Below the pieces are notes generated by a model. The model was given only the letters and a program-made list of their open reading frames with translations. It made no database searches and was not told where the DNA came from. From assembly GCF_900101395.1 (NCBI RefSeq), contig NZ_FMZO01000006.1, positions 62,001 through 126,000 of the forward strand: a stretch of 64,000 bases of DNA. The letters are read 5' to 3'. Positions 1 to 64,000 of the stretch are shown here, piece by piece. The position numbers were made by a program, and so were the translations under genes. Each line of letters opens with the position of its first letter. The first letter of the stretch is position 1. The stretch is from Niabella drilacis. Lineage in GTDB: Bacteria; Bacteroidota; Bacteroidia; Chitinophagales; Chitinophagaceae.

Positions 1-460
1 TATCATCTACCTGGCTTTTCATAGCATTACTCAGGCTATCACTGCCCATGCCCGACTGCAATACCATTCCCAGTTGGTTGACCTTTTCAAATCTGGGGAT
101 AAACTGATCCTGGAATTCGGTAAAATCATCCTGTGTTTTGGATCCGGTAAATTTCCAGTCATCCATTTTTGTTTTCACAGATCCGGAAACTTTTACCTTT
201 TCATTTCCCAGGAATACAGCCGTCTTCATTGTATCCCCTACCATCAGCCCCAAAATCGTGGGCGCTTCCAGTTTACCGGTAAGCACAAAGCCCCCGGCTT
301 TCGACCTGGCTTCGCCCAATTTGGAGGAGCCATTTTCAAGATCGATTAATATCACCGGGGTATTGTCGGGCAACCCCGTTACAGTTCCTGTTAATGTAAG
401 CTTTTGAGCCATTGCACAAACCGGCAACACCAAAGCAAGAAAAAGACTGATTTTATTCAT
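1..460 (-). CDS. DUF4369 domain protein, N-terminal part (thioredoxin-like TlpA-type lipid/redox family), cut by the left edge
   Basis: The minus frame is open from an ATG at 460 to the window edge, about 153 codons. It begins with MNKISLFLALVLPVCAMAQ, a Sec signal peptide with a probable cut after AMA. The following segment (GTVTGLPDNTPVILIDLENG, then VLTGKLEAPTILGLM) has the beta-sandwich look of DUF4369, which in Bacteroidota usually precedes a TlpA/ResA thioredoxin fold. The C-terminal part is outside the window, so a CxxC motif cannot be checked. It is likely a periplasmic or outer-membrane-anchored protein; assignment to a TlpA-type disulfide reductase is inference. The 238 bases between it and trpA hold a small CCCGG/CCGGG stem without a T-run and no clear promoter. 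Confidence 0.75.
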   Translation of the reverse strand, partial: MNKISLFLALVLPVCAMAQKLTLTGTVTGLPDNTPVILIDLENGSSKLGEARSKAGGFVLTGKLEAPTILGLMVGDTMKTAVFLGNEKVKVSGSVKTKMDDWKFTGSKTQDDFTEFQDQFIPRFEKVNQLGMVLQSGMGSDSLSNAMKSQVDD

Positions 461-698
461 TTAACTCAATAATTTTTGGGACACTTCATTCTTCAATAAC
501 CATGCCTCCCAGTGAAACAAGATCCTGTTTTATTTGTTGGCGCTTTTTATGGCAGATACACCCGGCAACAAACCGGGAATTACTGCAACCAACTGATTAC
601 GTGACGTAAATAGCTACAGATGGCAGGCACTGTAACAACAATTTAGCAAAACATTAATAAATGCAGCTTACCGGGCCCACCTGTTGCAGGGGGATGGA

Positions 699-1472
699 TC
701 AGCCCAGCACATTCCGGATAAAATCGCGGGTAGCGGCTGCAACTTCTGTTTTACCTTCCAGCGCTTTTATATAGGCCGAGCCGATGATGGCACCGTTTGC
801 ATATTTACAGGCCCTGGAAAATGTATCCTGGTCCTTTATACCAAAACCCACCAGTACCGGGTTCTTAAGCTGGTAGCTTTTCAACCGTTCCAGGTAGGCC
901 TCCACTGCCGCAAAGTCTTTTTCGTTGCCGGTGGTAGAGGAAGAGGACACGGCATAAAGGAACCCGCTGCTGAGCGCGTCCAGTTGCCGCACCCGTGTTT
1001 CTGAAGTTTCGGGCGTTACCAGGAAAATAAAATCCAGTCCGTACCGGTCTATGATGACTTTATAAGAAGCCTCAAATTCAAAAGGAGGCAGATCCGGAAG
1101 GATCAGCCCGTCTACCCCGGCGGCAGCCGCATCTGCACAGAATTTTTCAAACCCATATTGCAGCACCGGGTTCATATACCCCATGAGCACTACAGGAACC
1201 CGGACGCGGGCACGCATTTCCTTCAGCTGCTCAAATAACCGGGAAAGGGTCATTCCGCCCCTGAGGGCGATGGTGCTGCTGTTCTGGATCACTTCCCCAT
1301 CTGCGAGCGGGTCGCTATAGGGCATCCCCAGCTCAATGATATCGGCGCCGCTCTCCTGCAGCGCTTCCATAACCGGCAGGGTACTTTCCGGGCTTGGAAA
1401 ACCCGCGGTACAATATACGTTTAATACGTTCCGTTCTTTTCGCTCAAATAGTTCTTTTAATCGGCTCATCAA
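699..1472 (-). CDS. trpA: Tryptophan synthase alpha chain
   Basis: The product (257 aa, family about 260-270) is the TIM-barrel subunit that cleaves indole-3-glycerol phosphate to indole and glyceraldehyde 3-phosphate in the cytoplasmic alpha2beta2 complex with TrpB. The two catalytic acids are visible: Glu47 in IELGMPYSDP and Asp58 in PLADG. The phosphate-binding end reads VGFGIKD and later GAIIGSAYI, as in the family. Two Met codons open the frame; the first is used here and the second would remove one residue. It lies downstream of trpB with one small gene between them, which is unusual because trpB and trpA are commonly adjacent. No strong terminator is visible after the stop codon. Confidence 0.97.
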   Translation of the reverse strand: MMSRLKELFERKERNVLNVYCTAGFPSPESTLPVMEALQESGADIIELGMPYSDPLADGEVIQNSSTIALRGGMTLSRLFEQLKEMRARVRVPVVLMGYMNPVLQYGFEKFCADAAAAGVDGLILPDLPPFEFEASYKVIIDRYGLDFIFLVTPETSETRVRQLDALSSGFLYAVSSSSTTGNEKDFAAVEAYLERLKSYQLKNPVLVGFGIKDQDTFSRACKYANGAIIGSAYIKALEGKTEVAAATRDFIRNVLG

Positions 1473-1494
1473 AATTCTTTTTCGCTTTTTTCAG

Positions 1495-1914
1495 TCATTT
1501 CATTTTTAAAACGGCGTAGTTAGGGTGCTCCGGATTTACCACAAGTTCCTGTCTTTTCGGGTGGATCAATACATCCATCTCCCCCATAGGAATAGCGCCC
1601 AGGAGTGGTTCGCGATCACCCGGCAATACAAAAGCACTGCAAAGCGCCTTCCGGTTGGCAAAACGTACGTCAACCGGGCCTACCACATCATATTCCACTA
1701 CCTGGCCGCTGGCCAGCTGTACCTTACGTTTTTCAACAAAAGGTAATTCCAGCTGCGACTGGATGGTTTCATTGATGGCCATCATATAGGCACCGGAATC
1801 CACCAAAATATTCAGACGCATGCGCCTTACTTCCTCTTCGCCGATCACATGCCGTTTGGCAAATTCCAGATCCGCTGCATTGATCAATTCTATATCCGCG
1901 TACACCAGCCCCAT
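1495..1914 (-). CDS. Retropepsin-like (clan AA) aspartic protease, small
   Basis: This 139-aa protein has a single protease-type motif, ILVDSGAYMMAIN, with the putative catalytic Asp39 in D-S-G. A later hydrophobic stretch, DVLIHPKRQELVVNP, resembles the family's second half. Single-domain clan AA proteases act as homodimers, each monomer giving one Asp. There is no signal peptide, so it should be cytoplasmic. It sits between trpB (32 bases upstream) and trpA (22 bases downstream) on the same strand, so it is probably co-transcribed with tryptophan synthase. Nothing in its sequence ties it to tryptophan, and its role is unknown. D-S-G replaces the commoner D-T-G but occurs in active relatives. 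Confidence 0.75.
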   Translation of the reverse strand: MGLVYADIELINAADLEFAKRHVIGEEEVRRMRLNILVDSGAYMMAINETIQSQLELPFVEKRKVQLASGQVVEYDVVGPVDVRFANRKALCSAFVLPGDREPLLGAIPMGEMDVLIHPKRQELVVNPEHPNYAVLKMK

Positions 1915-1946
1915 TGTTTTACAATTTATCCAATAAAGTTACATCT

Positions 1947-3137
1947 TTATTGCCCCATGGCTTTCATGTAGGTTTCCATATCCTTGTCGCCCCGGCCGCT
2001 GAGACAAATAACAATATTGTCGTCTTTTGCAAAGGATACTTTCTTAAGTGCCGCCAGTGCGTGGGAACTTTCCAGCGCCGGGATAATCCCCTCCAGTTTA
2101 GCCAGCTCAAATGCAGCATCCAGTGCCTCCTGGTCGGTAGCATTCAAAAAATTACCCCTGCCGGTCACAAACAGGTTGGCATGCATCGGGCCGATACCCG
2201 GGTAGTCCAGCCCCGCAGAAATGCTGTAGGGCTCCTCTACCTGGCCATCTTCTGTTTGCATCAGGAAACTTCTGCTGCCGTGCAGGATACCGGGTTTTCC
2301 GAGTTGAGTGGCTGCTGCACTTTTATCGGTATCGATACCACAACCCGCCGCTTCCACTGCATAAATACCTACCGAAGGTTCATCCAAAAAATGGTAAAAG
2401 GTGCCTGCAGCGTTACTGCCGCCGCCCACGCAGGCAATAACCGCGCTGGGCAGCTCTGAGCCGGTCTTTTCCGCCAGCTGAGTCCTTATTTCTTTACTGA
2501 TCACACTTTGAAAACGAGCTACCATATCCGGGTAGGGATGTGGTCCTACCACACTACCTATAATATAAAAAGTATCGTTCGGGTTATTGATCCAGTCGCG
2601 GATCGCTTCATTCGTAGCGTCCTTCAGGGTTTTACTGCCGCTTTTAGCGGGGATCACGGTAGCGCCCAGCATCTTCATCCGGGCCACATTGGGCGCCTGG
2701 CGTTCAATATCCTTTTCCCCCATATACACGATACATTCCAGCCCTTTCAGCGCACATACGGTGGCCGTTGCCACCCCATGCTGACCGGCACCGGTTTCTG
2801 CAATAATGCGTTTCTTCCCCAGCCGCTCTGCTACCAGGATCTGGCCAATGGTATTATTGACCTTATGTGCCCCGGTATGGCAAAGATCTTCCCGTTTCAG
2901 GTATACGTTGGTCTGGTATTTATTGCTCAGCCGGGCTGCATGATAAAGCGGTGTCGGCCTCCCGGCATAATCTGTAAGCAAAAGCCGGTATTCCTGCTGA
3001 AAGGAAGGCTCTGCCATGATCTTTAAATAATTTCCCCTCAGTTCTTCTACGTTCCGGTATAACATTTCCGGAATGTAAGCTCCTCCAAATGCTCCATAAT
3101 ACCCCTGCTCATCCGGTTGTTTATATGATGCCTGCAT
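1947..3137 (-). CDS. trpB: Tryptophan synthase beta chain
   Basis: The 396-aa PLP enzyme condenses indole with L-serine to give L-tryptophan. The Schiff-base lysine is Lys92 in the motif [15 protein letters not shown], the catalytic Glu is in the following AETGAGQHG segment, and the phosphate-binding glycine loop is [10 protein letters not shown]. Length and N-terminus (a [12 protein letters not shown] segment typical of TrpB1) fit the family, so this is TrpB1 rather than the TrpB2 type. It is the first gene of the trpB-protease-trpA group. Upstream on the minus strand a TATCTTTA element at 3166-3173 resembles the -7 box, but I see no Trp-codon leader like the one at trpE. Confidence 0.97.
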
Positions 3138-3165
3138 GTTCCTGTTGCTTTTTTTTAATGAGGCG

Positions 3166-3173
3166 TAAAGATA
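3166..3173 (-). promoter_or_regulatory. trpB: Possible -7 element of trpB
   Basis: TATCTTTA on the minus strand differs from the Bacteroidota -7 consensus TAnnTTTG only in its last base, and lies 29 bases upstream of the trpB start. No convincing -33 partner is visible, so this is weak. Confidence 0.3.
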
Positions 3174-3341
3174 CAGGAAATGGATGGGATAAGGGGATCC
3201 CCGGAAGCATCGCGAAGGGGGAATGGTACCCCTGCCGGCCGCTGCATGGAATGTGCGGGTGCGGGCCCTGCATAGAAAAATTTTGATCCGCCTTTTTTAT
3301 AATGTATATTTATACAGCGCTGCCAGCAGCGCAATGAAGCC

Positions 3342-3545
3342 ATGAGAGTAATTTTTGATGACAGGGCCCGGCGGCCTGAAAAGGATGCTCACCAGTCGGC
3401 TTTTTTGAACAATATCAGTTTTACAGCAGATGCCATTGTCCATTTAGCGGGCAAAGCAACCTCTTTTAATATTGCTGAATGGATCTGGCACATTGAAATT
3501 ATCAACGGCAGGGAATGGTACATCGTAACGGATAAAAAAGCCTGA
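3342..3545 (+). CDS. Small hypothetical protein
   Basis: A 67-codon plus-strand frame opens with an ATG and lies between the divergent trpB and the convergent OstA-like gene. The translation is soluble and mixed in composition, with two Trp close together in IAEWIWHIEIINGREWYI, and has no signal or membrane segment. An AT-rich stretch with TATATTTA sits about 33 bases before the start and could supply a promoter. I do not recognise a family. No gene is seen on the other strand here, so a real small gene is plausible but unproven. Confidence 0.4.
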   Translation: MRVIFDDRARRPEKDAHQSAFLNNISFTADAIVHLAGKATSFNIAEWIWHIEIINGREWYIVTDKKA

Positions 3546-3624
3546 AACAGCATCCCATCCAAAGCAGGCCCGACAGGTCTGCAATCGCGGTATCAAGACC
3601 AAACAGGTCTCACCGCGCGGCCGG

Positions 3625-5565
3625 TTATTGCATCAACTCATATTTTGTTTTCGGCCTTTCTGCCTCCCGCCATTTAAAGTCAGGCAGGCGCATCTCCTCC
3701 GGGGATTTGTCCTTCAGGGGGTAAAGGGTGCCACTGGCATCCGTCCTTAATACAACTTTTTGCAGCTGTTTATTGGAGAAATAGGCGTCCAGGATATCTG
3801 ATTTGGTCTGGTTCACCCCAATATAGGCGCTGTCTGCGTCCTGCGCATAGTAAATACATTCCGCTGAACCTTTTGCCCTGACCGAATCCATATTGCCATC
3901 CGTAAAATAACCGTCCATACGGGTAGCTTTTACCTGGTTATAGGCCTGGTCTTCAATACGGTTGATCATGAAGCCTCTTTTGTAGGCCTCAAAATGATGT
4001 ATCTGTTTGTTTTGGGTATGCAGCATGATGGTATCCCCCGTTATCTGGCTGGCATTCCCCCATACCACCGGATCCTGGTACAGTCTGAAGGTAGAATCCT
4101 TAAAAGAATAGAACAGGCTGTCGCAAATGGCCTGTACCGAATCGCTGTAGATCCTTACATGATGAAATGCCTCAAAATACCGGTTGGTGCTGTCGTTGGC
4201 TGCCGCCCCCTTTGATGACAATGCGGTCTTTGCTGATGTTTTGGCTGCCGGCTGTATGCCTCTGCCGCCGGCCCGGGCTGCCGTATCCTTTACCGTCTTG
4301 GCCAGTACTTTGGGTACATCGGTAATGGCTTTGCCCGGCACACTGTCCCTGACAGCTGCTTTATGCTCCGGATCCGTTGAGGAAGGCAGCGGGAGCGTCT
4401 TTTTCCCGGCAGCCGTGATGGCTGTTTTTATCGCCGCCGAATCCCGGACTGACGGTACCACCGCCGGAGCTGCAGCCAGATTTGCAGCGGACGCTGCCGG
4501 CCCTGCCACCAGTGAATCCTGCGTTCCGTGGCTCAGGGTATCGGGTTTCGCTTTTATACTGTCACCACCCAGCGCCGGGGATATCACATACAGGTCGGTC
4601 AGCTTGGCACTGAACAGCGTATCGGCTGTAATAAAGATCGAATCGCCTCCCTGCTGTATGATCATCAGGGGCTTCAGCGTGGCCAGGACCGCCTCCGTAA
4701 CCCGGTTCTGGTAAATAAGGTTACCGATAATGGTTGTTTTGCGGATCGTATCGATCACCACCGCATTTCCTTCGGCCTTTGCAAATCCCTGGTCCAGGGA
4801 CACCTGGTCCGCTTCTATCGTTACTCCTTTACCATCATTGATCAGCGGACGCTGACCGAAACGGGCATCGCCGTTTTTCAGGTTATAATACCCTTCGCGG
4901 GTATCCATGGATGCATTGGTACTATCCTTTATATGCGTAAGTGCAATAAAGCGGGCTACCTGGTTCTCTGTATTATACAACAGTGAATCGGTCGTGATCC
5001 GGTAGCCCGGATCGTTGACCAGTACATTTTTTTTAAAATAGACATCTTTAATATCAGTATAGTAAAACGCTTCCTTACTGGTGATAACGGTACGCTGGTT
5101 CACCACTTTTCCCCCGTTCTTATAAGTAGCGATATTAGTGGTCATATTATACTCCAGGTCCGGCGTGGTAAGCGTGGCATGGCCATCGGTCAGCTTTACG
5201 TTCTTATCCAGGTAGGCGATCTGCTTATCCGTAAGATAGCGCAAATGCCCCGAATAAATATTGGTGGTGTCCGAATCATTGATGTGCACATTGCCCCAGG
5301 CCTCAAAGGTTTTGGTGCGGTCGTTGCGCACACAACGGTCACATTTGAACGTGGTGGTGCCCTGCTTCATGACCACATTGCCCACCAGGATGGTAAGATT
5401 GGTGCTGTCATCCGCTTTTTTTAGCGAAAGGCTGTCGGCGTGTATAATGTCGACCGGCGCAGAGCCGCCGGCAGCCGCCGGCCCGGGCTGCTGCGCCCTG
5501 AGGGCGCCTACCCATGCCAGCAGCAGGAAGAAAAAGCAGGATCTCTTAAAAAAAGAATTGTGCAT
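3625..5565 (-). CDS. OstA-like protein (LptA/OstA_2 domains), periplasmic LPS transport candidate
   Basis: The 646-aa protein starts with a signal peptide ending ALRAQQ. Residues about 40-300 are made of short repeating strands (GNVVMKQGTTTFKCDRCVRND, then WGNVHINDSDTTNIYSG), the beta-jellyroll pattern of OstA/LptA that forms a slide for lipopolysaccharide. A low-complexity Ala/Ser/Lys/Thr linker (about 355-450) separates it from a second OstA-like block (about 460-620). In Bacteroidota this protein is thought to take the LptA role; that is family knowledge, not shown here. Its start is one base past the MCE gene stop, so the two are probably translated together. lptD lies nearby on the other strand, which supports an envelope-assembly role. 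Confidence 0.8.
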   Translation of the reverse strand: MHNSFFKRSCFFFLLLAWVGALRAQQPGPAAAGGSAPVDIIHADSLSLKKADDSTNLTILVGNVVMKQGTTTFKCDRCVRNDRTKTFEAWGNVHINDSDTTNIYSGHLRYLTDKQIAYLDKNVKLTDGHATLTTPDLEYNMTTNIATYKNGGKVVNQRTVITSKEAFYYTDIKDVYFKKNVLVNDPGYRITTDSLLYNTENQVARFIALTHIKDSTNASMDTREGYYNLKNGDARFGQRPLINDGKGVTIEADQVSLDQGFAKAEGNAVVIDTIRKTTIIGNLIYQNRVTEAVLATLKPLMIIQQGGDSIFITADTLFSAKLTDLYVISPALGGDSIKAKPDTLSHGTQDSLVAGPAASAANLAAAPAVVPSVRDSAAIKTAITAAGKKTLPLPSSTDPEHKAAVRDSVPGKAITDVPKVLAKTVKDTAARAGGRGIQPAAKTSAKTALSSKGAAANDSTNRYFEAFHHVRIYSDSVQAICDSLFYSFKDSTFRLYQDPVVWGNASQITGDTIMLHTQNKQIHHFEAYKRGFMINRIEDQAYNQVKATRMDGYFTDGNMDSVRAKGSAECIYYAQDADSAYIGVNQTKSDILDAYFSNKQLQKVVLRTDASGTLYPLKDKSPEEMRLPDFKWREAERPKTKYELMQ

Positions 5566-5566
5566 G

Positions 5567-6550
5567 TTATTGAGGAACAGTGTCCTTTATCGCAGGCGCC
5601 GTAAGCGCTCCTGCTTTATTTTTTTTGCCAAAAACAGAGATATTCACATAGCGCTTGGGATGTACCCTGATGTCGTCCAGCAGGATCTCCGCGCTCAGCG
5701 CCACTTCATTAAGACGGTTATAAAGCTGGCGGTCGCTCATCAGCGCACCGATGCTGCCCTCCGGGCTTGATATACGGCTAACCGTGTTACGCAATGCCGC
5801 TACCGTTGATGTTAAGGTATCCATCGTTTGCTGCAGCTGTAGTGCGGACAGGTTTTTGGTCAGCGTATCTACATTTCCGAGGATCTGGTCCACTTTACCG
5901 TTGTTACGCTTCAGCGATTCTGTAAATACGCTCATATTGTCCAGCGAGGCTGCCAGGGGTTTCTGCACACTTGTAAGCAACAGGTTGAGGGAGGCCACCG
6001 TATTTTTCAGATGGGCGATCGCTTCCTGCAGGTTCCGCTGGGTGGATACATCAAGCGTATTGTTGACGTTTGACAATAACAGGGTCAGCGAATCAGCCAC
6101 GGTTTTTACTTTTCCCATGAGCGGTTTGGCTTCTGAAGAGAGATTTCCCAACAGGCCTTCTTCCACCTTGGTATTGACCCGGTCCTCATCCCCCAGGTAT
6201 TGGGTTGAACTCCCCTTATCGATCACCACTTCGGACGCGCCCAGCAGGCTTCCCGAAATATAAGCCACCGAGTTGCTGGGTATGTTCACATCCTCCGTAA
6301 TGCTGAGGGTTACCCTTACAGAGTCAATATTTGCATTCGAGGGTTCAATTTTATAAACCGCTCCGATGGTGAGTCCGTTGATCTTTACAAAATTGGACTT
6401 TTCCAGCCCGCCTACCGACTTAAAAATGGCGTAAATCTTGGGGTTATGGTTAAAAATATCCTTCCCTTTCAAAAATCTGAACCCGAATATTAGGGCCGTA
6501 ATAGCTAATACAGCTAAAACTCCTACTTTAAGTTCATTTGATATTTTCAT
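5567..6550 (-). CDS. MCE-family (MlaD-like) lipid transport protein
   Basis: The 327-aa protein begins with a short cytoplasmic segment and one membrane helix (residues about 8-26, VGVLAVLAITALIFGFRFL). An MCE domain follows at about 35-110, recognisable from IYAIFKSVGGLEKSNFVKINGLTIGAVYKIEP. Residues 130-260 are helical and Leu/Asn/Thr-rich, as in the helical stalk of MlaD/PqiB-like proteins. MCE proteins form hexameric rings that move phospholipids between inner and outer membrane. No MlaE permease or MlaF ATPase gene is beside it in this window. It is followed immediately by the OstA-like gene and preceded, after 147 bases, by an amidase gene on the same strand. Confidence 0.85.
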   Translation of the reverse strand: MKISNELKVGVLAVLAITALIFGFRFLKGKDIFNHNPKIYAIFKSVGGLEKSNFVKINGLTIGAVYKIEPSNANIDSVRVTLSITEDVNIPSNSVAYISGSLLGASEVVIDKGSSTQYLGDEDRVNTKVEEGLLGNLSSEAKPLMGKVKTVADSLTLLLSNVNNTLDVSTQRNLQEAIAHLKNTVASLNLLLTSVQKPLAASLDNMSVFTESLKRNNGKVDQILGNVDTLTKNLSALQLQQTMDTLTSTVAALRNTVSRISSPEGSIGALMSDRQLYNRLNEVALSAEILLDDIRVHPKRYVNISVFGKKNKAGALTAPAIKDTVPQ

Positions 6551-6697
6551 TGAAACATGGTTTAAATTCTCTCTGAAGCCAATTAACTCCGATTATATTG
6601 CAAATAACGTCCGAAAAAATTAAAAACCAGCGTATTTATGGAAAAAACTCACCTTCGGAATCGTTAATTCTTTGTACAACCCTGAGGTTAAAACCGG

Positions 6698-7714
6698 CTA
6701 CTCGGCCCTGTCCGCAGCTGCCAGGGAGCCTGGTGCAACATTGCTGTATTTTTCAATATAGGTCTTAACTGCGGCAAGAATACTATTCACAATCGCTTCC
6801 TGTCCATCGGAGCTCATCAGGTAAGCTTCATCCTCTTTGTTGCTGATAAAGCCCATTTCAACGAGGATACTCGGCATACCGGTAGCCTGCAGCACCCAGA
6901 TCCCCTTGTGATTGCGCTGCTGCACCCCCCTGCTGAGGCGTCCCCCGGCAATAAAGTTCTTTTCCACCAGCGCAGCGAGGGAATAACTCTTCCGGAAATA
7001 GTTTTGTGCATAAATCAGCATACGAACCCGTTCTGCGGGGTCATTGACATCGGGCAGCGGGGGCGCATCCGAGCCATCGCCGGTCTCTTCATTATAATAG
7101 TCCTTATCCTCATCATCGATATTCTTCATGGAGTTAACCTTCTGTTCATTCTTTCCCACAGCCCAGATGTAGGTTTCGGTACCTCTTGCCTTATTTTCGA
7201 CCCAAACGTCTTCATACTTATTAACATAATAGGTCTTTTTGACTTTCTTTTTCTTTTTGCCTTTTCCTACGGTCACCGTCTTTGTATGCGCTTCCCGGCC
7301 TATTACTTTTTTTATATACCAGCCCCCGGGACGCCTTCCGGCAGCATTGCAATGCAGCGAAATAAAGAGGTCGCCGTTGTTGCGGTTGGCAAAATCGGCC
7401 CGGAACCGGTTAGCCGCCACAGCATTGGACAAGCCTCCCGGCAGTGCGGAAGTGGTCCTGGTTTCCAGGATATTAATACCGTTGAGCTGGGCCCGCATGG
7501 CAGTAGCCAGCTTCCGTGCCACCTGAAGGGTAATGGCTGCCTCGGTGGTCTGAAGGCCGTCGGCCCCGGGGTCGCTCCCTCCATGCCCGGCATCCACAAT
7601 AATCGTTTTCACCACTCCGGATTTGGCGCCTGATGTGCCCTGCTGCGCAGCAATACCGGAAAAACTGCTCACTGAAAGTATAAATAGAACTGACTGAATT
7701 ACAATTTTTTTCAT
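6698..7714 (-). CDS. N-acetylmuramoyl-L-alanine amidase (Amidase_3), exported
   Basis: The 338-aa protein carries a signal peptide ending SGIAAQQ. The Amidase_3 zinc ligands are visible: His in VDAGHGGSDPG, Glu in TTEAAITLQ and His in SLHCNA; the catalytic Glu is in LVEMGFISN near the C-terminus. It would cut the amide between MurNAc and L-Ala in the peptidoglycan during cell separation. Between the second His and the last Glu there is a long insert of about 110 residues with a very basic stretch (VGKGKKKKKVKKTYY, residues about 148-162) and an acidic stretch (NIDDEDKDYYNEETGDGSD, about 198-216). Such inserts in AmiA/AmiC relatives can regulate access to the active site. It shares a 104-base divergent intergenic region with lptD. 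Confidence 0.93.
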   Translation of the reverse strand: MKKIVIQSVLFILSVSSFSGIAAQQGTSGAKSGVVKTIIVDAGHGGSDPGADGLQTTEAAITLQVARKLATAMRAQLNGINILETRTTSALPGGLSNAVAANRFRADFANRNNGDLFISLHCNAAGRRPGGWYIKKVIGREAHTKTVTVGKGKKKKKVKKTYYVNKYEDVWVENKARGTETYIWAVGKNEQKVNSMKNIDDEDKDYYNEETGDGSDAPPLPDVNDPAERVRMLIYAQNYFRKSYSLAALVEKNFIAGGRLSRGVQQRNHKGIWVLQATGMPSILVEMGFISNKEDEAYLMSSDGQEAIVNSILAAVKTYIEKYSNVAPGSLAAADRAE

Positions 7715-7786
7715 AATTTTTTCACGCTTCGAAGTAATATCTGACTTTTAGTTTCAAGCTTCACAAAATCTTTACTATGTTATTTA

Positions 7787-7794
7787 TACATTTG
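7787..7794 (+). promoter_or_regulatory. lptD: -7 promoter element of lptD
   Basis: TACATTTG matches the Bacteroidota -7 consensus TAnnTTTG and lies 24 bases upstream of the lptD start. A -33 element at the expected distance is not clear. Confidence 0.5.
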
Positions 7795-7818
7795 CGCCGT
7801 ACTTTGGCTTAAACCCTA

Positions 7819-10704
7819 ATGCGCAAATTTAAAAGAATTTATTTTGTTGTCCCTTTTCTAACAGCTATGATATTACTGGCTGGTAAAAAAGGCGTAAGCG
7901 CTTTTGCCGTTCCGGATCTTACCGGGGCGGAAAACCTGCTGTTTCAGAAAGACACCGTTCCTCAAAAATCCATAAAAGACACGATCCCGGCAAAAGACAG
8001 CCTAAAGATAGCCGATTCTGCCAAACTGGAGAGCGATACCTCGGCCATCCCCAAAACCAGCAGGTTCCGGCTGAAAGTGTCCAAAGATACCCTTTCCGGG
8101 CCGGTTAACTATTCGGGAAAGGATTCCATTGTCGGTTTTCTCGATTCCAAGAAGATCAATCTTTATGGCGACGCCAAAGCGGAATATCTTGATATGACCC
8201 TGACCGCTCCGGAAATCGGGATCGACCAGATGGAACATATTGTAACCGCAAAAGCCGGCAGGGACAGTGCCGGCGAAATATCCAGCTATGCGGAAATGAA
8301 GCAGGGGCAGGATGCCTATAAAAGCGAGGGCATGGAGTACAATATAAAAACGCAGCAGGGGATCACCAAGGGTACCATCACCCAGCAAGGCGAAATGTAT
8401 GTGCACTCCGAGATTGCAAAAAAGATCGATGCACGCACCATGTACGGCCAGGGCACTTTTTTTACCACCTGTAACCTGGATCATCCGCACTTTGGCTTCC
8501 GGGCGCGCCGGGCCAAGATCATCAATAAAAAACTGGCGGTTACCGGGGCAGTACGACCCGAGTTTGATTCCGTTCCGGTGCCCATCTACCTCCCGTTCGG
8601 TTTTTATCCCCTGTCGCAGGGGCGCCACTCTGGGATGATGTCGCCCTCCTTTGAGCGCAATGATCAGATGGGGCTGGGGCTCTCCCGCCTGGGATACTAC
8701 CAGGTGATCAACGACCACTGGGATGTACAGACCTACGGGAATATCTACTCTTATGGCAGCTGGATGGTGAACGTGCAGCCCACTTACCGGAAAATATACC
8801 GGTACCAGGGATCCATGAACTTTGGATTACAGCGCACCCGGCGCAATTTCAAGGGCGACCCGGATTTTTCGAAGGTAAGCACGTACACGCTTAACTGGTC
8901 GCACTCTTCCGACAGCCGTTCCAGGCCGGGAGTTACCTTTTCCGCTAATGTGAACATGAGTTCCACGCGGTATAACGAAAACGTACCCAACAGCAACCTG
9001 CTGAACCTGGCCAATAATACGGCCGGCTCGTCTATCACCTATGCCAAAACCTGGCAGGACAAACCGTTTAACTTTACCGCCAGCTTCAACCATAACCAGA
9101 ACAACGCACAGCGCCTCGTCACCTTTAATTTTCCGAACATGGCGTTTACGGTAAACACCGTTTACCCTTTTCAGAAAAAAAATTCAGGCGGCTCAAAAAA
9201 ATGGTATGAGCAACTGGGGATCGGCTTCCAGACGGGTTTCCAGAACTCCATGTCTTATTACGAGTATGCCGACCGGGTGCGCGACTCCCTCAGGGGTCTG
9301 AACCAATATAAGAATGCATTTGCACGCATGTGGGACACGCTGCAGTGGAACGCCAACCAGAGCATTCCCATATCGCTTTCACTGCCGCCCGTCCTTGGCG
9401 GGGCCTTAATGATATCCCCCTCTATCTCTTACTCGCAGACTATGGTAAGCCGGATCGCGAACTACGAGGTAAAAACACTGGAGGGTCCAAACCAGTTCGG
9501 AGAGACAGTGGTCTATGACACCGTTATCGCAAGAATGGATCACGGCGTTGGTTTGCGGAAACAGATGAGCATGGGCATCAGCCTGAATACGGCCCTTTAT
9601 GGTACCTACCAGTTCCACAACAAGCGGATACAGGGGATCCGGCACGTGATCCGCCCCAACATATCGCTGAACTATACACCGGATATCAACAAGAACAATT
9701 TTCAGCCGGTGACCATCAGGAACAGGGTGAACGATAGTTTGTCTACAGTTTATTACGATAAGCTGGCGGGACTGTCTTATTCTCCAGTCCCCACCTATCA
9801 ACCCCGCAGGTTTGGAGGCTTTAATTTCGGGATCGATAATAACCTGGAAATGAAAGTAAAGGCTAAGAAAAAGAAGAAGGCAGAGTCCGACAGTACCGAC
9901 AGCGAAACGGCCAGCAACAGCGGGGTAGACGAGAACGGGTTTAAAAAGATACGCCTGATCGAAGGTTTTGGTATCAACTCCTCTTATAACCTGTTTGCAG
10001 ATTCGCTCAGTCCCCGGCTTGCACCGTTCAATATTTATTTCAGGACCAACCTTTTTGAAAAGATCAACCTGAGCGCGAATGGTACCATTATGCCTTACAA
10101 GCTGGATGCCAACGGGATACCCAAATTTGACGAATATGCCTGGCAGGGCCGGCGGTTCAATATCGGTACGCTTACCAATGCCAGCGTTACCATGAGCACC
10201 AGTTTCCAAAGCAAGCCGAAGGATGCCAATAAAGCCAAGCAACGGGATGAGGCTATGAACAAACAAATGAATGACCCCATGCTGCAGGGTGATCAGCAGC
10301 GCCTGATGGAGTATATGCGTCAGAACCCCGCTGAATTTGTAGATTTCAATACTCCCTGGTCCTTCAATATTTCGTACTCACTCACCTACAGCAGGCCCAC
10401 TACCACTTCCGGCGCCTATGCAGGCAATGGCATCAACTCCAGCACTAACCTGAGCGGCAGCTTTAACCTGACCCCAAAATGGAACTTTAATGTAAATGGT
10501 GCCTATGATTTTAAGACCAAGCAGATCCAGACGGTTGGGTTTACCATTTCGCGCGATCTTCACTGCTGGCAGTTCTCGGCCAGTGTTTCTCCTGTCGGGA
10601 TCTATAAATACTACAACTTCACCATCAGTCCCAAATCAGGAATGCTCCAGGATCTGAAGATCAACCGCAACCGTTCCTTCTTTAACGGAGGACCGCGGTA
10701 TTAG
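7819..10704 (+). CDS. lptD: LPS-assembly outer membrane protein LptD
   Basis: The 961-aa protein has an N-terminal hydrophobic signal segment (residues about 8-28). A periplasmic OstA-like jellyroll follows (about 95-190, with NLYGDAKAEYLDMTLTAPEI), then the LptD barrel. Hallmarks of the barrel entry are PVPIYLPFGFYPLSQGRHSGMM and SPSFERNDQMGLGLSRLGYY at about 255-300, with alternating strands to the end. Known role: inserts lipopolysaccharide into the outer leaflet with LptE. A Lys-rich linker (KVKAKKKKKAES, about 678-690) and a Met/Gln-rich stretch (about 805-840) are probable extracellular loops. The last residues, SFFNGGPRY, end in an aromatic, as barrel proteins often do. It is divergent from the amidase gene, near the OstA-like and MCE genes. 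Confidence 0.92.
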   Translation: MRKFKRIYFVVPFLTAMILLAGKKGVSAFAVPDLTGAENLLFQKDTVPQKSIKDTIPAKDSLKIADSAKLESDTSAIPKTSRFRLKVSKDTLSGPVNYSGKDSIVGFLDSKKINLYGDAKAEYLDMTLTAPEIGIDQMEHIVTAKAGRDSAGEISSYAEMKQGQDAYKSEGMEYNIKTQQGITKGTITQQGEMYVHSEIAKKIDARTMYGQGTFFTTCNLDHPHFGFRARRAKIINKKLAVTGAVRPEFDSVPVPIYLPFGFYPLSQGRHSGMMSPSFERNDQMGLGLSRLGYYQVINDHWDVQTYGNIYSYGSWMVNVQPTYRKIYRYQGSMNFGLQRTRRNFKGDPDFSKVSTYTLNWSHSSDSRSRPGVTFSANVNMSSTRYNENVPNSNLLNLANNTAGSSITYAKTWQDKPFNFTASFNHNQNNAQRLVTFNFPNMAFTVNTVYPFQKKNSGGSKKWYEQLGIGFQTGFQNSMSYYEYADRVRDSLRGLNQYKNAFARMWDTLQWNANQSIPISLSLPPVLGGALMISPSISYSQTMVSRIANYEVKTLEGPNQFGETVVYDTVIARMDHGVGLRKQMSMGISLNTALYGTYQFHNKRIQGIRHVIRPNISLNYTPDINKNNFQPVTIRNRVNDSLSTVYYDKLAGLSYSPVPTYQPRRFGGFNFGIDNNLEMKVKAKKKKKAESDSTDSETASNSGVDENGFKKIRLIEGFGINSSYNLFADSLSPRLAPFNIYFRTNLFEKINLSANGTIMPYKLDANGIPKFDEYAWQGRRFNIGTLTNASVTMSTSFQSKPKDANKAKQRDEAMNKQMNDPMLQGDQQRLMEYMRQNPAEFVDFNTPWSFNISYSLTYSRPTTTSGAYAGNGINSSTNLSGSFNLTPKWNFNVNGAYDFKTKQIQTVGFTISRDLHCWQFSASVSPVGIYKYYNFTISPKSGMLQDLKINRNRSFFNGGPRY

Positions 10705-10819
10705 GAAGTTCCAGGTTTAAAGTTTAGAGTTCAACGTTGGGCCGGGTTTCATGCCTGATGTATTTCCACATTTTCCACATTACCAAATTTTCACTACCGA
10801 ATGATCAGGATCCAGATCC

Positions 10820-11572
10820 TCAAACTTCCAAATGCGCTTTCATAATATTGAACACTTCTTCTTTCAGCGCGGCTGCATTCCTTCCGTTTACTTCAACCGG
10901 TTTTAAAAAATGGATCTCCAGCGTTCGGGGCAAAAAGAAAAAGGGTTTATTGAGCGGAACGGCCTGCTTGGTACCCAGGATCACTGCAGGAACGATGGAA
11001 TGCCCGGTATCCTCTGCCAGCTTAAAGGCGCCGTTATAAAAGGGTTTCAGCGGTTCTTTTGTACGGTTGCGCGTACCCTCGGGATAAATGCACATATGCA
11101 TGCCCTGCCGGAGCACGGCTTTCATCTTCTCAATACTCCGCTTGCGGCTGGTTTCACTTTTCCGGTCAACCAGTACGGACCCTTTTGTATAATACCATCC
11201 AAAGACCGGGATCCTGGCAAAACTGGTTTTGGCAATCGTCTTATTGGGACCGGGAATAAAGGCCGAAGAAAGGGGAATATCCAGCAGTGAATTATGATTG
11301 CAGGTCACAATATATCCCGCGCCCTTTTTAAAATGCGCTGTTCCCCGCACGCGTATCGGGCAGCCGATCAGGAAAAACCATATATGCATCCATATTCTCG
11401 ACACCTTAATAAAGTAGGCCGTGGAAGCAGGCTCCGGAAACAGGTAAGAAACAAATGCGAAGGGCAATACAAGAATAAAGGTCACAATAAACGTAACCAA
11501 TGCCCAGGCCGCACAAATCCTCCCCGCTATCTCTTTTACAATACGCATGATCCGGTAATTATAATGGTCCAA
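10820..11572 (-). CDS. plsC: 1-acyl-sn-glycerol-3-phosphate acyltransferase (PlsC family)
   Basis: The 250-aa membrane enzyme transfers an acyl chain to the 2-position of lysophosphatidic acid in phospholipid synthesis. Motif I is NHNSLLDIPL (the HX4D catalytic pair, about residue 92) and motif III is YPEGTRNRT (about 158-166). Two hydrophobic stretches near residues 15-45 and 60-75 anchor it in the inner membrane. Length and motifs fit the family. It stands alone on the minus strand after lptD ends, with 115 bases between the convergent stops. A homologous acyltransferase acting on ornithine lipids or lysolipids cannot be excluded. Confidence 0.88.
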   Translation of the reverse strand: MDHYNYRIMRIVKEIAGRICAAWALVTFIVTFILVLPFAFVSYLFPEPASTAYFIKVSRIWMHIWFFLIGCPIRVRGTAHFKKGAGYIVTCNHNSLLDIPLSSAFIPGPNKTIAKTSFARIPVFGWYYTKGSVLVDRKSETSRKRSIEKMKAVLRQGMHMCIYPEGTRNRTKEPLKPFYNGAFKLAEDTGHSIVPAVILGTKQAVPLNKPFFFLPRTLEIHFLKPVEVNGRNAAALKEEVFNIMKAHLEV

Positions 11573-11780
11573 AAATAGCGGTTTTTATCTTCATGCCGGA
11601 AAACACCGGCAATCTGTGGTACCTGCCTGCCTCGCTGTTTTTGAAGAATGAAGGCCGGGATGCCTGTTGGCATCGGCGCCCGCTGCGAAACAATACCAGG
11701 CCTGCCCGGATCAACCGGACAGACCTGGAAAGGCTCCGCCTTGGGGTTTCTTTGAAAGCTGCAACGACCTCTTATCTGAA

Positions 11781-12668
11781 CTATTTCCGTTCCTTATCCT
11801 GGTTGCAGATATTTTGGATAATGGCAATAAGATCCTGCGAAATATTGTTAAAATTATTGAACTCATAAGCCCTCCCCCCGGTATTATGAGCAATCAGCTG
11901 CAACTTATAGTTTGCCGGAAAGGTGGCGTTCCCCTTAAAGGTGGTCAGGAGAATGCATTGAACGCCCATGCTATTGGCAGTAGCGGCAAGCGCATCCAGG
12001 TAGGTATCATCCGCAGCCGTAGCATTATCATCATCGCCGCTGGCCGGCGCATCGGTAATGATCACCGCCAGTTTGGTAATGTTGCCGCTGCGCCAGGTTC
12101 CGGCAAACTGGTTGCTGAGTATTTCGTTCAGTAACAGGTCGCCCGGCTCGGGTCCCCCGATCCCCGCGCCCAGCTTCATAGCCGCGGGATTGTTCAGCTT
12201 AGCCAGCTGGGTGCTGAATGATACTTTGTTCGCCGTGGCAAATTTCTCCATCATGGTCAGGTACTGGTTGGTGGTGGGCCCTGTACTGATCACCAGTTTC
12301 TGATTGGCCGGCAGCCCTGTATAATCCGGGGCATTGATGTACTGTGGCAGCGGAAGTTCGGTGCCCGGCTTTGTATATTCATCAAATATGGAAAGGGAAA
12401 GCCGGTAATCACCACCGGATTCTGTTACAATAGCGTTGGCGATATTGTTCACCTCTTTTTTTACCGAATCGATCGCAGCGCCCATGCTCCCCGTATAATC
12501 CACCAGGAAGGCCACATCCATTCCGGCATTACAGCCCTGCCCTGCGCTTTCGGGTGTTGAGTAATCGCAGGTTTCTTTTTTGCTGCAGGACAAAGGCAGC
12601 ATCAGGACCAGTGAGCAGCAACAAATTACTGACAGTGATCTTATGATATACTTTTTCATTCTTGACAT
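11781..12668 (-). CDS. Exported lipoprotein with a von Willebrand factor A domain
   Basis: The 295-aa product has a lipoprotein signal (LSVICCCSLVLMLPLSC, lipid Cys about residue 29). A VWA domain fills most of the rest. The metal-ion-dependent adhesion site begins DYTGSMG (about 58-64), where D-x-T-x-S stands in for D-x-S-x-S, and the third metal-binding Asp is in IITDAPASGDDD (about 205-216). VWA lipoproteins bind protein partners or surfaces; no specific partner can be read here. It follows an OmpA-family gene on the same strand after 73 bases, and the pair may be one transcript that fixes a surface protein to the envelope. Confidence 0.8.
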   Translation of the reverse strand: MSRMKKYIIRSLSVICCCSLVLMLPLSCSKKETCDYSTPESAGQGCNAGMDVAFLVDYTGSMGAAIDSVKKEVNNIANAIVTESGGDYRLSLSIFDEYTKPGTELPLPQYINAPDYTGLPANQKLVISTGPTTNQYLTMMEKFATANKVSFSTQLAKLNNPAAMKLGAGIGGPEPGDLLLNEILSNQFAGTWRSGNITKLAVIITDAPASGDDDNATAADDTYLDALAATANSMGVQCILLTTFKGNATFPANYKLQLIAHNTGGRAYEFNNFNNISQDLIAIIQNICNQDKERK

Positions 12669-12741
12669 TTTTATGGGATTAGTGATATATTATTATAGGA
12701 GCAACGGGCCGTTTCCGGATCCCTTGCCCTGGCGCCCGGGA

Positions 12742-14574
12742 TCATTTTCCGGGGCAGATGACTTTCATTTCTGTGCGCCGGTTGAACTGGTGCTCTGCTT
12801 CCGAACAGTTTACTCCATCGGCACAGCGGTTGAGCAACCGGGTTTCTCCATAGCCTTTTGCAACGATCCGGCCAGCGGTAATGCCTTTGGAAACCAGGTA
12901 GGCTTTGGCTGCATCGGCCCTGTTCTGCGACAGTTTCTGATTATAGGCATCGGAGGCCCTGGAATCTGTATGAGAGGACAGTTCCACGCGTACCCCGGGG
13001 TTGTCGTTCATAAATTGCACCAGGCGGTTCAGCTCCGGTTTGGCATCTTCACGGATAAAGAATTTATCCAGGTCGTAGTGGATATTCTCCAACCGGATGG
13101 CCTTGTCGCAATCAGCTTCCTCCATGCACATTTCCAGTTTTACAAACAGTGTGGTATTCCGGTTATAGTCGGCCGCGGAGATATTGACCATTTGTGAAAA
13201 ATATTTTTCCTTGCGGCCAAACACGGTCATTTCTGATTTTTGTTTCAGATGGAAAATAAACGCACCTTCACCATCCGTTTGGGTATTTTTCTCCACCGCA
13301 CTGGCGCGGTCCCTTAATACCACGGTAGCACCGGGTAATGCAGTTGCGGTATTACATACCACCGCATTTCCTTTAAGTATAAAATTCTGGTCGGTGTACA
13401 AAAGTTCTTTCTGCAGGGTACCATTGGCAATGAATTCACCCTTTGCCGCCTGTGCCGGGGCCAGGTCCACATCGTACAACTTACCATTGATCGCATAACT
13501 TCCAGGTGTCATACCGGGAAACACGATCACGCCGAATGCATTGGTAACACCGGAACGGACCACATTGCCTGCTGCATCCTTTACGGCCACATCGGTATGC
13601 GGCAGCACTTCTTTTGTATACTGATCCCTTGCTGTAACAGCCAGCGCGTAAACCTGGCAGGTATTACAGGCCGCCGCGGGTACCGGCACTACAGGAGCCG
13701 GTACCTTTGCCTTTCTGCGGGAGGGCAGCCGGAGGCTGATGCCGGCGTAAGCGCCGATGGATGCTATATCACAGTTACAGGGCTGACCGATCGTTCTCAG
13801 ATCTTTTTCCGTAAAGGAGCGCAGTCCGTCCCCGTTCGGTTCAAAAGCCCGGTAGGCTGCTGAATAGCCGGCTGGGCCAACAGCGTCTTTTGTATCCAGG
13901 TGGCGCAGGTAATACGCACCTATATGCATCCCGATAAAATCATTAAAAAAGTATTGTGCCCGCAGCGATCCTTTAAAACTGAGGGCATTGCTCACATTGT
14001 ATCCTCCATGATAATTGAGCACCTGCTCTGTTGCCCCGTTTCGGCCAGTGAGTGCCAGACTGCCGCCCCTGATGGAGGCAAAGCCCGCTCTGCCGTTGAG
14101 TTCCACGGCAAACCGGCCCTGGCGATCCGTATAATGTACGCCCGGCCCAACTCCATAAAAGATGCGGGTAATATCCTGTTTTTGTAATGTAAAATCCTTA
14201 ATCAGAAAGTTGTTCACCGGGTCAAAAACAGAATCGGTGGGATATTGGTTCTGCGGACGGTTCCTGATATAATCTACATCAGCACCCACACTGAACCACT
14301 TCCAGTAGTAACCGGCAGTAAGACCCGCGCTCAGGCCACCCTCATAGCGGATATAAGGGGTATTGTTCTTATAATCGGGGAACAGGTCGTACCCCCCGTT
14401 CAAACCCAACCGGAAACCTTTGCCCGTCAGCCGGTCTTCCGGTAATGCGGATCTCGTTTGGGCAAAAGCGCCCAGGGAGGTCAGCAGAAGCGCCGCCATA
14501 AAAATAAGATAAAAGACCTGCTGAAAACTGACCGGCCGGTACCGGAAAACCAGGGAAACATCTTTCGTTTGCAT
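12742..14574 (-). CDS. OmpA-family outer membrane protein with carboxypeptidase-regulatory-like domains
   Basis: The 610-aa protein has a long N-terminal region with a signal peptide ending GAFAQ (about residue 39). A beta-barrel-like part (about 50-290) has alternating aromatic strands. Two Ig-like CarboxypepD_reg modules follow (about 310-480, with TDVAVKDAAGNVVRSGVTNA and PGATVVLRDRAS). The C-terminal OmpA domain (about 495-608) binds peptidoglycan: LSSHTDSRASDAYNQKLSQN followed by RADAAKAYLVSKGI is the family signature. It would tether the outer membrane to the cell wall. A plausible promoter lies just upstream, and the VWA lipoprotein gene follows. Confidence 0.88.
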   Translation of the reverse strand: MQTKDVSLVFRYRPVSFQQVFYLIFMAALLLTSLGAFAQTRSALPEDRLTGKGFRLGLNGGYDLFPDYKNNTPYIRYEGGLSAGLTAGYYWKWFSVGADVDYIRNRPQNQYPTDSVFDPVNNFLIKDFTLQKQDITRIFYGVGPGVHYTDRQGRFAVELNGRAGFASIRGGSLALTGRNGATEQVLNYHGGYNVSNALSFKGSLRAQYFFNDFIGMHIGAYYLRHLDTKDAVGPAGYSAAYRAFEPNGDGLRSFTEKDLRTIGQPCNCDIASIGAYAGISLRLPSRRKAKVPAPVVPVPAAACNTCQVYALAVTARDQYTKEVLPHTDVAVKDAAGNVVRSGVTNAFGVIVFPGMTPGSYAINGKLYDVDLAPAQAAKGEFIANGTLQKELLYTDQNFILKGNAVVCNTATALPGATVVLRDRASAVEKNTQTDGEGAFIFHLKQKSEMTVFGRKEKYFSQMVNISAADYNRNTTLFVKLEMCMEEADCDKAIRLENIHYDLDKFFIREDAKPELNRLVQFMNDNPGVRVELSSHTDSRASDAYNQKLSQNRADAAKAYLVSKGITAGRIVAKGYGETRLLNRCADGVNCSEAEHQFNRRTEMKVICPGK

Positions 14575-14618
14575 AGTATAAAATTTTAAATGATGGTTGT
14601 TATTTTATACTATATCCG

Positions 14619-14651
14619 CAAAGGTGCTTTTTTGTTACCCCTGGCAGCAAA
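14619..14651 (-). promoter_or_regulatory. Promoter of the OmpA-family gene
   Basis: On the minus strand a TTTG -33 element (14648-14651) is followed after 21 bases by CACCTTTG (14619-14626), one base off the TAnnTTTG -7 consensus. The start codon is 44 bases further downstream. Confidence 0.45.
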
Positions 14652-14773
14652 AACAAGCTACAGGGCCTGCTCTGGGACTTCTTTTACAGTTTTAGGGTGA
14701 CACGACGACCGAAGGGACCATTTAGATGGATCTGGCTTTCTGTTCAGTTTGCTTGAAACTTCCGGTCTCCCCT

Positions 14774-15253
14774 CTATATTACCGCCTCCGGCGATCGCTT
14801 ATGAAGAAAAACAAGGGTCAGCCCGTCATTGACCGGCTGTTCCCTGAAGGCGCTGTAACCCAGCTTTTGGTATAGCGCCGGGTTTTTGAGACTCTTGTTT
14901 CCCGTAAATAATTCATAGCCAGCAACCGGCGCCAGCAGCGCTTCCATTTCCTGCATCAGCTGTTTGCCGATGCCCCGGTTCTGGTATTCGGGTGCCACAA
15001 TCAATTTGTTGATGTACCCGGTAATTCCTTTTATAATTCCCCGGACCGAGCCAACAATTGTCTGCCCCTGGCAGGCAACCAGGCAACACATACCCTGGCT
15101 GATCTCTTCATGCAACTCTTCCAGCGTTTGTATGAGCGGCTGAATGGTATCATCGTTATAAATGGCTGCCTCTGATTGATAGCAGCGCTTTTGCAATTGC
15201 AGTACTGCCGTAAGGTCGGACCAGGCAGCCTTTCGCAGAAATATATTTTCCAT
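14774..15253 (-). CDS. GNAT-family N-acetyltransferase
   Basis: The 159-aa protein has the GNAT fold signature: the acetyl-CoA pyrophosphate loop reads APEYQNRGIGKQLM (about residues 91-104, R/Q-x-x-G-x-G/A) and is preceded by the strand YINKLIVAP. The C-terminal NPALYQKLGYSAF segment is also typical. The acceptor substrate cannot be told from sequence. The gene follows trpF by 42 bases on the same strand, so it may be the last gene of the trp transcript, although no known tryptophan step needs it. It is likely a passenger with its own function. Confidence 0.83.
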   Translation of the reverse strand: MENIFLRKAAWSDLTAVLQLQKRCYQSEAAIYNDDTIQPLIQTLEELHEEISQGMCCLVACQGQTIVGSVRGIIKGITGYINKLIVAPEYQNRGIGKQLMQEMEALLAPVAGYELFTGNKSLKNPALYQKLGYSAFREQPVNDGLTLVFLHKRSPEAVI

Positions 15254-15295
15254 GGTTCCCTTATTATCCTGCTGGTATCGTATACTAACTACAGG

Positions 15296-15928
15296 CTATC
15301 CTCCCAGGCTGCCCATAAACGCCTCAAGCAATTTCATATCCTTGATCCCCGGGGCGGTTTCAAACTTACTGTTCAGATCAAGTGCATACACATTATTGTT
15401 CTTCAGAAACGACCGCAGCTGGTCTATATCCTGGGGGCCAATGCCGCCGCTTAAAAAATACGGGTGTTCCAGCCCGGCATGCTGCAAGCCCGACCAATCG
15501 AATTTTTTACCGGTGCCACCATATTCCTGCGCTTTTGTATCAAACAAAAAAGCATCTGCAACTGCTGTATACGGCGCTGTAATATGCGCCACGTCCTCAT
15601 TACCTGTTATGCGAAATACTTTTACGATGGTTGCCGCACCTTTTAGCGCGCCGCAATACTCCGGTGTTTCATCGCCATGCAGCTGAACCGTATCCAGGCC
15701 ATAGGCAACAACCGCATCCTTCACTTCCTGCATTGTGGCATTTACAAAAACGCCGGCTTTTTTAATGCCCTCCAGTTGTTTCAATGCCCCTGGCTCTATC
15801 TTATTGCCCACATACCGCGGTGAAGGCGGATAGAAGATAAACCCGGCGTAGTTCACTCCCAGCGCAGCCAGCGCCTGCACCTGTTGCAACTGCGTCATAC
15901 CACATACTTTAACCAGGGGCCGCCTCAT
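15296..15928 (-). CDS. trpF: Phosphoribosylanthranilate isomerase
   Basis: The 210-aa TIM-barrel enzyme performs the Amadori rearrangement of N-(5-phosphoribosyl)anthranilate to CdRP, the third step of tryptophan synthesis. The catalytic Cys is in VKVCGMTQ (about residue 9) and the general acid Asp is in the TVQLHGDETPEYC segment and following strands; the phosphate site near the end is LSGGIGPQD. Length fits the family (about 200-215). It overlaps trpC by four bases (ATGA-type coupling), which indicates coupled translation. There is no TrpC-TrpF fusion as in E. coli. Confidence 0.95.
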   Translation of the reverse strand: MRRPLVKVCGMTQLQQVQALAALGVNYAGFIFYPPSPRYVGNKIEPGALKQLEGIKKAGVFVNATMQEVKDAVVAYGLDTVQLHGDETPEYCGALKGAATIVKVFRITGNEDVAHITAPYTAVADAFLFDTKAQEYGGTGKKFDWSGLQHAGLEHPYFLSGGIGPQDIDQLRSFLKNNNVYALDLNSKFETAPGIKDMKLLEAFMGSLGG

Positions 15929-16713
15929 GCTTCTTTTTTTAAACGGCTTACAAAGTCGGCAAATGCAACGGGCGGGTTTTCCTGGCGCATAAAATATTCG
16001 CCGATCAAAAAACCTTTAAACCCGTTGCGGCGAAACAGCAGGATGTCTTCAATTTTATCGATCCCGCTTTCCGCGATCTTTATTTTATCAGCAGGGATCT
16101 TCTCCGCCATTTTCAGACTCCGCTCCAGGTCTACAGAAAAGGTCTTCAGATCCCGGTTATTGATCCCCACGATCTTTGTAGCATCGCATACATGCTCCAG
16201 CTCTGCTTCGGCATGCAGTTCCAGGATCGTTTCAAGCCCCAGGGATGCAGCAAACAGGGCCAGCCGCTCCACTTCCGCAGGCGTAAGACAGGCGGCTATC
16301 AAAAGAATGATATCTGCGCCGAAGGATCTGGCCTCTACGATCTGGTATTCATCAACAATAAAATCCTTGCGCAGGATGGGAATATCATTTTTCCGTGCAG
16401 TGATCAGATCTGCAGCAGCACCGCCAAAAAAGTTTTCATCGGTCAGTACCGACAAGGCAGCAGCACCATACTTTGTATAAGCTTCTGTGATCGCCGTTAC
16501 ATCGGCGTCCTTATTGATAAACCCCCTGGAGGGCGACTTCCGTTTGAATTCCGCTATAATACCGGTGCTGCCGGGTTGCTCCAGCGATGCCGACAATAAC
16601 CGTACCGGCTGCTGAAAAGCGGCTGTTGCTTCCAGCGCCTTATATGCCGTTTGCTGCTTTCGGGCTGCTACTTCTTTTCTCTTGTGTTCAATGATCGTAT
16701 CTAATATATTCAT
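15925..16713 (-). CDS. trpC: Indole-3-glycerol phosphate synthase
   Basis: The 262-aa TIM-barrel enzyme closes the indole ring from CdRP with loss of CO2 and water. Signature elements are the substrate-binding loop EFKRKSPSRGFI (about 54-65), the catalytic Lys in PILRKDFIVDEYQ (about 114-120) and the Glu/Ser pair in IAESGIDKIEDI near residue 215. It starts with MNILDTIIEHKRKEVA, typical of the N-terminal helix of the family. It overlaps trpF by four bases and follows trpD after 168 bases that hold no gene. Length agrees with monofunctional TrpC proteins. Confidence 0.96.
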   Translation of the reverse strand: MNILDTIIEHKRKEVAARKQQTAYKALEATAAFQQPVRLLSASLEQPGSTGIIAEFKRKSPSRGFINKDADVTAITEAYTKYGAAALSVLTDENFFGGAAADLITARKNDIPILRKDFIVDEYQIVEARSFGADIILLIAACLTPAEVERLALFAASLGLETILELHAEAELEHVCDATKIVGINNRDLKTFSVDLERSLKMAEKIPADKIKIAESGIDKIEDILLFRRNGFKGFLIGEYFMRQENPPVAFADFVSRLKKEA

Positions 16714-16881
16714 AGTCGTTCCTTAAAATCCGCCGTGGCGTACCTATGGTACACCATACATTTATTGTATATTTTTTACCGATCCGATGCTCCTGCAGGG
16801 AACGCTATCTACAGTCCCTGTGACCGAACTGGTTTTTGGCATGATCACCATTCACGATTCACCCCTGACTATTGCCATTCA

Positions 16882-17874
16882 TCACTGCAATGCAATTAAC
16901 CGTTGCAAACACTGATAAGCCTTACCCGACCGCAGGCTTTCTTTTGCCGCTTCAAACGCATCGGTATAGTTGGGATAAACGCCCGTTACCTGCAGGGCTA
17001 CCGCTGCATTGGCCAGCACCACAGCCTCCTGCTGCAGGGTGCCTTTTGCCTGTATGATGTCTGAAAAGATATTCGCCGCTGCTTCTATCGTATCCCCGCC
17101 TCTAATAGACTCCGGCGTCACTTCCATACCGCCCAGCTCTGTGGCCGACCAAACCTGCTCCCCCGTTGCCGTAATTACTTTGGAATCGCCGGTCAGCGAG
17201 ATCTCATCATAACCATCCAGGCCATGCACGATCGCAAAATTCTTTGACTGCTGCTGCATCAGGTAATTGTACAGCCGGGCCATTTCCAGGTTGTATACCC
17301 CAATGATGCTAAAGGCCGGGAATGCCGGGTTCACCAGCGGTCCCAGCATATTGAAAAAAGTTCGGATCCCCAGGTTCTTACGGATCGGCCCTACATTCTT
17401 TAAAGCCGGATGAAACAACGGCGCATGCAGGAAGCAGATATTGGCTTCCTCCAGTTCCCTTCGCAGTGCAGCATTGTCATTCTTAAACCGGTAGCCCATC
17501 GATTCCACCACATTGGATGACCCGCTGATGGTAGACGCGCCATAGTTGCCGTGCTTGGTCACTTTATTGCCCGTACCGGCCACGATAAAGCAGGACAAGG
17601 TGGAAATATTAAACGTATTTTTTCCATCGCCCCCGGTACCCACAATATCAATGGTATCCATACCGTCAAACTCCATGGGTAAGCAAAGTTCCAGCAGGGC
17701 ATCCTGGAAGCCCTGCAACTCCGGCAGGGTAATGCTGCGCATCAGGTATACCGTCATAAAAGATGTCACCTCATGTTCATTGTATACACCCTTACCAATG
17801 TTTACCAGCACCTCCTTTGCCGCCGTGCGGTCCAGGGTCTTATGCTCAAATAACAGGGATAATATTTTTTTCAT
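16882..17874 (-). CDS. trpD: Anthranilate phosphoribosyltransferase
   Basis: The enzyme transfers the phosphoribosyl group of PRPP to anthranilate. The PRPP loop GTGGDGKNTFNIST (about residues 79-92) and the anthranilate-side KHGNYGAS segment are clear. The open frame extends upstream to 17928, but the chosen start at 17874 gives MKKILSLLFEHKTLDRTAA, which matches the usual N-terminal helix; the extra 18 residues look like translated leader. With this start the protein has 330 aa, normal for the family. trpG lies 153 bases upstream, longer than other gaps in the operon, and that gap contains a small palindrome. Confidence 0.95.
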   Translation of the reverse strand: MKKILSLLFEHKTLDRTAAKEVLVNIGKGVYNEHEVTSFMTVYLMRSITLPELQGFQDALLELCLPMEFDGMDTIDIVGTGGDGKNTFNISTLSCFIVAGTGNKVTKHGNYGASTISGSSNVVESMGYRFKNDNAALRRELEEANICFLHAPLFHPALKNVGPIRKNLGIRTFFNMLGPLVNPAFPAFSIIGVYNLEMARLYNYLMQQQSKNFAIVHGLDGYDEISLTGDSKVITATGEQVWSATELGGMEVTPESIRGGDTIEAAANIFSDIIQAKGTLQQEAVVLANAAVALQVTGVYPNYTDAFEAAKESLRSGKAYQCLQRLIALQ

Positions 17875-18027
17875 TATTTTATTTTTTGTGCCGGCTGTAA
17901 TACTTGTGGCATCTGCGTTGCGTCGCACGCTTCACCGTTCCGATCTGTTATCAATGGAACGCTGCTGCGGCAGCTTTGTATGGCAATGCACCGGCCGGTC
18001 GTCTATAGCTTCTTTTCAAGATCCGGA

Positions 18028-18597
18028 TTAATTTTTCAGCCAGTTGCGGATGATCGTTTCACCCATTGGCGTAAGCACACTTTCCGGGTGAAACTGCACG
18101 CCCTGCACATCGTAGGTTTTATGCCGCAGGCCCATGATCATATCCTGGTCGTCCACTGCCGTTATCTCCAGTGTTTCCGGGAAATTTTCGCGGGATACCA
18201 CCCACGAATGATAACGGCCGATCTCGAACTGATCCGGCATATCATTGAACAGGCTTCCGCTGCGCCGGATGATGTTGCAGTTGGTAGCCACTCCATGATA
18301 TACATTGGGAAGATTATACAGGGTACCGCCAAACACCTCACCGATCGCCTGCTGCCCCAAACACACGCCCAGTATGGATTTGGAAGCGGCATATTCCTCT
18401 ATCAGCGGCAGCAGCAGGCCAGATTCCACCGGGATACCCGGACCGGGCGATAAAATAATCTTATCATATTGCTTTACCTCCTCCAGTGGCAGCTGGTCGT
18501 TCCGGAACACCTCCACCTTCTGATGCAGGATCTTTTCCACCATATGCACCAGGTTATAGGTGAAGGAATCATAATTATCGAAAACGAGTAATTTCAT
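18028..18597 (-). CDS. trpG: Anthranilate synthase component II (glutamine amidotransferase)
   Basis: The 189-aa class I amidotransferase releases ammonia from glutamine for TrpE. The nucleophile Cys is in GVCLGQQAIGEVFGG (about residue 80) and the His/Glu pair is in VQFHPESVLTP near residue 171. The start LLVFDNYDSFTYNLVHMVE is canonical. TrpG can also serve p-aminobenzoate synthesis (as PabA); its place in the trp operon, 77 bases after trpE, points to anthranilate. It is a separate gene, not fused to trpD as in enteric bacteria. Confidence 0.95.
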   Translation of the reverse strand: MKLLVFDNYDSFTYNLVHMVEKILHQKVEVFRNDQLPLEEVKQYDKIILSPGPGIPVESGLLLPLIEEYAASKSILGVCLGQQAIGEVFGGTLYNLPNVYHGVATNCNIIRRSGSLFNDMPDQFEIGRYHSWVVSRENFPETLEITAVDDQDMIMGLRHKTYDVQGVQFHPESVLTPMGETIIRNWLKN

Positions 18598-18674
18598 TAT
18601 CTATAGTTTCGCGTTTGTTATTTATGGTTTGATGTTTATGATTCCGAGAAACGATAAACTAAAAACAATAAATT

Positions 18675-20093
18675 TTATAATATCTTTTCAGCCTCCGTGA
18701 TCGCTTTTTTCAAAGCGCCTAATTTATTGATCACTTCCTGCAGTTCGCCCTCCGGGTTACTGGCGGCCACAATACCGCCACCGGCCTGCCTTGTTAACGT
18801 GTTGTTGCGGCTTAAAAAGCTCCGGATCATGATAGCCTGGTTACAGCTTCCATCAAACCCCATAAAGCCAATGGCCCCACCATAAAAACTACGCGCCGTA
18901 GGCTCCAGCTGGCTGATGAGCTCCATCGCCTTTATTTTGGGAGCACCGCTTAAAGTGCCTGCAGGAAAAGTCTTTCCGAACAGGTCAAAAGGATGGGTAC
19001 CCGGGAATACGGTTCCGTTTACTTCGCTCACCAGGTGAATAACATGGGAATAATAGTGCGCTTCCTTAAAGTGACTCACATGCACATCGCCACAGCCCCT
19101 GCTGAGATCATTCCGCGCCAGGTCTACGAGCATCACATGCTCTGCATTTTCCTTGGGATCGGCCTGCAATATTTTCGTCTGCTCTGCATCCGTTCGGTCG
19201 TCACCTGTACGCTTAATAGTGCCGGCAATGGGATGGATGGTGGCTTTCCCTTTGTTGATGATCAGCTGCGATTCCGGCGAAGAGCCCATCAGCTTGTAAT
19301 CGCCATAGTCAAAAAAGAAAAGGTAAGGCGAAGGGTTAATGTTGCGCAAACTTCTGTACACATTAAATTCATCACCGGAAAACTTTTGTGTAAAACGGCG
19401 GCTGAGTACGATCTGGAATACATCGCCCCGGTGACAATGGGCAATGCCTGCGCGTACCATATCGCGGTGCGCATCATCCGTCATGTTCGACTCTTCCGCT
19501 CCCACTGCGCGGAAAGGGTATACCGGTACATCCCTGCCTTTGATCAGCGAAAGCAGCGCTGTTTTTTCACTTTTTACGCCCTCTATTTTATTTTCAAGGA
19601 TCAACAGCTCATCTTTAAAATGATTGATGGCAATGATATATTGATACAACCGGTAACGCATCAGCGGAATATCTTCCCCGCTGTTCTTAAACCGGCTGCC
19701 CGGTATAGTTTCAAAATACTGAATGGCATCGTAGGTTGTATACCCATACAGCCCCTGTGCATAACGCGCCTCTTTGCAGCTGTTCTCTTCGGTCTCAAAC
19801 CGGCTCATAAAGTCGGTGAGCACATCTTCGATCTTCTGGCGCTCCGAAAGCCGGATCTTCTCTGCCGTTTGTCCCGGCAATTTAAGATCAATGGTGTCCC
19901 CGGAGATCATTTCGATCCCGGCAATGGCATTCACCCCGATAAAGGACCAGCTGTTATTGGTGGCATTCGTATCTGCACTTTCCAGGAGGATGGTGTCCCG
20001 GAAGCGGTCGCGCAGCCGCAGATAGATCCCCACCGGCGTAAAAATATCGGCCAGCAATGATTGCATTTCTGTTTGGATCCTTACTTTTTTCAT
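18675..20093 (-). CDS. trpE: Anthranilate synthase component I
   Basis: The 472-aa chorismate-using enzyme makes anthranilate with ammonia from TrpG. The N-terminal feedback-binding region holds LLESADT (about 35-41), which corresponds to the LLES motif where tryptophan inhibits the enzyme. The catalytic domain has PIAGTIKRTGDD, GTLSGAPKIKAMELI and GGAIGFMGFDG, all family signatures. Shorter than E. coli TrpE (520 aa) but normal for Bacteroidota. It is the first structural gene of trpEGDCF and is preceded by a leader peptide gene and terminator, so transcription into it should depend on Trp-tRNA supply. Confidence 0.96.
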   Translation of the reverse strand: MKKVRIQTEMQSLLADIFTPVGIYLRLRDRFRDTILLESADTNATNNSWSFIGVNAIAGIEMISGDTIDLKLPGQTAEKIRLSERQKIEDVLTDFMSRFETEENSCKEARYAQGLYGYTTYDAIQYFETIPGSRFKNSGEDIPLMRYRLYQYIIAINHFKDELLILENKIEGVKSEKTALLSLIKGRDVPVYPFRAVGAEESNMTDDAHRDMVRAGIAHCHRGDVFQIVLSRRFTQKFSGDEFNVYRSLRNINPSPYLFFFDYGDYKLMGSSPESQLIINKGKATIHPIAGTIKRTGDDRTDAEQTKILQADPKENAEHVMLVDLARNDLSRGCGDVHVSHFKEAHYYSHVIHLVSEVNGTVFPGTHPFDLFGKTFPAGTLSGAPKIKAMELISQLEPTARSFYGGAIGFMGFDGSCNQAIMIRSFLSRNNTLTRQAGGGIVAASNPEGELQEVINKLGALKKAITEAEKIL

Positions 20094-20112
20094 AATTTTT
20101 CAGTTCATTCAA

Positions 20113-20138
20113 AGAAAAACCCCGGTACTACCGGGGTT
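20113..20138 (-). terminator. trpE: Intrinsic terminator of the trp attenuator
   Basis: In the minus-strand RNA, AACCCCGGTA pairs with TACCGGGGTT around a tiny loop (20118-20138) and is followed directly by five U, then CUUU. This lies 20 bases upstream of trpE and 35 bases after the leader peptide stop, the usual attenuator layout. The 5' arm ACCCCGG can also pair with UUGGGGU inside the leader reading frame (20180-20186), giving a competing antiterminator. Confidence 0.85.
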
Positions 20139-20172
20139 CACTTATAATATTGTTTACAACAAGACAATAGCA

Positions 20173-20232
20173 TCAGAGCACCCCAAAAGAGTTTCCGTGC
20201 CACCACCAATTGTTGTTGTTTGAATAATTCAT
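20173..20232 (-). CDS. trpL: trp operon leader peptide (three tandem Trp codons)
   Basis: A 19-codon frame reads MNYSNNNNWWWHGNSFGVL and ends with TGA. Three consecutive TGG codons at 20200-20208 are the hallmark of a tryptophan-sensing leader peptide. If Trp-tRNA is scarce, a ribosome stalled there leaves the UUGGGGU segment (20180-20186) free to pair with the terminator's 5' arm (20131-20137), so the terminator cannot form. If Trp is plentiful, a ribosome at the stop codon (20173-20175) covers that segment and the terminator folds. The start codon lies only six bases after the predicted -7 box, so the mRNA may be leaderless or nearly so. No Shine-Dalgarno sequence is present. Confidence 0.88.
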   Translation of the reverse strand: MNYSNNNNWWWHGNSFGVL

Positions 20233-20238
20233 GAGCGG

Positions 20239-20270
20239 CAAATATAAATTTGAAAAACAATACCAGCAAA
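20239..20270 (-). promoter_or_regulatory. trpE: Promoter of the trpL-trpEGDCF operon
   Basis: The minus strand has TTTG (20267-20270), a 20-base spacer, and TATATTTG (20239-20246), a perfect match to the Bacteroidota -33/-7 consensus. The leader ATG begins six bases later, which puts the transcription start at or within a few bases of that codon. Confidence 0.8.
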
Positions 20271-20320
20271 TTTTTTCGGATTTGCTTTTAATGTTTTTTC
20301 AAAAACAGGTAATTTTAGTC

Positions 20321-20328
20321 TATATTTG
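20321..20328 (+). promoter_or_regulatory. -7 element for the tRNA-Arg and repeat transcript
   Basis: TATATTTG on the plus strand matches TAnnTTTG exactly; a weak TTTC lies at the -33 distance (20297-20300). It faces away from the trp promoter, about 75 bases from it, and would transcribe the tRNA-like repeats, tRNA-Arg and the GIY-YIG gene. A 5-bp GATCC/GGATC stem with a run of eight T (20398-20429) lies between it and the repeats and could stop or pause transcription. Confidence 0.5.
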
Positions 20329-20437
20329 CGCCCATTCTTGAGTTCTTTAATAGGAAAAGGAGAAATCCCGGACAACCTCATTTGATCAAAAGTTAAAGAT
20401 CCTGTTCCTTATGGATCAACGTTTTTTTTAAATAATT

Positions 20438-20544
20438 GGCCCGGTATCCCGATTCCATCGGGATGGATAGAGCATCCCGCCCATAAAGGCGGGAAGATCA
20501 TTGGTTCGGCCAATAAGCAATGATCGTTTTGATGAGAAATAATT
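20438..20544 (+). repeat. Degenerate tRNA-like repeat unit 1 (with two hairpins)
   Basis: This 107-base unit begins with the same GGCCCGGTA as tRNA-Arg but carries an 8-bp hairpin, ATCCCGAT/ATCGGGAT with a TCC loop (20446-20464), where the D-arm 5' side should be. It keeps GGATAGAGCA, then has a TCCCGCC/GGCGGGA hairpin (20475-20494) instead of the anticodon arm. A T-arm remnant follows (ATTGG, loop shortened to TTCGG, CCAAT), but the 3' acceptor strand is missing. It is therefore not a functional tRNA. Confidence 0.85.
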
Positions 20545-20641
20545 GGCCCGGTAGCTCAGCTGGATAGAGCATCCCGCCCATAAAGGCGGGAAGATCATTG
20601 GTTCGGCCAATAAGCAATGATCGTTTTGATGAGAAATAATT
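20545..20641 (+). repeat. Degenerate tRNA-like repeat unit 2
   Basis: This 97-base unit copies tRNA-Arg from the acceptor 5' strand through the D-arm (GGCCCGGTAGCTCAGC, then TGGATAGAGCA). The anticodon arm is replaced by a perfect 7-bp TCCCGCC/GGCGGGA hairpin with a CATAAA loop (20572-20591). The T-loop is shortened and the 3' acceptor is replaced by AAGCAATGATCG and an AT-rich tail. GATCATTG and CAATGATC form a further possible stem. Confidence 0.88.
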
Positions 20642-20738
20642 GGCCCGGTAGCTCAGCTGGATAGAGCATCCCGCCCATAAAGGCGGGAAGATCATTGGTT
20701 CGGCCAATAAGCAATGATCGTTTTGATGAGAAATAATT
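20642..20738 (+). repeat. Degenerate tRNA-like repeat unit 3
   Basis: An exact 97-base tandem copy of unit 2, with its hairpin at 20669-20688. It ends directly at the first base of the intact tRNA-Arg gene, so units and tRNA are in phase. Identity between units 2 and 3 points to recent duplication or strong homogenisation. Confidence 0.88.
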
Positions 20739-20812
20739 GGCCCGGTAGCTCAGCTGGATAGAGCAACTGCCTTCTAAGCAGTAGGTCATTGGTTCGAATC
20801 CAATCCGGGTCA
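20739..20812 (+). tRNA. tRNA-Arg (anticodon TCT)
   Basis: The 74-base gene folds completely: acceptor GGCCCGG/CCGGGTC with one G-T pair, D-arm GCTC/GAGC, anticodon arm ACTGC/GCAGT with loop CTTCTAA, and T-arm ATTGG/CCAAT with loop TTCGAAT. The anticodon at 20773-20775 is TCT, which reads AGA/AGG. The discriminator base is A, and no CCA is encoded. It is the only intact tRNA in the window; three tRNA-like repeats precede it and a GIY-YIG gene follows 13 bases downstream. Confidence 0.97.
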
Positions 20813-20813
20813 C
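20783..20813 (+). repeat. Direct repeat, left copy (tRNA 3' end)
   Basis: The last 30 bases of tRNA-Arg plus one base recur at 21103-21133 with one mismatch (C to T). The copies are 320 bases apart and flank the GIY-YIG gene, in the manner of attachment-site repeats of elements that enter tRNA 3' ends. Confidence 0.85.
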
Positions 20814-20825
20814 AAAACGCTTTCC

Positions 20826-21095
20826 ATGTTTTACACCCTCTACATTCTTTATTCACCAACTATGAATAAATTCTACGTTGGATTTACCTCTGATGAACCG
20901 GAGCAGCGTCTGCAAAAACATTTGACCAATCATTCCGGTTTTACGGCAAAAGCCAAAGATTGGCGGATCGCATACACCGAAACATTTACTTCCAAAGAAG
21001 CCGCCCTAAACCGGGAACGGGAAATTAAAAAATGGAAAAGTTCAAAACGGATTACTGCGCTCATACAACAGCCGGATAGCGCATCCCGCCCATAA
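20826..21095 (+). CDS. Small GIY-YIG (URI-type) nuclease domain protein
   Basis: The 89-aa protein is a stand-alone GIY-YIG domain. The two short motifs appear as LYILYS (residues 5-10) and FYVGFT (16-21); the conserved Arg is Arg28 in QRLQKH and the metal-binding Glu lies in LNREREIKKWKS (about 61-72). Such proteins are predicted single-metal endonucleases; the substrate is unknown. The last eight codons, ending in DSASRP, are translated from tRNA-like sequence, and the TAA stop lies in the loop of a TCCCGCC/GGCGGGA hairpin. The gene begins 13 bases after tRNA-Arg, has no own promoter that I can see, and is probably transcribed with the tRNA. Confidence 0.85.
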   Translation: MFYTLYILYSPTMNKFYVGFTSDEPEQRLQKHLTNHSGFTAKAKDWRIAYTETFTSKEAALNREREIKKWKSSKRITALIQQPDSASRP

Positions 21096-21133
21096 GGCGG
21101 GAAGGTCATTGGTTCGAATCTAATCCGGGTCAC
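21070..21133 (+). repeat. Partial tRNA-Arg copy with hairpin, downstream of the GIY-YIG gene (includes right direct repeat)
   Basis: The segment matches the tRNA from the D-loop onward: CAGCCGGATAGCGCA, then a TCCCGCC/GGCGGGA hairpin with a CATAA loop (21084-21102) in place of the anticodon arm. A complete T-arm and the 3' acceptor strand CCGGGTC follow. It has the 3' half that units 1-3 lack and lacks the 5' acceptor that they have. Confidence 0.85.
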
Positions 21134-21281
21134 TTCACAAAGGCCCATACAATTGAAATCCAATCAGTTTGGCAAACCTTTTTTATTGAGGTAAACACAG
21201 GGACAACATTTGGATCCACCGGCTTATGAATACACAGCAAGGATCCGGGACCGGGTGACGCTGAACTATGATGCGTTAACT

Positions 21282-21641
21282 TTATACTTCCCGGACATCT
21301 GCCCGCAGATGCGTGATCAATTGACTGTTTTCAATACCCCATTTATCAATCGCTTCTATTACCGGCAATAAGCTGCACCCCAATGGAGTCAGGTTGTATT
21401 CTACTTTAAGGGGGAGGCCCGGGTAAATTTTCTTCGATACAATACCGGAATTTTCAAGTTCATGAAGCTGCATATTAAGAACCCGCGGACTGGCATCAAC
21501 GATGGCACGATGCAGATCGCTCGGCCGTTTTACACCTTTACTGATGCTATCCACGATACAGGCTTTCCATTTGCCGCCAAGCACTTTCATGGTAACCACA
21601 ATTCCGCAATCAAGATCTTCCGGGATCTTCCTTGTATACAT
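21282..21641 (-). CDS. HxlR-family transcriptional regulator
   Basis: The 119-aa protein is a winged-helix HxlR/DUF24 factor: it opens with DCGIVVTMKVLGGKWKACIV, continues with the recognition helix region PSDLHRAIVDASPRVLNMQLHELE and ends with the wing VEYNLTPLG. A Cys at position 12 is in the place where redox- or electrophile-sensing HxlR proteins such as HypR and YodB have theirs. It is divergent from an NAD(P)-dependent oxidoreductase gene with two tandem palindromes between, so it probably controls that gene and itself. Confidence 0.9.
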   Translation of the reverse strand: MYTRKIPEDLDCGIVVTMKVLGGKWKACIVDSISKGVKRPSDLHRAIVDASPRVLNMQLHELENSGIVSKKIYPGLPLKVEYNLTPLGCSLLPVIEAIDKWGIENSQLITHLRADVREV

Positions 21642-21685
21642 AGGCTGATCATTTTTATTCTATCTACTGAATTTATCTTTTCATA

Positions 21686-21720
21686 GGGAATAATTGTTCC
21701 CTGGGGGAATCATTTTTCCC
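21686..21720. promoter_or_regulatory. Two tandem palindromic operators (probable HxlR sites)
   Basis: GGGAATAATTGTTCCC (21686-21701) and GGGAATCATTTTTCCC (21705-21720) share the form GGGAATnATTkTTCCC and are spaced 19 bases centre to centre, about two helical turns. The second ends three bases before the -33 box of the oxidoreductase gene. Assignment to the adjacent HxlR protein is inference. Confidence 0.7.
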
Positions 21721-21723
21721 TTA

Positions 21724-21754
21724 TTGGATGCCCTGTCTCCGGCATCTACATTTG
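21724..21754 (+). promoter_or_regulatory. Promoter of the oxidoreductase gene
   Basis: TTG (21724-21726), a 20-base spacer, and TACATTTG (21747-21754) fit the Bacteroidota consensus; the start codon is 27 bases downstream. The palindromes abut the -33 box, so a bound regulator could block RNA polymerase. Confidence 0.7.
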
Positions 21755-21781
21755 CAATATTAATCAAATACAATTGAACAA

Positions 21782-22657
21782 ATGAAAGCAAAAGAAGATA
21801 AGATCAGTATTATAGGTCTCGGACCTATGGGAGTAAAAATAGCACAGCTCTATTTACAAAAGGGGTTTCAGGTCACGGTATTCAACCGGACAGCAGCAAA
21901 AGCGGACCCACTTATAAAAGAAGGGGCCGCATTTGTACCAACAGTACAACAAGCTATCGAAGCCAGCCCGGTAAGTATCGTCATTGTTCATGATTACGAT
22001 GTAGCAAAAAAGATCTTTGCCGCGGAAACCGGAGATACATTATCTGGAAGGATCATCGTCCAGTTAACTACCGGTACCGCCCAGGAAGCCCGCGCCAGTG
22101 AAGCCTGGTTTAGCAGCCGGAACGCCGGCTATATAGACGGCGCTATACAGGTTGCCCCGGAACAGATGGCACAGCCGGATACAACGATTTTGTTCTCGGG
22201 TCAAAAAGGCAGGTACCTGGAGATCGAAGACTTGCTGAAAGTCCTTGGGGGCAACTTAAAATATCTTGGCGAAAATACAGCTGCCGCCGCTGCGCTGGAT
22301 ACAGCAACCCTTTCATATATCTATGGAGCTGCAATAGGATTTTTCCACGGGGCATTAATAGCCGAATCAGAAAATTTTGATGTAAAAGAATACAGCGATA
22401 TTATTGCAGAAATTGCTCCCGGAATGGGTGAATTTTTAAAGCATGAGGGAGCGGTGATCAGCAGTGGTGATTACAGGATCTCACAAAGCCCGCTCTCTAT
22501 TTCTGTAGGCGCTACCGAAAGGATCCTTGCCACAGCCAGACTGAGCGGCATCAACAGCGAATTTCCTGAACTGGCCGCAAGCTGGCTCAAAAGAGCCAAG
22601 GCCGCGGGCTACGAAAATGAAGAGTTTGCCGCAGTGATGAAGACATTGCGAAACTAA
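21782..22657 (+). CDS. NAD(P)-dependent oxidoreductase, beta-hydroxyacid dehydrogenase / imine reductase-like
   Basis: The 291-aa protein has an N-terminal Rossmann domain with the dinucleotide loop IIGLGPMGVKIA (about 10-21), followed by NRT at about 38-40, which suits NADP. The C-terminal all-helical dimerisation domain is also of the 6-phosphogluconate dehydrogenase superfamily. The usual catalytic Lys of beta-hydroxyacid dehydrogenases (in a GxxGxGxxxK motif) is not evident; the corresponding stretch reads ENTAAAAALDTATLS, closer to imine reductases. Substrate unknown. It is divergent from, and probably controlled by, the HxlR regulator. A 9-bp CTGGTCCGG/CCGGACCAG stem follows at 22673-22706. 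Confidence 0.8.
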   Translation: MKAKEDKISIIGLGPMGVKIAQLYLQKGFQVTVFNRTAAKADPLIKEGAAFVPTVQQAIEASPVSIVIVHDYDVAKKIFAAETGDTLSGRIIVQLTTGTAQEARASEAWFSSRNAGYIDGAIQVAPEQMAQPDTTILFSGQKGRYLEIEDLLKVLGGNLKYLGENTAAAAALDTATLSYIYGAAIGFFHGALIAESENFDVKEYSDIIAEIAPGMGEFLKHEGAVISSGDYRISQSPLSISVGATERILATARLSGINSEFPELAASWLKRAKAAGYENEEFAAVMKTLRN

Positions 22658-22672
22658 TTATTGGGTCTGGAA

Positions 22673-22706
22673 CTGGTCCGGCGGCGGCATGCGTTGCCCG
22701 GACCAG
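22673..22706 (+). terminator. Stem-loop after the oxidoreductase gene
   Basis: CTGGTCCGG and CCGGACCAG form a perfect 9-bp stem with a 16-base loop, 16 bases after the stop codon. There is no T-run, so it may protect the mRNA 3' end or act with Rho rather than being an intrinsic terminator. Confidence 0.35.
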
Positions 22707-22872
22707 AAGTCCCCGGGAACATTAAAGTTCGCCGTCGGAATATTTACATTAAATTTGAACAGTGTGCCCACACACTGAAAAGCCTGTCTAAAGCAAAAAT
22801 GCAAGCCATTATATACAGCAGTGCCCATCAGGAGCCAGGTGCAAAGAACATTAGCAAAACAATCAATAAATT

Positions 22873-23280
22873 ATGACAAATACTTTACGAGGAGTAGCAA
22901 CCGTTAATTTTTACGCCGCCAACCATAAGGAGGCTGTTAAATGGTACGCGGACCTCCTGGAGATGGAGCCTTATTTCAATGTTCCCGGTTACTCCGAGTT
23001 TCGGATTGGCGACTACCAAAACGAACTGGGTATCATCGACAGTAAATATGCCCCCGGGAGCCTTACTGACAAACCGGCCGGAGCCATTGTATATTGGCAT
23101 GTTGACGATCTTCCGTCAACAGTGGACCGCTTAATTTCGATGGGTGCAACGATACATGCCCCTATTACGGCAAGAGGCAGTAACGGTTTTGTAACAGCAT
23201 CAGTAGTTGACCCCTTCGGAAATATCCTGGGCGTTATGACCAACCCCCATTACCTGGAAATCAAAAACACCTTTAACTAA
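22873..23280 (+). CDS. VOC (glyoxalase/bleomycin-resistance) family protein
   Basis: The 135-aa protein has two beta-alpha-beta-beta-beta modules typical of the vicinal oxygen chelate fold: VATVNFYAANHKEAVKWYAD (about 8-27) and YWHVDDLPSTVDRLISMG (about 74-91), ending in VVDPFGNILGVM. Metal ligands are uncertain. Members act as glyoxalases, dioxygenases or antibiotic-binding proteins; none of these can be chosen here. The next gene starts two bases after its stop, so they form a unit. Confidence 0.8.
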   Translation: MTNTLRGVATVNFYAANHKEAVKWYADLLEMEPYFNVPGYSEFRIGDYQNELGIIDSKYAPGSLTDKPAGAIVYWHVDDLPSTVDRLISMGATIHAPITARGSNGFVTASVVDPFGNILGVMTNPHYLEIKNTFN

Positions 23281-23282
23281 TT

Positions 23283-23657
23283 ATGGAAACAAAAGACGGG
23301 AAGCAGGCCATCTATGCCAGGACAAGAGCAGACTGGAGGGATTGGCTAACAAAAAACTGCCTGACGGAAAAATCGGTCTGGTTAATCTTATATCACAAAA
23401 AAAGCAACGCAGAAAGCGTTCATTTAATTGAAGCAACCGAAGAAGCGCTTTGTTTTGGATGGATAGACAGTCTATGCAAAAAACGCGATGCAGAAAGTTA
23501 TTACCTGACTTTCTCCCCCAGGAATCCCCGAAAAAGCAAATGGAGTAAGCCTAATATTGAACGGGCGGAACGGATGATAGCCCTGGGGCTTATGACTGAG
23601 CACGGGCAAAAATCTATAGACATTGCAAAGCAGAACGGGAAATGGGAACCTGCATAG
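23283..23657 (+). pseudogene. YdeI/OmpD-associated family protein, truncated by frameshift
   Basis: The frame encodes 124 aa with the YdeI signature: WRDWLTKNCLTEKSVWLILYHKK, EATEEALCFGWIDSLCKK, and YLTFSPRNPRKSKWSKPN. Full-length relatives have about 190 residues and continue after NGKW with an ALDAV-like segment. Here the frame stops at NGKWEPA, while PLDAVRR appears a few bases later in another frame (from about 23663) and ends soon after. The remaining third of the family is not found in the next 480 bases. I read this as a gene broken by a frameshift and loss of its 3' part; a short natural variant is less likely. Confidence 0.65.
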
Positions 23658-24146
23658 CGCCCAACCGCTTGATGCTGTAAGGAGAGGAGCCATCGGAGGT
23701 CAATAAAACAACTTTTAACAGAAATATTGAGCACCGGGCTATTTGAACATCCCGGTACCCGGATCTATTACATTCGCGCAGACACCAATCCAGGCAATGG
23801 CATGATTGCATCCGCTTCATTTTCATTCCACACTTTGTTTAAAGCCCTTTCCTTTGACTTAAGCCCCGGAGGCCATAAAGGCGATACAGGATCCAACAAC
23901 CCTTTCTGCCTGGTGGTTTTATCCCGGGGGATCCGGATCAGATCTCCAAAATCCGAAAAATATTACGCGCCAAAAACATCTGCCTGACAAAAGATTTCAA
24001 TAACTTTAAGCCCATCTATCAACATGGATATGGATGGTTTGCCTGATCTTAAAGCGCGCCTGCTTTTTCAAATAATTGTCTATCTACCCATGTTGATGGT
24101 CAACCAATAAGAGTCAAAACCTGCGTTAAATTTAAGTGTATAAACA
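23658..24146. other. 489-base stretch without a recognised gene
   Basis: After the truncated YdeI-like frame there is no ORF I recognise. A plus frame of 86 codons (23727-23987) and an overlapping open minus stretch exist, but neither has a family signature. A 10-bp inverted repeat, ATCAACATGG (24018-24027) and CCATGTTGAT (24088-24097), lies before the peptidase gene. The region may be decayed coding sequence. Confidence 0.5.
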
Positions 24147-26402
24147 ATGTTTATGAAGCAATACTGTACCCTCTTTCTCCTTTTGACTATTGTAAGCTCA
24201 CTAAAAGCCCAGCAGGTAACCAGGCAGGATTATGCCCGTGCCGTATCTTTTATTTATAGCAATCTTGTCAATAAAAAGATATTCAATACCACTACCCCGC
24301 ACAACTGGTTTGCCGACAGCACCGGACTGTCTTTCCTTACCCAGGATAAAAGCGGGAAGGTCTTTTATAAACTGGATTGGAAAAAAATGAAACCCGAGCG
24401 GATGTTTGACCATGAACGCCTGGCAAAACTGCTGAGTGATTCATTGAAAAAAGAAGTCAGCGCTACCGATCTGCCGTTGACTGCAGCGCGCTATGCCGAC
24501 AAAACGCATATCGATATCAATGCAGCAGGAAAAGACTATATACTTGACCTCAATACTTATACGATCGTCCGCAAACACCGGCCGGAAAACAGGAGGAAGG
24601 AAGGCACTTCACCCGATGGCAAATGGGTTGCTTATACGAAAGATCACAACCTGTTTGTTCGTTCAACCGCAACCGGCGAAGTGAAGCAACTGAGCAAAGA
24701 CGGGGCTAAGCACTATGAATATGCCACCTACTATGGCTGGGGAGAGCTCATCGAAGGAGAAAATGGAGAACGCCCCCCGCACTTTTCTGTGAACTGGTCG
24801 CCCGATTCAAAATGGATACAGGCCTATATCTGTGACCTGCGCAAAGCAGAGAAGATGTACCTGCTCGACTGGAGCATTGATACGCTTTATAAACCCAAAT
24901 TACTTTCTTATTATCGCGGTTCCCCCGGTGATACAAATATGATATATATGACGCCCGTTTTCTTCAATATTGCGACCGGGGAAATGATCCGCAAAGATGC
25001 ATTCCGCAATGTCAACGCAGCATCCTGCGACTGGTCCCGGGAGCCCGGCATCGCTTACATAAAGAACCTTGTACGTGGCTATCAACAGGTTGATCTGTTC
25101 CGGCTTGATCTTACTACCGGGACCCAGGACAACGTATATTCAGAAACCAGTGCCACCAACATCGACAATTATAATTCTTATTTAACGAAAGACCCTGCTA
25201 AAATTTTATTTACTTCCGAAAAAAGCGGCTGGAAACAAGTGTACCTGCTTAACCCAAAGAGCAAATCGGTAACACCCATCACCAATGGAGCTTTCTATGT
25301 GAATGACCTCCTGTTCCTCGATGAAAAAGCGCAAGTCCTTTTTTTTACGGCTTCCGGCAAAGAAGCCGGCCGCAATCCATATTATCAGCATTTGTACCGG
25401 GTAAAACTGGATGGCACAGGATTAACATTGCTCACACCTGAAAACGCCAATCACGACATAACCGTTTCACCAGATGGCAAATATTTTACCGATAATATTT
25501 CCACGCTCGATCAGGCACCTGTATTTGTGTTAAGAGATAGTAAGAATGGGAGGATCATAGCGGAGCTGAATAAAGCCAATATAGATGCCTTGCTGGCCAT
25601 GAATTATCATTTCCCCGAAGCGTTTACAGCCACCGGCCGCGATGGGGTTACAACGATCTATGGAGCACTTTGGAAGCCTACCAATTTTGATCCTGCTAAA
25701 AAATACCCCGTCATTGATCAAACATACACCGGACCACATACCTTTATGTTCCCTCAGAATTTTGTCAGCTCAATATCACGCTCCAACCAGGCGCTGGCAG
25801 AACTGGGATTCATTGTTATAACTGTAGACGGATTAGGGACAGCCAACCGCTCCAAGGCTTTCCACAATGTTTCCTATAAAAACATGGGCAAGAACTTAAC
25901 GGATCATGTACTGGCCATAAGGGAATTAGGCAAAAAATACAGCTGGATGGATACGGATCGCGTAGGTATTTTCGGTCATTCTGCCGGAGGTTATGATGCG
26001 GGGCATGCGGTGCTGGAGTTCCCTGATTTCTATAAAGTGGCCGTTGCCAGTTCTGCCGATCATGATTTCAGAATGGAAAAGGATTGGTGGCCTGAAATGT
26101 ATATGGGATGGCCGGTGGATTCCACTTATGAGCAGGTCTCCAATATCACCATGGCGGGCAATCTGAAAGGGAAGCTGCTCATCGTACATGGCGGCATTGA
26201 TGAGAATGTGAACCCTTCTGCCACTTTCAAGCTGGCAGAAGCACTGGTAAAAGCAGACAAGGATTTTGATATGCTGATACTGCCAAGTCAGCATCATGGG
26301 TATGTGGGTAAGTATAACGACTATTTCACCAAAAAGAAATGGAATTATTTTGTGGAGCACTTGCTCGGCTTGAAACCAATTTGGGAGTTTGAAATGAAGT
26401 AA
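24147..26402 (+). CDS. S9 family dipeptidyl peptidase (DPP-IV type), exported
   Basis: The 751-aa protein has a signal peptide ending SSLKAQQ. An eight-bladed propeller (about 100-500) with the DPP-IV double-Glu region GWGELIEGENGE near 196-205 precedes the alpha/beta-hydrolase domain. The triad is visible: Ser612 in GHSAGGYDAG, Asp685 in HGGIDENV and His716/717 in SQHHGY. Most DPP-IV enzymes have GWSYGG at the nucleophile; GHSAGG is a variant seen in related S9 enzymes. It should remove X-Pro or X-Ala dipeptides in the periplasm. An alternative start two codons later (MKQYC) is equally plausible. It appears monocistronic. Confidence 0.9.
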   Translation: MFMKQYCTLFLLLTIVSSLKAQQVTRQDYARAVSFIYSNLVNKKIFNTTTPHNWFADSTGLSFLTQDKSGKVFYKLDWKKMKPERMFDHERLAKLLSDSLKKEVSATDLPLTAARYADKTHIDINAAGKDYILDLNTYTIVRKHRPENRRKEGTSPDGKWVAYTKDHNLFVRSTATGEVKQLSKDGAKHYEYATYYGWGELIEGENGERPPHFSVNWSPDSKWIQAYICDLRKAEKMYLLDWSIDTLYKPKLLSYYRGSPGDTNMIYMTPVFFNIATGEMIRKDAFRNVNAASCDWSREPGIAYIKNLVRGYQQVDLFRLDLTTGTQDNVYSETSATNIDNYNSYLTKDPAKILFTSEKSGWKQVYLLNPKSKSVTPITNGAFYVNDLLFLDEKAQVLFFTASGKEAGRNPYYQHLYRVKLDGTGLTLLTPENANHDITVSPDGKYFTDNISTLDQAPVFVLRDSKNGRIIAELNKANIDALLAMNYHFPEAFTATGRDGVTTIYGALWKPTNFDPAKKYPVIDQTYTGPHTFMFPQNFVSSISRSNQALAELGFIVITVDGLGTANRSKAFHNVSYKNMGKNLTDHVLAIRELGKKYSWMDTDRVGIFGHSAGGYDAGHAVLEFPDFYKVAVASSADHDFRMEKDWWPEMYMGWPVDSTYEQVSNITMAGNLKGKLLIVHGGIDENVNPSATFKLAEALVKADKDFDMLILPSQHHGYVGKYNDYFTKKKWNYFVEHLLGLKPIWEFEMK

Positions 26403-26659
26403 TTGCAAAAGATTTACCAATCCTGCTGGCCACAGAAGTGTTTGCGATGTCCAATCCCGGCAACCTATTTGCCAGGGAGTGATACCTTAAAACCTGATGC
26501 AACTTCCAAAAGAGCCGTTTGATTAAAGGGAACCGTCTTTCAAAGCAACGGTGACAGCAGACTTCCCATAATACCAGAGCGATGCCGGATCTGGCTGGTG
26601 CCCGGACAAAACAGGCCGAAAGCCTGCTTCTCCAGAACCGGGTAGCACGCTTGTGGATC

Positions 26660-29017
26660 TCAATCCGGTACAGCCGGAAGCCAGTGCTCCAGCAGATCCC
26701 TGCAATTCAGTATTTTTTCATACAGGTCTGCCGGTGTATAAAAATACTGGTTGGAGGCTTCAAAGCCCAACCTTGAATCGCTGATCTGTAAGGCGGCCAT
26801 GCGTTCTGCAAGCGCCGTTTCCTGCATCAGTAAATGTGCAAGGCGGTCTTTTATGCTCCTGCGGTCCGTGGCAGCTGCTGCCAGCCTGTCCCGGCATACG
26901 ATGAATTCGGCCTGGTTGGCGATGCTCCGGTAATGCAGGGCAATGGCTTCAATGATGTTCCGCTCCTGCAATACTGCCTGCCGCTCATTTTGTGACAATG
27001 CTGTTTTTTTAGCCGCTTCGTTCAGTTGTTGAACGATACCGGCAAAAGTATCGCCCAGCTCGCGCAATAACCGGGTAAAAACATCTGCCGGGTAGATAGA
27101 ACGCCAGCCATTGATATCATCATAAGGCAGTCCTACCATGGTGGCTTTATAACCGGTGGGAGCCTGCCACAAAAGATTGGCGGGTCCAACCTGCAACGGC
27201 GCTCCATAAACTACGCTTATATGATAAGGGAACTTACTGAACGCCTCACTGAACTGCCTCCATGCGTGGGTCATAACCGGAGCGGCGGCACCAAACCGCC
27301 TGTCCGCCACCTGCTGCACTGCATCGGCGGAGGACAGGCTTTTATCACTTCCCATTAATGCTACTACTTCCAGGTTGGGAGAAGGGTAGCCTCCAAGTGT
27401 CCAGCCCAGCATAAGCCCTGCCACGCCTTCGGTCCGAAGCCGCTCAATATGCTTCGCCACATTATACAGCGCCGGTATGTATGGTACCGCGCCTATTTCC
27501 CAGGAATTATTGGCCTGTATCTTAGCCATCGTCTTCAGTCCATGCTCCTGCGCCAGCTTCCAATGCCGCTTTGCCCGGGGACCCGGCCCTATAGCTGAGA
27601 TCGAATATTCTCCTACTTTACTTTTAATACCGCCCCGCTCAATATCCAGCTCCCACTCGCTTACACTCATTAACAGACTATCCTTTGTTATAAGTTGGGG
27701 GATGATCGCTGCCGCCCAATCATCACGCCATCCCCAGTCCCATATGATCAGTTGTGGCGGCACCGTATCTGCGGCCATGTTCCCCGCCGCTTTGGCGGCC
27801 TCGTAGCCCTTGCGGATGCCCTGGCTGTAAGTATTGTTCAAGGCAGCAATTACGGTTCCCGGGCCAGCCGGGCCACATCGGGAACATCCTTTCCCCTGCC
27901 CGTGCGACCAGCAATTGGTGGGATTTTCAGAAGCCGTGATAGAAAAAAAACCGGCGATCAGCGGCGCACGCTCCACTATTTGAGCTATGGAATCTTCCAG
28001 GTAGCGCTGTACTTCGGGGTTGCTGGTGCAAAGGGCTGTTCCCTGTCCGCGAAGTCCGGGATTTTTTTTATAAAAGGCTTCCGGTTGGTGCCGGGGCTCG
28101 TTCAGATACAGATAAATACCAATGCCGTGCGCCCGGGCACGGCTGGAAAGCTTCTGCAAATTCGCAAGCCGTTGCTCCCAGTGCTGACTGACCGAGGGGT
28201 CCCATGGGAAGGGTGTAAGCCTGCTGAGAACGATGTGCATCCAGATACTTTCCACCCCGGATGCAGCAAGCCGCTCCAGGTATGCATCGGGATAAGAATC
28301 GATCGATGTATCCAGCAACGGATCGCCAAACAGGGCAAAATAGGGATAGGTCAGCCTCGGGTTAAAACCCGCCGGAGACGGAGCCTGTCCAGGCATCTGC
28401 TCCTTTTTAAACGGCGCAGATAATTCCTTCACAAAATGAAAATACGGCATCTGCTCTTTGGGCAACCCTTTTGGGAAGGCCTGCCGTAAAAGCCGTGAAA
28501 ACCGCTGCTTGCCTTCTGCCGGAATTTCCGCTAACTGTTGATAAACAACAGGAGCACATTCGGGTTTCAGACTGCCCAGCTTGATGTAAAAAAAATCATC
28601 CTCCTTTAATGTAAAATCCATGCGTGCCTTATCCCAGCCCATCAGGGTCTGCAACTGGCTATCGGGCAGCAGGTGCCAGTTCCTGCGGATCACTGTTAAA
28701 TAACTCCGTTGCCACTGTTCATCTGTAACAGGCGGCGCCGGAGGCAGTCCCATAAACCGGGCAATCTGCCCTAATTGCTGCGGGGTGGCGTTCACCGCTG
28801 CAGCCATCCGCTCCAGGGGTACCAGCCCCCAGTTGCGCCACACAAAAGCATAAAGGGCATTGGGAAAATGCTTCAATTCGAGCGCCTTTTTGCCGGCCTG
28901 CATCCCGGCAAAAGACCAGGCCGGTATTCCCTGCAAAAACAAAAAAACACCAAGCGCCGCATTGGAAGCAAGGAACTGACGGCGGTTGATCGGGAACCGG
29001 TTACCGGGCTGTTTCAT
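26660..29017 (-). CDS. Exported protein with a TIM-barrel, glycoside-hydrolase-like region; last gene of the SusCD-linked operon
   Basis: The 785-aa protein starts with an RRQFL-type Tat-like or Sec signal (about 1-38). Residues 100-190 look like a helical module. From about 225 (YFALFGDPLLDTSIDSYPD, then SGVESIWMHIVL, HGIGIYLYLNEPRH, GFFSITASE and LIIWDWGWRDDW) the pattern of strand-acid-helix is that of a TIM-barrel hydrolase. The Glu of LNEP and of TASE are candidate catalytic residues. A C-x-x-C pair, CSRCG, follows the latter. I do not recognise a CAZy family with confidence. It closes the 16-gene run, 148 bases after the MFS gene. Confidence 0.6.
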   Translation of the reverse strand: MKQPGNRFPINRRQFLASNAALGVFLFLQGIPAWSFAGMQAGKKALELKHFPNALYAFVWRNWGLVPLERMAAAVNATPQQLGQIARFMGLPPAPPVTDEQWQRSYLTVIRRNWHLLPDSQLQTLMGWDKARMDFTLKEDDFFYIKLGSLKPECAPVVYQQLAEIPAEGKQRFSRLLRQAFPKGLPKEQMPYFHFVKELSAPFKKEQMPGQAPSPAGFNPRLTYPYFALFGDPLLDTSIDSYPDAYLERLAASGVESIWMHIVLSRLTPFPWDPSVSQHWEQRLANLQKLSSRARAHGIGIYLYLNEPRHQPEAFYKKNPGLRGQGTALCTSNPEVQRYLEDSIAQIVERAPLIAGFFSITASENPTNCWSHGQGKGCSRCGPAGPGTVIAALNNTYSQGIRKGYEAAKAAGNMAADTVPPQLIIWDWGWRDDWAAAIIPQLITKDSLLMSVSEWELDIERGGIKSKVGEYSISAIGPGPRAKRHWKLAQEHGLKTMAKIQANNSWEIGAVPYIPALYNVAKHIERLRTEGVAGLMLGWTLGGYPSPNLEVVALMGSDKSLSSADAVQQVADRRFGAAAPVMTHAWRQFSEAFSKFPYHISVVYGAPLQVGPANLLWQAPTGYKATMVGLPYDDINGWRSIYPADVFTRLLRELGDTFAGIVQQLNEAAKKTALSQNERQAVLQERNIIEAIALHYRSIANQAEFIVCRDRLAAAATDRRSIKDRLAHLLMQETALAERMAALQISDSRLGFEASNQYFYTPADLYEKILNCRDLLEHWLPAVPD

Positions 29018-29165
29018 TATTATACAGTTTAAGATATATCGTATTCATTTGCACGCAACGTTTTTGACAAAGTTAATTGGTCAGAGAGAACAAAAGCAGA
29101 TAGTATCCTGTATGCCTGCTGCCCGGACCGGGGCAGCACAGCAGCGCCCCCTCTGATGCAGCCGT

Positions 29166-30383
29166 TTACGCTTTTGTCCGGATACCCATTAAAGCCAGTG
29201 CCGCCAAAACGATCAGAAAGGCGGCCGACTGGTAAATGACGCTCAGCGATATATGGGCATCTCTTAAGGCTCCGCCAAAATACAAGGCAATACCACCGAT
29301 CAATGTTCCGCAAAAATTAAGAATCCCATACCCCGTGGCACGATACTCAGTGCCAACGATCATACTGAGTATGGGCATCGTGTTCGTATCCGTAAAGGAT
29401 TTGGTAAATGCATACACAACAAAACACCCGACAGCCACAAAAAGCAGTGACGTATAACTGGCCAAAAAAATTGCCGGAGCCGCAACACACAAGCCGATTG
29501 CAGGCACCCATATCCGCGCTCTTTTATTGACCTTACTCCATTGATCGGCCAATACACCCCCCGCAAGCACGCCAAAAATCGCTGCTGTAAAAACATAGCC
29601 CGTAGAGTAGATCCCCGCCCTGGTTTGAGACAACAGAAATTTTTCCTGGAAATAGGTAGGCAGCCAGCCTACTACCAGCCAGGCCATCAGGCTAACCAGT
29701 GCAAAGAAAATAAGCAGCAGGATATAGGACCTTTTCCTGAAAAGCAGTTTCAGGGTGGCCGGAAACCCTGTGACCGGGTTGCGCTTTTCCTTATCCCCCA
29801 TCTGCTCACGCGGAGCGTCTTTCAAAACAAACAGCAACAATACGGCATACACCATTCCAAAAATGCCAAAAGAAAAAAAAGCGGTATTCCATTGATGGTT
29901 TTCGGCGATCCATCCACCTAAGAAGCCAAGACTCTGACCCGCCATAATCCCCGCCATATGTATGCCCGTAGCCAGCGACCGGGTGCTGCCTTTGTGATAA
30001 TCCATGATCAATGCCAGTGCCGCCGGAATATAACAGGCTTCACTTAACCCCATCAGGGCTCTTGTAACCAGCAACCCCTGAAACGACGTGGCATAGGAAG
30101 TCATCCAGGTAACCAGCGACCAGATCAGCAGGCTAACCAGTATCACTTTGCTGCGGCTAAACCGGTCGGCCAGAAAGCCGGCCAATGGACTAAATAATCC
30201 ATACACCCAAAGAAAGGCTGCCGTCAACAACCCAAATTCTGCATCCGTCATCGGGATGGCATTCACAATAGAGCTGCGCATCGTAGTGATCATGGTACGA
30301 TCTATATAATTGAGCATGGCTATTATAAACAGAAGCCCCACCACCATCCAGGCTCTCGCCATCGTTTTTCCCGAACGTTCCAT
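29166..30383 (-). CDS. MFS transporter, anion:cation symporter-like
   Basis: The 405-aa protein has 12 predicted membrane helices. The first helix contains NYIDRTMI, a motif common in the hexuronate/sialate/phthalate-type (ACS) symporters, and the inter-helix 2-3 loop is GFLADRFSRSKV, the general MFS motif. The likely role is inner-membrane uptake of the compound released outside by the SusCD part of the same operon. It lies between the class III aminotransferase gene (60 bases upstream) and the exported TIM-barrel-like gene. Substrate cannot be told; an acidic sugar fits the family. Confidence 0.85.
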   Translation of the reverse strand: MERSGKTMARAWMVVGLLFIIAMLNYIDRTMITTMRSSIVNAIPMTDAEFGLLTAAFLWVYGLFSPLAGFLADRFSRSKVILVSLLIWSLVTWMTSYATSFQGLLVTRALMGLSEACYIPAALALIMDYHKGSTRSLATGIHMAGIMAGQSLGFLGGWIAENHQWNTAFFSFGIFGMVYAVLLLFVLKDAPREQMGDKEKRNPVTGFPATLKLLFRKRSYILLLIFFALVSLMAWLVVGWLPTYFQEKFLLSQTRAGIYSTGYVFTAAIFGVLAGGVLADQWSKVNKRARIWVPAIGLCVAAPAIFLASYTSLLFVAVGCFVVYAFTKSFTDTNTMPILSMIVGTEYRATGYGILNFCGTLIGGIALYFGGALRDAHISLSVIYQSAAFLIVLAALALMGIRTKA

Positions 30384-30443
30384 AACCGTATATCATTTTA
30401 ATGCTCCCGGTTTATTGCCGGAAGGCTGTTTTCAAAAATCCTG

Positions 30444-31742
30444 CTATAAAGCTGCCAGTACTTCGTTAGCCACCTGTATCGCTTCATCAATCTCTTCCTC
30501 CGTATGTACCGCGCTGATATACCAAAGGCCCCTGCCAATGATCCGGATATTCCGATCGTGCATAGCTGCAATAAACCTGCTTAACCTGGGTTTATCCGTT
30601 TTTAGCGTATCCCGGTAGTCCCTTACTTTTTCCAGATCGGTGAAGCAGCTGCTGAACACAGGTCCGGGTCCACTTAGCAATAAATTCTGGTTATGCTGAC
30701 GGGCCGCTTCCGCTAACCCCGTCATCAGCCGCTTTCCCAGTGCAAACATCCGCGGGTAAGGGTTATCCCGCTCCAATACCCGTATGGTTGACAATGCGGC
30801 TGCAATCATCGGGCAGCTGGAATTCATAGTACCTGCGTGGATCACCACTGATTGTTCGATCAGCTCCATCCACTCACGCCGGCCAACAACAGCGCTTACC
30901 GGGTAACCACTTCCCATCGCTTTTGCAAACACTGACAGGTCGGGTGTTACACCAAAATAACTTTGTGCGCCGCCCAGTCCGACCCTGAAACCGGTGATCA
31001 CCTCATCAAAGATCAGCGCAATACCGTATTGATCGCATAGTGTCCTGAGCCCCTGTAAAAAGCCCGGCTCCGGTTCAATACATCCGTTATTACACATCAC
31101 CGGCTCGGTAATGATCGCTGCTATTTCGTGGTACTGTTTTTCCAGGGTTTGCTTCACCAGGTCCAGGTCGTTCCAGGGCAATACGATGAACTCATTTCTC
31201 GTATTGGCAGCCATCCCTGCCGACCAGGGAAACACCTCCGGCTCTTCCCGGCTGCCCAGTGCTTCTACTCCCGGAGTAGAAATTCCCCAGGCCACATCAT
31301 CGAGCCAACCGTGATAATGTCCTTCAAAACGCAAAAATTTTTGCTTCCCCGTTTTCGCCCTGGCTACCCGAAAAGCAGTTTGAACGGCTGTTGACCCGTC
31401 AAGGCAGAAGCGGATCAGCTCGGCAGAAGGGATCAGCCTTGCCAGCTTCTCGGCCAGCTCAATTTCCTGGATATGCTGACCCGCATACAGTTGTCCCTGT
31501 TCTGAATAAGATTGAATGGCGTGCAGCACTTCCGGGTGCGAGTGGCCCAGGATCAAAGGTCCCTGGCTTAGTGTAAAATCCAGGTACACATTATTATCCA
31601 CATCCACAACCCTGCTTCCCTTACCATGCGAATAAAACAATGCATGCGGATGATTGTATTTCCTAAACTCCGACGATACGCCTCCGGCGAGTACCTTAGC
31701 CGCGCGATCCAATAATTGTCTTGAATACTGATACCTGCTCAT
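30444..31742 (-). CDS. Class III aminotransferase, glutamate-1-semialdehyde aminomutase-like
   Basis: The frame is open to 31805, but the start at 31742 (MSRYQYSRQLLDRAAKVLAGGVSSEFRKY) fits the GSA-aminomutase family and gives 432 aa. The PLP Lys is in FAKAMGSGYPVSAVVG (about 266), the cofactor Asp in IFDEVITGFR, and the substrate-contact segment is CLDGSTAVQTAFRVARAKTG. Heme biosynthesis does not explain its place here. It is followed by an MFS gene and preceded by an SDR and an aldo/keto reductase, so it probably acts on the operon's substrate, removing or transferring an amino group. Confidence 0.85.
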   Translation of the reverse strand: MSRYQYSRQLLDRAAKVLAGGVSSEFRKYNHPHALFYSHGKGSRVVDVDNNVYLDFTLSQGPLILGHSHPEVLHAIQSYSEQGQLYAGQHIQEIELAEKLARLIPSAELIRFCLDGSTAVQTAFRVARAKTGKQKFLRFEGHYHGWLDDVAWGISTPGVEALGSREEPEVFPWSAGMAANTRNEFIVLPWNDLDLVKQTLEKQYHEIAAIITEPVMCNNGCIEPEPGFLQGLRTLCDQYGIALIFDEVITGFRVGLGGAQSYFGVTPDLSVFAKAMGSGYPVSAVVGRREWMELIEQSVVIHAGTMNSSCPMIAAALSTIRVLERDNPYPRMFALGKRLMTGLAEAARQHNQNLLLSGPGPVFSSCFTDLEKVRDYRDTLKTDKPRLSRFIAAMHDRNIRIIGRGLWYISAVHTEEEIDEAIQVANEVLAAL

Positions 31743-31872
31743 TGCTGCTTTTTTATGATTTGTAAATCCGGTTTTTATAATAAAACATTTCCCGCTCCAT
31801 GGCACTGATCTCCATCAACACAATAATTAAAATAGTTTTTAAAATCAGGCTTTGCCTTTACCTCCATAATGA

Positions 31873-32664
31873 TCACCAGCTTGTCCATCCCCCATCCACC
31901 AACAGGTTATGGCCGGTAACAAAGGCCGAGGCATCGGATGCCAGGAAAACAACCGGTCCTTTAATATCCTCATCATTGGCGAATCGCCCCAATGGGGTCA
32001 GCTGCTTATAATTTACGCTGAACTCGGTCTCCCCAAAGGTTTCACTAACCCCTGGGCCATACCCTCCCGGGCTCAGACAGTTACAGCGGATATTGAACCT
32101 GCCGTAGTAGTTAGCGATCCATTTTGTAAACCCCACCATTGCCCATTTATCATAGGTGTAATTTACGGGGCTCGTCATCCCCGTTTCTCCATACACCGGG
32201 AAGTTTGGCCCCACCGAGCCCTGTATGGAGCCGATATTAATGATGTTACCGGCTTTGCGCCGGCACATATCTTTTAGTACTTCTTTCGTCAGTAACATTA
32301 ACCCGGTGGAGTTTACGGCCTGCGCTCCTTCCCATTCGGCCTTGCTCATTGCATCAAGGTTTTTAAACCCTTCCCGGGAAACCGCATTATTAATCAAAAC
32401 ATCCATTTTTCCAAAATCCCGGATGACCGTCGCCACAAAGCCGGTGATCGACCTTTCATCTTTCAGATCCAGCTGCAGGCCGGCAGCCTTCAAGCCCATT
32501 TCCCGCAGCTCCGCTGCATAAGCCTTGCATTCCATCAAATTCCGGGAAGCGATGATCACCTGTGCACCAGCCTGAGCCAATGCCAGTGAAATCGGTTTTC
32601 CGTAAAGGCCGGCGCCTCCTGTAACAACCGCTACCCTTCCTTCCAGACTAAAGAACTGTATCAT
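31873..32664 (-). CDS. Short-chain dehydrogenase/reductase (SDR), first of two
   Basis: The 263-aa protein has the classical SDR signatures: the nucleotide loop VVTGGAGLYGKP (about 12-23), the NNAV motif (about 91) and the active-site Tyr/Lys in NYTYDKWAMVGF (about 168-179). The glycine loop is the GGAGLYG variant seen in sugar-nucleotide-type SDRs. The C-terminus ends LVDGGWTSW. The stop of the upstream aldo/keto reductase gene is 4 bases from its start. The protein could oxidise or reduce a sugar-acid intermediate; the substrate is unknown. Confidence 0.85.
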   Translation of the reverse strand: MIQFFSLEGRVAVVTGGAGLYGKPISLALAQAGAQVIIASRNLMECKAYAAELREMGLKAAGLQLDLKDERSITGFVATVIRDFGKMDVLINNAVSREGFKNLDAMSKAEWEGAQAVNSTGLMLLTKEVLKDMCRRKAGNIINIGSIQGSVGPNFPVYGETGMTSPVNYTYDKWAMVGFTKWIANYYGRFNIRCNCLSPGGYGPGVSETFGETEFSVNYKQLTPLGRFANDEDIKGPVVFLASDASAFVTGHNLLVDGGWTSW

Positions 32665-32668
32665 ATTT

Positions 32669-33607
32669 TTATAATTTCCATGATCGGGGAATCAATACGT
32701 TTTCGGGAACTCCTTTAAAACAGGCTTTTGCTTTTTCCAGTACGTCGGCAGGAATTCGTTTACCATTCAGCAATCCGATATTCTCTTCCAATTGCTGCAG
32801 GGTTTCCGCTCCAAACACGATGCTCGTGATCCCCGGAAGATCGCGCACATAAGAGAAACAAAATCCGGCAACACTCATATCGCAGGCTTTTGCAAAGAGC
32901 GCCAATTGTTCAATAAAATAAGCGGCCGCCTTCAGATCACCGGAAAGTTCTTCCGGACGCTGTAGTAACAGCCCTTTAAGAAAAACGCTTCTTGCAAAAA
33001 TTATTTTTTCCTGTGCGGCCAGCGTTTCCCATACGGGGTCACCCATTAAACGCTGGTCCCATATATTTACAGGAACCTGCAACACTTTTATTGCGGGCAG
33101 CGCCGCGAATGTTTTGAGCTCCGTCAAATTATCCAGCGAAATACCGCCATAAGCGATCAGGCCTTCCTGTATCAGCGACTCCAGTATTCCGGGTACCACG
33201 GCACAAACAGCGTTGGGATCGTAACCGGACACCATATGAAACAGGCAAAAGGGCAACTGCCCGAGATTTAAACGGCACAGCGACTCCCTTACACTATCAA
33301 ACGCCTGCTGCTTTGCAAGCGCGGGTCTGGTAACAGCATCTGCCGTTATCTTAAACTTACTGACAATGGCCGTACCTGCGGATAGCCCGTCCGCCACCAA
33401 TGTGCCCAGCAACTGTTCGGCTATCCCATATTCTCTTGCCGTATCAAAAGATGAGATCCCATATTTTGACGCTGCCCGCAGCAGCTGCCCGGCCACACCG
33501 GTATCCGGTTGCTGCTGACCACTGAACACCCCGTAGGGTATACCCAGGGAAACGGTTCCCAGGGTCAATGCAGATATTTCAAATATCCCGATCTTTTTAT
33601 ATTTCAC
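32669..33607 (-). CDS. Aldo/keto reductase family protein
   Basis: The 312-aa protein has the AKR pattern: TLGTVSLGIPYG at the start, FDTAREYG (catalytic Asp and Tyr, about 54-61), IVSKF (catalytic Lys, about 82-86) and FHMVSGY (His, about 123). Its N-terminus and C-terminal VFGAETLQQLEENIG fit the AKR subgroup often found in surface-polysaccharide and nonulosonic-acid clusters. It overlaps the SMP-30 gene by 11 bases, indicating coupled translation, and is followed by the SDR after 4 bases. Confidence 0.85.
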   Translation of the reverse strand: MKYKKIGIFEISALTLGTVSLGIPYGVFSGQQQPDTGVAGQLLRAASKYGISSFDTAREYGIAEQLLGTLVADGLSAGTAIVSKFKITADAVTRPALAKQQAFDSVRESLCRLNLGQLPFCLFHMVSGYDPNAVCAVVPGILESLIQEGLIAYGGISLDNLTELKTFAALPAIKVLQVPVNIWDQRLMGDPVWETLAAQEKIIFARSVFLKGLLLQRPEELSGDLKAAAYFIEQLALFAKACDMSVAGFCFSYVRDLPGITSIVFGAETLQQLEENIGLLNGKRIPADVLEKAKACFKGVPENVLIPRSWKL

Positions 33608-34433
33608 TTTCTTCTTTTTTTAACAACTGTACAAAACCAGGGCCCGGCTCACCGGATCCCCCTGTAACCAGCAACAGCCCGTCTTGCAGGTATACATTAG
33701 ACGTGAGTAGAAACCCTGTTTCCAGCTTCCCCATATAGGTGCCCTGCTCATCCAGCAGCTGGATGCCGGCCATGCCATAATGCGCCACCCATAAGTTATG
33801 AAAACAATCAAAAGCCAGTCCATCCGGCAGGTTGGCCGTTGCCTTCCCCGACGCATGCCGGGGCAGATCGCAGAGAACAACAGGAGCCGGCGATGCCCGG
33901 TCCAGATCCACCACAAGGATCCTGTTTTGATAACTCTCTGCTATAAACAAGTGGTGGGTTACAGGATGCAATGCAATCCCGTTCGGATAATCAAGATACT
34001 TGGCGATGAGCCTCTTTTTTCCATGACGGTCTACATGGCCGACAATACCGGTATGCCGTACCGAATCAGTAAAAAAGAACCCGCCATCGCCATCATCAGC
34101 CAGGTCATTCGGACATCGGATCATCTGATCTCCAACTATCCCTTCTGCCAAAACACCCGAAAATTTCCCCGAAGGATCAAAGCGCTTTACACAGGCCTCA
34201 TTGCTATCACAGATCCAATGTTCCCCGTTGGCTGCAATCATCTGGCCATTGGGACAGGAGGAGCGCGCCCATTCTGCTGCATTCCCCTCCTGTGTAATAC
34301 GCAGGATCTGACCTCCCTGCAAATTGGTCACAAACAGCTCTCCGGCAGCATCCACTGCGGGGCCTTCTGTATAAAAAGGATACTGCCAAACAGTCATGGC
34401 TCCTTTAAATTCCTGGTAAGTTCCCTGTTTCAT
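33597..34433 (-). CDS. SMP-30/gluconolactonase-like six-bladed propeller protein
   Basis: The open frame extends to 34505, but the start at 34433 (MKQGTYQEFKGAMTVWQYPF) is preferred; the extra 24 residues are read from the M81 gene's 3' end. The 278-aa product has the family strands YTEGPAVDAAGELFVTNLQGG (with the metal-binding Glu), the Asn of RCPNDLADDGDGGFFFTDS, and NGIALHP and LPDGLAFDCFHNLWVAHYG, where the catalytic Asp lies. Lactonases open sugar-acid lactones. It overlaps the upstream M81 gene by 29 bases. Confidence 0.85.
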   Translation of the reverse strand: MKQGTYQEFKGAMTVWQYPFYTEGPAVDAAGELFVTNLQGGQILRITQEGNAAEWARSSCPNGQMIAANGEHWICDSNEACVKRFDPSGKFSGVLAEGIVGDQMIRCPNDLADDGDGGFFFTDSVRHTGIVGHVDRHGKKRLIAKYLDYPNGIALHPVTHHLFIAESYQNRILVVDLDRASPAPVVLCDLPRHASGKATANLPDGLAFDCFHNLWVAHYGMAGIQLLDEQGTYMGKLETGFLLTSNVYLQDGLLLVTGGSGEPGPGFVQLLKKEESEI

Positions 34434-35901
34434 TGCCGGTAATGGTTTCAAACGGATAAAGCGGTCTCCTTCGGTTTTTAAAATCAAACAATGTGATATC
34501 TGCACAGGTTTCTCCGGGTGTGTTCACCTGTATCATAACCGGGCAAATATCCCGGTAGGCGGCAACAGGAGCATTAACCCCCTTTGCAATAATCCAGTTC
34601 AGCCCTTCCAGCTCAATACCCAAACAGCTCAACTGCCTGCTGCTAAAGGGCGGCACGCGAAGCGAGGTAACAACAATCAGGTTTCCCAGTTCCGTTTTCA
34701 GCAACGCCACCTCCCCCATATTATATTGTACCTGTCCGCCATGCCTGGGATCAGGCTCCCGGAAATGCCCTTTATAATGACCAAGCACTGTTACCCTGTA
34801 GGGTTGGGCCCGGTTCAGAACATTTAATGCATCCAGTGCGACCACCGACCTTGTTCCGCTGCCCAGACCTGCCAGAGCGGCTACCGTAGCAGGAGCATGA
34901 ATACAAATAACGGCTTTCGTTGCTCCTGCTGCTTCCAGCAGATCCATCAGGAACATACTTGTTCCGGCCGATCCTCCTCCTACATTATCACCCATATCCA
35001 GCAACAGTACTGGTTTCTCCCCTTGCGAGGCCTGGTCAATCGCCCTTTGAGGGCTTAGCTTCTCTCCGCGAAACTGTGAAAGACGTTTTATAAAGCAGGC
35101 ATTTATTTCCGTCATCAATTGAGTGGTATCCAGGCCCTGTCCGGCGATCACTATCACGGCACTGCCCATTTCGTGCACATCCGCATAAGGAAATCCCAGA
35201 ACAATACTTACATGTGTAGCCCGGGCTGCACCAGCTGCCTCCTGTACTTCACGGTACAGCGACAGGCAGGGCTCGGCATTTGTATGCTGCTGCTCAATAC
35301 TGATCGAAAGCGGCAACTGCAACAGTTCCTGTTTCACGCTAAACCCCTCCAGTAATATCCGGTTTAATAGCTGTGCAGCCCTGATACCTGTTTGCCGCTG
35401 ATCTAAATGCGGATTGGTAGCGTAAGCGATCAATGCAGTCGTTTGCTGTATCATTTGTACACTTACATTTGCATGAGGGTCCAGGGTACCCACAACGGGA
35501 ATCGCGGGCCCCACCATTTTGCGTACCGCCTGCAGCCAATCACCATCCATATCCGGGCAGGTTTCGCAAACGCCTGCTCCATGTGGCACTACCAATACTG
35601 CATCTACAGGAAGCACTGCTTCCAGCAATTGCAACAGTTCCTGCTTTAAACGCTGATAAGCATCCGTACACACCATGCCCCCCGGTGTGGCCTCTGCGTA
35701 AAAAACAGGCACCAGTTCTATCGCATTTTTATCCAGCGCTTCAATAAAGCCGCCGATCTCGTGATGCGCTTTTTCATATTGTTCAACAATTGCAGCGCCT
35801 GTCAACAAATGGCTATTCTCAAAATCATCATAACCCGTTCGCCTTTTGTTAAAGGTATTCGACTCATGATAGATACCGACCAATGCAATACGCTTTTTCA
35901 T
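34405..35901 (-). CDS. M81 family metallopeptidase (MlrC-like)
   Basis: The start at 35901 gives MKKRIALVGIYHESNTF, which is the usual M81 N-terminus; the frame is open to 35955. The 498-aa protein has the family features: metal-binding YHESNTF, DAVLVVPHGAGV with LDPHANVS (His/Asp ligands, about 155-190), and MGDNVGGGSAGT (about 310-321). MlrC homologues open or cut peptide-like bonds in microcystin degradation, but most M81 proteins have unknown substrates. It sits between RidA (59 bases upstream) and the lactonase gene. Confidence 0.85.
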   Translation of the reverse strand: MKKRIALVGIYHESNTFNKRRTGYDDFENSHLLTGAAIVEQYEKAHHEIGGFIEALDKNAIELVPVFYAEATPGGMVCTDAYQRLKQELLQLLEAVLPVDAVLVVPHGAGVCETCPDMDGDWLQAVRKMVGPAIPVVGTLDPHANVSVQMIQQTTALIAYATNPHLDQRQTGIRAAQLLNRILLEGFSVKQELLQLPLSISIEQQHTNAEPCLSLYREVQEAAGAARATHVSIVLGFPYADVHEMGSAVIVIAGQGLDTTQLMTEINACFIKRLSQFRGEKLSPQRAIDQASQGEKPVLLLDMGDNVGGGSAGTSMFLMDLLEAAGATKAVICIHAPATVAALAGLGSGTRSVVALDALNVLNRAQPYRVTVLGHYKGHFREPDPRHGGQVQYNMGEVALLKTELGNLIVVTSLRVPPFSSRQLSCLGIELEGLNWIIAKGVNAPVAAYRDICPVMIQVNTPGETCADITLFDFKNRRRPLYPFETITGNETGNLPGI

Positions 35902-35960
35902 CTGTACATTCTTTATGAATCCCAACCGGATCAGGCGGACAGGAATTCCGCACATTCTTA

Positions 35961-36341
35961 TTAATAACGCGCTATAGCGTCCACTTCAAACTTCAAAACT
36001 GTTCCCAAACATCCGATCAATGTGGTTCGTGCAGGAAAGGGAGGTGAAAAATACGCGCGGTAGATCTCGTTAAATTTCACAAGGTCATCCTGGTTCGCAA
36101 CATAATTCCGCACCTGCACAATATGATCCATGGTCAAACCGGCAGCTTCAACAATCTTTTTCAGATTATCAAAGGAGCGCCGGCATTCCTCCTCAAAATT
36201 ACCGGGTACGATTTTTCCTCCTCCATCCACCGAGGCCTGACCCGAAATAAACAGGAAACCGCCACTTCTAATCGCAGGTGAAAAAGGCAAGTGACTTTTA
36301 GGGATCGCATCCCCCGACAGTAGTTCTTTTACGATACTCAT
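35961..36341 (-). CDS. RidA family protein (enamine/imine deaminase)
   Basis: The 126-aa protein is typical RidA/YjgF/Rid: ending FPARTTLIGCLGTVLKFEVDAIARY with the conserved Arg and Glu, and an N-terminal KSHLPFSPAIRSGGFLFISGQ. Rid proteins hydrolyse 2-aminoacrylate-type enamines released by PLP lyases. It lies 3 bases after the threonine-synthase-like PLP gene, which strongly suggests that it cleans up that enzyme's reactive product. Confidence 0.9.
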   Translation of the reverse strand: MSIVKELLSGDAIPKSHLPFSPAIRSGGFLFISGQASVDGGGKIVPGNFEEECRRSFDNLKKIVEAAGLTMDHIVQVRNYVANQDDLVKFNEIYRAYFSPPFPARTTLIGCLGTVLKFEVDAIARY

Positions 36342-36344
36342 TTC

Positions 36345-37436
36345 TTAAATATTTTTTTTGATAAAGGCGATAGATTCAGCTGTGTGTTCAAAGCGGGTAC
36401 AACGATCCGCGGAAAAAAGACGCCCCCGGCTATCTTTAAACCCGTGGCCGGTAACCAGGCATACCACCTGGTCCGTTCGGCGGACCTGTCCCAGCCGGAT
36501 CGCTTCTTTTAAACCCGCCAGCGCAACGGCTCCCGCAGGTTCGCAATAGATCCCCTCCATTCCGGCCAGCTGTTGCTGACACTCATACACTGCAGCATCT
36601 GAAACGAGTGATCCTTTTACGCTTCCTTCTTTTGCCGCCGCCATTACCTGTGTTGCATCCAGCAAACTGGGTACCTGCAGCCCGCTGATACCGCTGGTGC
36701 ACCGGGCCAGTGCCCTTACTGTTTTTTGCTGGCCCATAAGCGCACCGGCAATGGTATTGTTACCTTCAGGCTGCACGCAAAAAACAGCGGGTGTTTCAAA
36801 TGTCCTATGCAGTCTTTGCCAGTTCCGGAAACCTTTGATACTGGCAAGCGTTAATCCACCACCCCCCGCCGGAACAAATACTGCATTTACACCCGGCAGC
36901 CCCTCTGCAATTTCGTAGGCTATCGTTTCCACACCCGCCATTCCCTGGGGAGCATAGCAGTAGGCGCTGATCGCAACATCCGTATGGTGCGCAATGGCTA
37001 ATGCCCTCAACTCTTTCATTACGGTTTCCGTAACGGCTTTCGTAAGACCAAAATCCTTTATCATAAAAATCCGGGCGCCATAGATCCCCATCTGCTCCAG
37101 CTTGCCGGCGGGCGCCCCATCCACAACCGCCAAAAAACAGGGAATGGATGCCGCAGCGCTGTAAGCAGCCAAAGCTGCGCCTGTATTGCCGCTGGAAGTA
37201 GCCAGCAAAAAGGATGCCTTCTGCGATCCTGATACTGACAGTACCATAGCTGCAAAGCGATCTTTATAGGACCCCGTCGGATTTAGACTTTCCAGTTTAA
37301 AATAAAGCGCATCCAGTCCTAAAAGCGCACCGATATTTTTTGACCTCACCAGCGGCGTATCTCCCTCTCCCATGAAGATGCGATGTTTGGCAGCAACCTC
37401 AGGAAGCAAGGCTTCATATTTCCAGATCCCGTTCAA
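36345..37436 (-). CDS. PLP-dependent lyase of the threonine synthase/dehydratase fold (fold type II)
   Basis: The 363-aa protein has GEGDTPLV (about 24-31), the PLP Lys in SLNPTGSYKDR (about 51-61), the phosphate-binding TSSGNTGAAL and the glycine loop VPAGGGGLTLA. It lacks the long N-terminal part of canonical threonine synthase, so it may be a dehydratase/beta-eliminating lyase; the following RidA gene supports elimination chemistry, giving an enamine. It overlaps the SDR gene by 4 bases and RidA follows after 3 bases. Confidence 0.85.
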   Translation of the reverse strand: MNGIWKYEALLPEVAAKHRIFMGEGDTPLVRSKNIGALLGLDALYFKLESLNPTGSYKDRFAAMVLSVSGSQKASFLLATSSGNTGAALAAYSAAASIPCFLAVVDGAPAGKLEQMGIYGARIFMIKDFGLTKAVTETVMKELRALAIAHHTDVAISAYCYAPQGMAGVETIAYEIAEGLPGVNAVFVPAGGGGLTLASIKGFRNWQRLHRTFETPAVFCVQPEGNNTIAGALMGQQKTVRALARCTSGISGLQVPSLLDATQVMAAAKEGSVKGSLVSDAAVYECQQQLAGMEGIYCEPAGAVALAGLKEAIRLGQVRRTDQVVCLVTGHGFKDSRGRLFSADRCTRFEHTAESIAFIKKNI

Positions 37437-38248
37437 AACTCTTTCGCTTTTAGTTGTTTTTTTGTGATGTATGCATTGAAATTATGCGACAGCCCCCCAT
37501 CGACCGTAATGCAGGTTCCGGTAACAAAAGAGGCTTCAGGAGAAGACAACCAAAAAATCGCGTCCGCTATTTCTCCCGGATCTGCGGACCTGTTTAACGG
37601 TGTTCTCTCATTGATCTCCGACGTCATATGCGCGCTGATATTTTGCTGCGCCTCACTTTGATAGTCCTTACCAAGTGATGTGTCCACATTACCGGGCCTT
37701 ACCGCAATCACCCTAAATCCCCTGGGTCCGTACAAAACGGCAAGTTCATAGGTAAGGCTTTCCAGGGCACCCTTGCAAACGGTATAGGCAGGCGCATACC
37801 CGCCAGCCAGTTCCGACATTACGCTGGAAATATTGATGATCACACAAGCCAGGCCCTGCTCCATCAGCCGGGCAGCCGTAATCCTTGATAAAAACGCAGG
37901 TGCCGTAAGATTGATCCGCAGTGTTTTTTCCCAGTCCTCTATGGAAATCGTATTTAATGTTTCCACCGAACGCCACACGGCATTATTGACCAGCACATCG
38001 ATCCGGCCCCAGCGCGCCATACAGGTATCCACCAGTTTTTCCAAAAACCCGGTATCCTGCAGATCTCCAGCCAAGCTGATATACCCGCCGGTAAACGATG
38101 CAGCCAGCATGGCCGTTTCCTCCAGCCGACCGGCATCAATATCCGTCATGGCTATGGCAAATCCCCTGCCTGCAAACTTTTCAACTACAGCCCGCCCGAC
38201 TCCACCTGCGGCCCCTGTAATCAAAACAACACCCGCTTTATTTTCCAT
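37433..38248 (-). CDS. Short-chain dehydrogenase/reductase (SDR), second
   Basis: The 271-aa protein has the TGAAGGVGRAV loop (about 11-21), NNAV (about 88), and YTVCKGALE (about 156-164) as the Tyr-x-x-x-Lys site. The C-terminal VTGTCITVDGGLSHN is classical. The proline-poor linker and cofactor site (DIDAGR at about 36-41) suit NAD(H). It overlaps the PLP lyase gene by 4 bases and lies 6 bases after the M14 gene, so it belongs tightly to the same transcript. Confidence 0.85.
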   Translation of the reverse strand: MENKAGVVLITGAAGGVGRAVVEKFAGRGFAIAMTDIDAGRLEETAMLAASFTGGYISLAGDLQDTGFLEKLVDTCMARWGRIDVLVNNAVWRSVETLNTISIEDWEKTLRINLTAPAFLSRITAARLMEQGLACVIINISSVMSELAGGYAPAYTVCKGALESLTYELAVLYGPRGFRVIAVRPGNVDTSLGKDYQSEAQQNISAHMTSEINERTPLNRSADPGEIADAIFWLSSPEASFVTGTCITVDGGLSHNFNAYITKKQLKAKEF

Positions 38249-38254
38249 ACTCTT

Positions 38255-39166
38255 TTATTTATTAACCGGTAAAATGCCGCCCAGTGAATCGCCTGGGTGT
38301 ACACGGGGGTGCCTGCGCAAAAATAACACCAGGCCCGAGCTGTCTGCTGTAACGCTGCGTTGCTGCCGGAGGAGCGGATCATAAATAACACCCCATTCTT
38401 CCCCCTTCTCAACAAGCGCGCCTACCTGTACTTTCGGCAAAAAGATCCCGTCAGATGCCGACACCATTTTCCCCTGTAAGAAACCACCTCCGGGCGTAGC
38501 ATCCTCAACAGTGTATACCACCTCCGAAAGTTTTTTTTCCCTTGCCCCGGCTGTGAGCATACCCAAATGATCCAGCACGTTCAAACAACCCTCCACGCAG
38601 GCATCAACAATTGTTTCCTGCACGCTATTACCACCTCCATATTCCACGTAAACGGCGGGAACACCTGCATCCCTGGCAACGGACAAGGTTCTTCCGTCCG
38701 GTGCCGCATCCGTTCCCCAAACCAGCGGAAAATTAAAAGCGGCGGCCATCTGCCGCTGTGCATCCAGCACCTGCGGATCCGGGTGCAACAGGTAACCGCA
38801 CAACGGGAACAGATCAAATAAAGCACCGCCTGTATGCAGGTCCACCAAGTGACTGCAATTGCGGATTCGTTCAGAGAGGTCAAAGGCCGCAACTTCCGAA
38901 ACGGTTCCGGCAGGTGCCCCGGGGCAAATCCTTGCCAGGTCCAGCCCGTCTGCGCCCGTGCGACTTGCAGCGTTGTAGGCCGTTTCGTTTGCACAAGCAA
39001 TAAGGCTTACCCTGCCCTTTGCCAAAATGCCCTCCAGTTTTTGGAACAATTCCATAACTGCGATCATCGGCTCATATTCATCACCATGTACACCGGCAAC
39101 GATCAGTGCCTGCGGCCCTTCGTCATTGCCATTTAATTCTATTAAAAACTGTTGCTGGTTCTGCAT
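38255..39166 (-). CDS. M14-type deacylase, AstE/aspartoacylase family
   Basis: The 303-aa protein has the zinc-binding HGDEYEPM (His and Glu, about 25-32) and the third ligand in VDLHTGGALFD, plus the catalytic Glu in VYVEYGGGN. A C-terminal beta domain follows (from about 210), as in DoeB- and AstE-like enzymes. The family removes N-acyl groups (succinyl, acetyl, aspartoyl) from amino acids and similar compounds. Its presence in a SusCD operon suggests that the substrate carries an N-acyl or amide group. Confidence 0.85.
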   Translation of the reverse strand: MQNQQQFLIELNGNDEGPQALIVAGVHGDEYEPMIAVMELFQKLEGILAKGRVSLIACANETAYNAASRTGADGLDLARICPGAPAGTVSEVAAFDLSERIRNCSHLVDLHTGGALFDLFPLCGYLLHPDPQVLDAQRQMAAAFNFPLVWGTDAAPDGRTLSVARDAGVPAVYVEYGGGNSVQETIVDACVEGCLNVLDHLGMLTAGAREKKLSEVVYTVEDATPGGGFLQGKMVSASDGIFLPKVQVGALVEKGEEWGVIYDPLLRQQRSVTADSSGLVLFLRRHPRVHPGDSLGGILPVNK

Positions 39167-39169
39167 AGC

Positions 39170-40339
39170 CTATCTTTTATAAAGATCTTTAAGATCAAAC
39201 CGGGAAATATCCGTAACTGATAAATGGGTACCCGCCTTCTGACTACCTGCGCAATAAGACAACAGGACGGACTTTTTATAAAAATGGATCGCGGTATAGC
39301 AATACCAGCCATCCGTATCCGTCTCAATACCGGTAATCTTCTCCCATGACCGTCCCTCATTTCTTGAGATGGCCACCGTTAAGGGTGTTCGCCTGCCTTT
39401 AATAGCAGGAATACTACCATCATTGTTATTCCAGATTGCCAGCAGGTCCCCGGAGGAAGGTATACGCTCTATTGTGGCGGGGGAAAGGGGCGATTTCAAA
39501 TTATATGACGTGGCTGTGCTCCAGGTAGCACCCCGGTCATTGGAATAGGAAACATACTGGGTACCCCCGCTTGCCCGGATATACATCATTATACGACCTC
39601 TCTTTAATGCCACCAGGCCGGGCTCCTGTGTAATGATCCCTGCAGGAGTATTCACCTGTTTTCCCGGCACCCAGGTTTTCCCGTTATCATCGGAATAATA
39701 GGCAAACAATGCGCCCGTTTCCCGCCACTTTGCATCTGAGGGGCGGGAATGCCGGGCAACCGCCATCATCAGCCGGCCATCCTTCAGCTGGATCACCCGG
39801 TCATTGTTCAGCACAAAGTAGCCCTTCTGATCTGTGATGCAGTCAACAGGCGTCGTCCAGGTCTTAGCTTCATCTGTAGAAAAGCGCACCACAGGAATAC
39901 AATCCACGGCGGAGTTTTTCCGGAGATAAAACAGGGCGATCGTTCCATTTCGCAACCGGAGCAAAGAGACCGACATCACATTCATATTGCCTTCCTGTGT
40001 TACGATCACTTCATCCCTTCCGGACCAGGTCTTACCACCATCGGAAGAATACCGGCCTGCCAGGTATGCCGGAGCATGATCCCCCGCATTTTTACCGGTA
40101 TACCTGGAATAGACAAACAGGATACGGCCATCTTTCAACGTCACAAACGATCCTTCGCTATTACGCGGGTTATCCTGCCCCGGTTCCAGCTTCAGCACCA
40201 CTTGACTCAGTGGGGGTGAGCCGGAGATTTTGCGGTTGACAGCGCAGGAAGTTCCCAGTAAAACAACAGCCAGCAGGGCCCCGGCTGCCTTCCAAGGAAA
40301 ATACGAACAGTTGACCCGATTCCATAAAAAATACCACAT
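39170..40339 (-). CDS. BNR-repeat (sialidase-like) lipoprotein
   Basis: The 389-aa protein has a lipoprotein signal ending LLGTSC and a six-bladed propeller with five Asp-box repeats (SSDGGKTW, STDEAKTW, SDDNGKTW, SNDRGATW, SRNEGRSW). That pattern is of the sialidase superfamily. The FRIP motif that holds the carboxylate-binding Arg in most GH33 sialidases is not seen; NPRNSEGSF stands at its expected place. Sialidase activity is therefore uncertain. It lies 19 bases after the DapA-family gene and 3 bases before the M14 gene. Confidence 0.75.
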   Translation of the reverse strand: MWYFLWNRVNCSYFPWKAAGALLAVVLLGTSCAVNRKISGSPPLSQVVLKLEPGQDNPRNSEGSFVTLKDGRILFVYSRYTGKNAGDHAPAYLAGRYSSDGGKTWSGRDEVIVTQEGNMNVMSVSLLRLRNGTIALFYLRKNSAVDCIPVVRFSTDEAKTWTTPVDCITDQKGYFVLNNDRVIQLKDGRLMMAVARHSRPSDAKWRETGALFAYYSDDNGKTWVPGKQVNTPAGIITQEPGLVALKRGRIMMYIRASGGTQYVSYSNDRGATWSTATSYNLKSPLSPATIERIPSSGDLLAIWNNNDGSIPAIKGRRTPLTVAISRNEGRSWEKITGIETDTDGWYCYTAIHFYKKSVLLSYCAGSQKAGTHLSVTDISRFDLKDLYKR

Positions 40340-40358
40340 AAGGCTCGTTCAATAACGA

Positions 40359-41306
40359 TTATTTAATGCTTCGTACCTGCTGTATTGCCGGAGTTATCTG
40401 GCTAGCAACATCTTTTATGCCCGCTGCAGCCTCAATTTTATCCGACAAAGAAAGGACTTCCTCGTCTGTCCATTCCGCCTGATTCAGCCCCAGCGGCGCC
40501 TTGGTTTGCCCGATATCAATACCGTATTTCAACCGCATTGCCTTTCTGAAAAAAGTCCAGATATTGGGCAATACATAGAGGATCGTCCTTTGAAATTCCA
40601 GCATAAAGTTTTTGGCCTGTTCAAAGTCCCCCTCTCTGAAATCCTCTAATACCTTTTTGCAGGCTACTCCCCACAAATTATAAAAGGACCCGATAGCACC
40701 GTCTGCACCACAGAGGCTGGCATGACACATCAATTCATCTGCGCCGCTGAACAACTTCAGCCGGTCGCCTGCCTGCAGATGGATCGCACTTATTTCCATG
40801 AGCTGCCCGGTGGTCAGTTTCATACCGGCTATATTAGGAATCTGCAGCAACCGTTCAATAAAGTCCGGTATATCCCCCATGGTATTATTGCCGAGCTGAT
40901 AGGGAAAAAAGGGCAGGTCCGTTACCTCCGCAATTTTTCTGTAATGTAGTAAAGCGTTGGCGACGGACCCGGAAAAATAAATGGGAGCCACCGATGATAT
41001 AGCGTTGGCGCCGCATTCAGCTGCATGTACGGCAAGCCTTACGGACTCTGCAGTAGTAAGCGCACCTACCTGAACCATTACCGGTACGCGGCCGGCCACT
41101 ACTTCCGTTACTTTTTCCAGTACGGCCTTTCGCTGTGCCTCGGTGAACAAAACCCCCTGGCCTGTTGACCCCAGGACATACAAGCCATCCTGTCCCTGAG
41201 TGACCAGCAGACGCGCCAATTTTTCCAATTGTTCCATTTCCGGCGCACCCGTACCATCTACCGGTGTAAACATGGCCGACCATAAACCTTTAAATATTTC
41301 TTTCAT
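40359..41306 (-). CDS. DapA/NanA superfamily lyase
   Basis: The start at 41306 (MKEIFKGLWSAMFTPVDG) is preferred to an ATG nine codons upstream. The 315-aa TIM-barrel protein keeps the Schiff-base Lys in IAGMKLTTGQL (about 161) and the pyruvate-binding GSTGQGVLF (about 47-55), but differs from DapA in the Tyr segment: FFPYQLGNNTMG replaces the usual IYNVP. The group includes N-acetylneuraminate lyase, dihydrodipicolinate synthase and keto-deoxy-sugar-acid aldolases. With a sialidase-like propeller beside it, a nonulosonate or related keto-acid aldolase is plausible but not shown. Confidence 0.82.
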   Translation of the reverse strand: MKEIFKGLWSAMFTPVDGTGAPEMEQLEKLARLLVTQGQDGLYVLGSTGQGVLFTEAQRKAVLEKVTEVVAGRVPVMVQVGALTTAESVRLAVHAAECGANAISSVAPIYFSGSVANALLHYRKIAEVTDLPFFPYQLGNNTMGDIPDFIERLLQIPNIAGMKLTTGQLMEISAIHLQAGDRLKLFSGADELMCHASLCGADGAIGSFYNLWGVACKKVLEDFREGDFEQAKNFMLEFQRTILYVLPNIWTFFRKAMRLKYGIDIGQTKAPLGLNQAEWTDEEVLSLSDKIEAAAGIKDVASQITPAIQQVRSIK

Positions 41307-41422
41307 ACTGAAGATTACTATTTTTAAAAACATCTGCCCATCGGCATACTATTACACATCTCCAACCCAGCCGGCTCTTCAGCCGCGGCTTTGGCTGAAC
41401 CCCGACCCTGCCGGTACGCCGG

Positions 41423-43006
41423 TCATTGAAACTGAAAGGCGTAGAGATCTGCATCTTTGAGAACAAAACGTAATTTAACGGCCTTCCCCTGCAGCGGGGA
41501 AAGATCACTGCCCTTTTTCCACTCCACCTTCCGGCTGATCGTATCCCCGAATACCGGGTAGCAATCATCCAGTGTAAAGCCTTTCACCGGCCGGTTGGTT
41601 GCTGCATCAATCACCTCCACCTGTATGCCCCCTGCCGCGGAAGTAGAAAAGTTAAGGCTGAGCGAATTCCCTTTAAAAATGATCGGCCTGGTCACCAGTT
41701 CCCCGCCGCTAAGGGGTGCATTGACAGAAACAAAGCCATCAAGCCGAAGCGTATAACGCCTCAGGTAACTCGCCCTGTCTTTCCAGTAATGTTCCGTTGC
41801 ATAAAGTGATAATTCATTGGGTGCTCCGGGGTCTGCCGCTTTTGTTTCCACCAGATGCCAGCCAATATACTGGTCTCCGTAGGTCCAGGTGCCGTTCCGC
41901 TCTATACCGGGTCTTAAAAAGGCCTCATTCCACCTTTTAAAGTTCACGCCATCCCGGCTGGCCATCAGCAGCGACTCCGTTAATGCCGTGCCATAGCGCA
42001 ACGATTTAGCAGCCCGTTTTTCCCGCTCTTCAAGCTCAGGTAAGGCTTTCATAGAAGGAGACCAACCTCTTTCAATATACCGGGCGGGAAAGCCCAGCAA
42101 TATATGTGGTGCCCGGTAGTAGGGCTTAATCTGATTGGTATACAACTCTTCTTCCGGCGAGTCTTCATATTGTATGTTCGCCTGCTCTGTCCAATGAATA
42201 AAGTCTTTTGAAACTGCGGTCCGGATCAGCCGTTTACCAATATAAGGTTTATCCGGTGTTCCCTTTGAAAAGAACCGCCAGTAGGCCCGGTATTCCTTTT
42301 TGTCAGCATCCCAGAATGCGAGGTTCTGCGAATCAAATGCCCCGTCTTTAATAATATAATCATCACTCATCAAATTCCAGTGAATCCCGTCGGCAGATTT
42401 AAAAGCTATTAATCCCTGGTCTATCAGCAATGCCTTATATTTCGCATCGGCCGGTGCATCGGGGTTATCATCTTTGAAGACTGCAGGGTGCCCGGCATTC
42501 AGGTTAAACTTCCCCATTTTGCCACTTACAAAAACAATATTATTATTCCGGGAGCCTTTGAATTCATACAGCCCAAGATCAGGTTTTGTCCAGTGGATTC
42601 CGTCTTCACTTTCTGCATAGGCGCAGTACAACGGATGCGCGGTCGTCAGGTCGCTGCTTGCCTCATGTTGCCAGGCTTTGTAATACATCTTATACTTATC
42701 GCCATCTTTAAAGATACTGTGATAGCCGCTGCCACTGCCCTCCCACGGCTGATCATGTATCATCACGATTTCCCTGGGCTGCGGGTGATGCAATACGATC
42801 TTCCCTCCACCGGTCAGTCTGTCAATAAGATACCCATCCACAAATAGCTCCAGCCTTGACCCAATATTTACAGGAGGGACGGGCTTCTCTTTTGTGACCG
42901 GGTCACCAGGTACAGCGGTCCCTGCCCGGGCACCTTCAGTTACAAGTCCTGCACAAAAAAAGACCGCAACAAAATAAACGGTTGTTCGTAAAAAGAAGTT
43001 GTTCAT
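41423..43006 (-). CDS. Exported five-bladed propeller protein (GH32/GH43-superfamily-like)
   Basis: The 527-aa protein has an N-terminal membrane/signal segment (about 8-28). The body shows repeats ending in GIHW, IHW or similar (YAESEDGIHWTKPDLGLYEF, KSADGIHWNL, VSKDFIHWTEQ, MASRDGVNFKRW), as in the five-bladed furanosidase-type propellers. A C-terminal beta-sandwich (about 425-525) follows. Catalytic acids are not assigned. It follows susD after 47 bases and should act in the periplasm or at the cell surface on the imported or attached substrate. Confidence 0.6.
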   Translation of the reverse strand: MNNFFLRTTVYFVAVFFCAGLVTEGARAGTAVPGDPVTKEKPVPPVNIGSRLELFVDGYLIDRLTGGGKIVLHHPQPREIVMIHDQPWEGSGSGYHSIFKDGDKYKMYYKAWQHEASSDLTTAHPLYCAYAESEDGIHWTKPDLGLYEFKGSRNNNIVFVSGKMGKFNLNAGHPAVFKDDNPDAPADAKYKALLIDQGLIAFKSADGIHWNLMSDDYIIKDGAFDSQNLAFWDADKKEYRAYWRFFSKGTPDKPYIGKRLIRTAVSKDFIHWTEQANIQYEDSPEEELYTNQIKPYYRAPHILLGFPARYIERGWSPSMKALPELEEREKRAAKSLRYGTALTESLLMASRDGVNFKRWNEAFLRPGIERNGTWTYGDQYIGWHLVETKAADPGAPNELSLYATEHYWKDRASYLRRYTLRLDGFVSVNAPLSGGELVTRPIIFKGNSLSLNFSTSAAGGIQVEVIDAATNRPVKGFTLDDCYPVFGDTISRKVEWKKGSDLSPLQGKAVKLRFVLKDADLYAFQFQ

Positions 43007-43053
43007 TTACTATTCACTTTTATTAGGATTTCTAAATCAATTTACAAATACTT

Positions 43054-44832
43054 TCACGGATGGTCCCAGCCTGCATTTTGCTGAAGGTTGGGATTGATCA
43101 GTAATTCATTATAGGGTATGGGAGCAAAATATTTATAGTCATCAAATTGACGGACCATATTCGCCTGCCAGAGTATGCGGCCATGATCACCCAATGACAA
43201 CTTCGTTGTTTTATTATCAATAACGAAATAATAGACCCCGGCCACAGGATTGGCGGGATTGGCCGCAACAAACGACACGTCTGCTTTCCCGTCCTCGTTG
43301 AGATCATACAGCTTATTCATTTCCGGAACATACATACCATCCTTTTCCTTTTCCAGGAGCTTAGCTGCCTTCCAGCGCTTCAGGTCATCGTACCGGAACC
43401 CTTCTGCTACCAGCTCTATAGCGCGTTCTCGCCGGATCTCCATCACCGGAACAGAATTGATATCCGTATAAAAATTATCTTTCAGGTAGCCGTCTACGGT
43501 AGCCGGCATCGCCGTATTGGTAATACCCGCCCGCTGTCTTAGTAATGCAATAGTCTTATTCCAGTCGCCCCCGGTCAAATCGCCCGCTTCCGCTTTTGCT
43601 TCGGCGTAGTTCAATAACACTTCCGCATACCGGATGATCGGGATTGAATTATAACCCTGCCCGTTAAGATCATATGCCTTATCATCAATTGAAAACTTGA
43701 GGATCTGATAGCCGGTATAGGCCGCTCCCAGATAAGGAGCGGCGGCGCTTCCATCTGTCCGTTTGTACCCGGGAGTCCTGATTGTTTGTGCGAGCCGGGC
43801 ATCCCTGCCTTTTACTTCCCCCGAAAACCGGATCGTATCAAAACCGGGTTTATCCGTAAACGGTGTGCCGTCAATATTCAGATACGTATTCATAAACCGC
43901 TTGATCAGCACGGGCTGATACTGGCCATAGTCCGAGAAGAACCCTGTTACGTTATTCCATTTTTTTAAATTGTTGTTATAAACAGCGGCCAGCATTACCT
44001 CCGCGCTTACAGGATTTTCACTGATAAAAAGGCTCCGGTAATCCTTTGCAGGGTTATTGGAAGATACCAGGCTGTATAAATTGCTGTTCATGATTTCCGC
44101 GGCGGCATCTGCGGCATCTTTAAGCCAGGCATTGGCTGATGCGGCAAGTCCCAGTTCCGGATGGTATTTTCTAAACGTACCTTCAAACAAACAGATCCGG
44201 GACTTCAGGGCCAATGCAACCCACTTGGTTATGTTGGATGCGCTGTTGTCCTTTTTATCACTGATCGTTTGAACAGCTCCGTTGATATCGGCGAGAACAG
44301 AATCCATTACCAGAGTCCGGGGATCTGCTTTTTTATAGAGAAGGGAATCGCCCGACGTAAGTACTTTCCCGTACCAGGGTACGTTTCCGAACCGTTTCAC
44401 TTTATCAAAATAAAACCAGGCGCGGAAAAATCTTGCGATCCCTCCAAAATGCTCCTTCCGCGCATCCGGAACAGGAGCCGCCCTGTAGTGTTCAAGAAAA
44501 TAGTTGATATTCCTGAGGTTGCCCCAATCCCATCCCTGCGCAACTTTACTGGTGTAACCGCCGGTAAGGTACGGCAGGTTTTGACTCCAGGCAGTCACAT
44601 CGCTCATGATATCGCCACTGATATAATAATCTTCCAGTGTGCCGGCATTGGCTCCGGTTATTTTTAACGCATTGGGCAACATCTGGTAAAATGAATTGAC
44701 GTATAGTTGTAAATTCTGCTCAGATGAAAAGGCCTGGGAAGGTGTTAAAGAATCAACAGGATTTTTATCCAGCACTTTTTTGCAGGCGCCCAATAAAAAA
44801 CAAAAGGCAATAATAAAAGTTAAATGTCTCAT
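43054..44832 (-). CDS. SusD/RagB-family nutrient-binding lipoprotein
   Basis: The 592-aa protein starts with a lipoprotein signal whose Cys is in LLGACKKVLDK (about 17). The N-terminal region has NPVDSLTPSQAFSSEQNLQLY and TPR-like helices; the C-terminal signature is MEIRRERAIELVAEGFRYDDLKRWKAAK, the RagB/SusD family hallmark. It caps the SusC pore on the cell surface and helps capture the substrate. It lies 21 bases after susC. Confidence 0.95.
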   Translation of the reverse strand: MRHLTFIIAFCFLLGACKKVLDKNPVDSLTPSQAFSSEQNLQLYVNSFYQMLPNALKITGANAGTLEDYYISGDIMSDVTAWSQNLPYLTGGYTSKVAQGWDWGNLRNINYFLEHYRAAPVPDARKEHFGGIARFFRAWFYFDKVKRFGNVPWYGKVLTSGDSLLYKKADPRTLVMDSVLADINGAVQTISDKKDNSASNITKWVALALKSRICLFEGTFRKYHPELGLAASANAWLKDAADAAAEIMNSNLYSLVSSNNPAKDYRSLFISENPVSAEVMLAAVYNNNLKKWNNVTGFFSDYGQYQPVLIKRFMNTYLNIDGTPFTDKPGFDTIRFSGEVKGRDARLAQTIRTPGYKRTDGSAAAPYLGAAYTGYQILKFSIDDKAYDLNGQGYNSIPIIRYAEVLLNYAEAKAEAGDLTGGDWNKTIALLRQRAGITNTAMPATVDGYLKDNFYTDINSVPVMEIRRERAIELVAEGFRYDDLKRWKAAKLLEKEKDGMYVPEMNKLYDLNEDGKADVSFVAANPANPVAGVYYFVIDNKTTKLSLGDHGRILWQANMVRQFDDYKYFAPIPYNELLINPNLQQNAGWDHP

Positions 44833-44853
44833 ACATTTCTTTTTAGTTGTTCA

Positions 44854-47800
44854 TTACAAGCCGATATTAATTCCGAATGTATAGGTCTTCAATATCGGAT
44901 AAGCATTACCATCTGTGCTGGCCTGAACCGGGCTGATCAGCTCGGGATCGATATTACCATTGATCCTGGACATGGGTGTATAGGTCCAGATGTTTTCTCC
45001 AGACAAATAAACCTGTACGTTCTCCAGCCGGGCTTTCCGGAGGAGCGCCTTCGGAAGGGAATATCCAACCGTTAAATTTTTCAAACGTATATAGCTGGCA
45101 TTTTGAAGATATCTGGTTTGCGGCTGCAATTCCCTTTCACCATAGGGCATAGGGCCTCTGTACCGGGGCCAGTACGAATTGGGATCATTTCCGTTCAGCG
45201 TCCAGTTATTCTTCAGGGTTGCCGCTGGAATGGTTCCATACCAAACAGAATACTGCCCCCAGAATTCCGTAGCACCGTAGGAGGGGTACCAATCTCTTTT
45301 GCCAATGCCCTGGAAGAATGCCGATAAAAACAACTGGTTCCAGTCAACATTGGTTGTGATCCCATAACTATACCGGGGTGTGGAATTTCCGATAATGCTC
45401 CAGTCGCCATGATCCTTCAGCGTACCGAGTCCTTTATTGATCTTGCCATCGTTATTCAGATCTTTGAATTTAATATCCCCCGGCAATACTTTATTCCCGG
45501 ATGAAACAATTACAGCGCTCTGATCGGCGTGATTTGCAATATCCTCCTCGGAAGCAAAAAGGCCCTCAGTTGTATATCCCCAGATATCGCCAACCCGCTG
45601 CCCTACATAATAGTTGGTAATAAAAGTGTTGGGATCCGGTGCAAGCAGTCCTGTGGGATTATTATACTTTGTTATATAGGAAACATTATCGGCCAGCGTT
45701 AAACGGATCATATAATTAACGGGTTTGGCCGTCCTGATCTGGTCGCTCCAGGCAACAGACAGTTCAAAGCCGGTGGTCTTCAGATCGGCATAGTTTCCCC
45801 TGGGTGCGCCGGCCCCGAATACCGCAGGCAATACAGGGCCAATAGTGATCATATCCGTAGTCATACGCCGGTACCAGTCAAAAGACCCCGACAATCTTCT
45901 TTTAAGCATTTCGATATCCATTCCAAAATCCGTTGTGGTCGATTTTTCCCACGTAAAATTATCTGCAAGAACGGCGGGGTTGGTAATATATGCAGGGTAC
46001 AATCCCGAAATAACTACCGGGGAAAGCCTTGCTTTTAGCTGTTCTACATACAGGTAAGGATCAATCTGGCTATTACCAAGAGCGCCATAGGAAACCCTGA
46101 ACTTCAGGTTATCCAGCCATGCGCTGGACCCTTTCATGAAGCGTTCCTCCGTAACTCTCCACCCTGCAGATATGGAAGGGAAAAAGCCAAACTGCTGCGA
46201 CGCCGGGAATTTCGAAGATCCGTCATAACGCCCGTTCAACTCCAGCAGGTATTTGCCCGCAAAGCTGTAATTAATCCGCGAGAACACACCTGATGTGGCC
46301 CATTCATTTCCTCCGCCCGTAAGCTGGATATTCTGGCCGGCAGCAAGGTTAAAGTCTGTCAGGTCCGGTACCAGTAAGTTATCGCGGTACACAAAAAGGT
46401 TTTTCAGCTGGCTGATTTCGGTGTTGGTACCCACCATGATCTTGAAATCATTCTTTCCAAAGGACTGACTAAAATCTGTATAAAGATTATAGGCGGTATA
46501 GGTTGTCTTTTGCTGCGTATTCGACATTGCAGAAGTGCCCAGTGTAAGGATCTCGCCGGGTTTTACGCTGTAGGGAACCACTACACTCTTATTGATCACA
46601 TCCGAAGTCGTTTGCTGATGGGAGAAATCGCCCCGGATGGACCATTTATTTTTTATCAGTGTGGCGATAAAAGAGATATTATTCCGCACAAAAGAGCTGT
46701 TGGTTTCGGCTTTGGCGCCCCCGATCATTTGCCCCAGGCTACCGGCAGCAGTCCGGGTAAGGGATCCGTCAGGATTATATAACATCGCCATAGGAACAAT
46801 ATAACCGCCTACGTTCAATGTGTTCCAGATATTCCCGTTATTAAATGGATCTGTATACTGGTAATTTGAAAAATCATTATTCGTATTGATCCGCAGCCAA
46901 TCGGTTGCCTGAACACCTCCTTTTACCCGCAGATTATACTTATGATATTGATCGCCCCTGATCCTGTATAATCCACCCTGGCCGTAGTAATTACCGGAAA
47001 CAGCATAATCCACTTTATCGGTTCCGCCGGACACGCTGACGGCATGCTGGGTGGAAGGAATGGACGATGCATACAGTTCATTAAACCAGTCGGTATTTCC
47101 ATAATACATATAGTTACCTGTTGCCGGATCTGTACTCACATCGGGCAGAGCCCCCGGATGCTGGGAACGGTAAAGCAGGGAATCCAGGTAGCTGGAGGAA
47201 AACAGAAGACCGCTGCCACCTATTGTTGAAGGCAGGGTTGTATAATCCGTCCAGGAGGTATAGGACTCTTTGAACATTTTTGCCCATAAGTAGCCTTCGG
47301 TGACCATTTTTTGTTTGATCGTCCGCTCCGCATGTGAATAGCTGCCGGAATAATGAATCTTCGGCCTGGACTTACTTGCTGTTTTTGTGGTGATCAGTAC
47401 TACTCCAAAAGCGCCCCTGGAACCATATATGGCAGCCGAGGCGGCGTCCTTCAGCACGGTAACGCTGGCGATGTCGTTCGGATTCAAAAACAGGGGATCG
47501 CCTACAACCCCGTCTATCAATACCAGGGCGCTTCCTCCTGCCCCAATGGATGTAAGCCCGCGGATATTATAGGCGGGATTAGCAGTAGGCCGTCCATCCT
47601 TGTACCCAATGTTAAGATTGGGGATCGCACCCTGGAGTGACCGGGAGGCGTTGGGAACCGGCCGGTTCTCAAAATACCGGCTATCTACCTGTTCTACTGC
47701 TCCTGTAAGATTGATCTTTTTCTGCCGGCCATACCCCACCACTACTACATCTTCCAGCTCCTGGGATTCTCGCTGCAGTGTTATATCGATTACAGACCTT

Positions 47801-48123
47801 CCGCCTGCTACTATCTCCGTAGCAGCATAGCCAACACCGGAGACCAGCAATACAGGATCAGCCGAGCCTGGCACTATGGCGTACCGGCCTGCATTATCTG
47901 TAACTGCACCCGTTTGCGTGCCTTTTATTATAATGGAAATACCGGACAATGGTTCCTGAGCGCTGTTCCTGACCGTACCTTTTATTTCCCCCGTATTCTG
48001 ACCATAAAAGCAGTTAGAACACAAGAGAAATACGGTCTGGATCAGAAAGACCCTGATAAACGCCTTACGGCCCGGGCGCTGGAACCGGCGCCGCAACACC
48101 CTAAATGCAGACAAGCTTCTCAT
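44854..48123 (-). CDS. SusC/RagA-family TonB-dependent outer membrane transporter
   Basis: The 1089-aa protein has a signal region, then a CarboxypepD_reg-like domain (about 47-120) and the TonB box-like LEDVVVVGYG. The plug follows (NLTGAVEQVDS, then NIRGLTSIGAGGSALVLIDG), and the 22-strand barrel ends FGINIGL. No N-terminal STN domain is present, so signalling through an anti-sigma factor is unlikely; control by the divergent GntR regulator fits better. It is the first gene of the 16-gene run. Confidence 0.95.
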   Translation of the reverse strand: MRSLSAFRVLRRRFQRPGRKAFIRVFLIQTVFLLCSNCFYGQNTGEIKGTVRNSAQEPLSGISIIIKGTQTGAVTDNAGRYAIVPGSADPVLLVSGVGYAATEIVAGGRSVIDITLQRESQELEDVVVVGYGRQKKINLTGAVEQVDSRYFENRPVPNASRSLQGAIPNLNIGYKDGRPTANPAYNIRGLTSIGAGGSALVLIDGVVGDPLFLNPNDIASVTVLKDAASAAIYGSRGAFGVVLITTKTASKSRPKIHYSGSYSHAERTIKQKMVTEGYLWAKMFKESYTSWTDYTTLPSTIGGSGLLFSSSYLDSLLYRSQHPGALPDVSTDPATGNYMYYGNTDWFNELYASSIPSTQHAVSVSGGTDKVDYAVSGNYYGQGGLYRIRGDQYHKYNLRVKGGVQATDWLRINTNNDFSNYQYTDPFNNGNIWNTLNVGGYIVPMAMLYNPDGSLTRTAAGSLGQMIGGAKAETNSSFVRNNISFIATLIKNKWSIRGDFSHQQTTSDVINKSVVVPYSVKPGEILTLGTSAMSNTQQKTTYTAYNLYTDFSQSFGKNDFKIMVGTNTEISQLKNLFVYRDNLLVPDLTDFNLAAGQNIQLTGGGNEWATSGVFSRINYSFAGKYLLELNGRYDGSSKFPASQQFGFFPSISAGWRVTEERFMKGSSAWLDNLKFRVSYGALGNSQIDPYLYVEQLKARLSPVVISGLYPAYITNPAVLADNFTWEKSTTTDFGMDIEMLKRRLSGSFDWYRRMTTDMITIGPVLPAVFGAGAPRGNYADLKTTGFELSVAWSDQIRTAKPVNYMIRLTLADNVSYITKYNNPTGLLAPDPNTFITNYYVGQRVGDIWGYTTEGLFASEEDIANHADQSAVIVSSGNKVLPGDIKFKDLNNDGKINKGLGTLKDHGDWSIIGNSTPRYSYGITTNVDWNQLFLSAFFQGIGKRDWYPSYGATEFWGQYSVWYGTIPAATLKNNWTLNGNDPNSYWPRYRGPMPYGERELQPQTRYLQNASYIRLKNLTVGYSLPKALLRKARLENVQVYLSGENIWTYTPMSRINGNIDPELISPVQASTDGNAYPILKTYTFGINIGL

Positions 48124-48161
48124 TGTAAAAATTTTGTTTAATAAATGGCGGACAGTTATCG

Positions 48162-48182
48162 TTAATATGTATTACATATTAA
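48162..48182. promoter_or_regulatory. Operator 1: 21-bp perfect palindrome at the susC promoter
   Basis: TTAATATGTA, one T, and TACATATTAA form a perfect palindrome with 10-bp arms and a GTATTAC core. It lies directly downstream of the predicted susC -7 box, where a bound protein would block transcription. The GT-n-n-n-AC core fits the binding form of FadR-type GntR regulators. Confidence 0.75.
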
Positions 48183-48184
48183 CA

Positions 48185-48216
48185 CGAATATAAACGCTCC
48201 GCTTCTATTTGCCAAA
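48185..48216 (-). promoter_or_regulatory. Promoter of the susC operon
   Basis: On the minus strand TTTG (48213-48216), a 20-base spacer, and TATATTCG (48185-48192) fit the -33/-7 consensus with one mismatch in the -7 box. The palindromic operator begins three bases downstream. Confidence 0.6.
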
Positions 48217-48230
48217 TATTTTTAAAAAAA

Positions 48231-48242
48231 GTAGTACATATT
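48231..48242. promoter_or_regulatory. Operator 2 (GTAGTACATATT)
   Basis: The core GTAGTAC with the flank ATATT matches one arm of operator 1 (GTATTACATATT) with one difference. It lies upstream of the susC -33 box, 62 bases from operator 1, close to six helical turns. Confidence 0.55.
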
Positions 48243-48398
48243 TGATATTATGAATGAGCCCTGCACCTATCTGATGCCGCGTTCTTATAGCCATTTTATG
48301 CATAAAACAGCTCCTATTGTTCCTTTTCCAGCAATCCGCTTCCGAAACAGGACTTTCGGGCATAGGGCTTTCAACCGTCGTTCTCATACATTTAAAAA

Positions 48399-48410
48399 GT
48401 AGTACATATT
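48399..48410. promoter_or_regulatory. Operator 3 (GTAGTACATATT)
   Basis: The same 12 bases as operator 2, again after an A-run, lie 168 bases further on, near the -33 region of the gntR promoter. This would allow autoregulation of the regulator gene. Confidence 0.55.
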
Positions 48411-48431
48411 CGCTTATTAAGTTGCTTTTTA

Positions 48432-48439
48432 TATCTTTG
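48432..48439 (+). promoter_or_regulatory. -7 element of the gntR gene
   Basis: TATCTTTG matches TAnnTTTG and lies 23 bases upstream of the start codon. The -33 element is weak (ATTC at 48408-48411) and overlaps operator 3. Confidence 0.5.
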
Positions 48440-48462
48440 GTGCTTAAAAATCTGCTACGTAT

Positions 48463-49176
48463 ATGTCACTATATAACCTACGACCGGTAGAAACATTAAC
48501 CCAGGTTGACAAAATTGAAATGAGTTTACAGGAATACCTGCGCACAGAAAATTTTCAGCCCGGCGATCCGCTGCCCAAGGAAATGGAGCTGGCCAAAGCC
48601 ATGGGAGTAAGCCGTACAGCCATCCGGGAAGCACTTTCCCGGTTCCGGACGCTGGGGATTATTGAATCCCGCAAAAACAGGGGAATGCTGATCGCCCGTC
48701 CTGATGTTTTCAATATTGTAGGGCGCATACTCACCCCGCAGTTGTTGGATGAAGATACTTTAAATGAAATTTTTGAAATGCGCCTGGTGATCGAGGTGGG
48801 ATTGGGGGATCTCCTCTTTTTGCGCAGACATAACATTGATTTTAAAAAACTCAATGATATCATTAAAAAAGAACAGAAAGCCACTCAAAAAATCGAAATC
48901 GTAAAATACGATATTGAGTTTCATTCTATGCTTTATCAATTTTCGGGGAATGAGACCATCATGCGTTTTCAAAAAATGTTGCTCCCGATATTCGACCACG
49001 TATATGCCAAACTCAGCGAATCCTCAGACGCGTATTCAAAAAATGCCATCGAAGAAAAAGACCCCGTAACACACCAGGACCTGGTGAACACGCTTAAAGA
49101 CGGCACTCTGGAAACATTCAGAAGCCAAATGCGTAAACACCTGATGGTCTATTTCAGAAAAGTGAATACAGACTAA
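48463..49176 (+). CDS. GntR-family transcriptional regulator, FadR subgroup (FCD domain)
   Basis: The 237-aa protein has an N-terminal winged helix (about 15-80) with PLPKEMELAKAMGVSRTAIREALSR-type recognition helix sequence, read in two parts: LPKEMELAKAMGVS and RTAIREALSRF. The C-terminal FCD domain (about 100-235) has the metal/ligand-binding residues in DIEFHSMLYQFSG, THQDLVNTL and MRKHLMVYF. FadR-type regulators bind organic acids and usually repress catabolic operons until the inducer is present. It is divergent from susC with three related operator sites between them. Confidence 0.9.
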   Translation: MSLYNLRPVETLTQVDKIEMSLQEYLRTENFQPGDPLPKEMELAKAMGVSRTAIREALSRFRTLGIIESRKNRGMLIARPDVFNIVGRILTPQLLDEDTLNEIFEMRLVIEVGLGDLLFLRRHNIDFKKLNDIIKKEQKATQKIEIVKYDIEFHSMLYQFSGNETIMRFQKMLLPIFDHVYAKLSESSDAYSKNAIEEKDPVTHQDLVNTLKDGTLETFRSQMRKHLMVYFRKVNTD

Positions 49177-49261
49177 CCACGCGGTTTGTGGCTACCGGCC
49201 TTCAGTTATCAGCAATCAGTTTTTAGTCAGCTGATTCGCCCGAATGTGGAAACCGACCCGT

Positions 49262-51550
49262 TCAGAAATAACGGACGGTCCATCGGGCCGTTCCTGATGG
49301 TACATTATTCACAACCCAAAAGTTGCCTTCGGCTATTGCCGTGATCTTTTTCCCATTCCTGAAAACCTGGTCCGCATCTGATTTCCTGGGTAAGCAAACC
49401 TTGCCGCCGGTATTGGCGGGCATAACGGTTTTCAGCTGAAATGATCCTTCGGTTTTGTCAAACTCCACCTGCACATTTCCCTTCAGCGTAGCCAGTTTTA
49501 GCCGGGCATGACGAAGCGGACCGGGACGGGGTTTTATTGCTATGGTACTAAAAGCCGGCGACAGTGGTGTAACACCCATCAACCTGCTCACAATGATATT
49601 GGCAGGTGCGCTGCCCCAGGCATGATTCCAGTCCTGGTTATTTTTATACTCCGTACCCCATGCCTCGGTAGTCATGGTGGACCCGGTGCGCAACATATTA
49701 TACCAGCTGCGCTTCCCTTTTGCAGTTAACAGCTCCAGGCCATAAGCGGCTTCGTCTGCATCATACAACGCGCTTAACAGGAACTGGGCACCATATACAC
49801 TACAGGCCATTCCTCTTGTGCGGATATAAGCAATGACCGCAGCCCTGTTCTGTTGCGGAACCAGGTCAAAGGCCAGTGCCATCATATTGGCATGCAGCGA
49901 AGCATGCTCCGTACCTTCCCCGTCTTTTACAATCCCCGAAACAGGGTCAATGAAACTGCGCCGGAATGCTTCCTTTACTTTTACCGCCTGTGCATCATAA
50001 AAAGCGGCATCTGCTTTTTCACCCAGAGCCCATGCCAGCTTTTTCATACAGATCAATGCTTCGTAATGAAAGGCATTGACCACGGCATTATAGTCTGTAA
50101 ACACATAGCTGTCCGACTCGCCGGGAGCATCGGGCGGCAAGCCAAAACCACCTTTTTGCGGCCAGTCTACAATGTCCTTCAGCACTACATTCCCGTTAAA
50201 GCTGGTCAGGTGGATCGACGCAGTAAATGCGCTGTCCTGCTTGCCGGTACGGGTGCTGATCAGTCCATCCGGCCGGGCCAGTGCCAGCAATATCTTCGGC
50301 TTTAACTCCCTGTAAAGCATTTTAACGGTGCGGATATCCCCGGAGTACCAATAGTCATTCCAGGCGATCAGCAGGTTCTGCAACGACCATTCCGTTGGCC
50401 AGGTAGCATTGTAAATAAGATAGGCTAAGGAACGCCGGGCCATATTGAACTCGGCATCTACCGCATAATGGGAAAGCTGGTTGATCAACGCATCGGCCTC
50501 ATAGGGGATGCGTTCCCGGTCTCCATCCACATATACTCCTGTAAAACTGGTGGCTTTGATCGTATACTTAGATAGCGCCCATACCTGGTTCAACAGGGTG
50601 TCTGAACTTTCAAATTCAGCAGCGGCATCCTCAAATGGATAATGGACCGCATAGCGTTCCAGCAACTTTATAACCACCGGGGAACCTCTTTCAAACTCCA
50701 CATAGCGAAAAGGGAATACCTCCCCGATATAACCCGGCACCCGTATCGCCTTGTTCCCGGTATTTCTTTTATCGGGGGGAAATACGGGAACATAGGAATG
50801 CAACCCTTTTTTTAAAGGAACTGCCAGCCGCTGGTAGCGGATCGTTCCTGCCGGTTTTTTTTCAACCGCGCCCTTTTCATCGATCGCTTCTCCTACGTGA
50901 ATCCAAAGCGTATCCCGCTCCCCTGCTGCCTCTGCAATCAGGTGAAGCTGTCCGAATGCGGCGTTCCCAAAATCATAGAACCGGTTTTTATTAGGGAGCA
51001 CGGTATGTGTTACGGGCTTTTGAACCGTTTTTTCCAGGGGCACGGATGGTTCCCGGAACCGCTCCGGGACGCTATCCGTCAGGAAAGCCGCCGGTGCTGA
51101 AAAAGCAGTTGGTCGGCCTTGCCGGTCCCATAACTTTACCTTCCAGTAATAGATCGTATTGGGCTTTAATGCGCTCCCATTGTACACCACGCCCGATTGC
51201 TGCGAAGTGGCTACTTTGCCCGAATTCCATACATCACCGGTACCCGACTGCAACCTTTGAGCCGAAGAAGCCAGCAGGATCTGGTAAGCTGTTTGGCCGG
51301 CGCCCGGCTCATTGCCGGTCATGATCCAGGAAAACCAGGGATGTATACTGGCAATACGCGTCATCTGGAAAGTACCGGGTTCCCGTAATGCCTGTTCCAG
51401 GCTCCGGCTAACAGCAAAGCCATTCTGCCATACCCTGTCCGTATTGCGGGCCAGGTCTACCCTCAGGCCGGATGGCATCCCGTTTTTCTGTGCGCTTGTA
51501 TTTATTGCCAGCAACAATCCGGCGAATATCCATAAACGATAACCGATCAT
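49262..51550 (-). CDS. Glycoside hydrolase family 78-like (alpha-L-rhamnosidase) protein
   Basis: The 762-aa exported protein has a signal peptide ending INTSAQ. A fibronectin/beta-sandwich N-terminal part (about 60-160) precedes another sandwich domain and an (alpha/alpha)6 barrel from about 305. The catalytic-region motif is YVDGDRERIPYEADALINQ and the late signature is DWNHAWGSAPANII. These are GH78 marks. The usual motif has a Trp/Gly pair (RxxWxGD) where this protein has PYEAD, a variant common in Bacteroidota. It should release terminal alpha-L-rhamnose, but other unsubstituted sugars are possible. The gene is separated from the next PUL gene by a 527-base gap holding an opposite-strand gene. 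Confidence 0.85.
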   Translation of the reverse strand: MIGYRLWIFAGLLLAINTSAQKNGMPSGLRVDLARNTDRVWQNGFAVSRSLEQALREPGTFQMTRIASIHPWFSWIMTGNEPGAGQTAYQILLASSAQRLQSGTGDVWNSGKVATSQQSGVVYNGSALKPNTIYYWKVKLWDRQGRPTAFSAPAAFLTDSVPERFREPSVPLEKTVQKPVTHTVLPNKNRFYDFGNAAFGQLHLIAEAAGERDTLWIHVGEAIDEKGAVEKKPAGTIRYQRLAVPLKKGLHSYVPVFPPDKRNTGNKAIRVPGYIGEVFPFRYVEFERGSPVVIKLLERYAVHYPFEDAAAEFESSDTLLNQVWALSKYTIKATSFTGVYVDGDRERIPYEADALINQLSHYAVDAEFNMARRSLAYLIYNATWPTEWSLQNLLIAWNDYWYSGDIRTVKMLYRELKPKILLALARPDGLISTRTGKQDSAFTASIHLTSFNGNVVLKDIVDWPQKGGFGLPPDAPGESDSYVFTDYNAVVNAFHYEALICMKKLAWALGEKADAAFYDAQAVKVKEAFRRSFIDPVSGIVKDGEGTEHASLHANMMALAFDLVPQQNRAAVIAYIRTRGMACSVYGAQFLLSALYDADEAAYGLELLTAKGKRSWYNMLRTGSTMTTEAWGTEYKNNQDWNHAWGSAPANIIVSRLMGVTPLSPAFSTIAIKPRPGPLRHARLKLATLKGNVQVEFDKTEGSFQLKTVMPANTGGKVCLPRKSDADQVFRNGKKITAIAEGNFWVVNNVPSGTARWTVRYF

Positions 51551-51735
51551 AGTCCTATTTATATATCATTAATCCTGTTTCAACTTTACAGGGCAATTGC
51601 AACCAGGTGTGAAAGATACTGATTGTTATGTAAAAGCAATTGTCTTAAGCACTCCTGTACACTGCGCAAGTTCCGGATTGCCGGGATCCGGCAGCTGCAG
51701 GACCTTCGCTCCACCATAAAATCATCGTTACAGAT

Positions 51736-52002
51736 ATGATACATCATATAGAACTGGGCGTCGATCCTGCGGGGCGGAGACCGTATACCCGGGCATTGAT
51801 CCGTAAAGGCCACATCACGCTCGGCGGTCATAAAAGATACCGGATCTACGGTCTGCTGCAATGTGCTTCCGGCAAAAGGATGATGGCAGAGAACCGGGTA
51901 TTCTTTAAAGATGAAGCAGAGGCCCTGGCGCACGGATACCGTCCCTGCGGTCATTGCCTGCCGGAAGCATACAAGAAATGGAAGGCAGCGCTGTTCCGCT
52001 AA
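51736..52002 (+). CDS. Small protein with an Ada-type metal-binding domain
   Basis: The 88-aa protein resembles the zinc-binding N-terminal domain of Ada: IYGLLQCASGKRM and FKDEAEALAHGYRPCGHCLPEAYKKWK, with Cys residues at about 45, 71 and 74. Stand-alone versions are common in Bacteroidota. In Ada the zinc Cys accepts methyl groups from DNA phosphotriesters; here only three obvious Cys are present, so repair activity is uncertain. It runs against the surrounding carbohydrate genes and has its own promoter region, not clearly identified. Confidence 0.7.
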   Translation: MIHHIELGVDPAGRRPYTRALIRKGHITLGGHKRYRIYGLLQCASGKRMMAENRVFFKDEAEALAHGYRPCGHCLPEAYKKWKAALFR

Positions 52003-52077
52003 GTACCGGGCATCACGGAGAATACAGATGCGCATGTAAGTTTTAAAACAAGCCCATTATACCTGCTGCCCTACTGT

Positions 52078-53658
52078 TTACCTTATATAAAACGCCTGCA
52101 CAACAGGCGGGGCAGACTGTATTTTTCCGGCAATGCCGTATTGCCAGGCAACCACTGTAATCTTTACCGGGTACTTTGCCTTTGGCGGAATATTGGTGAT
52201 GATCAGCTGCGTTCCCTCTATATAAGCCGGGCCCTGCTTGATATAATAATACACCGGCAGACTTGCAGAAGATACGGCATGGAGCGGTACGGATCTGACG
52301 GAACGGGACACATCTGCCAGCTCCGGGAAACGGATCGTTTGTATAGCGCCTTCTGCATTTACCAGGGGAATGTGCATATCCAGCTGTTGTACAGCGCTTT
52401 TATAAGCATCGTCTCCGTCATTGTAGGCCAGGAGCCAAATATCATTGCTGCGTTTTTTATTATTAAAACCCAGTTTACCGAAATGGATCCGGAAAGTGCT
52501 GTCATCTATTTTTTTTACAGGCCCGCATATCCCTGAAACTACCAGCGGCGTTACAGCATGGTTCCTGCCCGTCTTTGCTTTGGTACTATCTGCAAAAAAT
52601 GCTTTGATCTTAAAACTGATACCATCCGCAAGCGGGCTGAATTTTCCGGAGAACGTTGCATGGCTCTTCTGCGGCTGTAAAACAATACCCTTCTGCACAA
52701 ACCCGATGTACTGTTCCTTCTTACCTCTTGCTTTTGCATACGATCGTTCCGCAACATCGGCCATCTCTTTGTCAAAAACCCAGGAAGCCGTGTAACGGTC
52801 GCCCCTGTATTTGCTATAAGGAGCCGCCTTAAAAAACGGCAGGCTGTCCTTCCGCCACCGGTCCATAAGCCAGCCCTGTTGCGGATCTACGGGCTTCAAC
52901 CTGCCTGCCGTTCCGATCCTTGCTGCCGCTGCCTTTTTTATGAACAGGCACACATACCGGATCATCGCCTCGCTGTAGTCAAAATGTCCGTGACCCGCAT
53001 CTGCAAAAAAAGAAACCACCGATGCGGGATGGCTTTTAACATAATCGAAACCCGGAGTAATGCGGTCCTCCCACCATTCATATTCACCCATTATAAATAA
53101 GGCCGGAACCCCATCTATATTCCGGCCTCCCCATTCCACATTTTTGCCGCCATACCCCGTAAGCGGTGTTTGCGGTGCATCTCCATGTACCGATACCAAT
53201 GCCAGGGTGCGTTGCGGATTCCATGCAGCAAAGTTCCAGGGAAAGGTGGCATAGGCCGAATGGCCGATGGGTATGACCGGTGCTGTTTTCAACTCCGCAT
53301 AACCTGACTCTTCTGCCAGCAGGTCCATCATCCGCTGAAAATTTTTACCGGCATCTTTATTAAAGTCGAAGGGCATATCGATACCCGGCGTTACCCATAC
53401 CTCTGCAAAACCAAGCTCCGTCATCGTTTTCCTGAAGACCGGGTGCTCCAGCATGCCTTCTTCGATCATATTATGCTGGGCAAAGACCACGCCCCGTACC
53501 TGTTTGCAATTTTCGGGGATCCATAAATAGGCCTGCGGATGGTCGCCCGTTTCTGAGGATACCATACGATCTACACTAACGCACCATTGCCAAACCTGCG
53601 CCCGCGTAGTCATTGCGCTCGCAAACAACCCTATCGCCAGCAGGATCTTTTTTATCAT
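52078..53658 (-). CDS. Exported alpha/beta hydrolase with a C-terminal beta domain
   Basis: The start at 53658 (MIKKILLAIGLFASAMTTRAQ) gives a clear signal peptide; the frame is open to 53703. The 526-aa product has an alpha/beta hydrolase core: VVFAQHNMIEE, the nucleophile elbow IPIGHSAYATFPW, the acid in FIMGEYEWWED, and His in DAGHGHFDY. A C-terminal beta-rich region (about 320-520) follows. It may be an esterase removing acetyl or other ester groups from polysaccharides. It follows the GH43 gene by 16 bases, so they are probably one transcript. Confidence 0.78.
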   Translation of the reverse strand: MIKKILLAIGLFASAMTTRAQVWQWCVSVDRMVSSETGDHPQAYLWIPENCKQVRGVVFAQHNMIEEGMLEHPVFRKTMTELGFAEVWVTPGIDMPFDFNKDAGKNFQRMMDLLAEESGYAELKTAPVIPIGHSAYATFPWNFAAWNPQRTLALVSVHGDAPQTPLTGYGGKNVEWGGRNIDGVPALFIMGEYEWWEDRITPGFDYVKSHPASVVSFFADAGHGHFDYSEAMIRYVCLFIKKAAAARIGTAGRLKPVDPQQGWLMDRWRKDSLPFFKAAPYSKYRGDRYTASWVFDKEMADVAERSYAKARGKKEQYIGFVQKGIVLQPQKSHATFSGKFSPLADGISFKIKAFFADSTKAKTGRNHAVTPLVVSGICGPVKKIDDSTFRIHFGKLGFNNKKRSNDIWLLAYNDGDDAYKSAVQQLDMHIPLVNAEGAIQTIRFPELADVSRSVRSVPLHAVSSASLPVYYYIKQGPAYIEGTQLIITNIPPKAKYPVKITVVAWQYGIAGKIQSAPPVVQAFYIR

Positions 53659-53674
53659 TGTTATTCGTTTATTG

Positions 53675-55360
53675 TTATTTCCCGATCCTGAACCAATCCA
53701 CATCCATCCAGGAGCGGGGACTGCCCGGTTGCTGATTTAAGGTAAACATACCTGTTTTGGCGCCGATCCATTTGCCCTGTTTTGCCTGGAACGGCGTACC
53801 TACCTTTTCGAACCGGTTACCATCCAGGCTGTAATAAAAGGTGCAGCGGGCGCCTTCTTCAACCGCTACTTTAAGAAAGATCGTGGCCCGCTCCAGTTTT
53901 GTCTGGTAATTATACCGTACTTCAGGTTTGAAATTTTTCAGTATGCTGTTGCCCGTTTCTTTTTCTGTATGCTGCTGTTCCGCATCGTTACAGATCGTTT
54001 GCACCACAGCATAGCCGGCAGCCGTTTTCCTCAGTGCTATATAGGAATAATCCCAACCCATCATGATCAAACCTGCCATATCCCCTTCATTCTGCAATAC
54101 AGCGGTCAGCTTCATCGTAGCAGTGAATGCAGGGGCAGGCAATTTTTGAAGGAGCAGGTTGGGCAGGTCCCAGAAATTGGTATATCCCTCCGGGTAATAC
54201 TGGCCATACAACCTTATATAACCATTTGAGGAAGGGAAGCCCCAGGACTGCTGCGGGTTCGCATGCCAGCTCCACTGCAGGCCCAGGCCGGGCTTATTAA
54301 ATTCATCGCTGGTTGCGGGTACTTCAATGGAATTCCGATGCCCCACATCGGGCTTCCTATAAGTGATGACCGGCTCCCCGCAATAGTCATGGTCATTGAT
54401 CCCCATTACCGGCCAGCCGTCCTTCCAATGAACGGGCTGCAGATGAAGGATGCGGCCGTAAGGGCCCTTATCCTGGAAATGCAGGAACCACCACTCACCG
54501 GTTTTTGTATCCACCAGCCCGCCCTGGTGCGGACCATTGATGGCAGTTGTGCCCTGCGCCAAAACCTTTTTTACTTCATAGGGGCCATAGATACTCCTGG
54601 AACGCAGCGCGATCTCCCATCCGTTTACCACCCCACCCGCAGGAGCCAGTAAATAATAGTAGCTGTCTTTCTTATAAAACTTTCCCCCTTCCACGGTATG
54701 ATTGATGCCATCATTACCATCGAATATCAATGATTGATTACTGATAACCTTTGTACCCTCTTTGTTTAGCTCACAAACCGTCATGATACTGTTCAGCCCT
54801 GCACGGCTTCCCGCCCAGGCATGCACCAGGTATACCTTACCATTATCATCAAAGAAGGGACTGGGATCTATACGCCCCTTTCCCGGCAGCACCAGGACAG
54901 GTTTATCCCATTTGCCGCGTATATTTTTTGTTGTTACCCGGTAAATCCCAAAATCCGGATCGCCCCAGTAAATCATGTATTCGCCCTTGTGAAAACGGAT
55001 GCAGGGCGCCCACACGCCTTTGCCATGCTGCGGTCTGTTGAAAAAATCCGGCGGTACTCCCGGCAGGTACAGGTCATCCAGCGCGTAGTTGATGATCTGC
55101 CAGTTGACCAGGTCTTTTGAATGCAGGATGGGCAAACCTGGCACACAGTTAAAACTGGAAGCGGTCATATAATAATCATCACCAACCCGGATCACATCCG
55201 GATCGGAATAATCGGCAAACAGCACCGGGTTTTTATACGTGCCATTGCTCCTGTCCGCAACCCATATCCCCGGATCTTTTTTTTCCTGAGCTTCCGATAA
55301 AAGCGGTCTGCAGCTCAGATAAATAACAACGGCTAAAACTGCAAAGTATCCTTTGGTCAC
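53675..55360 (-). CDS. Glycoside hydrolase family 43 protein (beta-xylosidase/arabinofuranosidase type)
   Basis: The 561-aa protein has a signal peptide ending LSEAQ. The five-bladed propeller (about 45-345) opens with DYSDPDVIRVGDDYYMTASSF (catalytic base Asp), has RIDPSPFFDDNGKVYLVHAW (the pKa-modulating Asp) and HTVEGGKFYKKDSYYYL (general acid Glu). A C-terminal concanavalin-like domain (about 355-560) resembles the GH43 accessory domain. It should cut xylosyl or arabinosyl side chains. It is 10 bases after the lyase-like gene. Confidence 0.9.
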   Translation of the reverse strand: MTKGYFAVLAVVIYLSCRPLLSEAQEKKDPGIWVADRSNGTYKNPVLFADYSDPDVIRVGDDYYMTASSFNCVPGLPILHSKDLVNWQIINYALDDLYLPGVPPDFFNRPQHGKGVWAPCIRFHKGEYMIYWGDPDFGIYRVTTKNIRGKWDKPVLVLPGKGRIDPSPFFDDNGKVYLVHAWAGSRAGLNSIMTVCELNKEGTKVISNQSLIFDGNDGINHTVEGGKFYKKDSYYYLLAPAGGVVNGWEIALRSRSIYGPYEVKKVLAQGTTAINGPHQGGLVDTKTGEWWFLHFQDKGPYGRILHLQPVHWKDGWPVMGINDHDYCGEPVITYRKPDVGHRNSIEVPATSDEFNKPGLGLQWSWHANPQQSWGFPSSNGYIRLYGQYYPEGYTNFWDLPNLLLQKLPAPAFTATMKLTAVLQNEGDMAGLIMMGWDYSYIALRKTAAGYAVVQTICNDAEQQHTEKETGNSILKNFKPEVRYNYQTKLERATIFLKVAVEEGARCTFYYSLDGNRFEKVGTPFQAKQGKWIGAKTGMFTLNQQPGSPRSWMDVDWFRIGK

Positions 55361-55370
55361 ATTGATCGTT

Positions 55371-57410
55371 TTATTGCTGAACGTTTAAAGGCTGTCCATT
55401 TACCCGTACCTGACGGATCCTTACATTCGTTGAATTGGTCATTCCGGAGGCAACGGCAATGCCCAAAAACCGGCTGTCGCCCGGATCGGCCGGGGAGCTC
55501 CCTGCTTCCCGCCATTGAGCTCCATCGTAAGAAACGAATGCCGCAATCCTGTTACCGTGTTTTTGTACCCGTAACCAGTAACTGCCGGTCAGCCGGCCAA
55601 AGGTTACGGCCGGAGCCGTCAAACCAGCGCCTTTTGCCAATGTTGTAATTCCCCCGCCCTGCTTTGCCCGGGCTTCAAACCGGGTATGCCAGTCGGGTTC
55701 TTCAATATGCTCCGTTTTTCCCGGATATAAAAAAAGCGAAACAAAGGGCGCTCCTTCTGTAAGATCCTTTCGCAGCATCAAACCGATCATGGAGAACTGC
55801 GACCCCGGCTGCGGATCGATCCGGCATTCAAGCATTGCGTTTCCCTTAACCGGGAAAAAAGTGTAATGAAAACCATCCCCCGTTTTTCCCGGGCCGGCAC
55901 CAAATGCTTCGATATTGAACCGGGTTCCGTCAAAACAGGTATTGCCTGGTGCAACGGGACCTATATCCTCTTGCAGCCAGCCCCGCGGCAAGCCCGCTAC
56001 GGCCGGCTGTATAAATGCATCGCTGCTACGACCTTTTTTCCCGACGGCAGCAACGGTATAATAATACCGGTGGCCCGGCACTACGGTTTTATCACTAAAA
56101 CGGGTGATCCTGATATTTTCAGCAATCGTCTTAAACGGTCCTGCCGGCAAACCGGAACGTTTTACCATATAAGTTATATCCCCGCTACCGGTACCGGGTG
56201 CGATCCATGAGAGCTGTACTTCCTTATTAAACCCCTGTGCAAATAGCCCGGCAGGCGGGGCCGGCTTTGCATCCGCCGGTTCGCCGGCCGCTGCATAATA
56301 TAAGGTACCATAGCCCGGATGATCAGCACCGGGTCTTCCCGGTCCCTCCGGCCGTATCTTTTCCACCACAGCTGCAACACCTGGCGCCGGTAATTTTTTT
56401 GTGCCCACATAATGTGCATATACCTGCTCATACAAAGGCCGCAGCTGCCCCCTGCCCTTATCCGACATACGGTAGTGATGGTATTTGCCTGTCCGGTCGA
56501 GCCACTCGCTAAACGGCAGATCATCCTTTCCCAGGTTGTATCCTGCCACATACTCAAATCCCTTCAACAACCGGTTGTTGTCATAACCATACAGGTCTAA
56601 TCCCTGGTTCCATGCGATGGCGCAGCACTCCGCCAGCATACCGATCCCCAGTTGCGAGTGCGGCTGATCGCGTCCGCTTTCCTGGATCTGTCCGCTGGTA
56701 TTAATGATATAATTCCCGATACTGCCATTGCCCCAGCCATGCGTATAATAACGCAGCGCATCCTCAAAAACAGGCCGGTCGTTACAGAAAACGCCGATGG
56801 CCATACAGGTTTTAAGCGCTGCGGCATCCCAGTTACCATTGGCAAATGGCGCATAATCCTTCAGCACCGGGTAGATCACTTCCTTAAAATGCCATTCCGC
56901 TTTCCGGATATCGGCAGCCTTCCAGCCCGCCCCGGTATAACGCAGGAGCTCCGCGGCATTGATCATTTTAAAAGGGCCCAAACCCGCCATCAGTATGGCA
57001 TCCCGGCCGGTCACCGCCGTTAATGTTGCTGCCCATGCATTGACGATCTCGATTGCTTTTTGTGCATACCGGTGATCGCCGGTAATGCACCACATAACGG
57101 CATTCTGATGTGCCGCATTGGCGTCGTTGTCGTATGCAGCGCTTACCCCCGGGTTACGGCCTACTGTTTTAAGCGGTCCCTGCATCTTATAGGTATATTG
57201 AGAAGCAGAGTCTTTTATAAAAACCAGGTATCCTGAGTAAACCGGCTGTTGCTGCAACGCAACGGCAGTCTTCATCCGTGCCAGGTCTTCTTTGCTGTGT
57301 AAAATACCCGGGTGTATAAATGGCTGGGCAGTCAACACCCCTGCGCTGCCAACCCATGCCATAAAACAAATGCAGATCTTTCCTGCAACATATTGAATCT
57401 TCGTTTTCAT
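55371..57410 (-). CDS. Alginate-lyase-family protein with fibronectin-like and C-terminal lectin-like domains
   Basis: The 679-aa exported protein has an alginate lyase-type (alpha/alpha) toroid at about 30-350. The motif QESGRDQPHSQLGIGML and the earlier NGNWDAAALKTCMAIG match that family. A fibronectin type III-like domain (about 385-470, with TYMVKRSGLPAGPF) and a C-terminal jellyroll of the DUF1349/concanavalin type (about 480-675) follow. It probably cleaves a uronic-acid-containing chain by beta-elimination. In this pectin-like locus a rhamnogalacturonan or glucuronan substrate is more likely than alginate, but that is inference. Confidence 0.82.
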   Translation of the reverse strand: MKTKIQYVAGKICICFMAWVGSAGVLTAQPFIHPGILHSKEDLARMKTAVALQQQPVYSGYLVFIKDSASQYTYKMQGPLKTVGRNPGVSAAYDNDANAAHQNAVMWCITGDHRYAQKAIEIVNAWAATLTAVTGRDAILMAGLGPFKMINAAELLRYTGAGWKAADIRKAEWHFKEVIYPVLKDYAPFANGNWDAAALKTCMAIGVFCNDRPVFEDALRYYTHGWGNGSIGNYIINTSGQIQESGRDQPHSQLGIGMLAECCAIAWNQGLDLYGYDNNRLLKGFEYVAGYNLGKDDLPFSEWLDRTGKYHHYRMSDKGRGQLRPLYEQVYAHYVGTKKLPAPGVAAVVEKIRPEGPGRPGADHPGYGTLYYAAAGEPADAKPAPPAGLFAQGFNKEVQLSWIAPGTGSGDITYMVKRSGLPAGPFKTIAENIRITRFSDKTVVPGHRYYYTVAAVGKKGRSSDAFIQPAVAGLPRGWLQEDIGPVAPGNTCFDGTRFNIEAFGAGPGKTGDGFHYTFFPVKGNAMLECRIDPQPGSQFSMIGLMLRKDLTEGAPFVSLFLYPGKTEHIEEPDWHTRFEARAKQGGGITTLAKGAGLTAPAVTFGRLTGSYWLRVQKHGNRIAAFVSYDGAQWREAGSSPADPGDSRFLGIAVASGMTNSTNVRIRQVRVNGQPLNVQQ

Positions 57411-57488
57411 CTATAGTTCTACCGTATATTTTAGTTTCTGTTCGCTGTAGCCGGCAGCAATACCATAATTGCATCACAGTGCTTCTGC

Positions 57489-59438
57489 TCATTTAATGTG
57501 CCAGTACACCACATAGCGTTCACCGTGGATATCATACAATGGCCTCAATGTAACGGGCTGTACCGGCGCTTTAAACAGGAGCGGCTGACCTGCGATCTTC
57601 TTTATGCCCCGGTCCGGGCTTGCCGGATCCAATACCAGGCTTGTATCCATTGTTGCAGGAACATGATAATTGTAGGTATAATAATCATTGTGCATGGTGG
57701 GATCTGAATAAGGTGCGCGCGCCGAAAAGTTTCCGGAGCCCATTGCACCGGCCAGTACAACAGGACCATAAACGACCGCCGCAACAGAGGGATCGTCGTT
57801 GGCCGGAACCAGGTGTAATTGCATGGGATAATCTACTTCGATCCGGTCTCCTTTTTTCCATACGCGGTTTAAAGTGATGTAGCGGCCGGGAGTCTGTTCT
57901 GTTTTTCGCGGCCGGCCGTTTACCAATACACGGGCGCCCCCTGTTGCCCACAAAGGGTAACGTATATGAATAGCCATACCCGACAAGGGTGCTTCATCAA
58001 CCGTAAAGATCATCCGGCCTTCCGCGGGGAACCGGGTTTGCTGTGTAAGCCGGAGGCGCTTGTTCTTCCAGTTTAATTCAGACGGAATAAAAAGATTGAT
58101 ATACAAGGCATTTTCCGTGTGATAATAGATGCTTTCGCCATACTTTGCCTGGTTCTCGAACCCGGTACCTACACAACACCAAAAAGAGCTATCGGGCGTA
58201 CTGTATACTTTATGTGCACCCGGCAGCATTGGTAAAAAATAAGCGATCATGCCCGTTTGGGGATCCTGCTGGCCCAGTATATGATTGAAGAGGGCTTTTT
58301 CATAATACTCCATGTAGTCGATTGCGCCGCTATGGATATACAGGTGCCGCGTCAGCTTGAGCATATTGTATACATTGCAGCTCTCACCGGTATAACCCGT
58401 CAGGTGCGCAGCAAGGGCATCCGGTTTAAAAAAGTGCTCCCGGTCGCTATTACTGCCGGTCACAAACGAATGATGGTCCACAACGGTCTTCCAGAAAAAC
58501 GTTGCCATATCCGTTTGCCCGTTTTTATTTTCAATTTCGCGGGCGCGTGTTACACCCAGCAGTTTGGGAATATAGGTATTGGCGTGGGTCCCCTGCAAAT
58601 TATCAATACCGCTCTTTAACGGGTCGAGCATCCGGCTATCATAGAAAAAATCGCCCAGCCACCGGTCGTTGGCGTTGCCGGTTATGGCATACAGGTTATA
58701 AAATACTTCATTAATGCCGCCAAACTCATTCCGCAGCATTGTGGCACGTTGCTGCTGGGTTAACGGGGATAGTTTTTTATAGGCCCAGGTTGCAAATCCT
58801 TTTGCAATTGCCAGTGCCTGAAGATTATCGCAGTATAAATACTGGTCGATGACGCCCGCCAGGATCTTGTGCAATGTATACCAGGGCGCCCATACTTTTT
58901 CGCCGCGGATGTTACGGTTGATATATTCCTGGGGAAAGGCACTAACGTACCCATCCTGGTTCAGCGTTTTCTGTATCCCCGCCAGGGCGGTGATGATGGT
59001 ATCGCCCTTTGCCCGGTAGATCTGATCTCCCGTAGCCGCATACATCAGTGCAAGACCGGATAGGATATGCCCTGTTGAATGCCCGCGTAACTCACAATCC
59101 AGCGATTCCCATCCTGCGTATTTCTTTATCTCGTCATAACCGCCTTCGCTGGCATCATACATTCCCGCATTCACATAAAAACTATGCAGCAGCCGTTTGA
59201 GATCGATCTGTAAAAGCCATTGCTGTTCCCGCACCATATTTTCTTTAAACCGGCTGTTGAGCAGCCTCACATCCTTCAGATCAAAACTGTACACGGCCGG
59301 CTTTAACTGATCCGGCAAGGCAAATTTACCTGCATGCTGGCCGGGATAATGCGACTGTGCCCGCATGGGCAACGGCAGGATGAAAAAACAATATAATATC
59401 AGGCTTCTCATTTCGTAAAAAAGTTCGTTGTTCCTCAA
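57489..59438 (-). CDS. Glycoside hydrolase family 127 (beta-L-arabinofuranosidase type)
   Basis: The 649-aa protein has a signal segment (about 11-28) and an (alpha/alpha)6 barrel. The zinc-linked catalytic Cys region is SFWCCVGTGFENQAKYGESIYY (in two parts: SFWCCVGTGFE and NQAKYGESIYY) at about 417-438; the Glu of GGINEVFYNLYAITG is the other conserved acid. GH127 uses a cysteine nucleophile. It removes beta-L-arabinofuranose, found in extensins and pectin side chains. It sits 78 bases upstream of the lyase-like gene and 109 bases downstream of the MFS gene. Confidence 0.9.
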   Translation of the reverse strand: MRNNELFYEMRSLILYCFFILPLPMRAQSHYPGQHAGKFALPDQLKPAVYSFDLKDVRLLNSRFKENMVREQQWLLQIDLKRLLHSFYVNAGMYDASEGGYDEIKKYAGWESLDCELRGHSTGHILSGLALMYAATGDQIYRAKGDTIITALAGIQKTLNQDGYVSAFPQEYINRNIRGEKVWAPWYTLHKILAGVIDQYLYCDNLQALAIAKGFATWAYKKLSPLTQQQRATMLRNEFGGINEVFYNLYAITGNANDRWLGDFFYDSRMLDPLKSGIDNLQGTHANTYIPKLLGVTRAREIENKNGQTDMATFFWKTVVDHHSFVTGSNSDREHFFKPDALAAHLTGYTGESCNVYNMLKLTRHLYIHSGAIDYMEYYEKALFNHILGQQDPQTGMIAYFLPMLPGAHKVYSTPDSSFWCCVGTGFENQAKYGESIYYHTENALYINLFIPSELNWKNKRLRLTQQTRFPAEGRMIFTVDEAPLSGMAIHIRYPLWATGGARVLVNGRPRKTEQTPGRYITLNRVWKKGDRIEVDYPMQLHLVPANDDPSVAAVVYGPVVLAGAMGSGNFSARAPYSDPTMHNDYYTYNYHVPATMDTSLVLDPASPDRGIKKIAGQPLLFKAPVQPVTLRPLYDIHGERYVVYWHIK

Positions 59439-59547
59439 AAGTCTTAATTGACAGGTGGGGCCAGTTCCCGGTAGTGAAAATCCCGGAACCCGGCTTTGCC
59501 CTTACATACCGATTGAAATTCCTGCCCCATATCAAATAAGCCTATTT

Positions 59548-60945
59548 TTAAAGCCGGTCTTCCACCAGTTTCTTTTCAAGATCCTCCAGCGAAACACCTT
59601 TGGTTTCCGGTACTTTGACCAGCACCCATACCAGCTGAAGGAGCATCATAAATGCAAAAAAGGCAAAGATCGGCCATGGATTATCTTTAAATACCCCGGT
59701 CTTTGCGTCTAAAAAAACAGGAACGATCAGGGTGATGATGGCCGCAAATACCCAGTGCGTGCTGGCACCAAAAGATTGTCCCAACGCGCGGATGCGGTTT
59801 GGAAAGATCTCGGAGATAAAGACCCATATAACAGCGCCCTGGCCAATGGCATGTGCCGCAATAAACAATAAAAGAGATGATAAAAGAAAGGCGGCACCGG
59901 CATGTGCATAGAACGCATAGGCTACCATAGCCAAGCTGATGATATATCCTATGGAGCCCAGGATCAGCAGGGTTTTACGCCCGATCCGGTCGATAAGGTA
60001 CAGGCCTACAAACGTAAAAATAAGATTGGTGCCTCCTATGGCTATGGAATTGAGCAACGACTCTTTTGAAGCCAGCCCCGCCCGTTCGAGGATCTCCGGC
60101 GCATAGTATAAAATAAAATTGATGCCTGACCACTGGTTAAAAAAGGCAACGAAAAAGGCCAGCCAGATGATCCGGCTGTATTTTTTGCTGAAAAAGGCGG
60201 TACCACCCGCAGCGGCTTCCAGCGCAGCATTTTCCTTTATATCCTTAACAGCTGCTGCCGCATCCGCCACCCCCAACCGCTCCAGTACGTTGGCCGCCTG
60301 TGCATCATCCTTCTTACGCGCCACCAGCCAGCGCGGGCTTTCGGGAATACCCAATACCAGAACCGTATATAACAGCGAAGGCACCGCCATTACACCCAAC
60401 ATCCAGCGCCAGTCGTTAACCCCTCCAACACCCTGCAAAAAATAATTGGACAGGTAGGCGATCAGGATGCCAAATACAATATTGAACTGGTACATAGCAC
60501 CCAAACGGCCCCTTGTCTGCGGCGTGGAAATTTCAGAGATATAAGTAGGTGCCGCCACTGAAGACACCCCGATCCCCACACCGCCAATGAACCGGAAAAC
60601 CGAGAATGTATAAGGATCCTGCGCCAATGCTGAACCGATCGCTGACACACTGAAGAAAATACCGATCCATAACAGCACTTTTTTACGTCCATAACGTTCC
60701 GTTGGCCGGCCACCCAATACGGCTCCTAAAACCGTGCCCCACAGCGCCATCGACATGATGAATATGCCATGGAACCAGGGTGAGATATCCGTGGTATGCC
60801 AGAGATCCTTAATAGGCTGGTTGGCACCGGAGATCACTACCGTATCAAAACCAAAAATAAAACCGGCTAATGCGGCTATTAAAGAGATGCCAAAAAGATT
60901 GATTCCTTTTTTTGCAACCAGGCCGGGCGTGTCGTTGATCTGCAT
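59548..60945 (-). CDS. Sugar porter family MFS transporter
   Basis: The 465-aa protein has 12 helices and the sugar-porter signatures: GFDTVVISGANQPIK (helix 1), GGRPTERYGRKKVLLW (loop 2-3), PESPRWLVARKK (about 205-216), a second RIGRKT and PETKGVSLEDLEKKL at the end. It resembles D-xylose and arabinose:H+ symporters. In this locus it would import monosaccharides released by the GH enzymes. It lies 22 bases after the GH97 gene. Confidence 0.93.
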   Translation of the reverse strand: MQINDTPGLVAKKGINLFGISLIAALAGFIFGFDTVVISGANQPIKDLWHTTDISPWFHGIFIMSMALWGTVLGAVLGGRPTERYGRKKVLLWIGIFFSVSAIGSALAQDPYTFSVFRFIGGVGIGVSSVAAPTYISEISTPQTRGRLGAMYQFNIVFGILIAYLSNYFLQGVGGVNDWRWMLGVMAVPSLLYTVLVLGIPESPRWLVARKKDDAQAANVLERLGVADAAAAVKDIKENAALEAAAGGTAFFSKKYSRIIWLAFFVAFFNQWSGINFILYYAPEILERAGLASKESLLNSIAIGGTNLIFTFVGLYLIDRIGRKTLLILGSIGYIISLAMVAYAFYAHAGAAFLLSSLLLFIAAHAIGQGAVIWVFISEIFPNRIRALGQSFGASTHWVFAAIITLIVPVFLDAKTGVFKDNPWPIFAFFAFMMLLQLVWVLVKVPETKGVSLEDLEKKLVEDRL

Positions 60946-60967
60946 CGTATTAGTTTTTTATTGAATA

Positions 60968-62881
60968 TTATTGCTGCGTTAACCATATGGCCTGTCCGCC
61001 GGAGGGCTTAAGGCGCACATCCAATACCGTGTCTGAAGTTATTACAGTTTTCCTGATTCTCACTTTTGTTTTTGTGGGCACGGTATCATCATCGCTATAA
61101 ATGGCAGCCTGGTATTTCCGGTTCCGGGGTAAAAATGAAAAATCGATCTTTAACTGCCGTGCATCATTATTGGTAATGGTACCGATAAACCAGCTGGTGC
61201 CGCTTCTCCTTGCCGTTGTTATAAATGCACCCGGTTTTCCCTGCAGCACTTTTGTTTCATCCCAGGTAGTGGGTATCGCTTTCCAGAACTCCAGCTCCGG
61301 CTCGTTGGTACTCATTGCCGGTTTATCATACCAGAACAGGGTTTGGATGGGACTATAATAAATAGCGGCCAGGGCCAGCTGATGCGCATGGGTCGTTTTG
61401 ATCCGTTGATCATAGTAGCAGATCGTATAATCCGCCGCGCCTGCCAAAAACCGTGTAAACGGCAATATGGTATTATGCGTAGCATCCGGCATTTCCTCGT
61501 TTCCGCGGATGCCCTCTGCCGTCATCAGGTTGGGCCATGTCCGTTGTTCCCCCGTTGGCCGCCAGTCGTCATGCACATTAACCATGATCCTGTTTTCGGC
61601 AGCCTTCCGGAACATTTCCTCAATCCAGGTGGTCCAGCGATGCGACCCCACCTGCACAAATCCAAATTTCACACCTTTAATCCCCCAACTGTGATATACC
61701 CTGAACAGGGAATCCGATTGCGCCAGCAGGGCCTGCTGGTTCACATATAACCAGACCCCGATCCCTTTATCCCGCCCGTATTTTATAATAGCCGGAAGAT
61801 CAAAATCCGGGATGGCCACCCTTGTGGCATCAGAAGCAAAACTAAACGCCGGTCCATACCATTTCCAGTCGAACAATATGTATTGCAATCCCTGTTGCGC
61901 CGCAAAATCGATATTCTCAAAAGCATCCTTTGTTGTTTGTGTCATTACCCGCATGATCTTGCCGGGTTTTATCCAATCCGGATCCTTTATCTCGGACGGC
62001 TTATTCAGGTTTAAAAGCAATGCGTTATTCTGTATAAGTTTACCGGCCTCCTCTGCAATCATTATAACGCGCCAGGGTGTGGCAAACGGGGAGATCAGAT
62101 CCGCGGGCGTGTACATCGCCGTAATGATCGTATTGGGCTTACTGCCCAGTTTAAACCTGGTACGGGCATAATCTACCATCTGTGCTTCGGCAAGACAGGC
62201 ATACCAGCCGTTTGGAAGCTCCAATGTCAGTGGCCGCTCCGTTTCATCAGGCCAGCCGGCGAGGGGCATTAATTGATAAGGTGCCTGTGCCCAGGAATGG
62301 TGCCAGGCCCGGGTTCCTGCAGGCCATGTAAATTCGGTATGCTCGCCGGTGACCCGGTAATAAGTGCCTTTTTCGTTCTCCGGGAAAAAGAAACGGAACG
62401 CCGCCCCTTCATTGTAAAGACGCACCTGGAGATCCATTTTGTAGATGGGGTTATCATCCTTTACCATGTGTACTGTTAACGCCCGGTAGTGGTCCCTGAT
62501 CTCATGTTGCTCGCCGTATACCGGTTCCCAGCTGCTGCTAACGGTGGAAGAATCTATTCCCGTGATCAGCAGGTTATCAAACCAATGCTGCCGCCGATCT
62601 ACTTTTAGCGCCATGGCCTGTTCGGAAAGATGGTTATCCAGCTGCAATTCCATTAACGATTCATAAATAACCGGAACGTTCCTGTAGCTTAGGGTATAGT
62701 ACAAGGCGGAAGCCGTATCTCGGGTTTGCTTCTGATAACAACTGAATGTATAATAACCATCCGGCGATGTTATGGTATAAACATTGCCGGATGTTCCTGC
62801 CTCCGGCTGGCCGGCTTGTGCGGCCGCTACGCGCATTACAGCCGCCATTGTAAATACGAGGAATCTGAAAAAACGTGTCAT
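60968..62881 (-). CDS. Glycoside hydrolase family 97 protein
   Basis: The 637-aa exported protein has a signal peptide (about 1-22), an N-terminal super-sandwich domain (about 30-280), a TIM barrel with YILFDWKWYG and GIGVWLYVNQQAL, and a C-terminal beta-sheet domain. The Glu of the acid/base region is in MTAEGIRGNEEMPDA. The segment GIKGVKFGFVQVGSHRW lacks the Asp that is the nucleophile in retaining GH97 (usually VKVDF-like). It may be an inverting or otherwise altered enzyme. The gene lies 2 bases after the GH28-like gene and 22 bases before the MFS gene. Confidence 0.88.
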   Translation of the reverse strand: MTRFFRFLVFTMAAVMRVAAAQAGQPEAGTSGNVYTITSPDGYYTFSCYQKQTRDTASALYYTLSYRNVPVIYESLMELQLDNHLSEQAMALKVDRRQHWFDNLLITGIDSSTVSSSWEPVYGEQHEIRDHYRALTVHMVKDDNPIYKMDLQVRLYNEGAAFRFFFPENEKGTYYRVTGEHTEFTWPAGTRAWHHSWAQAPYQLMPLAGWPDETERPLTLELPNGWYACLAEAQMVDYARTRFKLGSKPNTIITAMYTPADLISPFATPWRVIMIAEEAGKLIQNNALLLNLNKPSEIKDPDWIKPGKIMRVMTQTTKDAFENIDFAAQQGLQYILFDWKWYGPAFSFASDATRVAIPDFDLPAIIKYGRDKGIGVWLYVNQQALLAQSDSLFRVYHSWGIKGVKFGFVQVGSHRWTTWIEEMFRKAAENRIMVNVHDDWRPTGEQRTWPNLMTAEGIRGNEEMPDATHNTILPFTRFLAGAADYTICYYDQRIKTTHAHQLALAAIYYSPIQTLFWYDKPAMSTNEPELEFWKAIPTTWDETKVLQGKPGAFITTARRSGTSWFIGTITNNDARQLKIDFSFLPRNRKYQAAIYSDDDTVPTKTKVRIRKTVITSDTVLDVRLKPSGGQAIWLTQQ

Positions 62882-62883
62882 AG

Positions 62884-64000
62884 CTATTTAAACTGAATAT
62901 TTTCTACATGTTCTCCTACAAAAAAGCGGGCCATGTCCGAAGTTTTGTACCAGCCGGGCTTCCCTTTCATATGATCCGTAATCTTTACCCCGTTAATAAC
63001 CAGGTTCTCAAAGGTAACGTTCCGGATCTGCCGGGTACTGTCGTAGCCCGCAATAACCGATAATTCTGCCCCGCTGCCATTATAGGTAATGTTCCTGAAC
63101 GTGATTTCTTCTATATTACGACCCGGTGCTGTACAATACTTTTTATTATAAAATACCCGCAGGTTTACCAGCTGTCCCCTCCGGAAGTTCTCTACACGTA
63201 TGTCCTGGAACAGCACATTTCTTACCAGGTTATTATCGCCGGTATTAATGCTCATGCATCCCTGGTAATCGAGCTGCAATTCATTATGATCCAGTATGTC
63301 AATATTCATATATTTTACATCTTCTATCACATCGGGCACCGTGCTGTTCCCATGCGTTCCGATCAGGATCGGATGCGCCACATCGGCCCATAAGGTCGAG
63401 TTTTGCATGGTGATATTCCGGCAGCCGCCGGTGTAATCTTTACGGGTGGCATATACCGTGGTGCAGTCATCCGAATTACGGCAAAATACCCCATCGAACA
63501 AAACATTGTTGCTGGCAAACACATTCAGCCCATCGCCCCAGCCATAAGAACTGATGCTTTTGACGTTGCGGATGGTAACACTGTCGGACCCTCCCGTGGG
63601 GCATTGTGTAAAACATAATCCTTCAACCAAAACATTTTTTGAATAGGCGATCTTAACGCCTTCCTTTACCGAAAAATCGATGATGCCCCGGCCCCGGATC
63701 GTTACATCCCGCGCCTGACTGACCAATAGCTGCCCCATGAGCACGGCACCTCCGGCTACATATACTGTTTTACCTGATGGCACATTAAGCCTGCCCCCGG
63801 GGAGCTGGTGAACGCCCGGACCAAAATAGACCAGGTCCGGATCTTTTTTATCCACTTTAAAATCGTCAACAGGGTTGGCAAAAAGATGCAGGTTATGAAA
63901 GAGATCGCCGTTGATCTCCACGGACAGATTACGGGGGCGGTCCAGTTTAAAATACAAGGTATTTCCCCTTGCCGTATATGCAATATTAAAGGAAAGCGGA
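62884..64000 (-). CDS. GH28-like right-handed beta-helix protein, cut by the right edge
   Basis: The frame runs from 62884 to the window edge without a stop (about 372 codons seen). The visible part has NVPSGKTVYVAGGAVLMGQLL and a series of beta-helix coils: DVTIRGRGIIDFS, NVLVEGLCFTQCP, WGDGLNVFASNNVLFDGV, RNSDDCTTVYATRKD. The GDGLN and NSDDC segments are in the place of the catalytic acids of polygalacturonase-type GH28 enzymes. The N-terminal part is outside the window. It would act on a galacturonic-acid-containing chain; GH97 follows after two bases. Confidence 0.75.
   Translation of the reverse strand, partial: PLSFNIAYTARGNTLYFKLDRPRNLSVEINGDLFHNLHLFANPVDDFKVDKKDPDLVYFGPGVHQLPGGRLNVPSGKTVYVAGGAVLMGQLLVSQARDVTIRGRGIIDFSVKEGVKIAYSKNVLVEGLCFTQCPTGGSDSVTIRNVKSISSYGWGDGLNVFASNNVLFDGVFCRNSDDCTTVYATRKDYTGGCRNITMQNSTLWADVAHPILIGTHGNSTVPDVIEDVKYMNIDILDHNELQLDYQGCMSINTGDNNLVRNVLFQDIRVENFRRGQLVNLRVFYNKKYCTAPGRNIEEITFRNITYNGSGAELSVIAGYDSTRQIRNVTFENLVINGVKITDHMKGKPGWYKTSDMARFFVGEHVENIQFK

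Follow-up and report, generated by a model that had tools for sequence, protein, structure and literature searches.

A putative GntR-controlled nonulosonate utilisation locus with a candidate oxidative, kinase-free route in Niabella drilacis

The window analysed here, a 64,000-nucleotide stretch of the Niabella drilacis genome, carries sixteen consecutive minus-strand genes at 26660-48123, as described in the initial annotation and borne out by the ORF list, together with a divergent GntR/FCD regulator that the region first delimited had omitted and that is included here (Table 1). Intergenic distances ranged from -101 to 89 nt, with 148 nt ahead of the last gene (g16), and over-long ORF starts account for part of the overlaps (in the M81 alignment, the window ORF extends some 18 residues ahead of the other seven sequences, which begin at or close to its residue 19). 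Pfam and NCBIfam profiles agreed with the families first assigned, with matches to SusC, SusD, DHDPS/NAL, BNR_2, AstE_AspA, two SDRs, PALP, RidA (Ribonuc_L-PSP), M81/MlrC, SGL, aldo/keto reductase, class-III aminotransferase and MFS; the exception was the last protein (785 aa), whose proposed TIM-barrel-like fold was not established, the sole match being DUF4838 at 16.3 bits (E=0.0056), below the cut-off of 26.6. Promoter-like and terminator-like pattern counts in 29000-48500 were no higher than in shuffled sequences.

Table 1. Genes and putative regulatory sites of the operon region, with positions in the window.
Feature	Position	Strand	Basis or remark
g1 SusC, TonB-dependent outer-membrane importer	44854..48123	-	TIGR04056, 790.6 bits
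g2 SusD-like surface lipoprotein	43054..44832	-	PF07980; NanU model 41.2 bits, far under cut-off of 425
g3 exported protein without family, accessory	41423..43006	-	527 aa; homologues in few relatives
g4 lyase, N-acetylneuraminate lyase (NAL) type	40359..41333	-	best PDB matches are NALs; E. coli NanA contacts kept
g5 exported sialidase-type propeller	39170..40339	-	BNR_2; AlphaFold model resembles sialidases
g6 M14 AstE/DoeB-type N-deacylase	38255..39166	-	PF24827
g7 SDR 1, candidate N-acylmannosamine 1-dehydrogenase	37433..38248	-	family profiles; neighbours AstE and PALP
g8 fold-type II PLP enzyme, threonine synthase/dehydratase-like	36345..37436	-	PF00291; ThrC-like NCBIfam
g9 RidA enamine/imine deaminase family	35961..36341	-	PF01042; P-A-R-T in 8/8 relatives
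g10 M81/MlrC-type metallo-amidase	34405..35955	-	PF07364; motifs DPHAN and NPHxDQR unchanged across the alignment of 8 sequences, window included
g11 SMP-30/gluconolactonase-type lactonase	33597..34505	-	PF08450; true start probably further downstream
g12 aldo/keto reductase	32669..33607	-	PF00248
g13 SDR 2, gluconate 5-dehydrogenase/KduD-like	31873..32664	-	profile matches under cut-offs
g14 class-III aminotransferase, GSAM/GntE-like	30444..31805	-	under cut-offs; optional
g15 MFS importer, organic-acid type	29166..30383	-	PF07690; TIGR00893 under cut-off
g16 exported protein without family	26660..29017	-	not conserved with cluster
Putative GntR operator, perfect palindrome TATGTATTACATA	48166..48178	.	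sole perfect site in window
Weaker operator-like site	48228..48240	.	2 mismatches
Weaker operator-like site	48396..48408	.	2 mismatches
Divergent GntR/FCD regulator	48463..49176	+	nearest NCBIfam model NanR, under cut-off

The susC and susD genes are adjacent, as in a SusCD polysaccharide utilisation locus. Two exported proteins are accessories, being rare or absent in the loci of relatives: g3 had no Pfam match at 0.001 (only a weak GH32N hit, E=0.16), an AlphaFold model with a pLDDT of 37.5 and homologues in two of eight family regions and two of the best 80 (of 98) named loci, and no homologue of g16 was found in those same eight regions and 80 loci. GH33 sialidases are marked by a six-bladed fold, an arginine triad and conserved Asp, Glu and Tyr residues. 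The predicted structure of g5 shows the sialidase fold, and E239, R255, R317 and Y348 line up with GH33 proteins, the first arginine (R59) and the aspartate (D87) of the set being candidates from invariance alone.

The lyase g4 is 31% identical to E. coli NanA, in which the residues contacting pyruvate and ManNAc have been described, Glu192 among them as a contact of the C8/C9 diol (PMC3014015, in the portion available). The alignment retains the Lys, Ser/Thr and Gly-x-Asp-Glu...Ser contacts of a neuraminate lyase (E. coli Lys165, Ser47, Thr48, Gly189, Asp191, Glu192 and Ser208), although the NCBIfam equivalog cut-offs for this activity were missed (175 bits against 281, and 149 against 382). 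A lyase of the g4 type, at 53.9% identity or more, was present in seven of eight same-family relatives with an M81 orthologue; no match was found in the region of the remaining genome, G123.

Among the nitrogen-handling enzymes, g6 has PDB matches that include N-acetyl-L-2,4-diaminobutyrate deacetylase, and its motif HGDE(Y/F)E occurs in all eight relatives, with the AstE pattern DLH[TS]GG in three (one of the eight sequences is a fragment). The motifs GSYKDR and AGGGG of g8, a fold-type II enzyme, are likewise kept in 8/8. Neither the DoeB nor the EutB equivalog cut-off was reached (88.5 against 402.7 bits and 68 against 413.35 bits, respectively). In PDB sequence searches, the best 60 matches of both SDRs were all SDRs of a general kind and the aldo/keto reductase had no match at 1e-8, so a ManNAc dehydrogenase is not recognisable from sequence. 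For M81, one locus without the other core genes (L062, viewed with Pfam) places it beside a gamma-glutamyltranspeptidase gene, which makes it plausibly an amidase.

Genes for AstE, SDR1, PALP, RidA, M81 and SGL occurred together in all eight same-family genomes with an M81 orthologue. The M14 deacylase, SDR and PLP enzyme were co-located with M81 in 30 of the best 80 (of 98) named loci, hereafter core loci; most of these also had RidA and the lactonase, a RidA-family gene accompanied the PLP enzyme in 27/30, and AstE, SDR1 and PALP gave neighbouring matches in 28/30. In the other 50 of these 80 the core was incomplete, for some of them merely through the shortness of the contig, and as several named loci are short, missing genes are no proof of absence. 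A lyase, neuraminate mutarotase (NANM) or sialidase-like BNR marker was found in 28/30 core loci and 3/50 others (p=6e-16, best 80 of 98) when the lyase had to be at least 40% identical; looser markers, under which plain symporters matched the NANM-symporter fusion query and distant DHDPS proteins counted, gave 29/30 and 6/50. Clusters of relatives hold or adjoin genes for NANM, a NANM-symporter fusion, neuraminidase, SGNH esterase, RraA-like proteins and PPDK, although the operon in the window itself lacks NANM. Core loci outside Bacteroidota were only 5/30, with markers weak or missing.

Both sets, which overlap in part, were fetched with M81 as bait, so that its presence in them is by construction, and searches anchored on AstE and PALP were run for that reason. 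In 395 phylum genomes (E 1e-50 and 1e-60) each matched the window genome and the same single other one, and no lone orthologue was found in this sample with one carrier besides the window. The two conditions that the initial annotation named as refuting its view mostly came out in its favour. AstE and PALP orthologues were not found off-cluster in the genomes searched; M81, in contrast, often occurs without the cluster. SusCD was divergent and confined to part of the relatives. In one carrier (G242), a short contig bears AstE and g3 and breaks into SDR1 at its beginning, and no M81 match was found in the genome.

The regulator is 24.6% identical to E. coli NanR, and homologues were found in the fetched regions of 5/8 family relatives. 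The perfect operator copy upstream of the operon is the only one in the assembled 6.1-Mb genome. The putative operator motif TATGTANTACATA recurs at the clusters of relatives, with 19 sites against 0.7 expected over 14 chosen loci (the window, eight family regions and five of seven named loci with a GntR match), the expectation coming from 10 Markov-simulated sequences per locus and the motif having been built from the window and relatives and then counted in those same sequences. Two of the relatives' 18 sites fall inside ORFs as called, close to the ORF start. Separate transcripts for the two halves of the operon had been named as evidence against a single pathway; on this point, where the cluster is split, as in G123, G256 and G277, the motif also precedes the second part, in favour of the single-pathway view. 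By synteny and operator statistics, the genes belong together more than chance would give.

The families found, their conserved synteny, the operator motif shared with relatives, the lyase contacts and the sialidase fold of g5 point to a GntR-controlled locus for the use of a nonulosonate (sialic-type sugar), followed by a dedicated oxidative route that needs no kinase, a reading to which we give slightly better than an even chance. The substrate first suggested, an N-acylated acidic amino sugar and possibly a nonulosonic acid, gains support from the NANM, NANM-symporter fusion, BNR and SGNH esterase genes of relatives and from the neuraminate-lyase contact residues kept in g4. The individual reactions and their order are our inference, as are the precise substrate and the parts played by M81, the aminotransferase and the aldo/keto reductase; the scheme below offers no clear place for M81 or the aminotransferase. 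SusCD would take in a glycan or sugar from which the sialidase-type propeller g5 would free the acid, and the MFS protein g15 would move the acid to the cytoplasm, where g4 would cleave it to pyruvate and an N-acylmannosamine. Oxidation at C1 by an SDR (g7 or g13) or the aldo/keto reductase would give a lactone, which the SMP-30 lactonase g11 would open to N-acylmannosaminate, and the AstE/DoeB-type g6 would then strip the acyl group. The resulting mannosaminate (2S) would be an L-type beta-hydroxy amino acid that the fold-type II PLP enzyme g8 may dehydrate, with RidA (g9) assisting enamine/imine hydrolysis to 2-keto-3-deoxygluconate (KDG) and ammonia. A KDG kinase or evident KDG aldolase is absent among the operon's genes; KDG might be split by an aldolase, for which some relatives have an RraA-like candidate, or be handled by a kinase and a KDPG aldolase encoded outside the operon, and KDPG-aldolase-family genes were present in 10/10 carriers. 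The initial annotation offered no chemistry joining the nitrogen enzymes to the lyase, and an oxidative 2-acylamino-aldonate route provides such a link.

Chemical precedent comes from the parallel ong pathway for oxidised chitin (GlcNAc1A) of Pseudoalteromonas prydzensis, where, in the part of the report available, the 2-acetamido-aldonate is deacetylated and then deaminated to KDG by a PLP enzyme with no earlier phosphorylation, and where growth requires a RidA-family gene of the cluster (PMC9537276). The window shares with it the proposed logic of deacetylation followed by PLP deamination, the RidA-family gene, found here too with the candidate deaminase, and TonB-dependent import. However, ong has a D-aminoacylase-type deacetylase, a fold-type III PLP deaminase, a gluco (2R) substrate, an in-cluster KdgK and an RpiR-type regulator, whereas the window has AstE_AspA (AstE/DoeB type) and PALP (fold-type II) enzymes, an upstream lyase with dehydrogenase and lactonase, and a GntR regulator. 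L-type in place of D-type enzyme families would be expected for (2S) mannosaminate, but fold-type II PLP enzymes include D-specific members and the stereochemical argument is suggestive only.

The same type of locus might instead serve a di-N-acylated nonulosonate of the legionaminic type, AstE and M81 each removing one acyl group and the aminotransferase the second amino group. Two putative amidohydrolases and an aminotransferase within one operon would suit such a substrate, as would the plausible amidase nature of M81 with its gamma-glutamyltranspeptidase neighbour in L062. A second, conventional-type lyase orthologue (at least 57% identity) was also present in 6/10 carriers; in five of them an AGE-family epimerase gene lies at a distance of 4-7 kb, with an MFS gene nearby (and NANM in four). 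The operon may therefore be free for another nonulosonate or be redundant, which also counts against the preferred reading. Niabella aurantiaca DSM 17617, with a relative of the cluster, likewise has this other lyase type, at 75% identity. The longest ORF of one locus, considered as AGE, proved to be a GH20 hexosaminidase and was rejected. We nevertheless regard the legionaminic-type substrate as unlikely: legionaminate has no C9 hydroxyl, and g4 keeps the residue corresponding to NanA Glu192, the C8/C9 diol contact; the aminotransferase occurs in only 15/30 core loci; and the RraA-like genes found in 11/30 are better suited to a 4-hydroxy keto acid (occurrence of the class-III aminotransferase against RraA, p=0.0017, confounded by phylogeny).

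Conventional sialic-acid catabolism is rather less probable still. Here ManNAc from g4 would go to an epimerase and kinase elsewhere, and the nitrogen enzymes would belong to unrelated amino-acid metabolism with only a promoter in common. Sialic-acid loci of Bacteroidota have a lyase, an AGE-type epimerase and a kinase. The window operon resembles them in SusCD-type import (NanOU in the portion available of PMC3969230), a sialidase-type protein, a neuraminate-type lyase and an MFS gene, with the mutarotase in relatives; unlike them, it has oxidative enzymes in place of epimerase and kinase, no AGE epimerase being present at the locus and no kinase family being found among the sixteen proteins. 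With the E. coli nan operon (NanA, NanT, NanE, NanK, NanR) it shares the lyase (31%) and GntR/FCD regulator (25%), whereas NanE and NanK were unmatched among the sixteen genes (no NanK BLAST match at E 0.01) and NanT was unmatched at E 0.01. AGE-family genes above cut-off in 9/10 carriers, and other-type lyases common in the family (48/294 genomes at 57% identity or more), would fit the conventional scheme. However, NanE was above cut-off in 0/10 carriers against 6/14 controls (one weak sub-threshold match, in G123), the window genome has its AGE family only on another contig, C25, near weak SusCD matches, and the AstE-SDR-PALP-RidA-SGL block accompanies nonulosonate genes, its AstE and PALP orthologues not having been found alone in the 395 phylum genomes.

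Catabolism of an N-acyl amino acid, an ectoine-like compound or a sugar-amino-acid conjugate, with g4 a different DHDPS-family enzyme, is highly improbable even though AstE is DoeB/EutE-like, PALP is akin to threonine synthases and dehydratases and in hydroxyectoine loci a protein resembling threonine dehydratase accompanies the DoeB/EutE deacetylase (PMC5924519, in the portion available), since the DoeB and EutB cut-offs were missed (as was that for NanA), ectoine hydrolase was not reported for any of the sixteen proteins, and such a route would account neither for the sialidase-type propellers and NANM nor for the NAL contact residues. The window shares with hydroxyectoine/ectoine catabolism (EutB, DoeB/EutE) a DoeB-type N-alpha-acetyl deacetylase and a threonine-dehydratase-like PLP enzyme, and differs in its glycan-uptake and sialidase-type genes; for the conjugate, which the initial annotation had offered as an alternative, no support was found.

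Returning to the oxidative, kinase-free reading, the broader proposal is a third catabolism of sialic-type acids, in which N-acylmannosaminate would be degraded to KDG like an N-acetyl-L-beta-hydroxy amino acid, across Bacteroidota and, scarcer and diverged, in Verrucomicrobiota, Planctomycetota and Acidobacteriota, its L-handed families mirroring the D-handed ones of ong; we give it an even chance. No description of an oxidative kinase-free nonulosonate route was found in the largely open-access literature consulted, judged mainly by titles and the beginnings of abstracts. Counts of nanE are the measure in at least one large metagenomic survey of who uses sialic acids, and the text available calls that a possible limitation (PMC10570557). 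If the proposal is true, a nanE-free oxidative route would be invisible to such counts and estimates of environmental nonulosonate consumers would shift, while uncharacterised M14, M81, PALP, SGL and SDR genes would gain pathway steps. The 2R and 2S routes would then form a natural mirror-image pair in amino-sugar acid catabolism, and the locus would represent a new branch of bacterial sialic-acid-like sugar use in which the sugar is handled like an amino acid.

The operon consists of sixteen ORFs in an uninterrupted minus-strand series, from susC to the gene for a 785-aa exported protein, with small intergenic gaps except for the 148 nt ahead of the last gene, in a genome of 6.1 Mb of which the window covers G000:C30:62001-126000. 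The families proposed in the initial annotation agreed with Pfam and NCBIfam for the other genes (including SusD, lyase, BNR propeller, AstE, two SDRs, PALP, RidA, M81, the SMP-30 lactonase SGL, aldo/keto reductase, class III aminotransferase and MFS), but not for the 527-aa third and 785-aa last genes, where neither database gave a family at cut-off.

Coordinates of the operon boundaries, neighbouring features and related loci (window positions unless a locus or genome is named)
Feature	Position	Strand or orientation	Remark
susC	44854-48123	minus	first operon gene
785-aa exported protein	26660-29017	minus	last operon gene
GntR/FCD regulator	48463-49176	divergent	
Putative operator TATGTATTACATA	48166-48178		susC-GntR intergenic region
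S9/DPP-IV-type peptidase	24147-26402	plus, convergent	adjoins operon 3' end
Second locus, window genome	L153, G000:C30:146000-165900; ~151.5-164.7 kb of contig		~25-39 kb past window end
NANM-sodium:solute symporter fusion	L018:9512-12043		Pfam on G256 copy
Sulfatase	L017:15600-17324		5' of susC in G277 cluster (Pfam)
Split AstE and SDR1	L022:3574-5141		G211, contig C35
M81 beside gamma-glutamyltranspeptidase	L062:5670-21237		

We consider it likely that this is a real, conserved locus for a nonulosonate, a sialic-type sugar acid. The best PDB matches of the lyase were neuraminate lyases, and its alignment with E. coli NanA retained the positions of Lys165, Ser47/Thr48, Gly189, Asp191, Glu192 and Ser208, residues which, according to PMC3014015, touch pyruvate and ManNAc or an analogue. 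The lyase scored below the NCBIfam NanA cut-offs. The AlphaFold model of the BNR propeller was good (pLDDT 78, pTM 0.79), and the Foldseek matches listed for it were headed by a Dyadobacter protein of unknown function, followed mostly by sialidases. Its residues E239, R255, R317 and Y348 lined up with GH33 proteins, at what we take to be catalytic positions, while R59 and D87 were invariant, yet not aligned with GH33 proteins. Within or directly adjoining the clusters of relatives were the neuraminate mutarotase NANM, a NANM-sodium-symporter fusion, SGNH esterases, an RraA-like (aldolase-type) gene and pyruvate phosphate dikinase, and a neuraminidase with BNR_assoc_N was present in the neighbouring locus of one relative (G237). 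Possible relatives of the fusion were seen in L038, L057, L064, L069, L072 and L104.

When 294 same-family genomes were searched with the M81 protein, ten matched, including the window genome; the match in G203 (29%) was set aside as a distant paralogue in a region without any other window gene. The window proteins were then run by tblastn on the regions of the eight remaining relatives, where AstE, SDR1, PALP, RidA, M81 and SGL were each found in all eight, a lyase of the same type (at least 53.9% identity) and a BNR match (best 27-72%) in seven each, SDR2 in seven, MFS in six, the aldo/keto reductase and GntR in five each, and the aminotransferase (at least 65%) in four. SusC matched at 25-33% in five relatives, the 527-aa protein was found in two, and neither the window SusD nor the 785-aa protein had a match in any of the eight regions; Pfam identified a further four proteins of the SusD family, located within or next to the regions of G030, G123, G028 and G237, the last in the neighbouring lyase locus. 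In G123 an 8.6-kb insertion separates PALP from RidA. In G211 AstE and SDR1 are each split in two pieces, by a frameshift or an assembly error, and the sulfatase in G277, from the same genus as the window genome, hints at sulfated glycans. Because M81 had been the bait, the same 294 genomes were also searched with AstE: 12 matched, ten with orthologues (at least 46% identity), of which nine were the genomes of the M81 set and the tenth was G242, where AstE lies on a 4.4-kb contig with the 527-aa gene and the start of SDR1; the M81 protein search found no M81 in that genome. Among 395 phylum genomes, PALP and AstE queries each retrieved the window genome and one other, the same for both, PALP and AstE lying 0.85 kb from each other.

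A wider set comprised the best 80 of 98 confirmed named loci, each aligning with M81; AstE, SDR1 and PALP were all present in 30 of the 80, as neighbouring hits in 28. These core loci contained RidA (27), SGL (25), lyase at 40% identity or more (21) and NANM (19, symporter fusion left out), and a lyase, NANM or BNR marker occurred in 28/30 of them vs 3/50 others (p=6e-16), the three containing parts of the core or its neighbours. By title, 25 core loci were from Bacteroidota and five (L077, L085, L088, L108, L110) from Verrucomicrobiota, Planctomycetota and Acidobacteriota; of these five, three have weak markers (28-31%) and two have none. The 50 non-core loci place M81 in other contexts as well. 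In L062, Pfam placed a bile-acid-type symporter, a RidA-like protein, an amidohydrolase, a cytochrome c/GSDH protein and an aminotransferase near M81; gene sizes were similar in L047, L048, L054 and L066. Core loci carried the aminotransferase only (14), the RraA-like gene only (10), both (1) or neither (5), a near-exclusive pattern (p=0.0017) perhaps reflecting alternative route ends, or phylogeny.

The putative operator was accompanied by two weaker copies. We chose 14 loci for a count: the window, the eight family regions and five of the seven named loci in which GntR was hit. Allowing one mismatch at most, they contained 19 sites vs 0.7 expected, spread over 13 loci. Of the 18 non-window sites, 16 fell between ORFs; most of these separate GntR from the first gene, precede susC or, where the cluster is split, precede its second part. 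The assembled window genome has a single perfect copy of the motif, the one at this operon; in the window alone, sites with at most two mismatches were unexceptional (5 vs 2.1 expected; 8/100 shuffles reach 5). Given this distribution, a single promoter is plausible for the operon, and in relatives the two halves look like one regulon; their earlier reading as one unit gains support from the putative operator ahead of the second part in split clusters (RidA in G123, aminotransferase in G277, SDR1 in G256).

Other lyase loci bear on the substrate and count among the points against the proposal. An orthologue (at least 57%) of another neuraminate-type lyase was found in 6/10 carriers of the cluster vs 42/284 other family genomes (p=0.0018), in five of the six lying 4-7 kb from an AGE (epimerase)-family gene, with an MFS gene, and in four also with NANM; propellers there were 28-100% identical to the G237 neuraminidase. 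The second locus in the window genome encodes GntR/FCD, SusCD, two BNR_2 proteins, a lyase of the DHDPS family that shares 44% identity with the other lyase type, NANM, MFS and a PKD/laminin-G protein whose match to a sialidase N-domain stays below threshold, has a one-mismatch operator-like site between susC and GntR, and within the fetched stretch contains none of the window operon's downstream enzymes. It is thus possible that the window operon acts on a different nonulosonate, or that it completes the work of both loci.

For the steps after the lyase, the published chitin-oxidation (ong) route offers a precedent: according to PMC9537276, a D-aminoacylase-type enzyme removes the acetyl group of N-acetylglucosaminate, a fold-type III PLP enzyme deaminates the product to 2-keto-3-deoxygluconate (KDG), and a RidA-family gene of the cluster, of unknown role there, is essential for growth. 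The same chemical logic may apply to the lyase product, with an AstE/DoeB-type enzyme and PALP in the operon, whereas ong uses the D-aminoacylase-type and fold-type III enzymes. An SDR or the aldo/keto reductase, with the SMP-30 lactonase, would give N-acylmannosaminate, the AstE/DoeB-type enzyme would strip the acyl group, and PALP with RidA would yield KDG and ammonia. By our CIP assignment, glucosaminate is (2R), a D-amino acid, and mannosaminate (2S), an L-amino acid. The enzyme families used by the operon are known mainly for L substrates, which fits (2S) mannosaminate. NanE over cut-off was found in none of the ten carriers, AGE-family genes over cut-off in nine and KDPG-aldolase-family genes in all ten. 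A further point against the proposal is that M81, the aminotransferase and the aldo/keto reductase are without a firm step. On balance we lean towards an oxidative, kinase-free downstream route with these predicted activities, of which the literature searched gave no description. According to PMC9537276, amino-sugar catabolism, ManNAc included, starts with phosphorylation, so that an oxidative route would be new.
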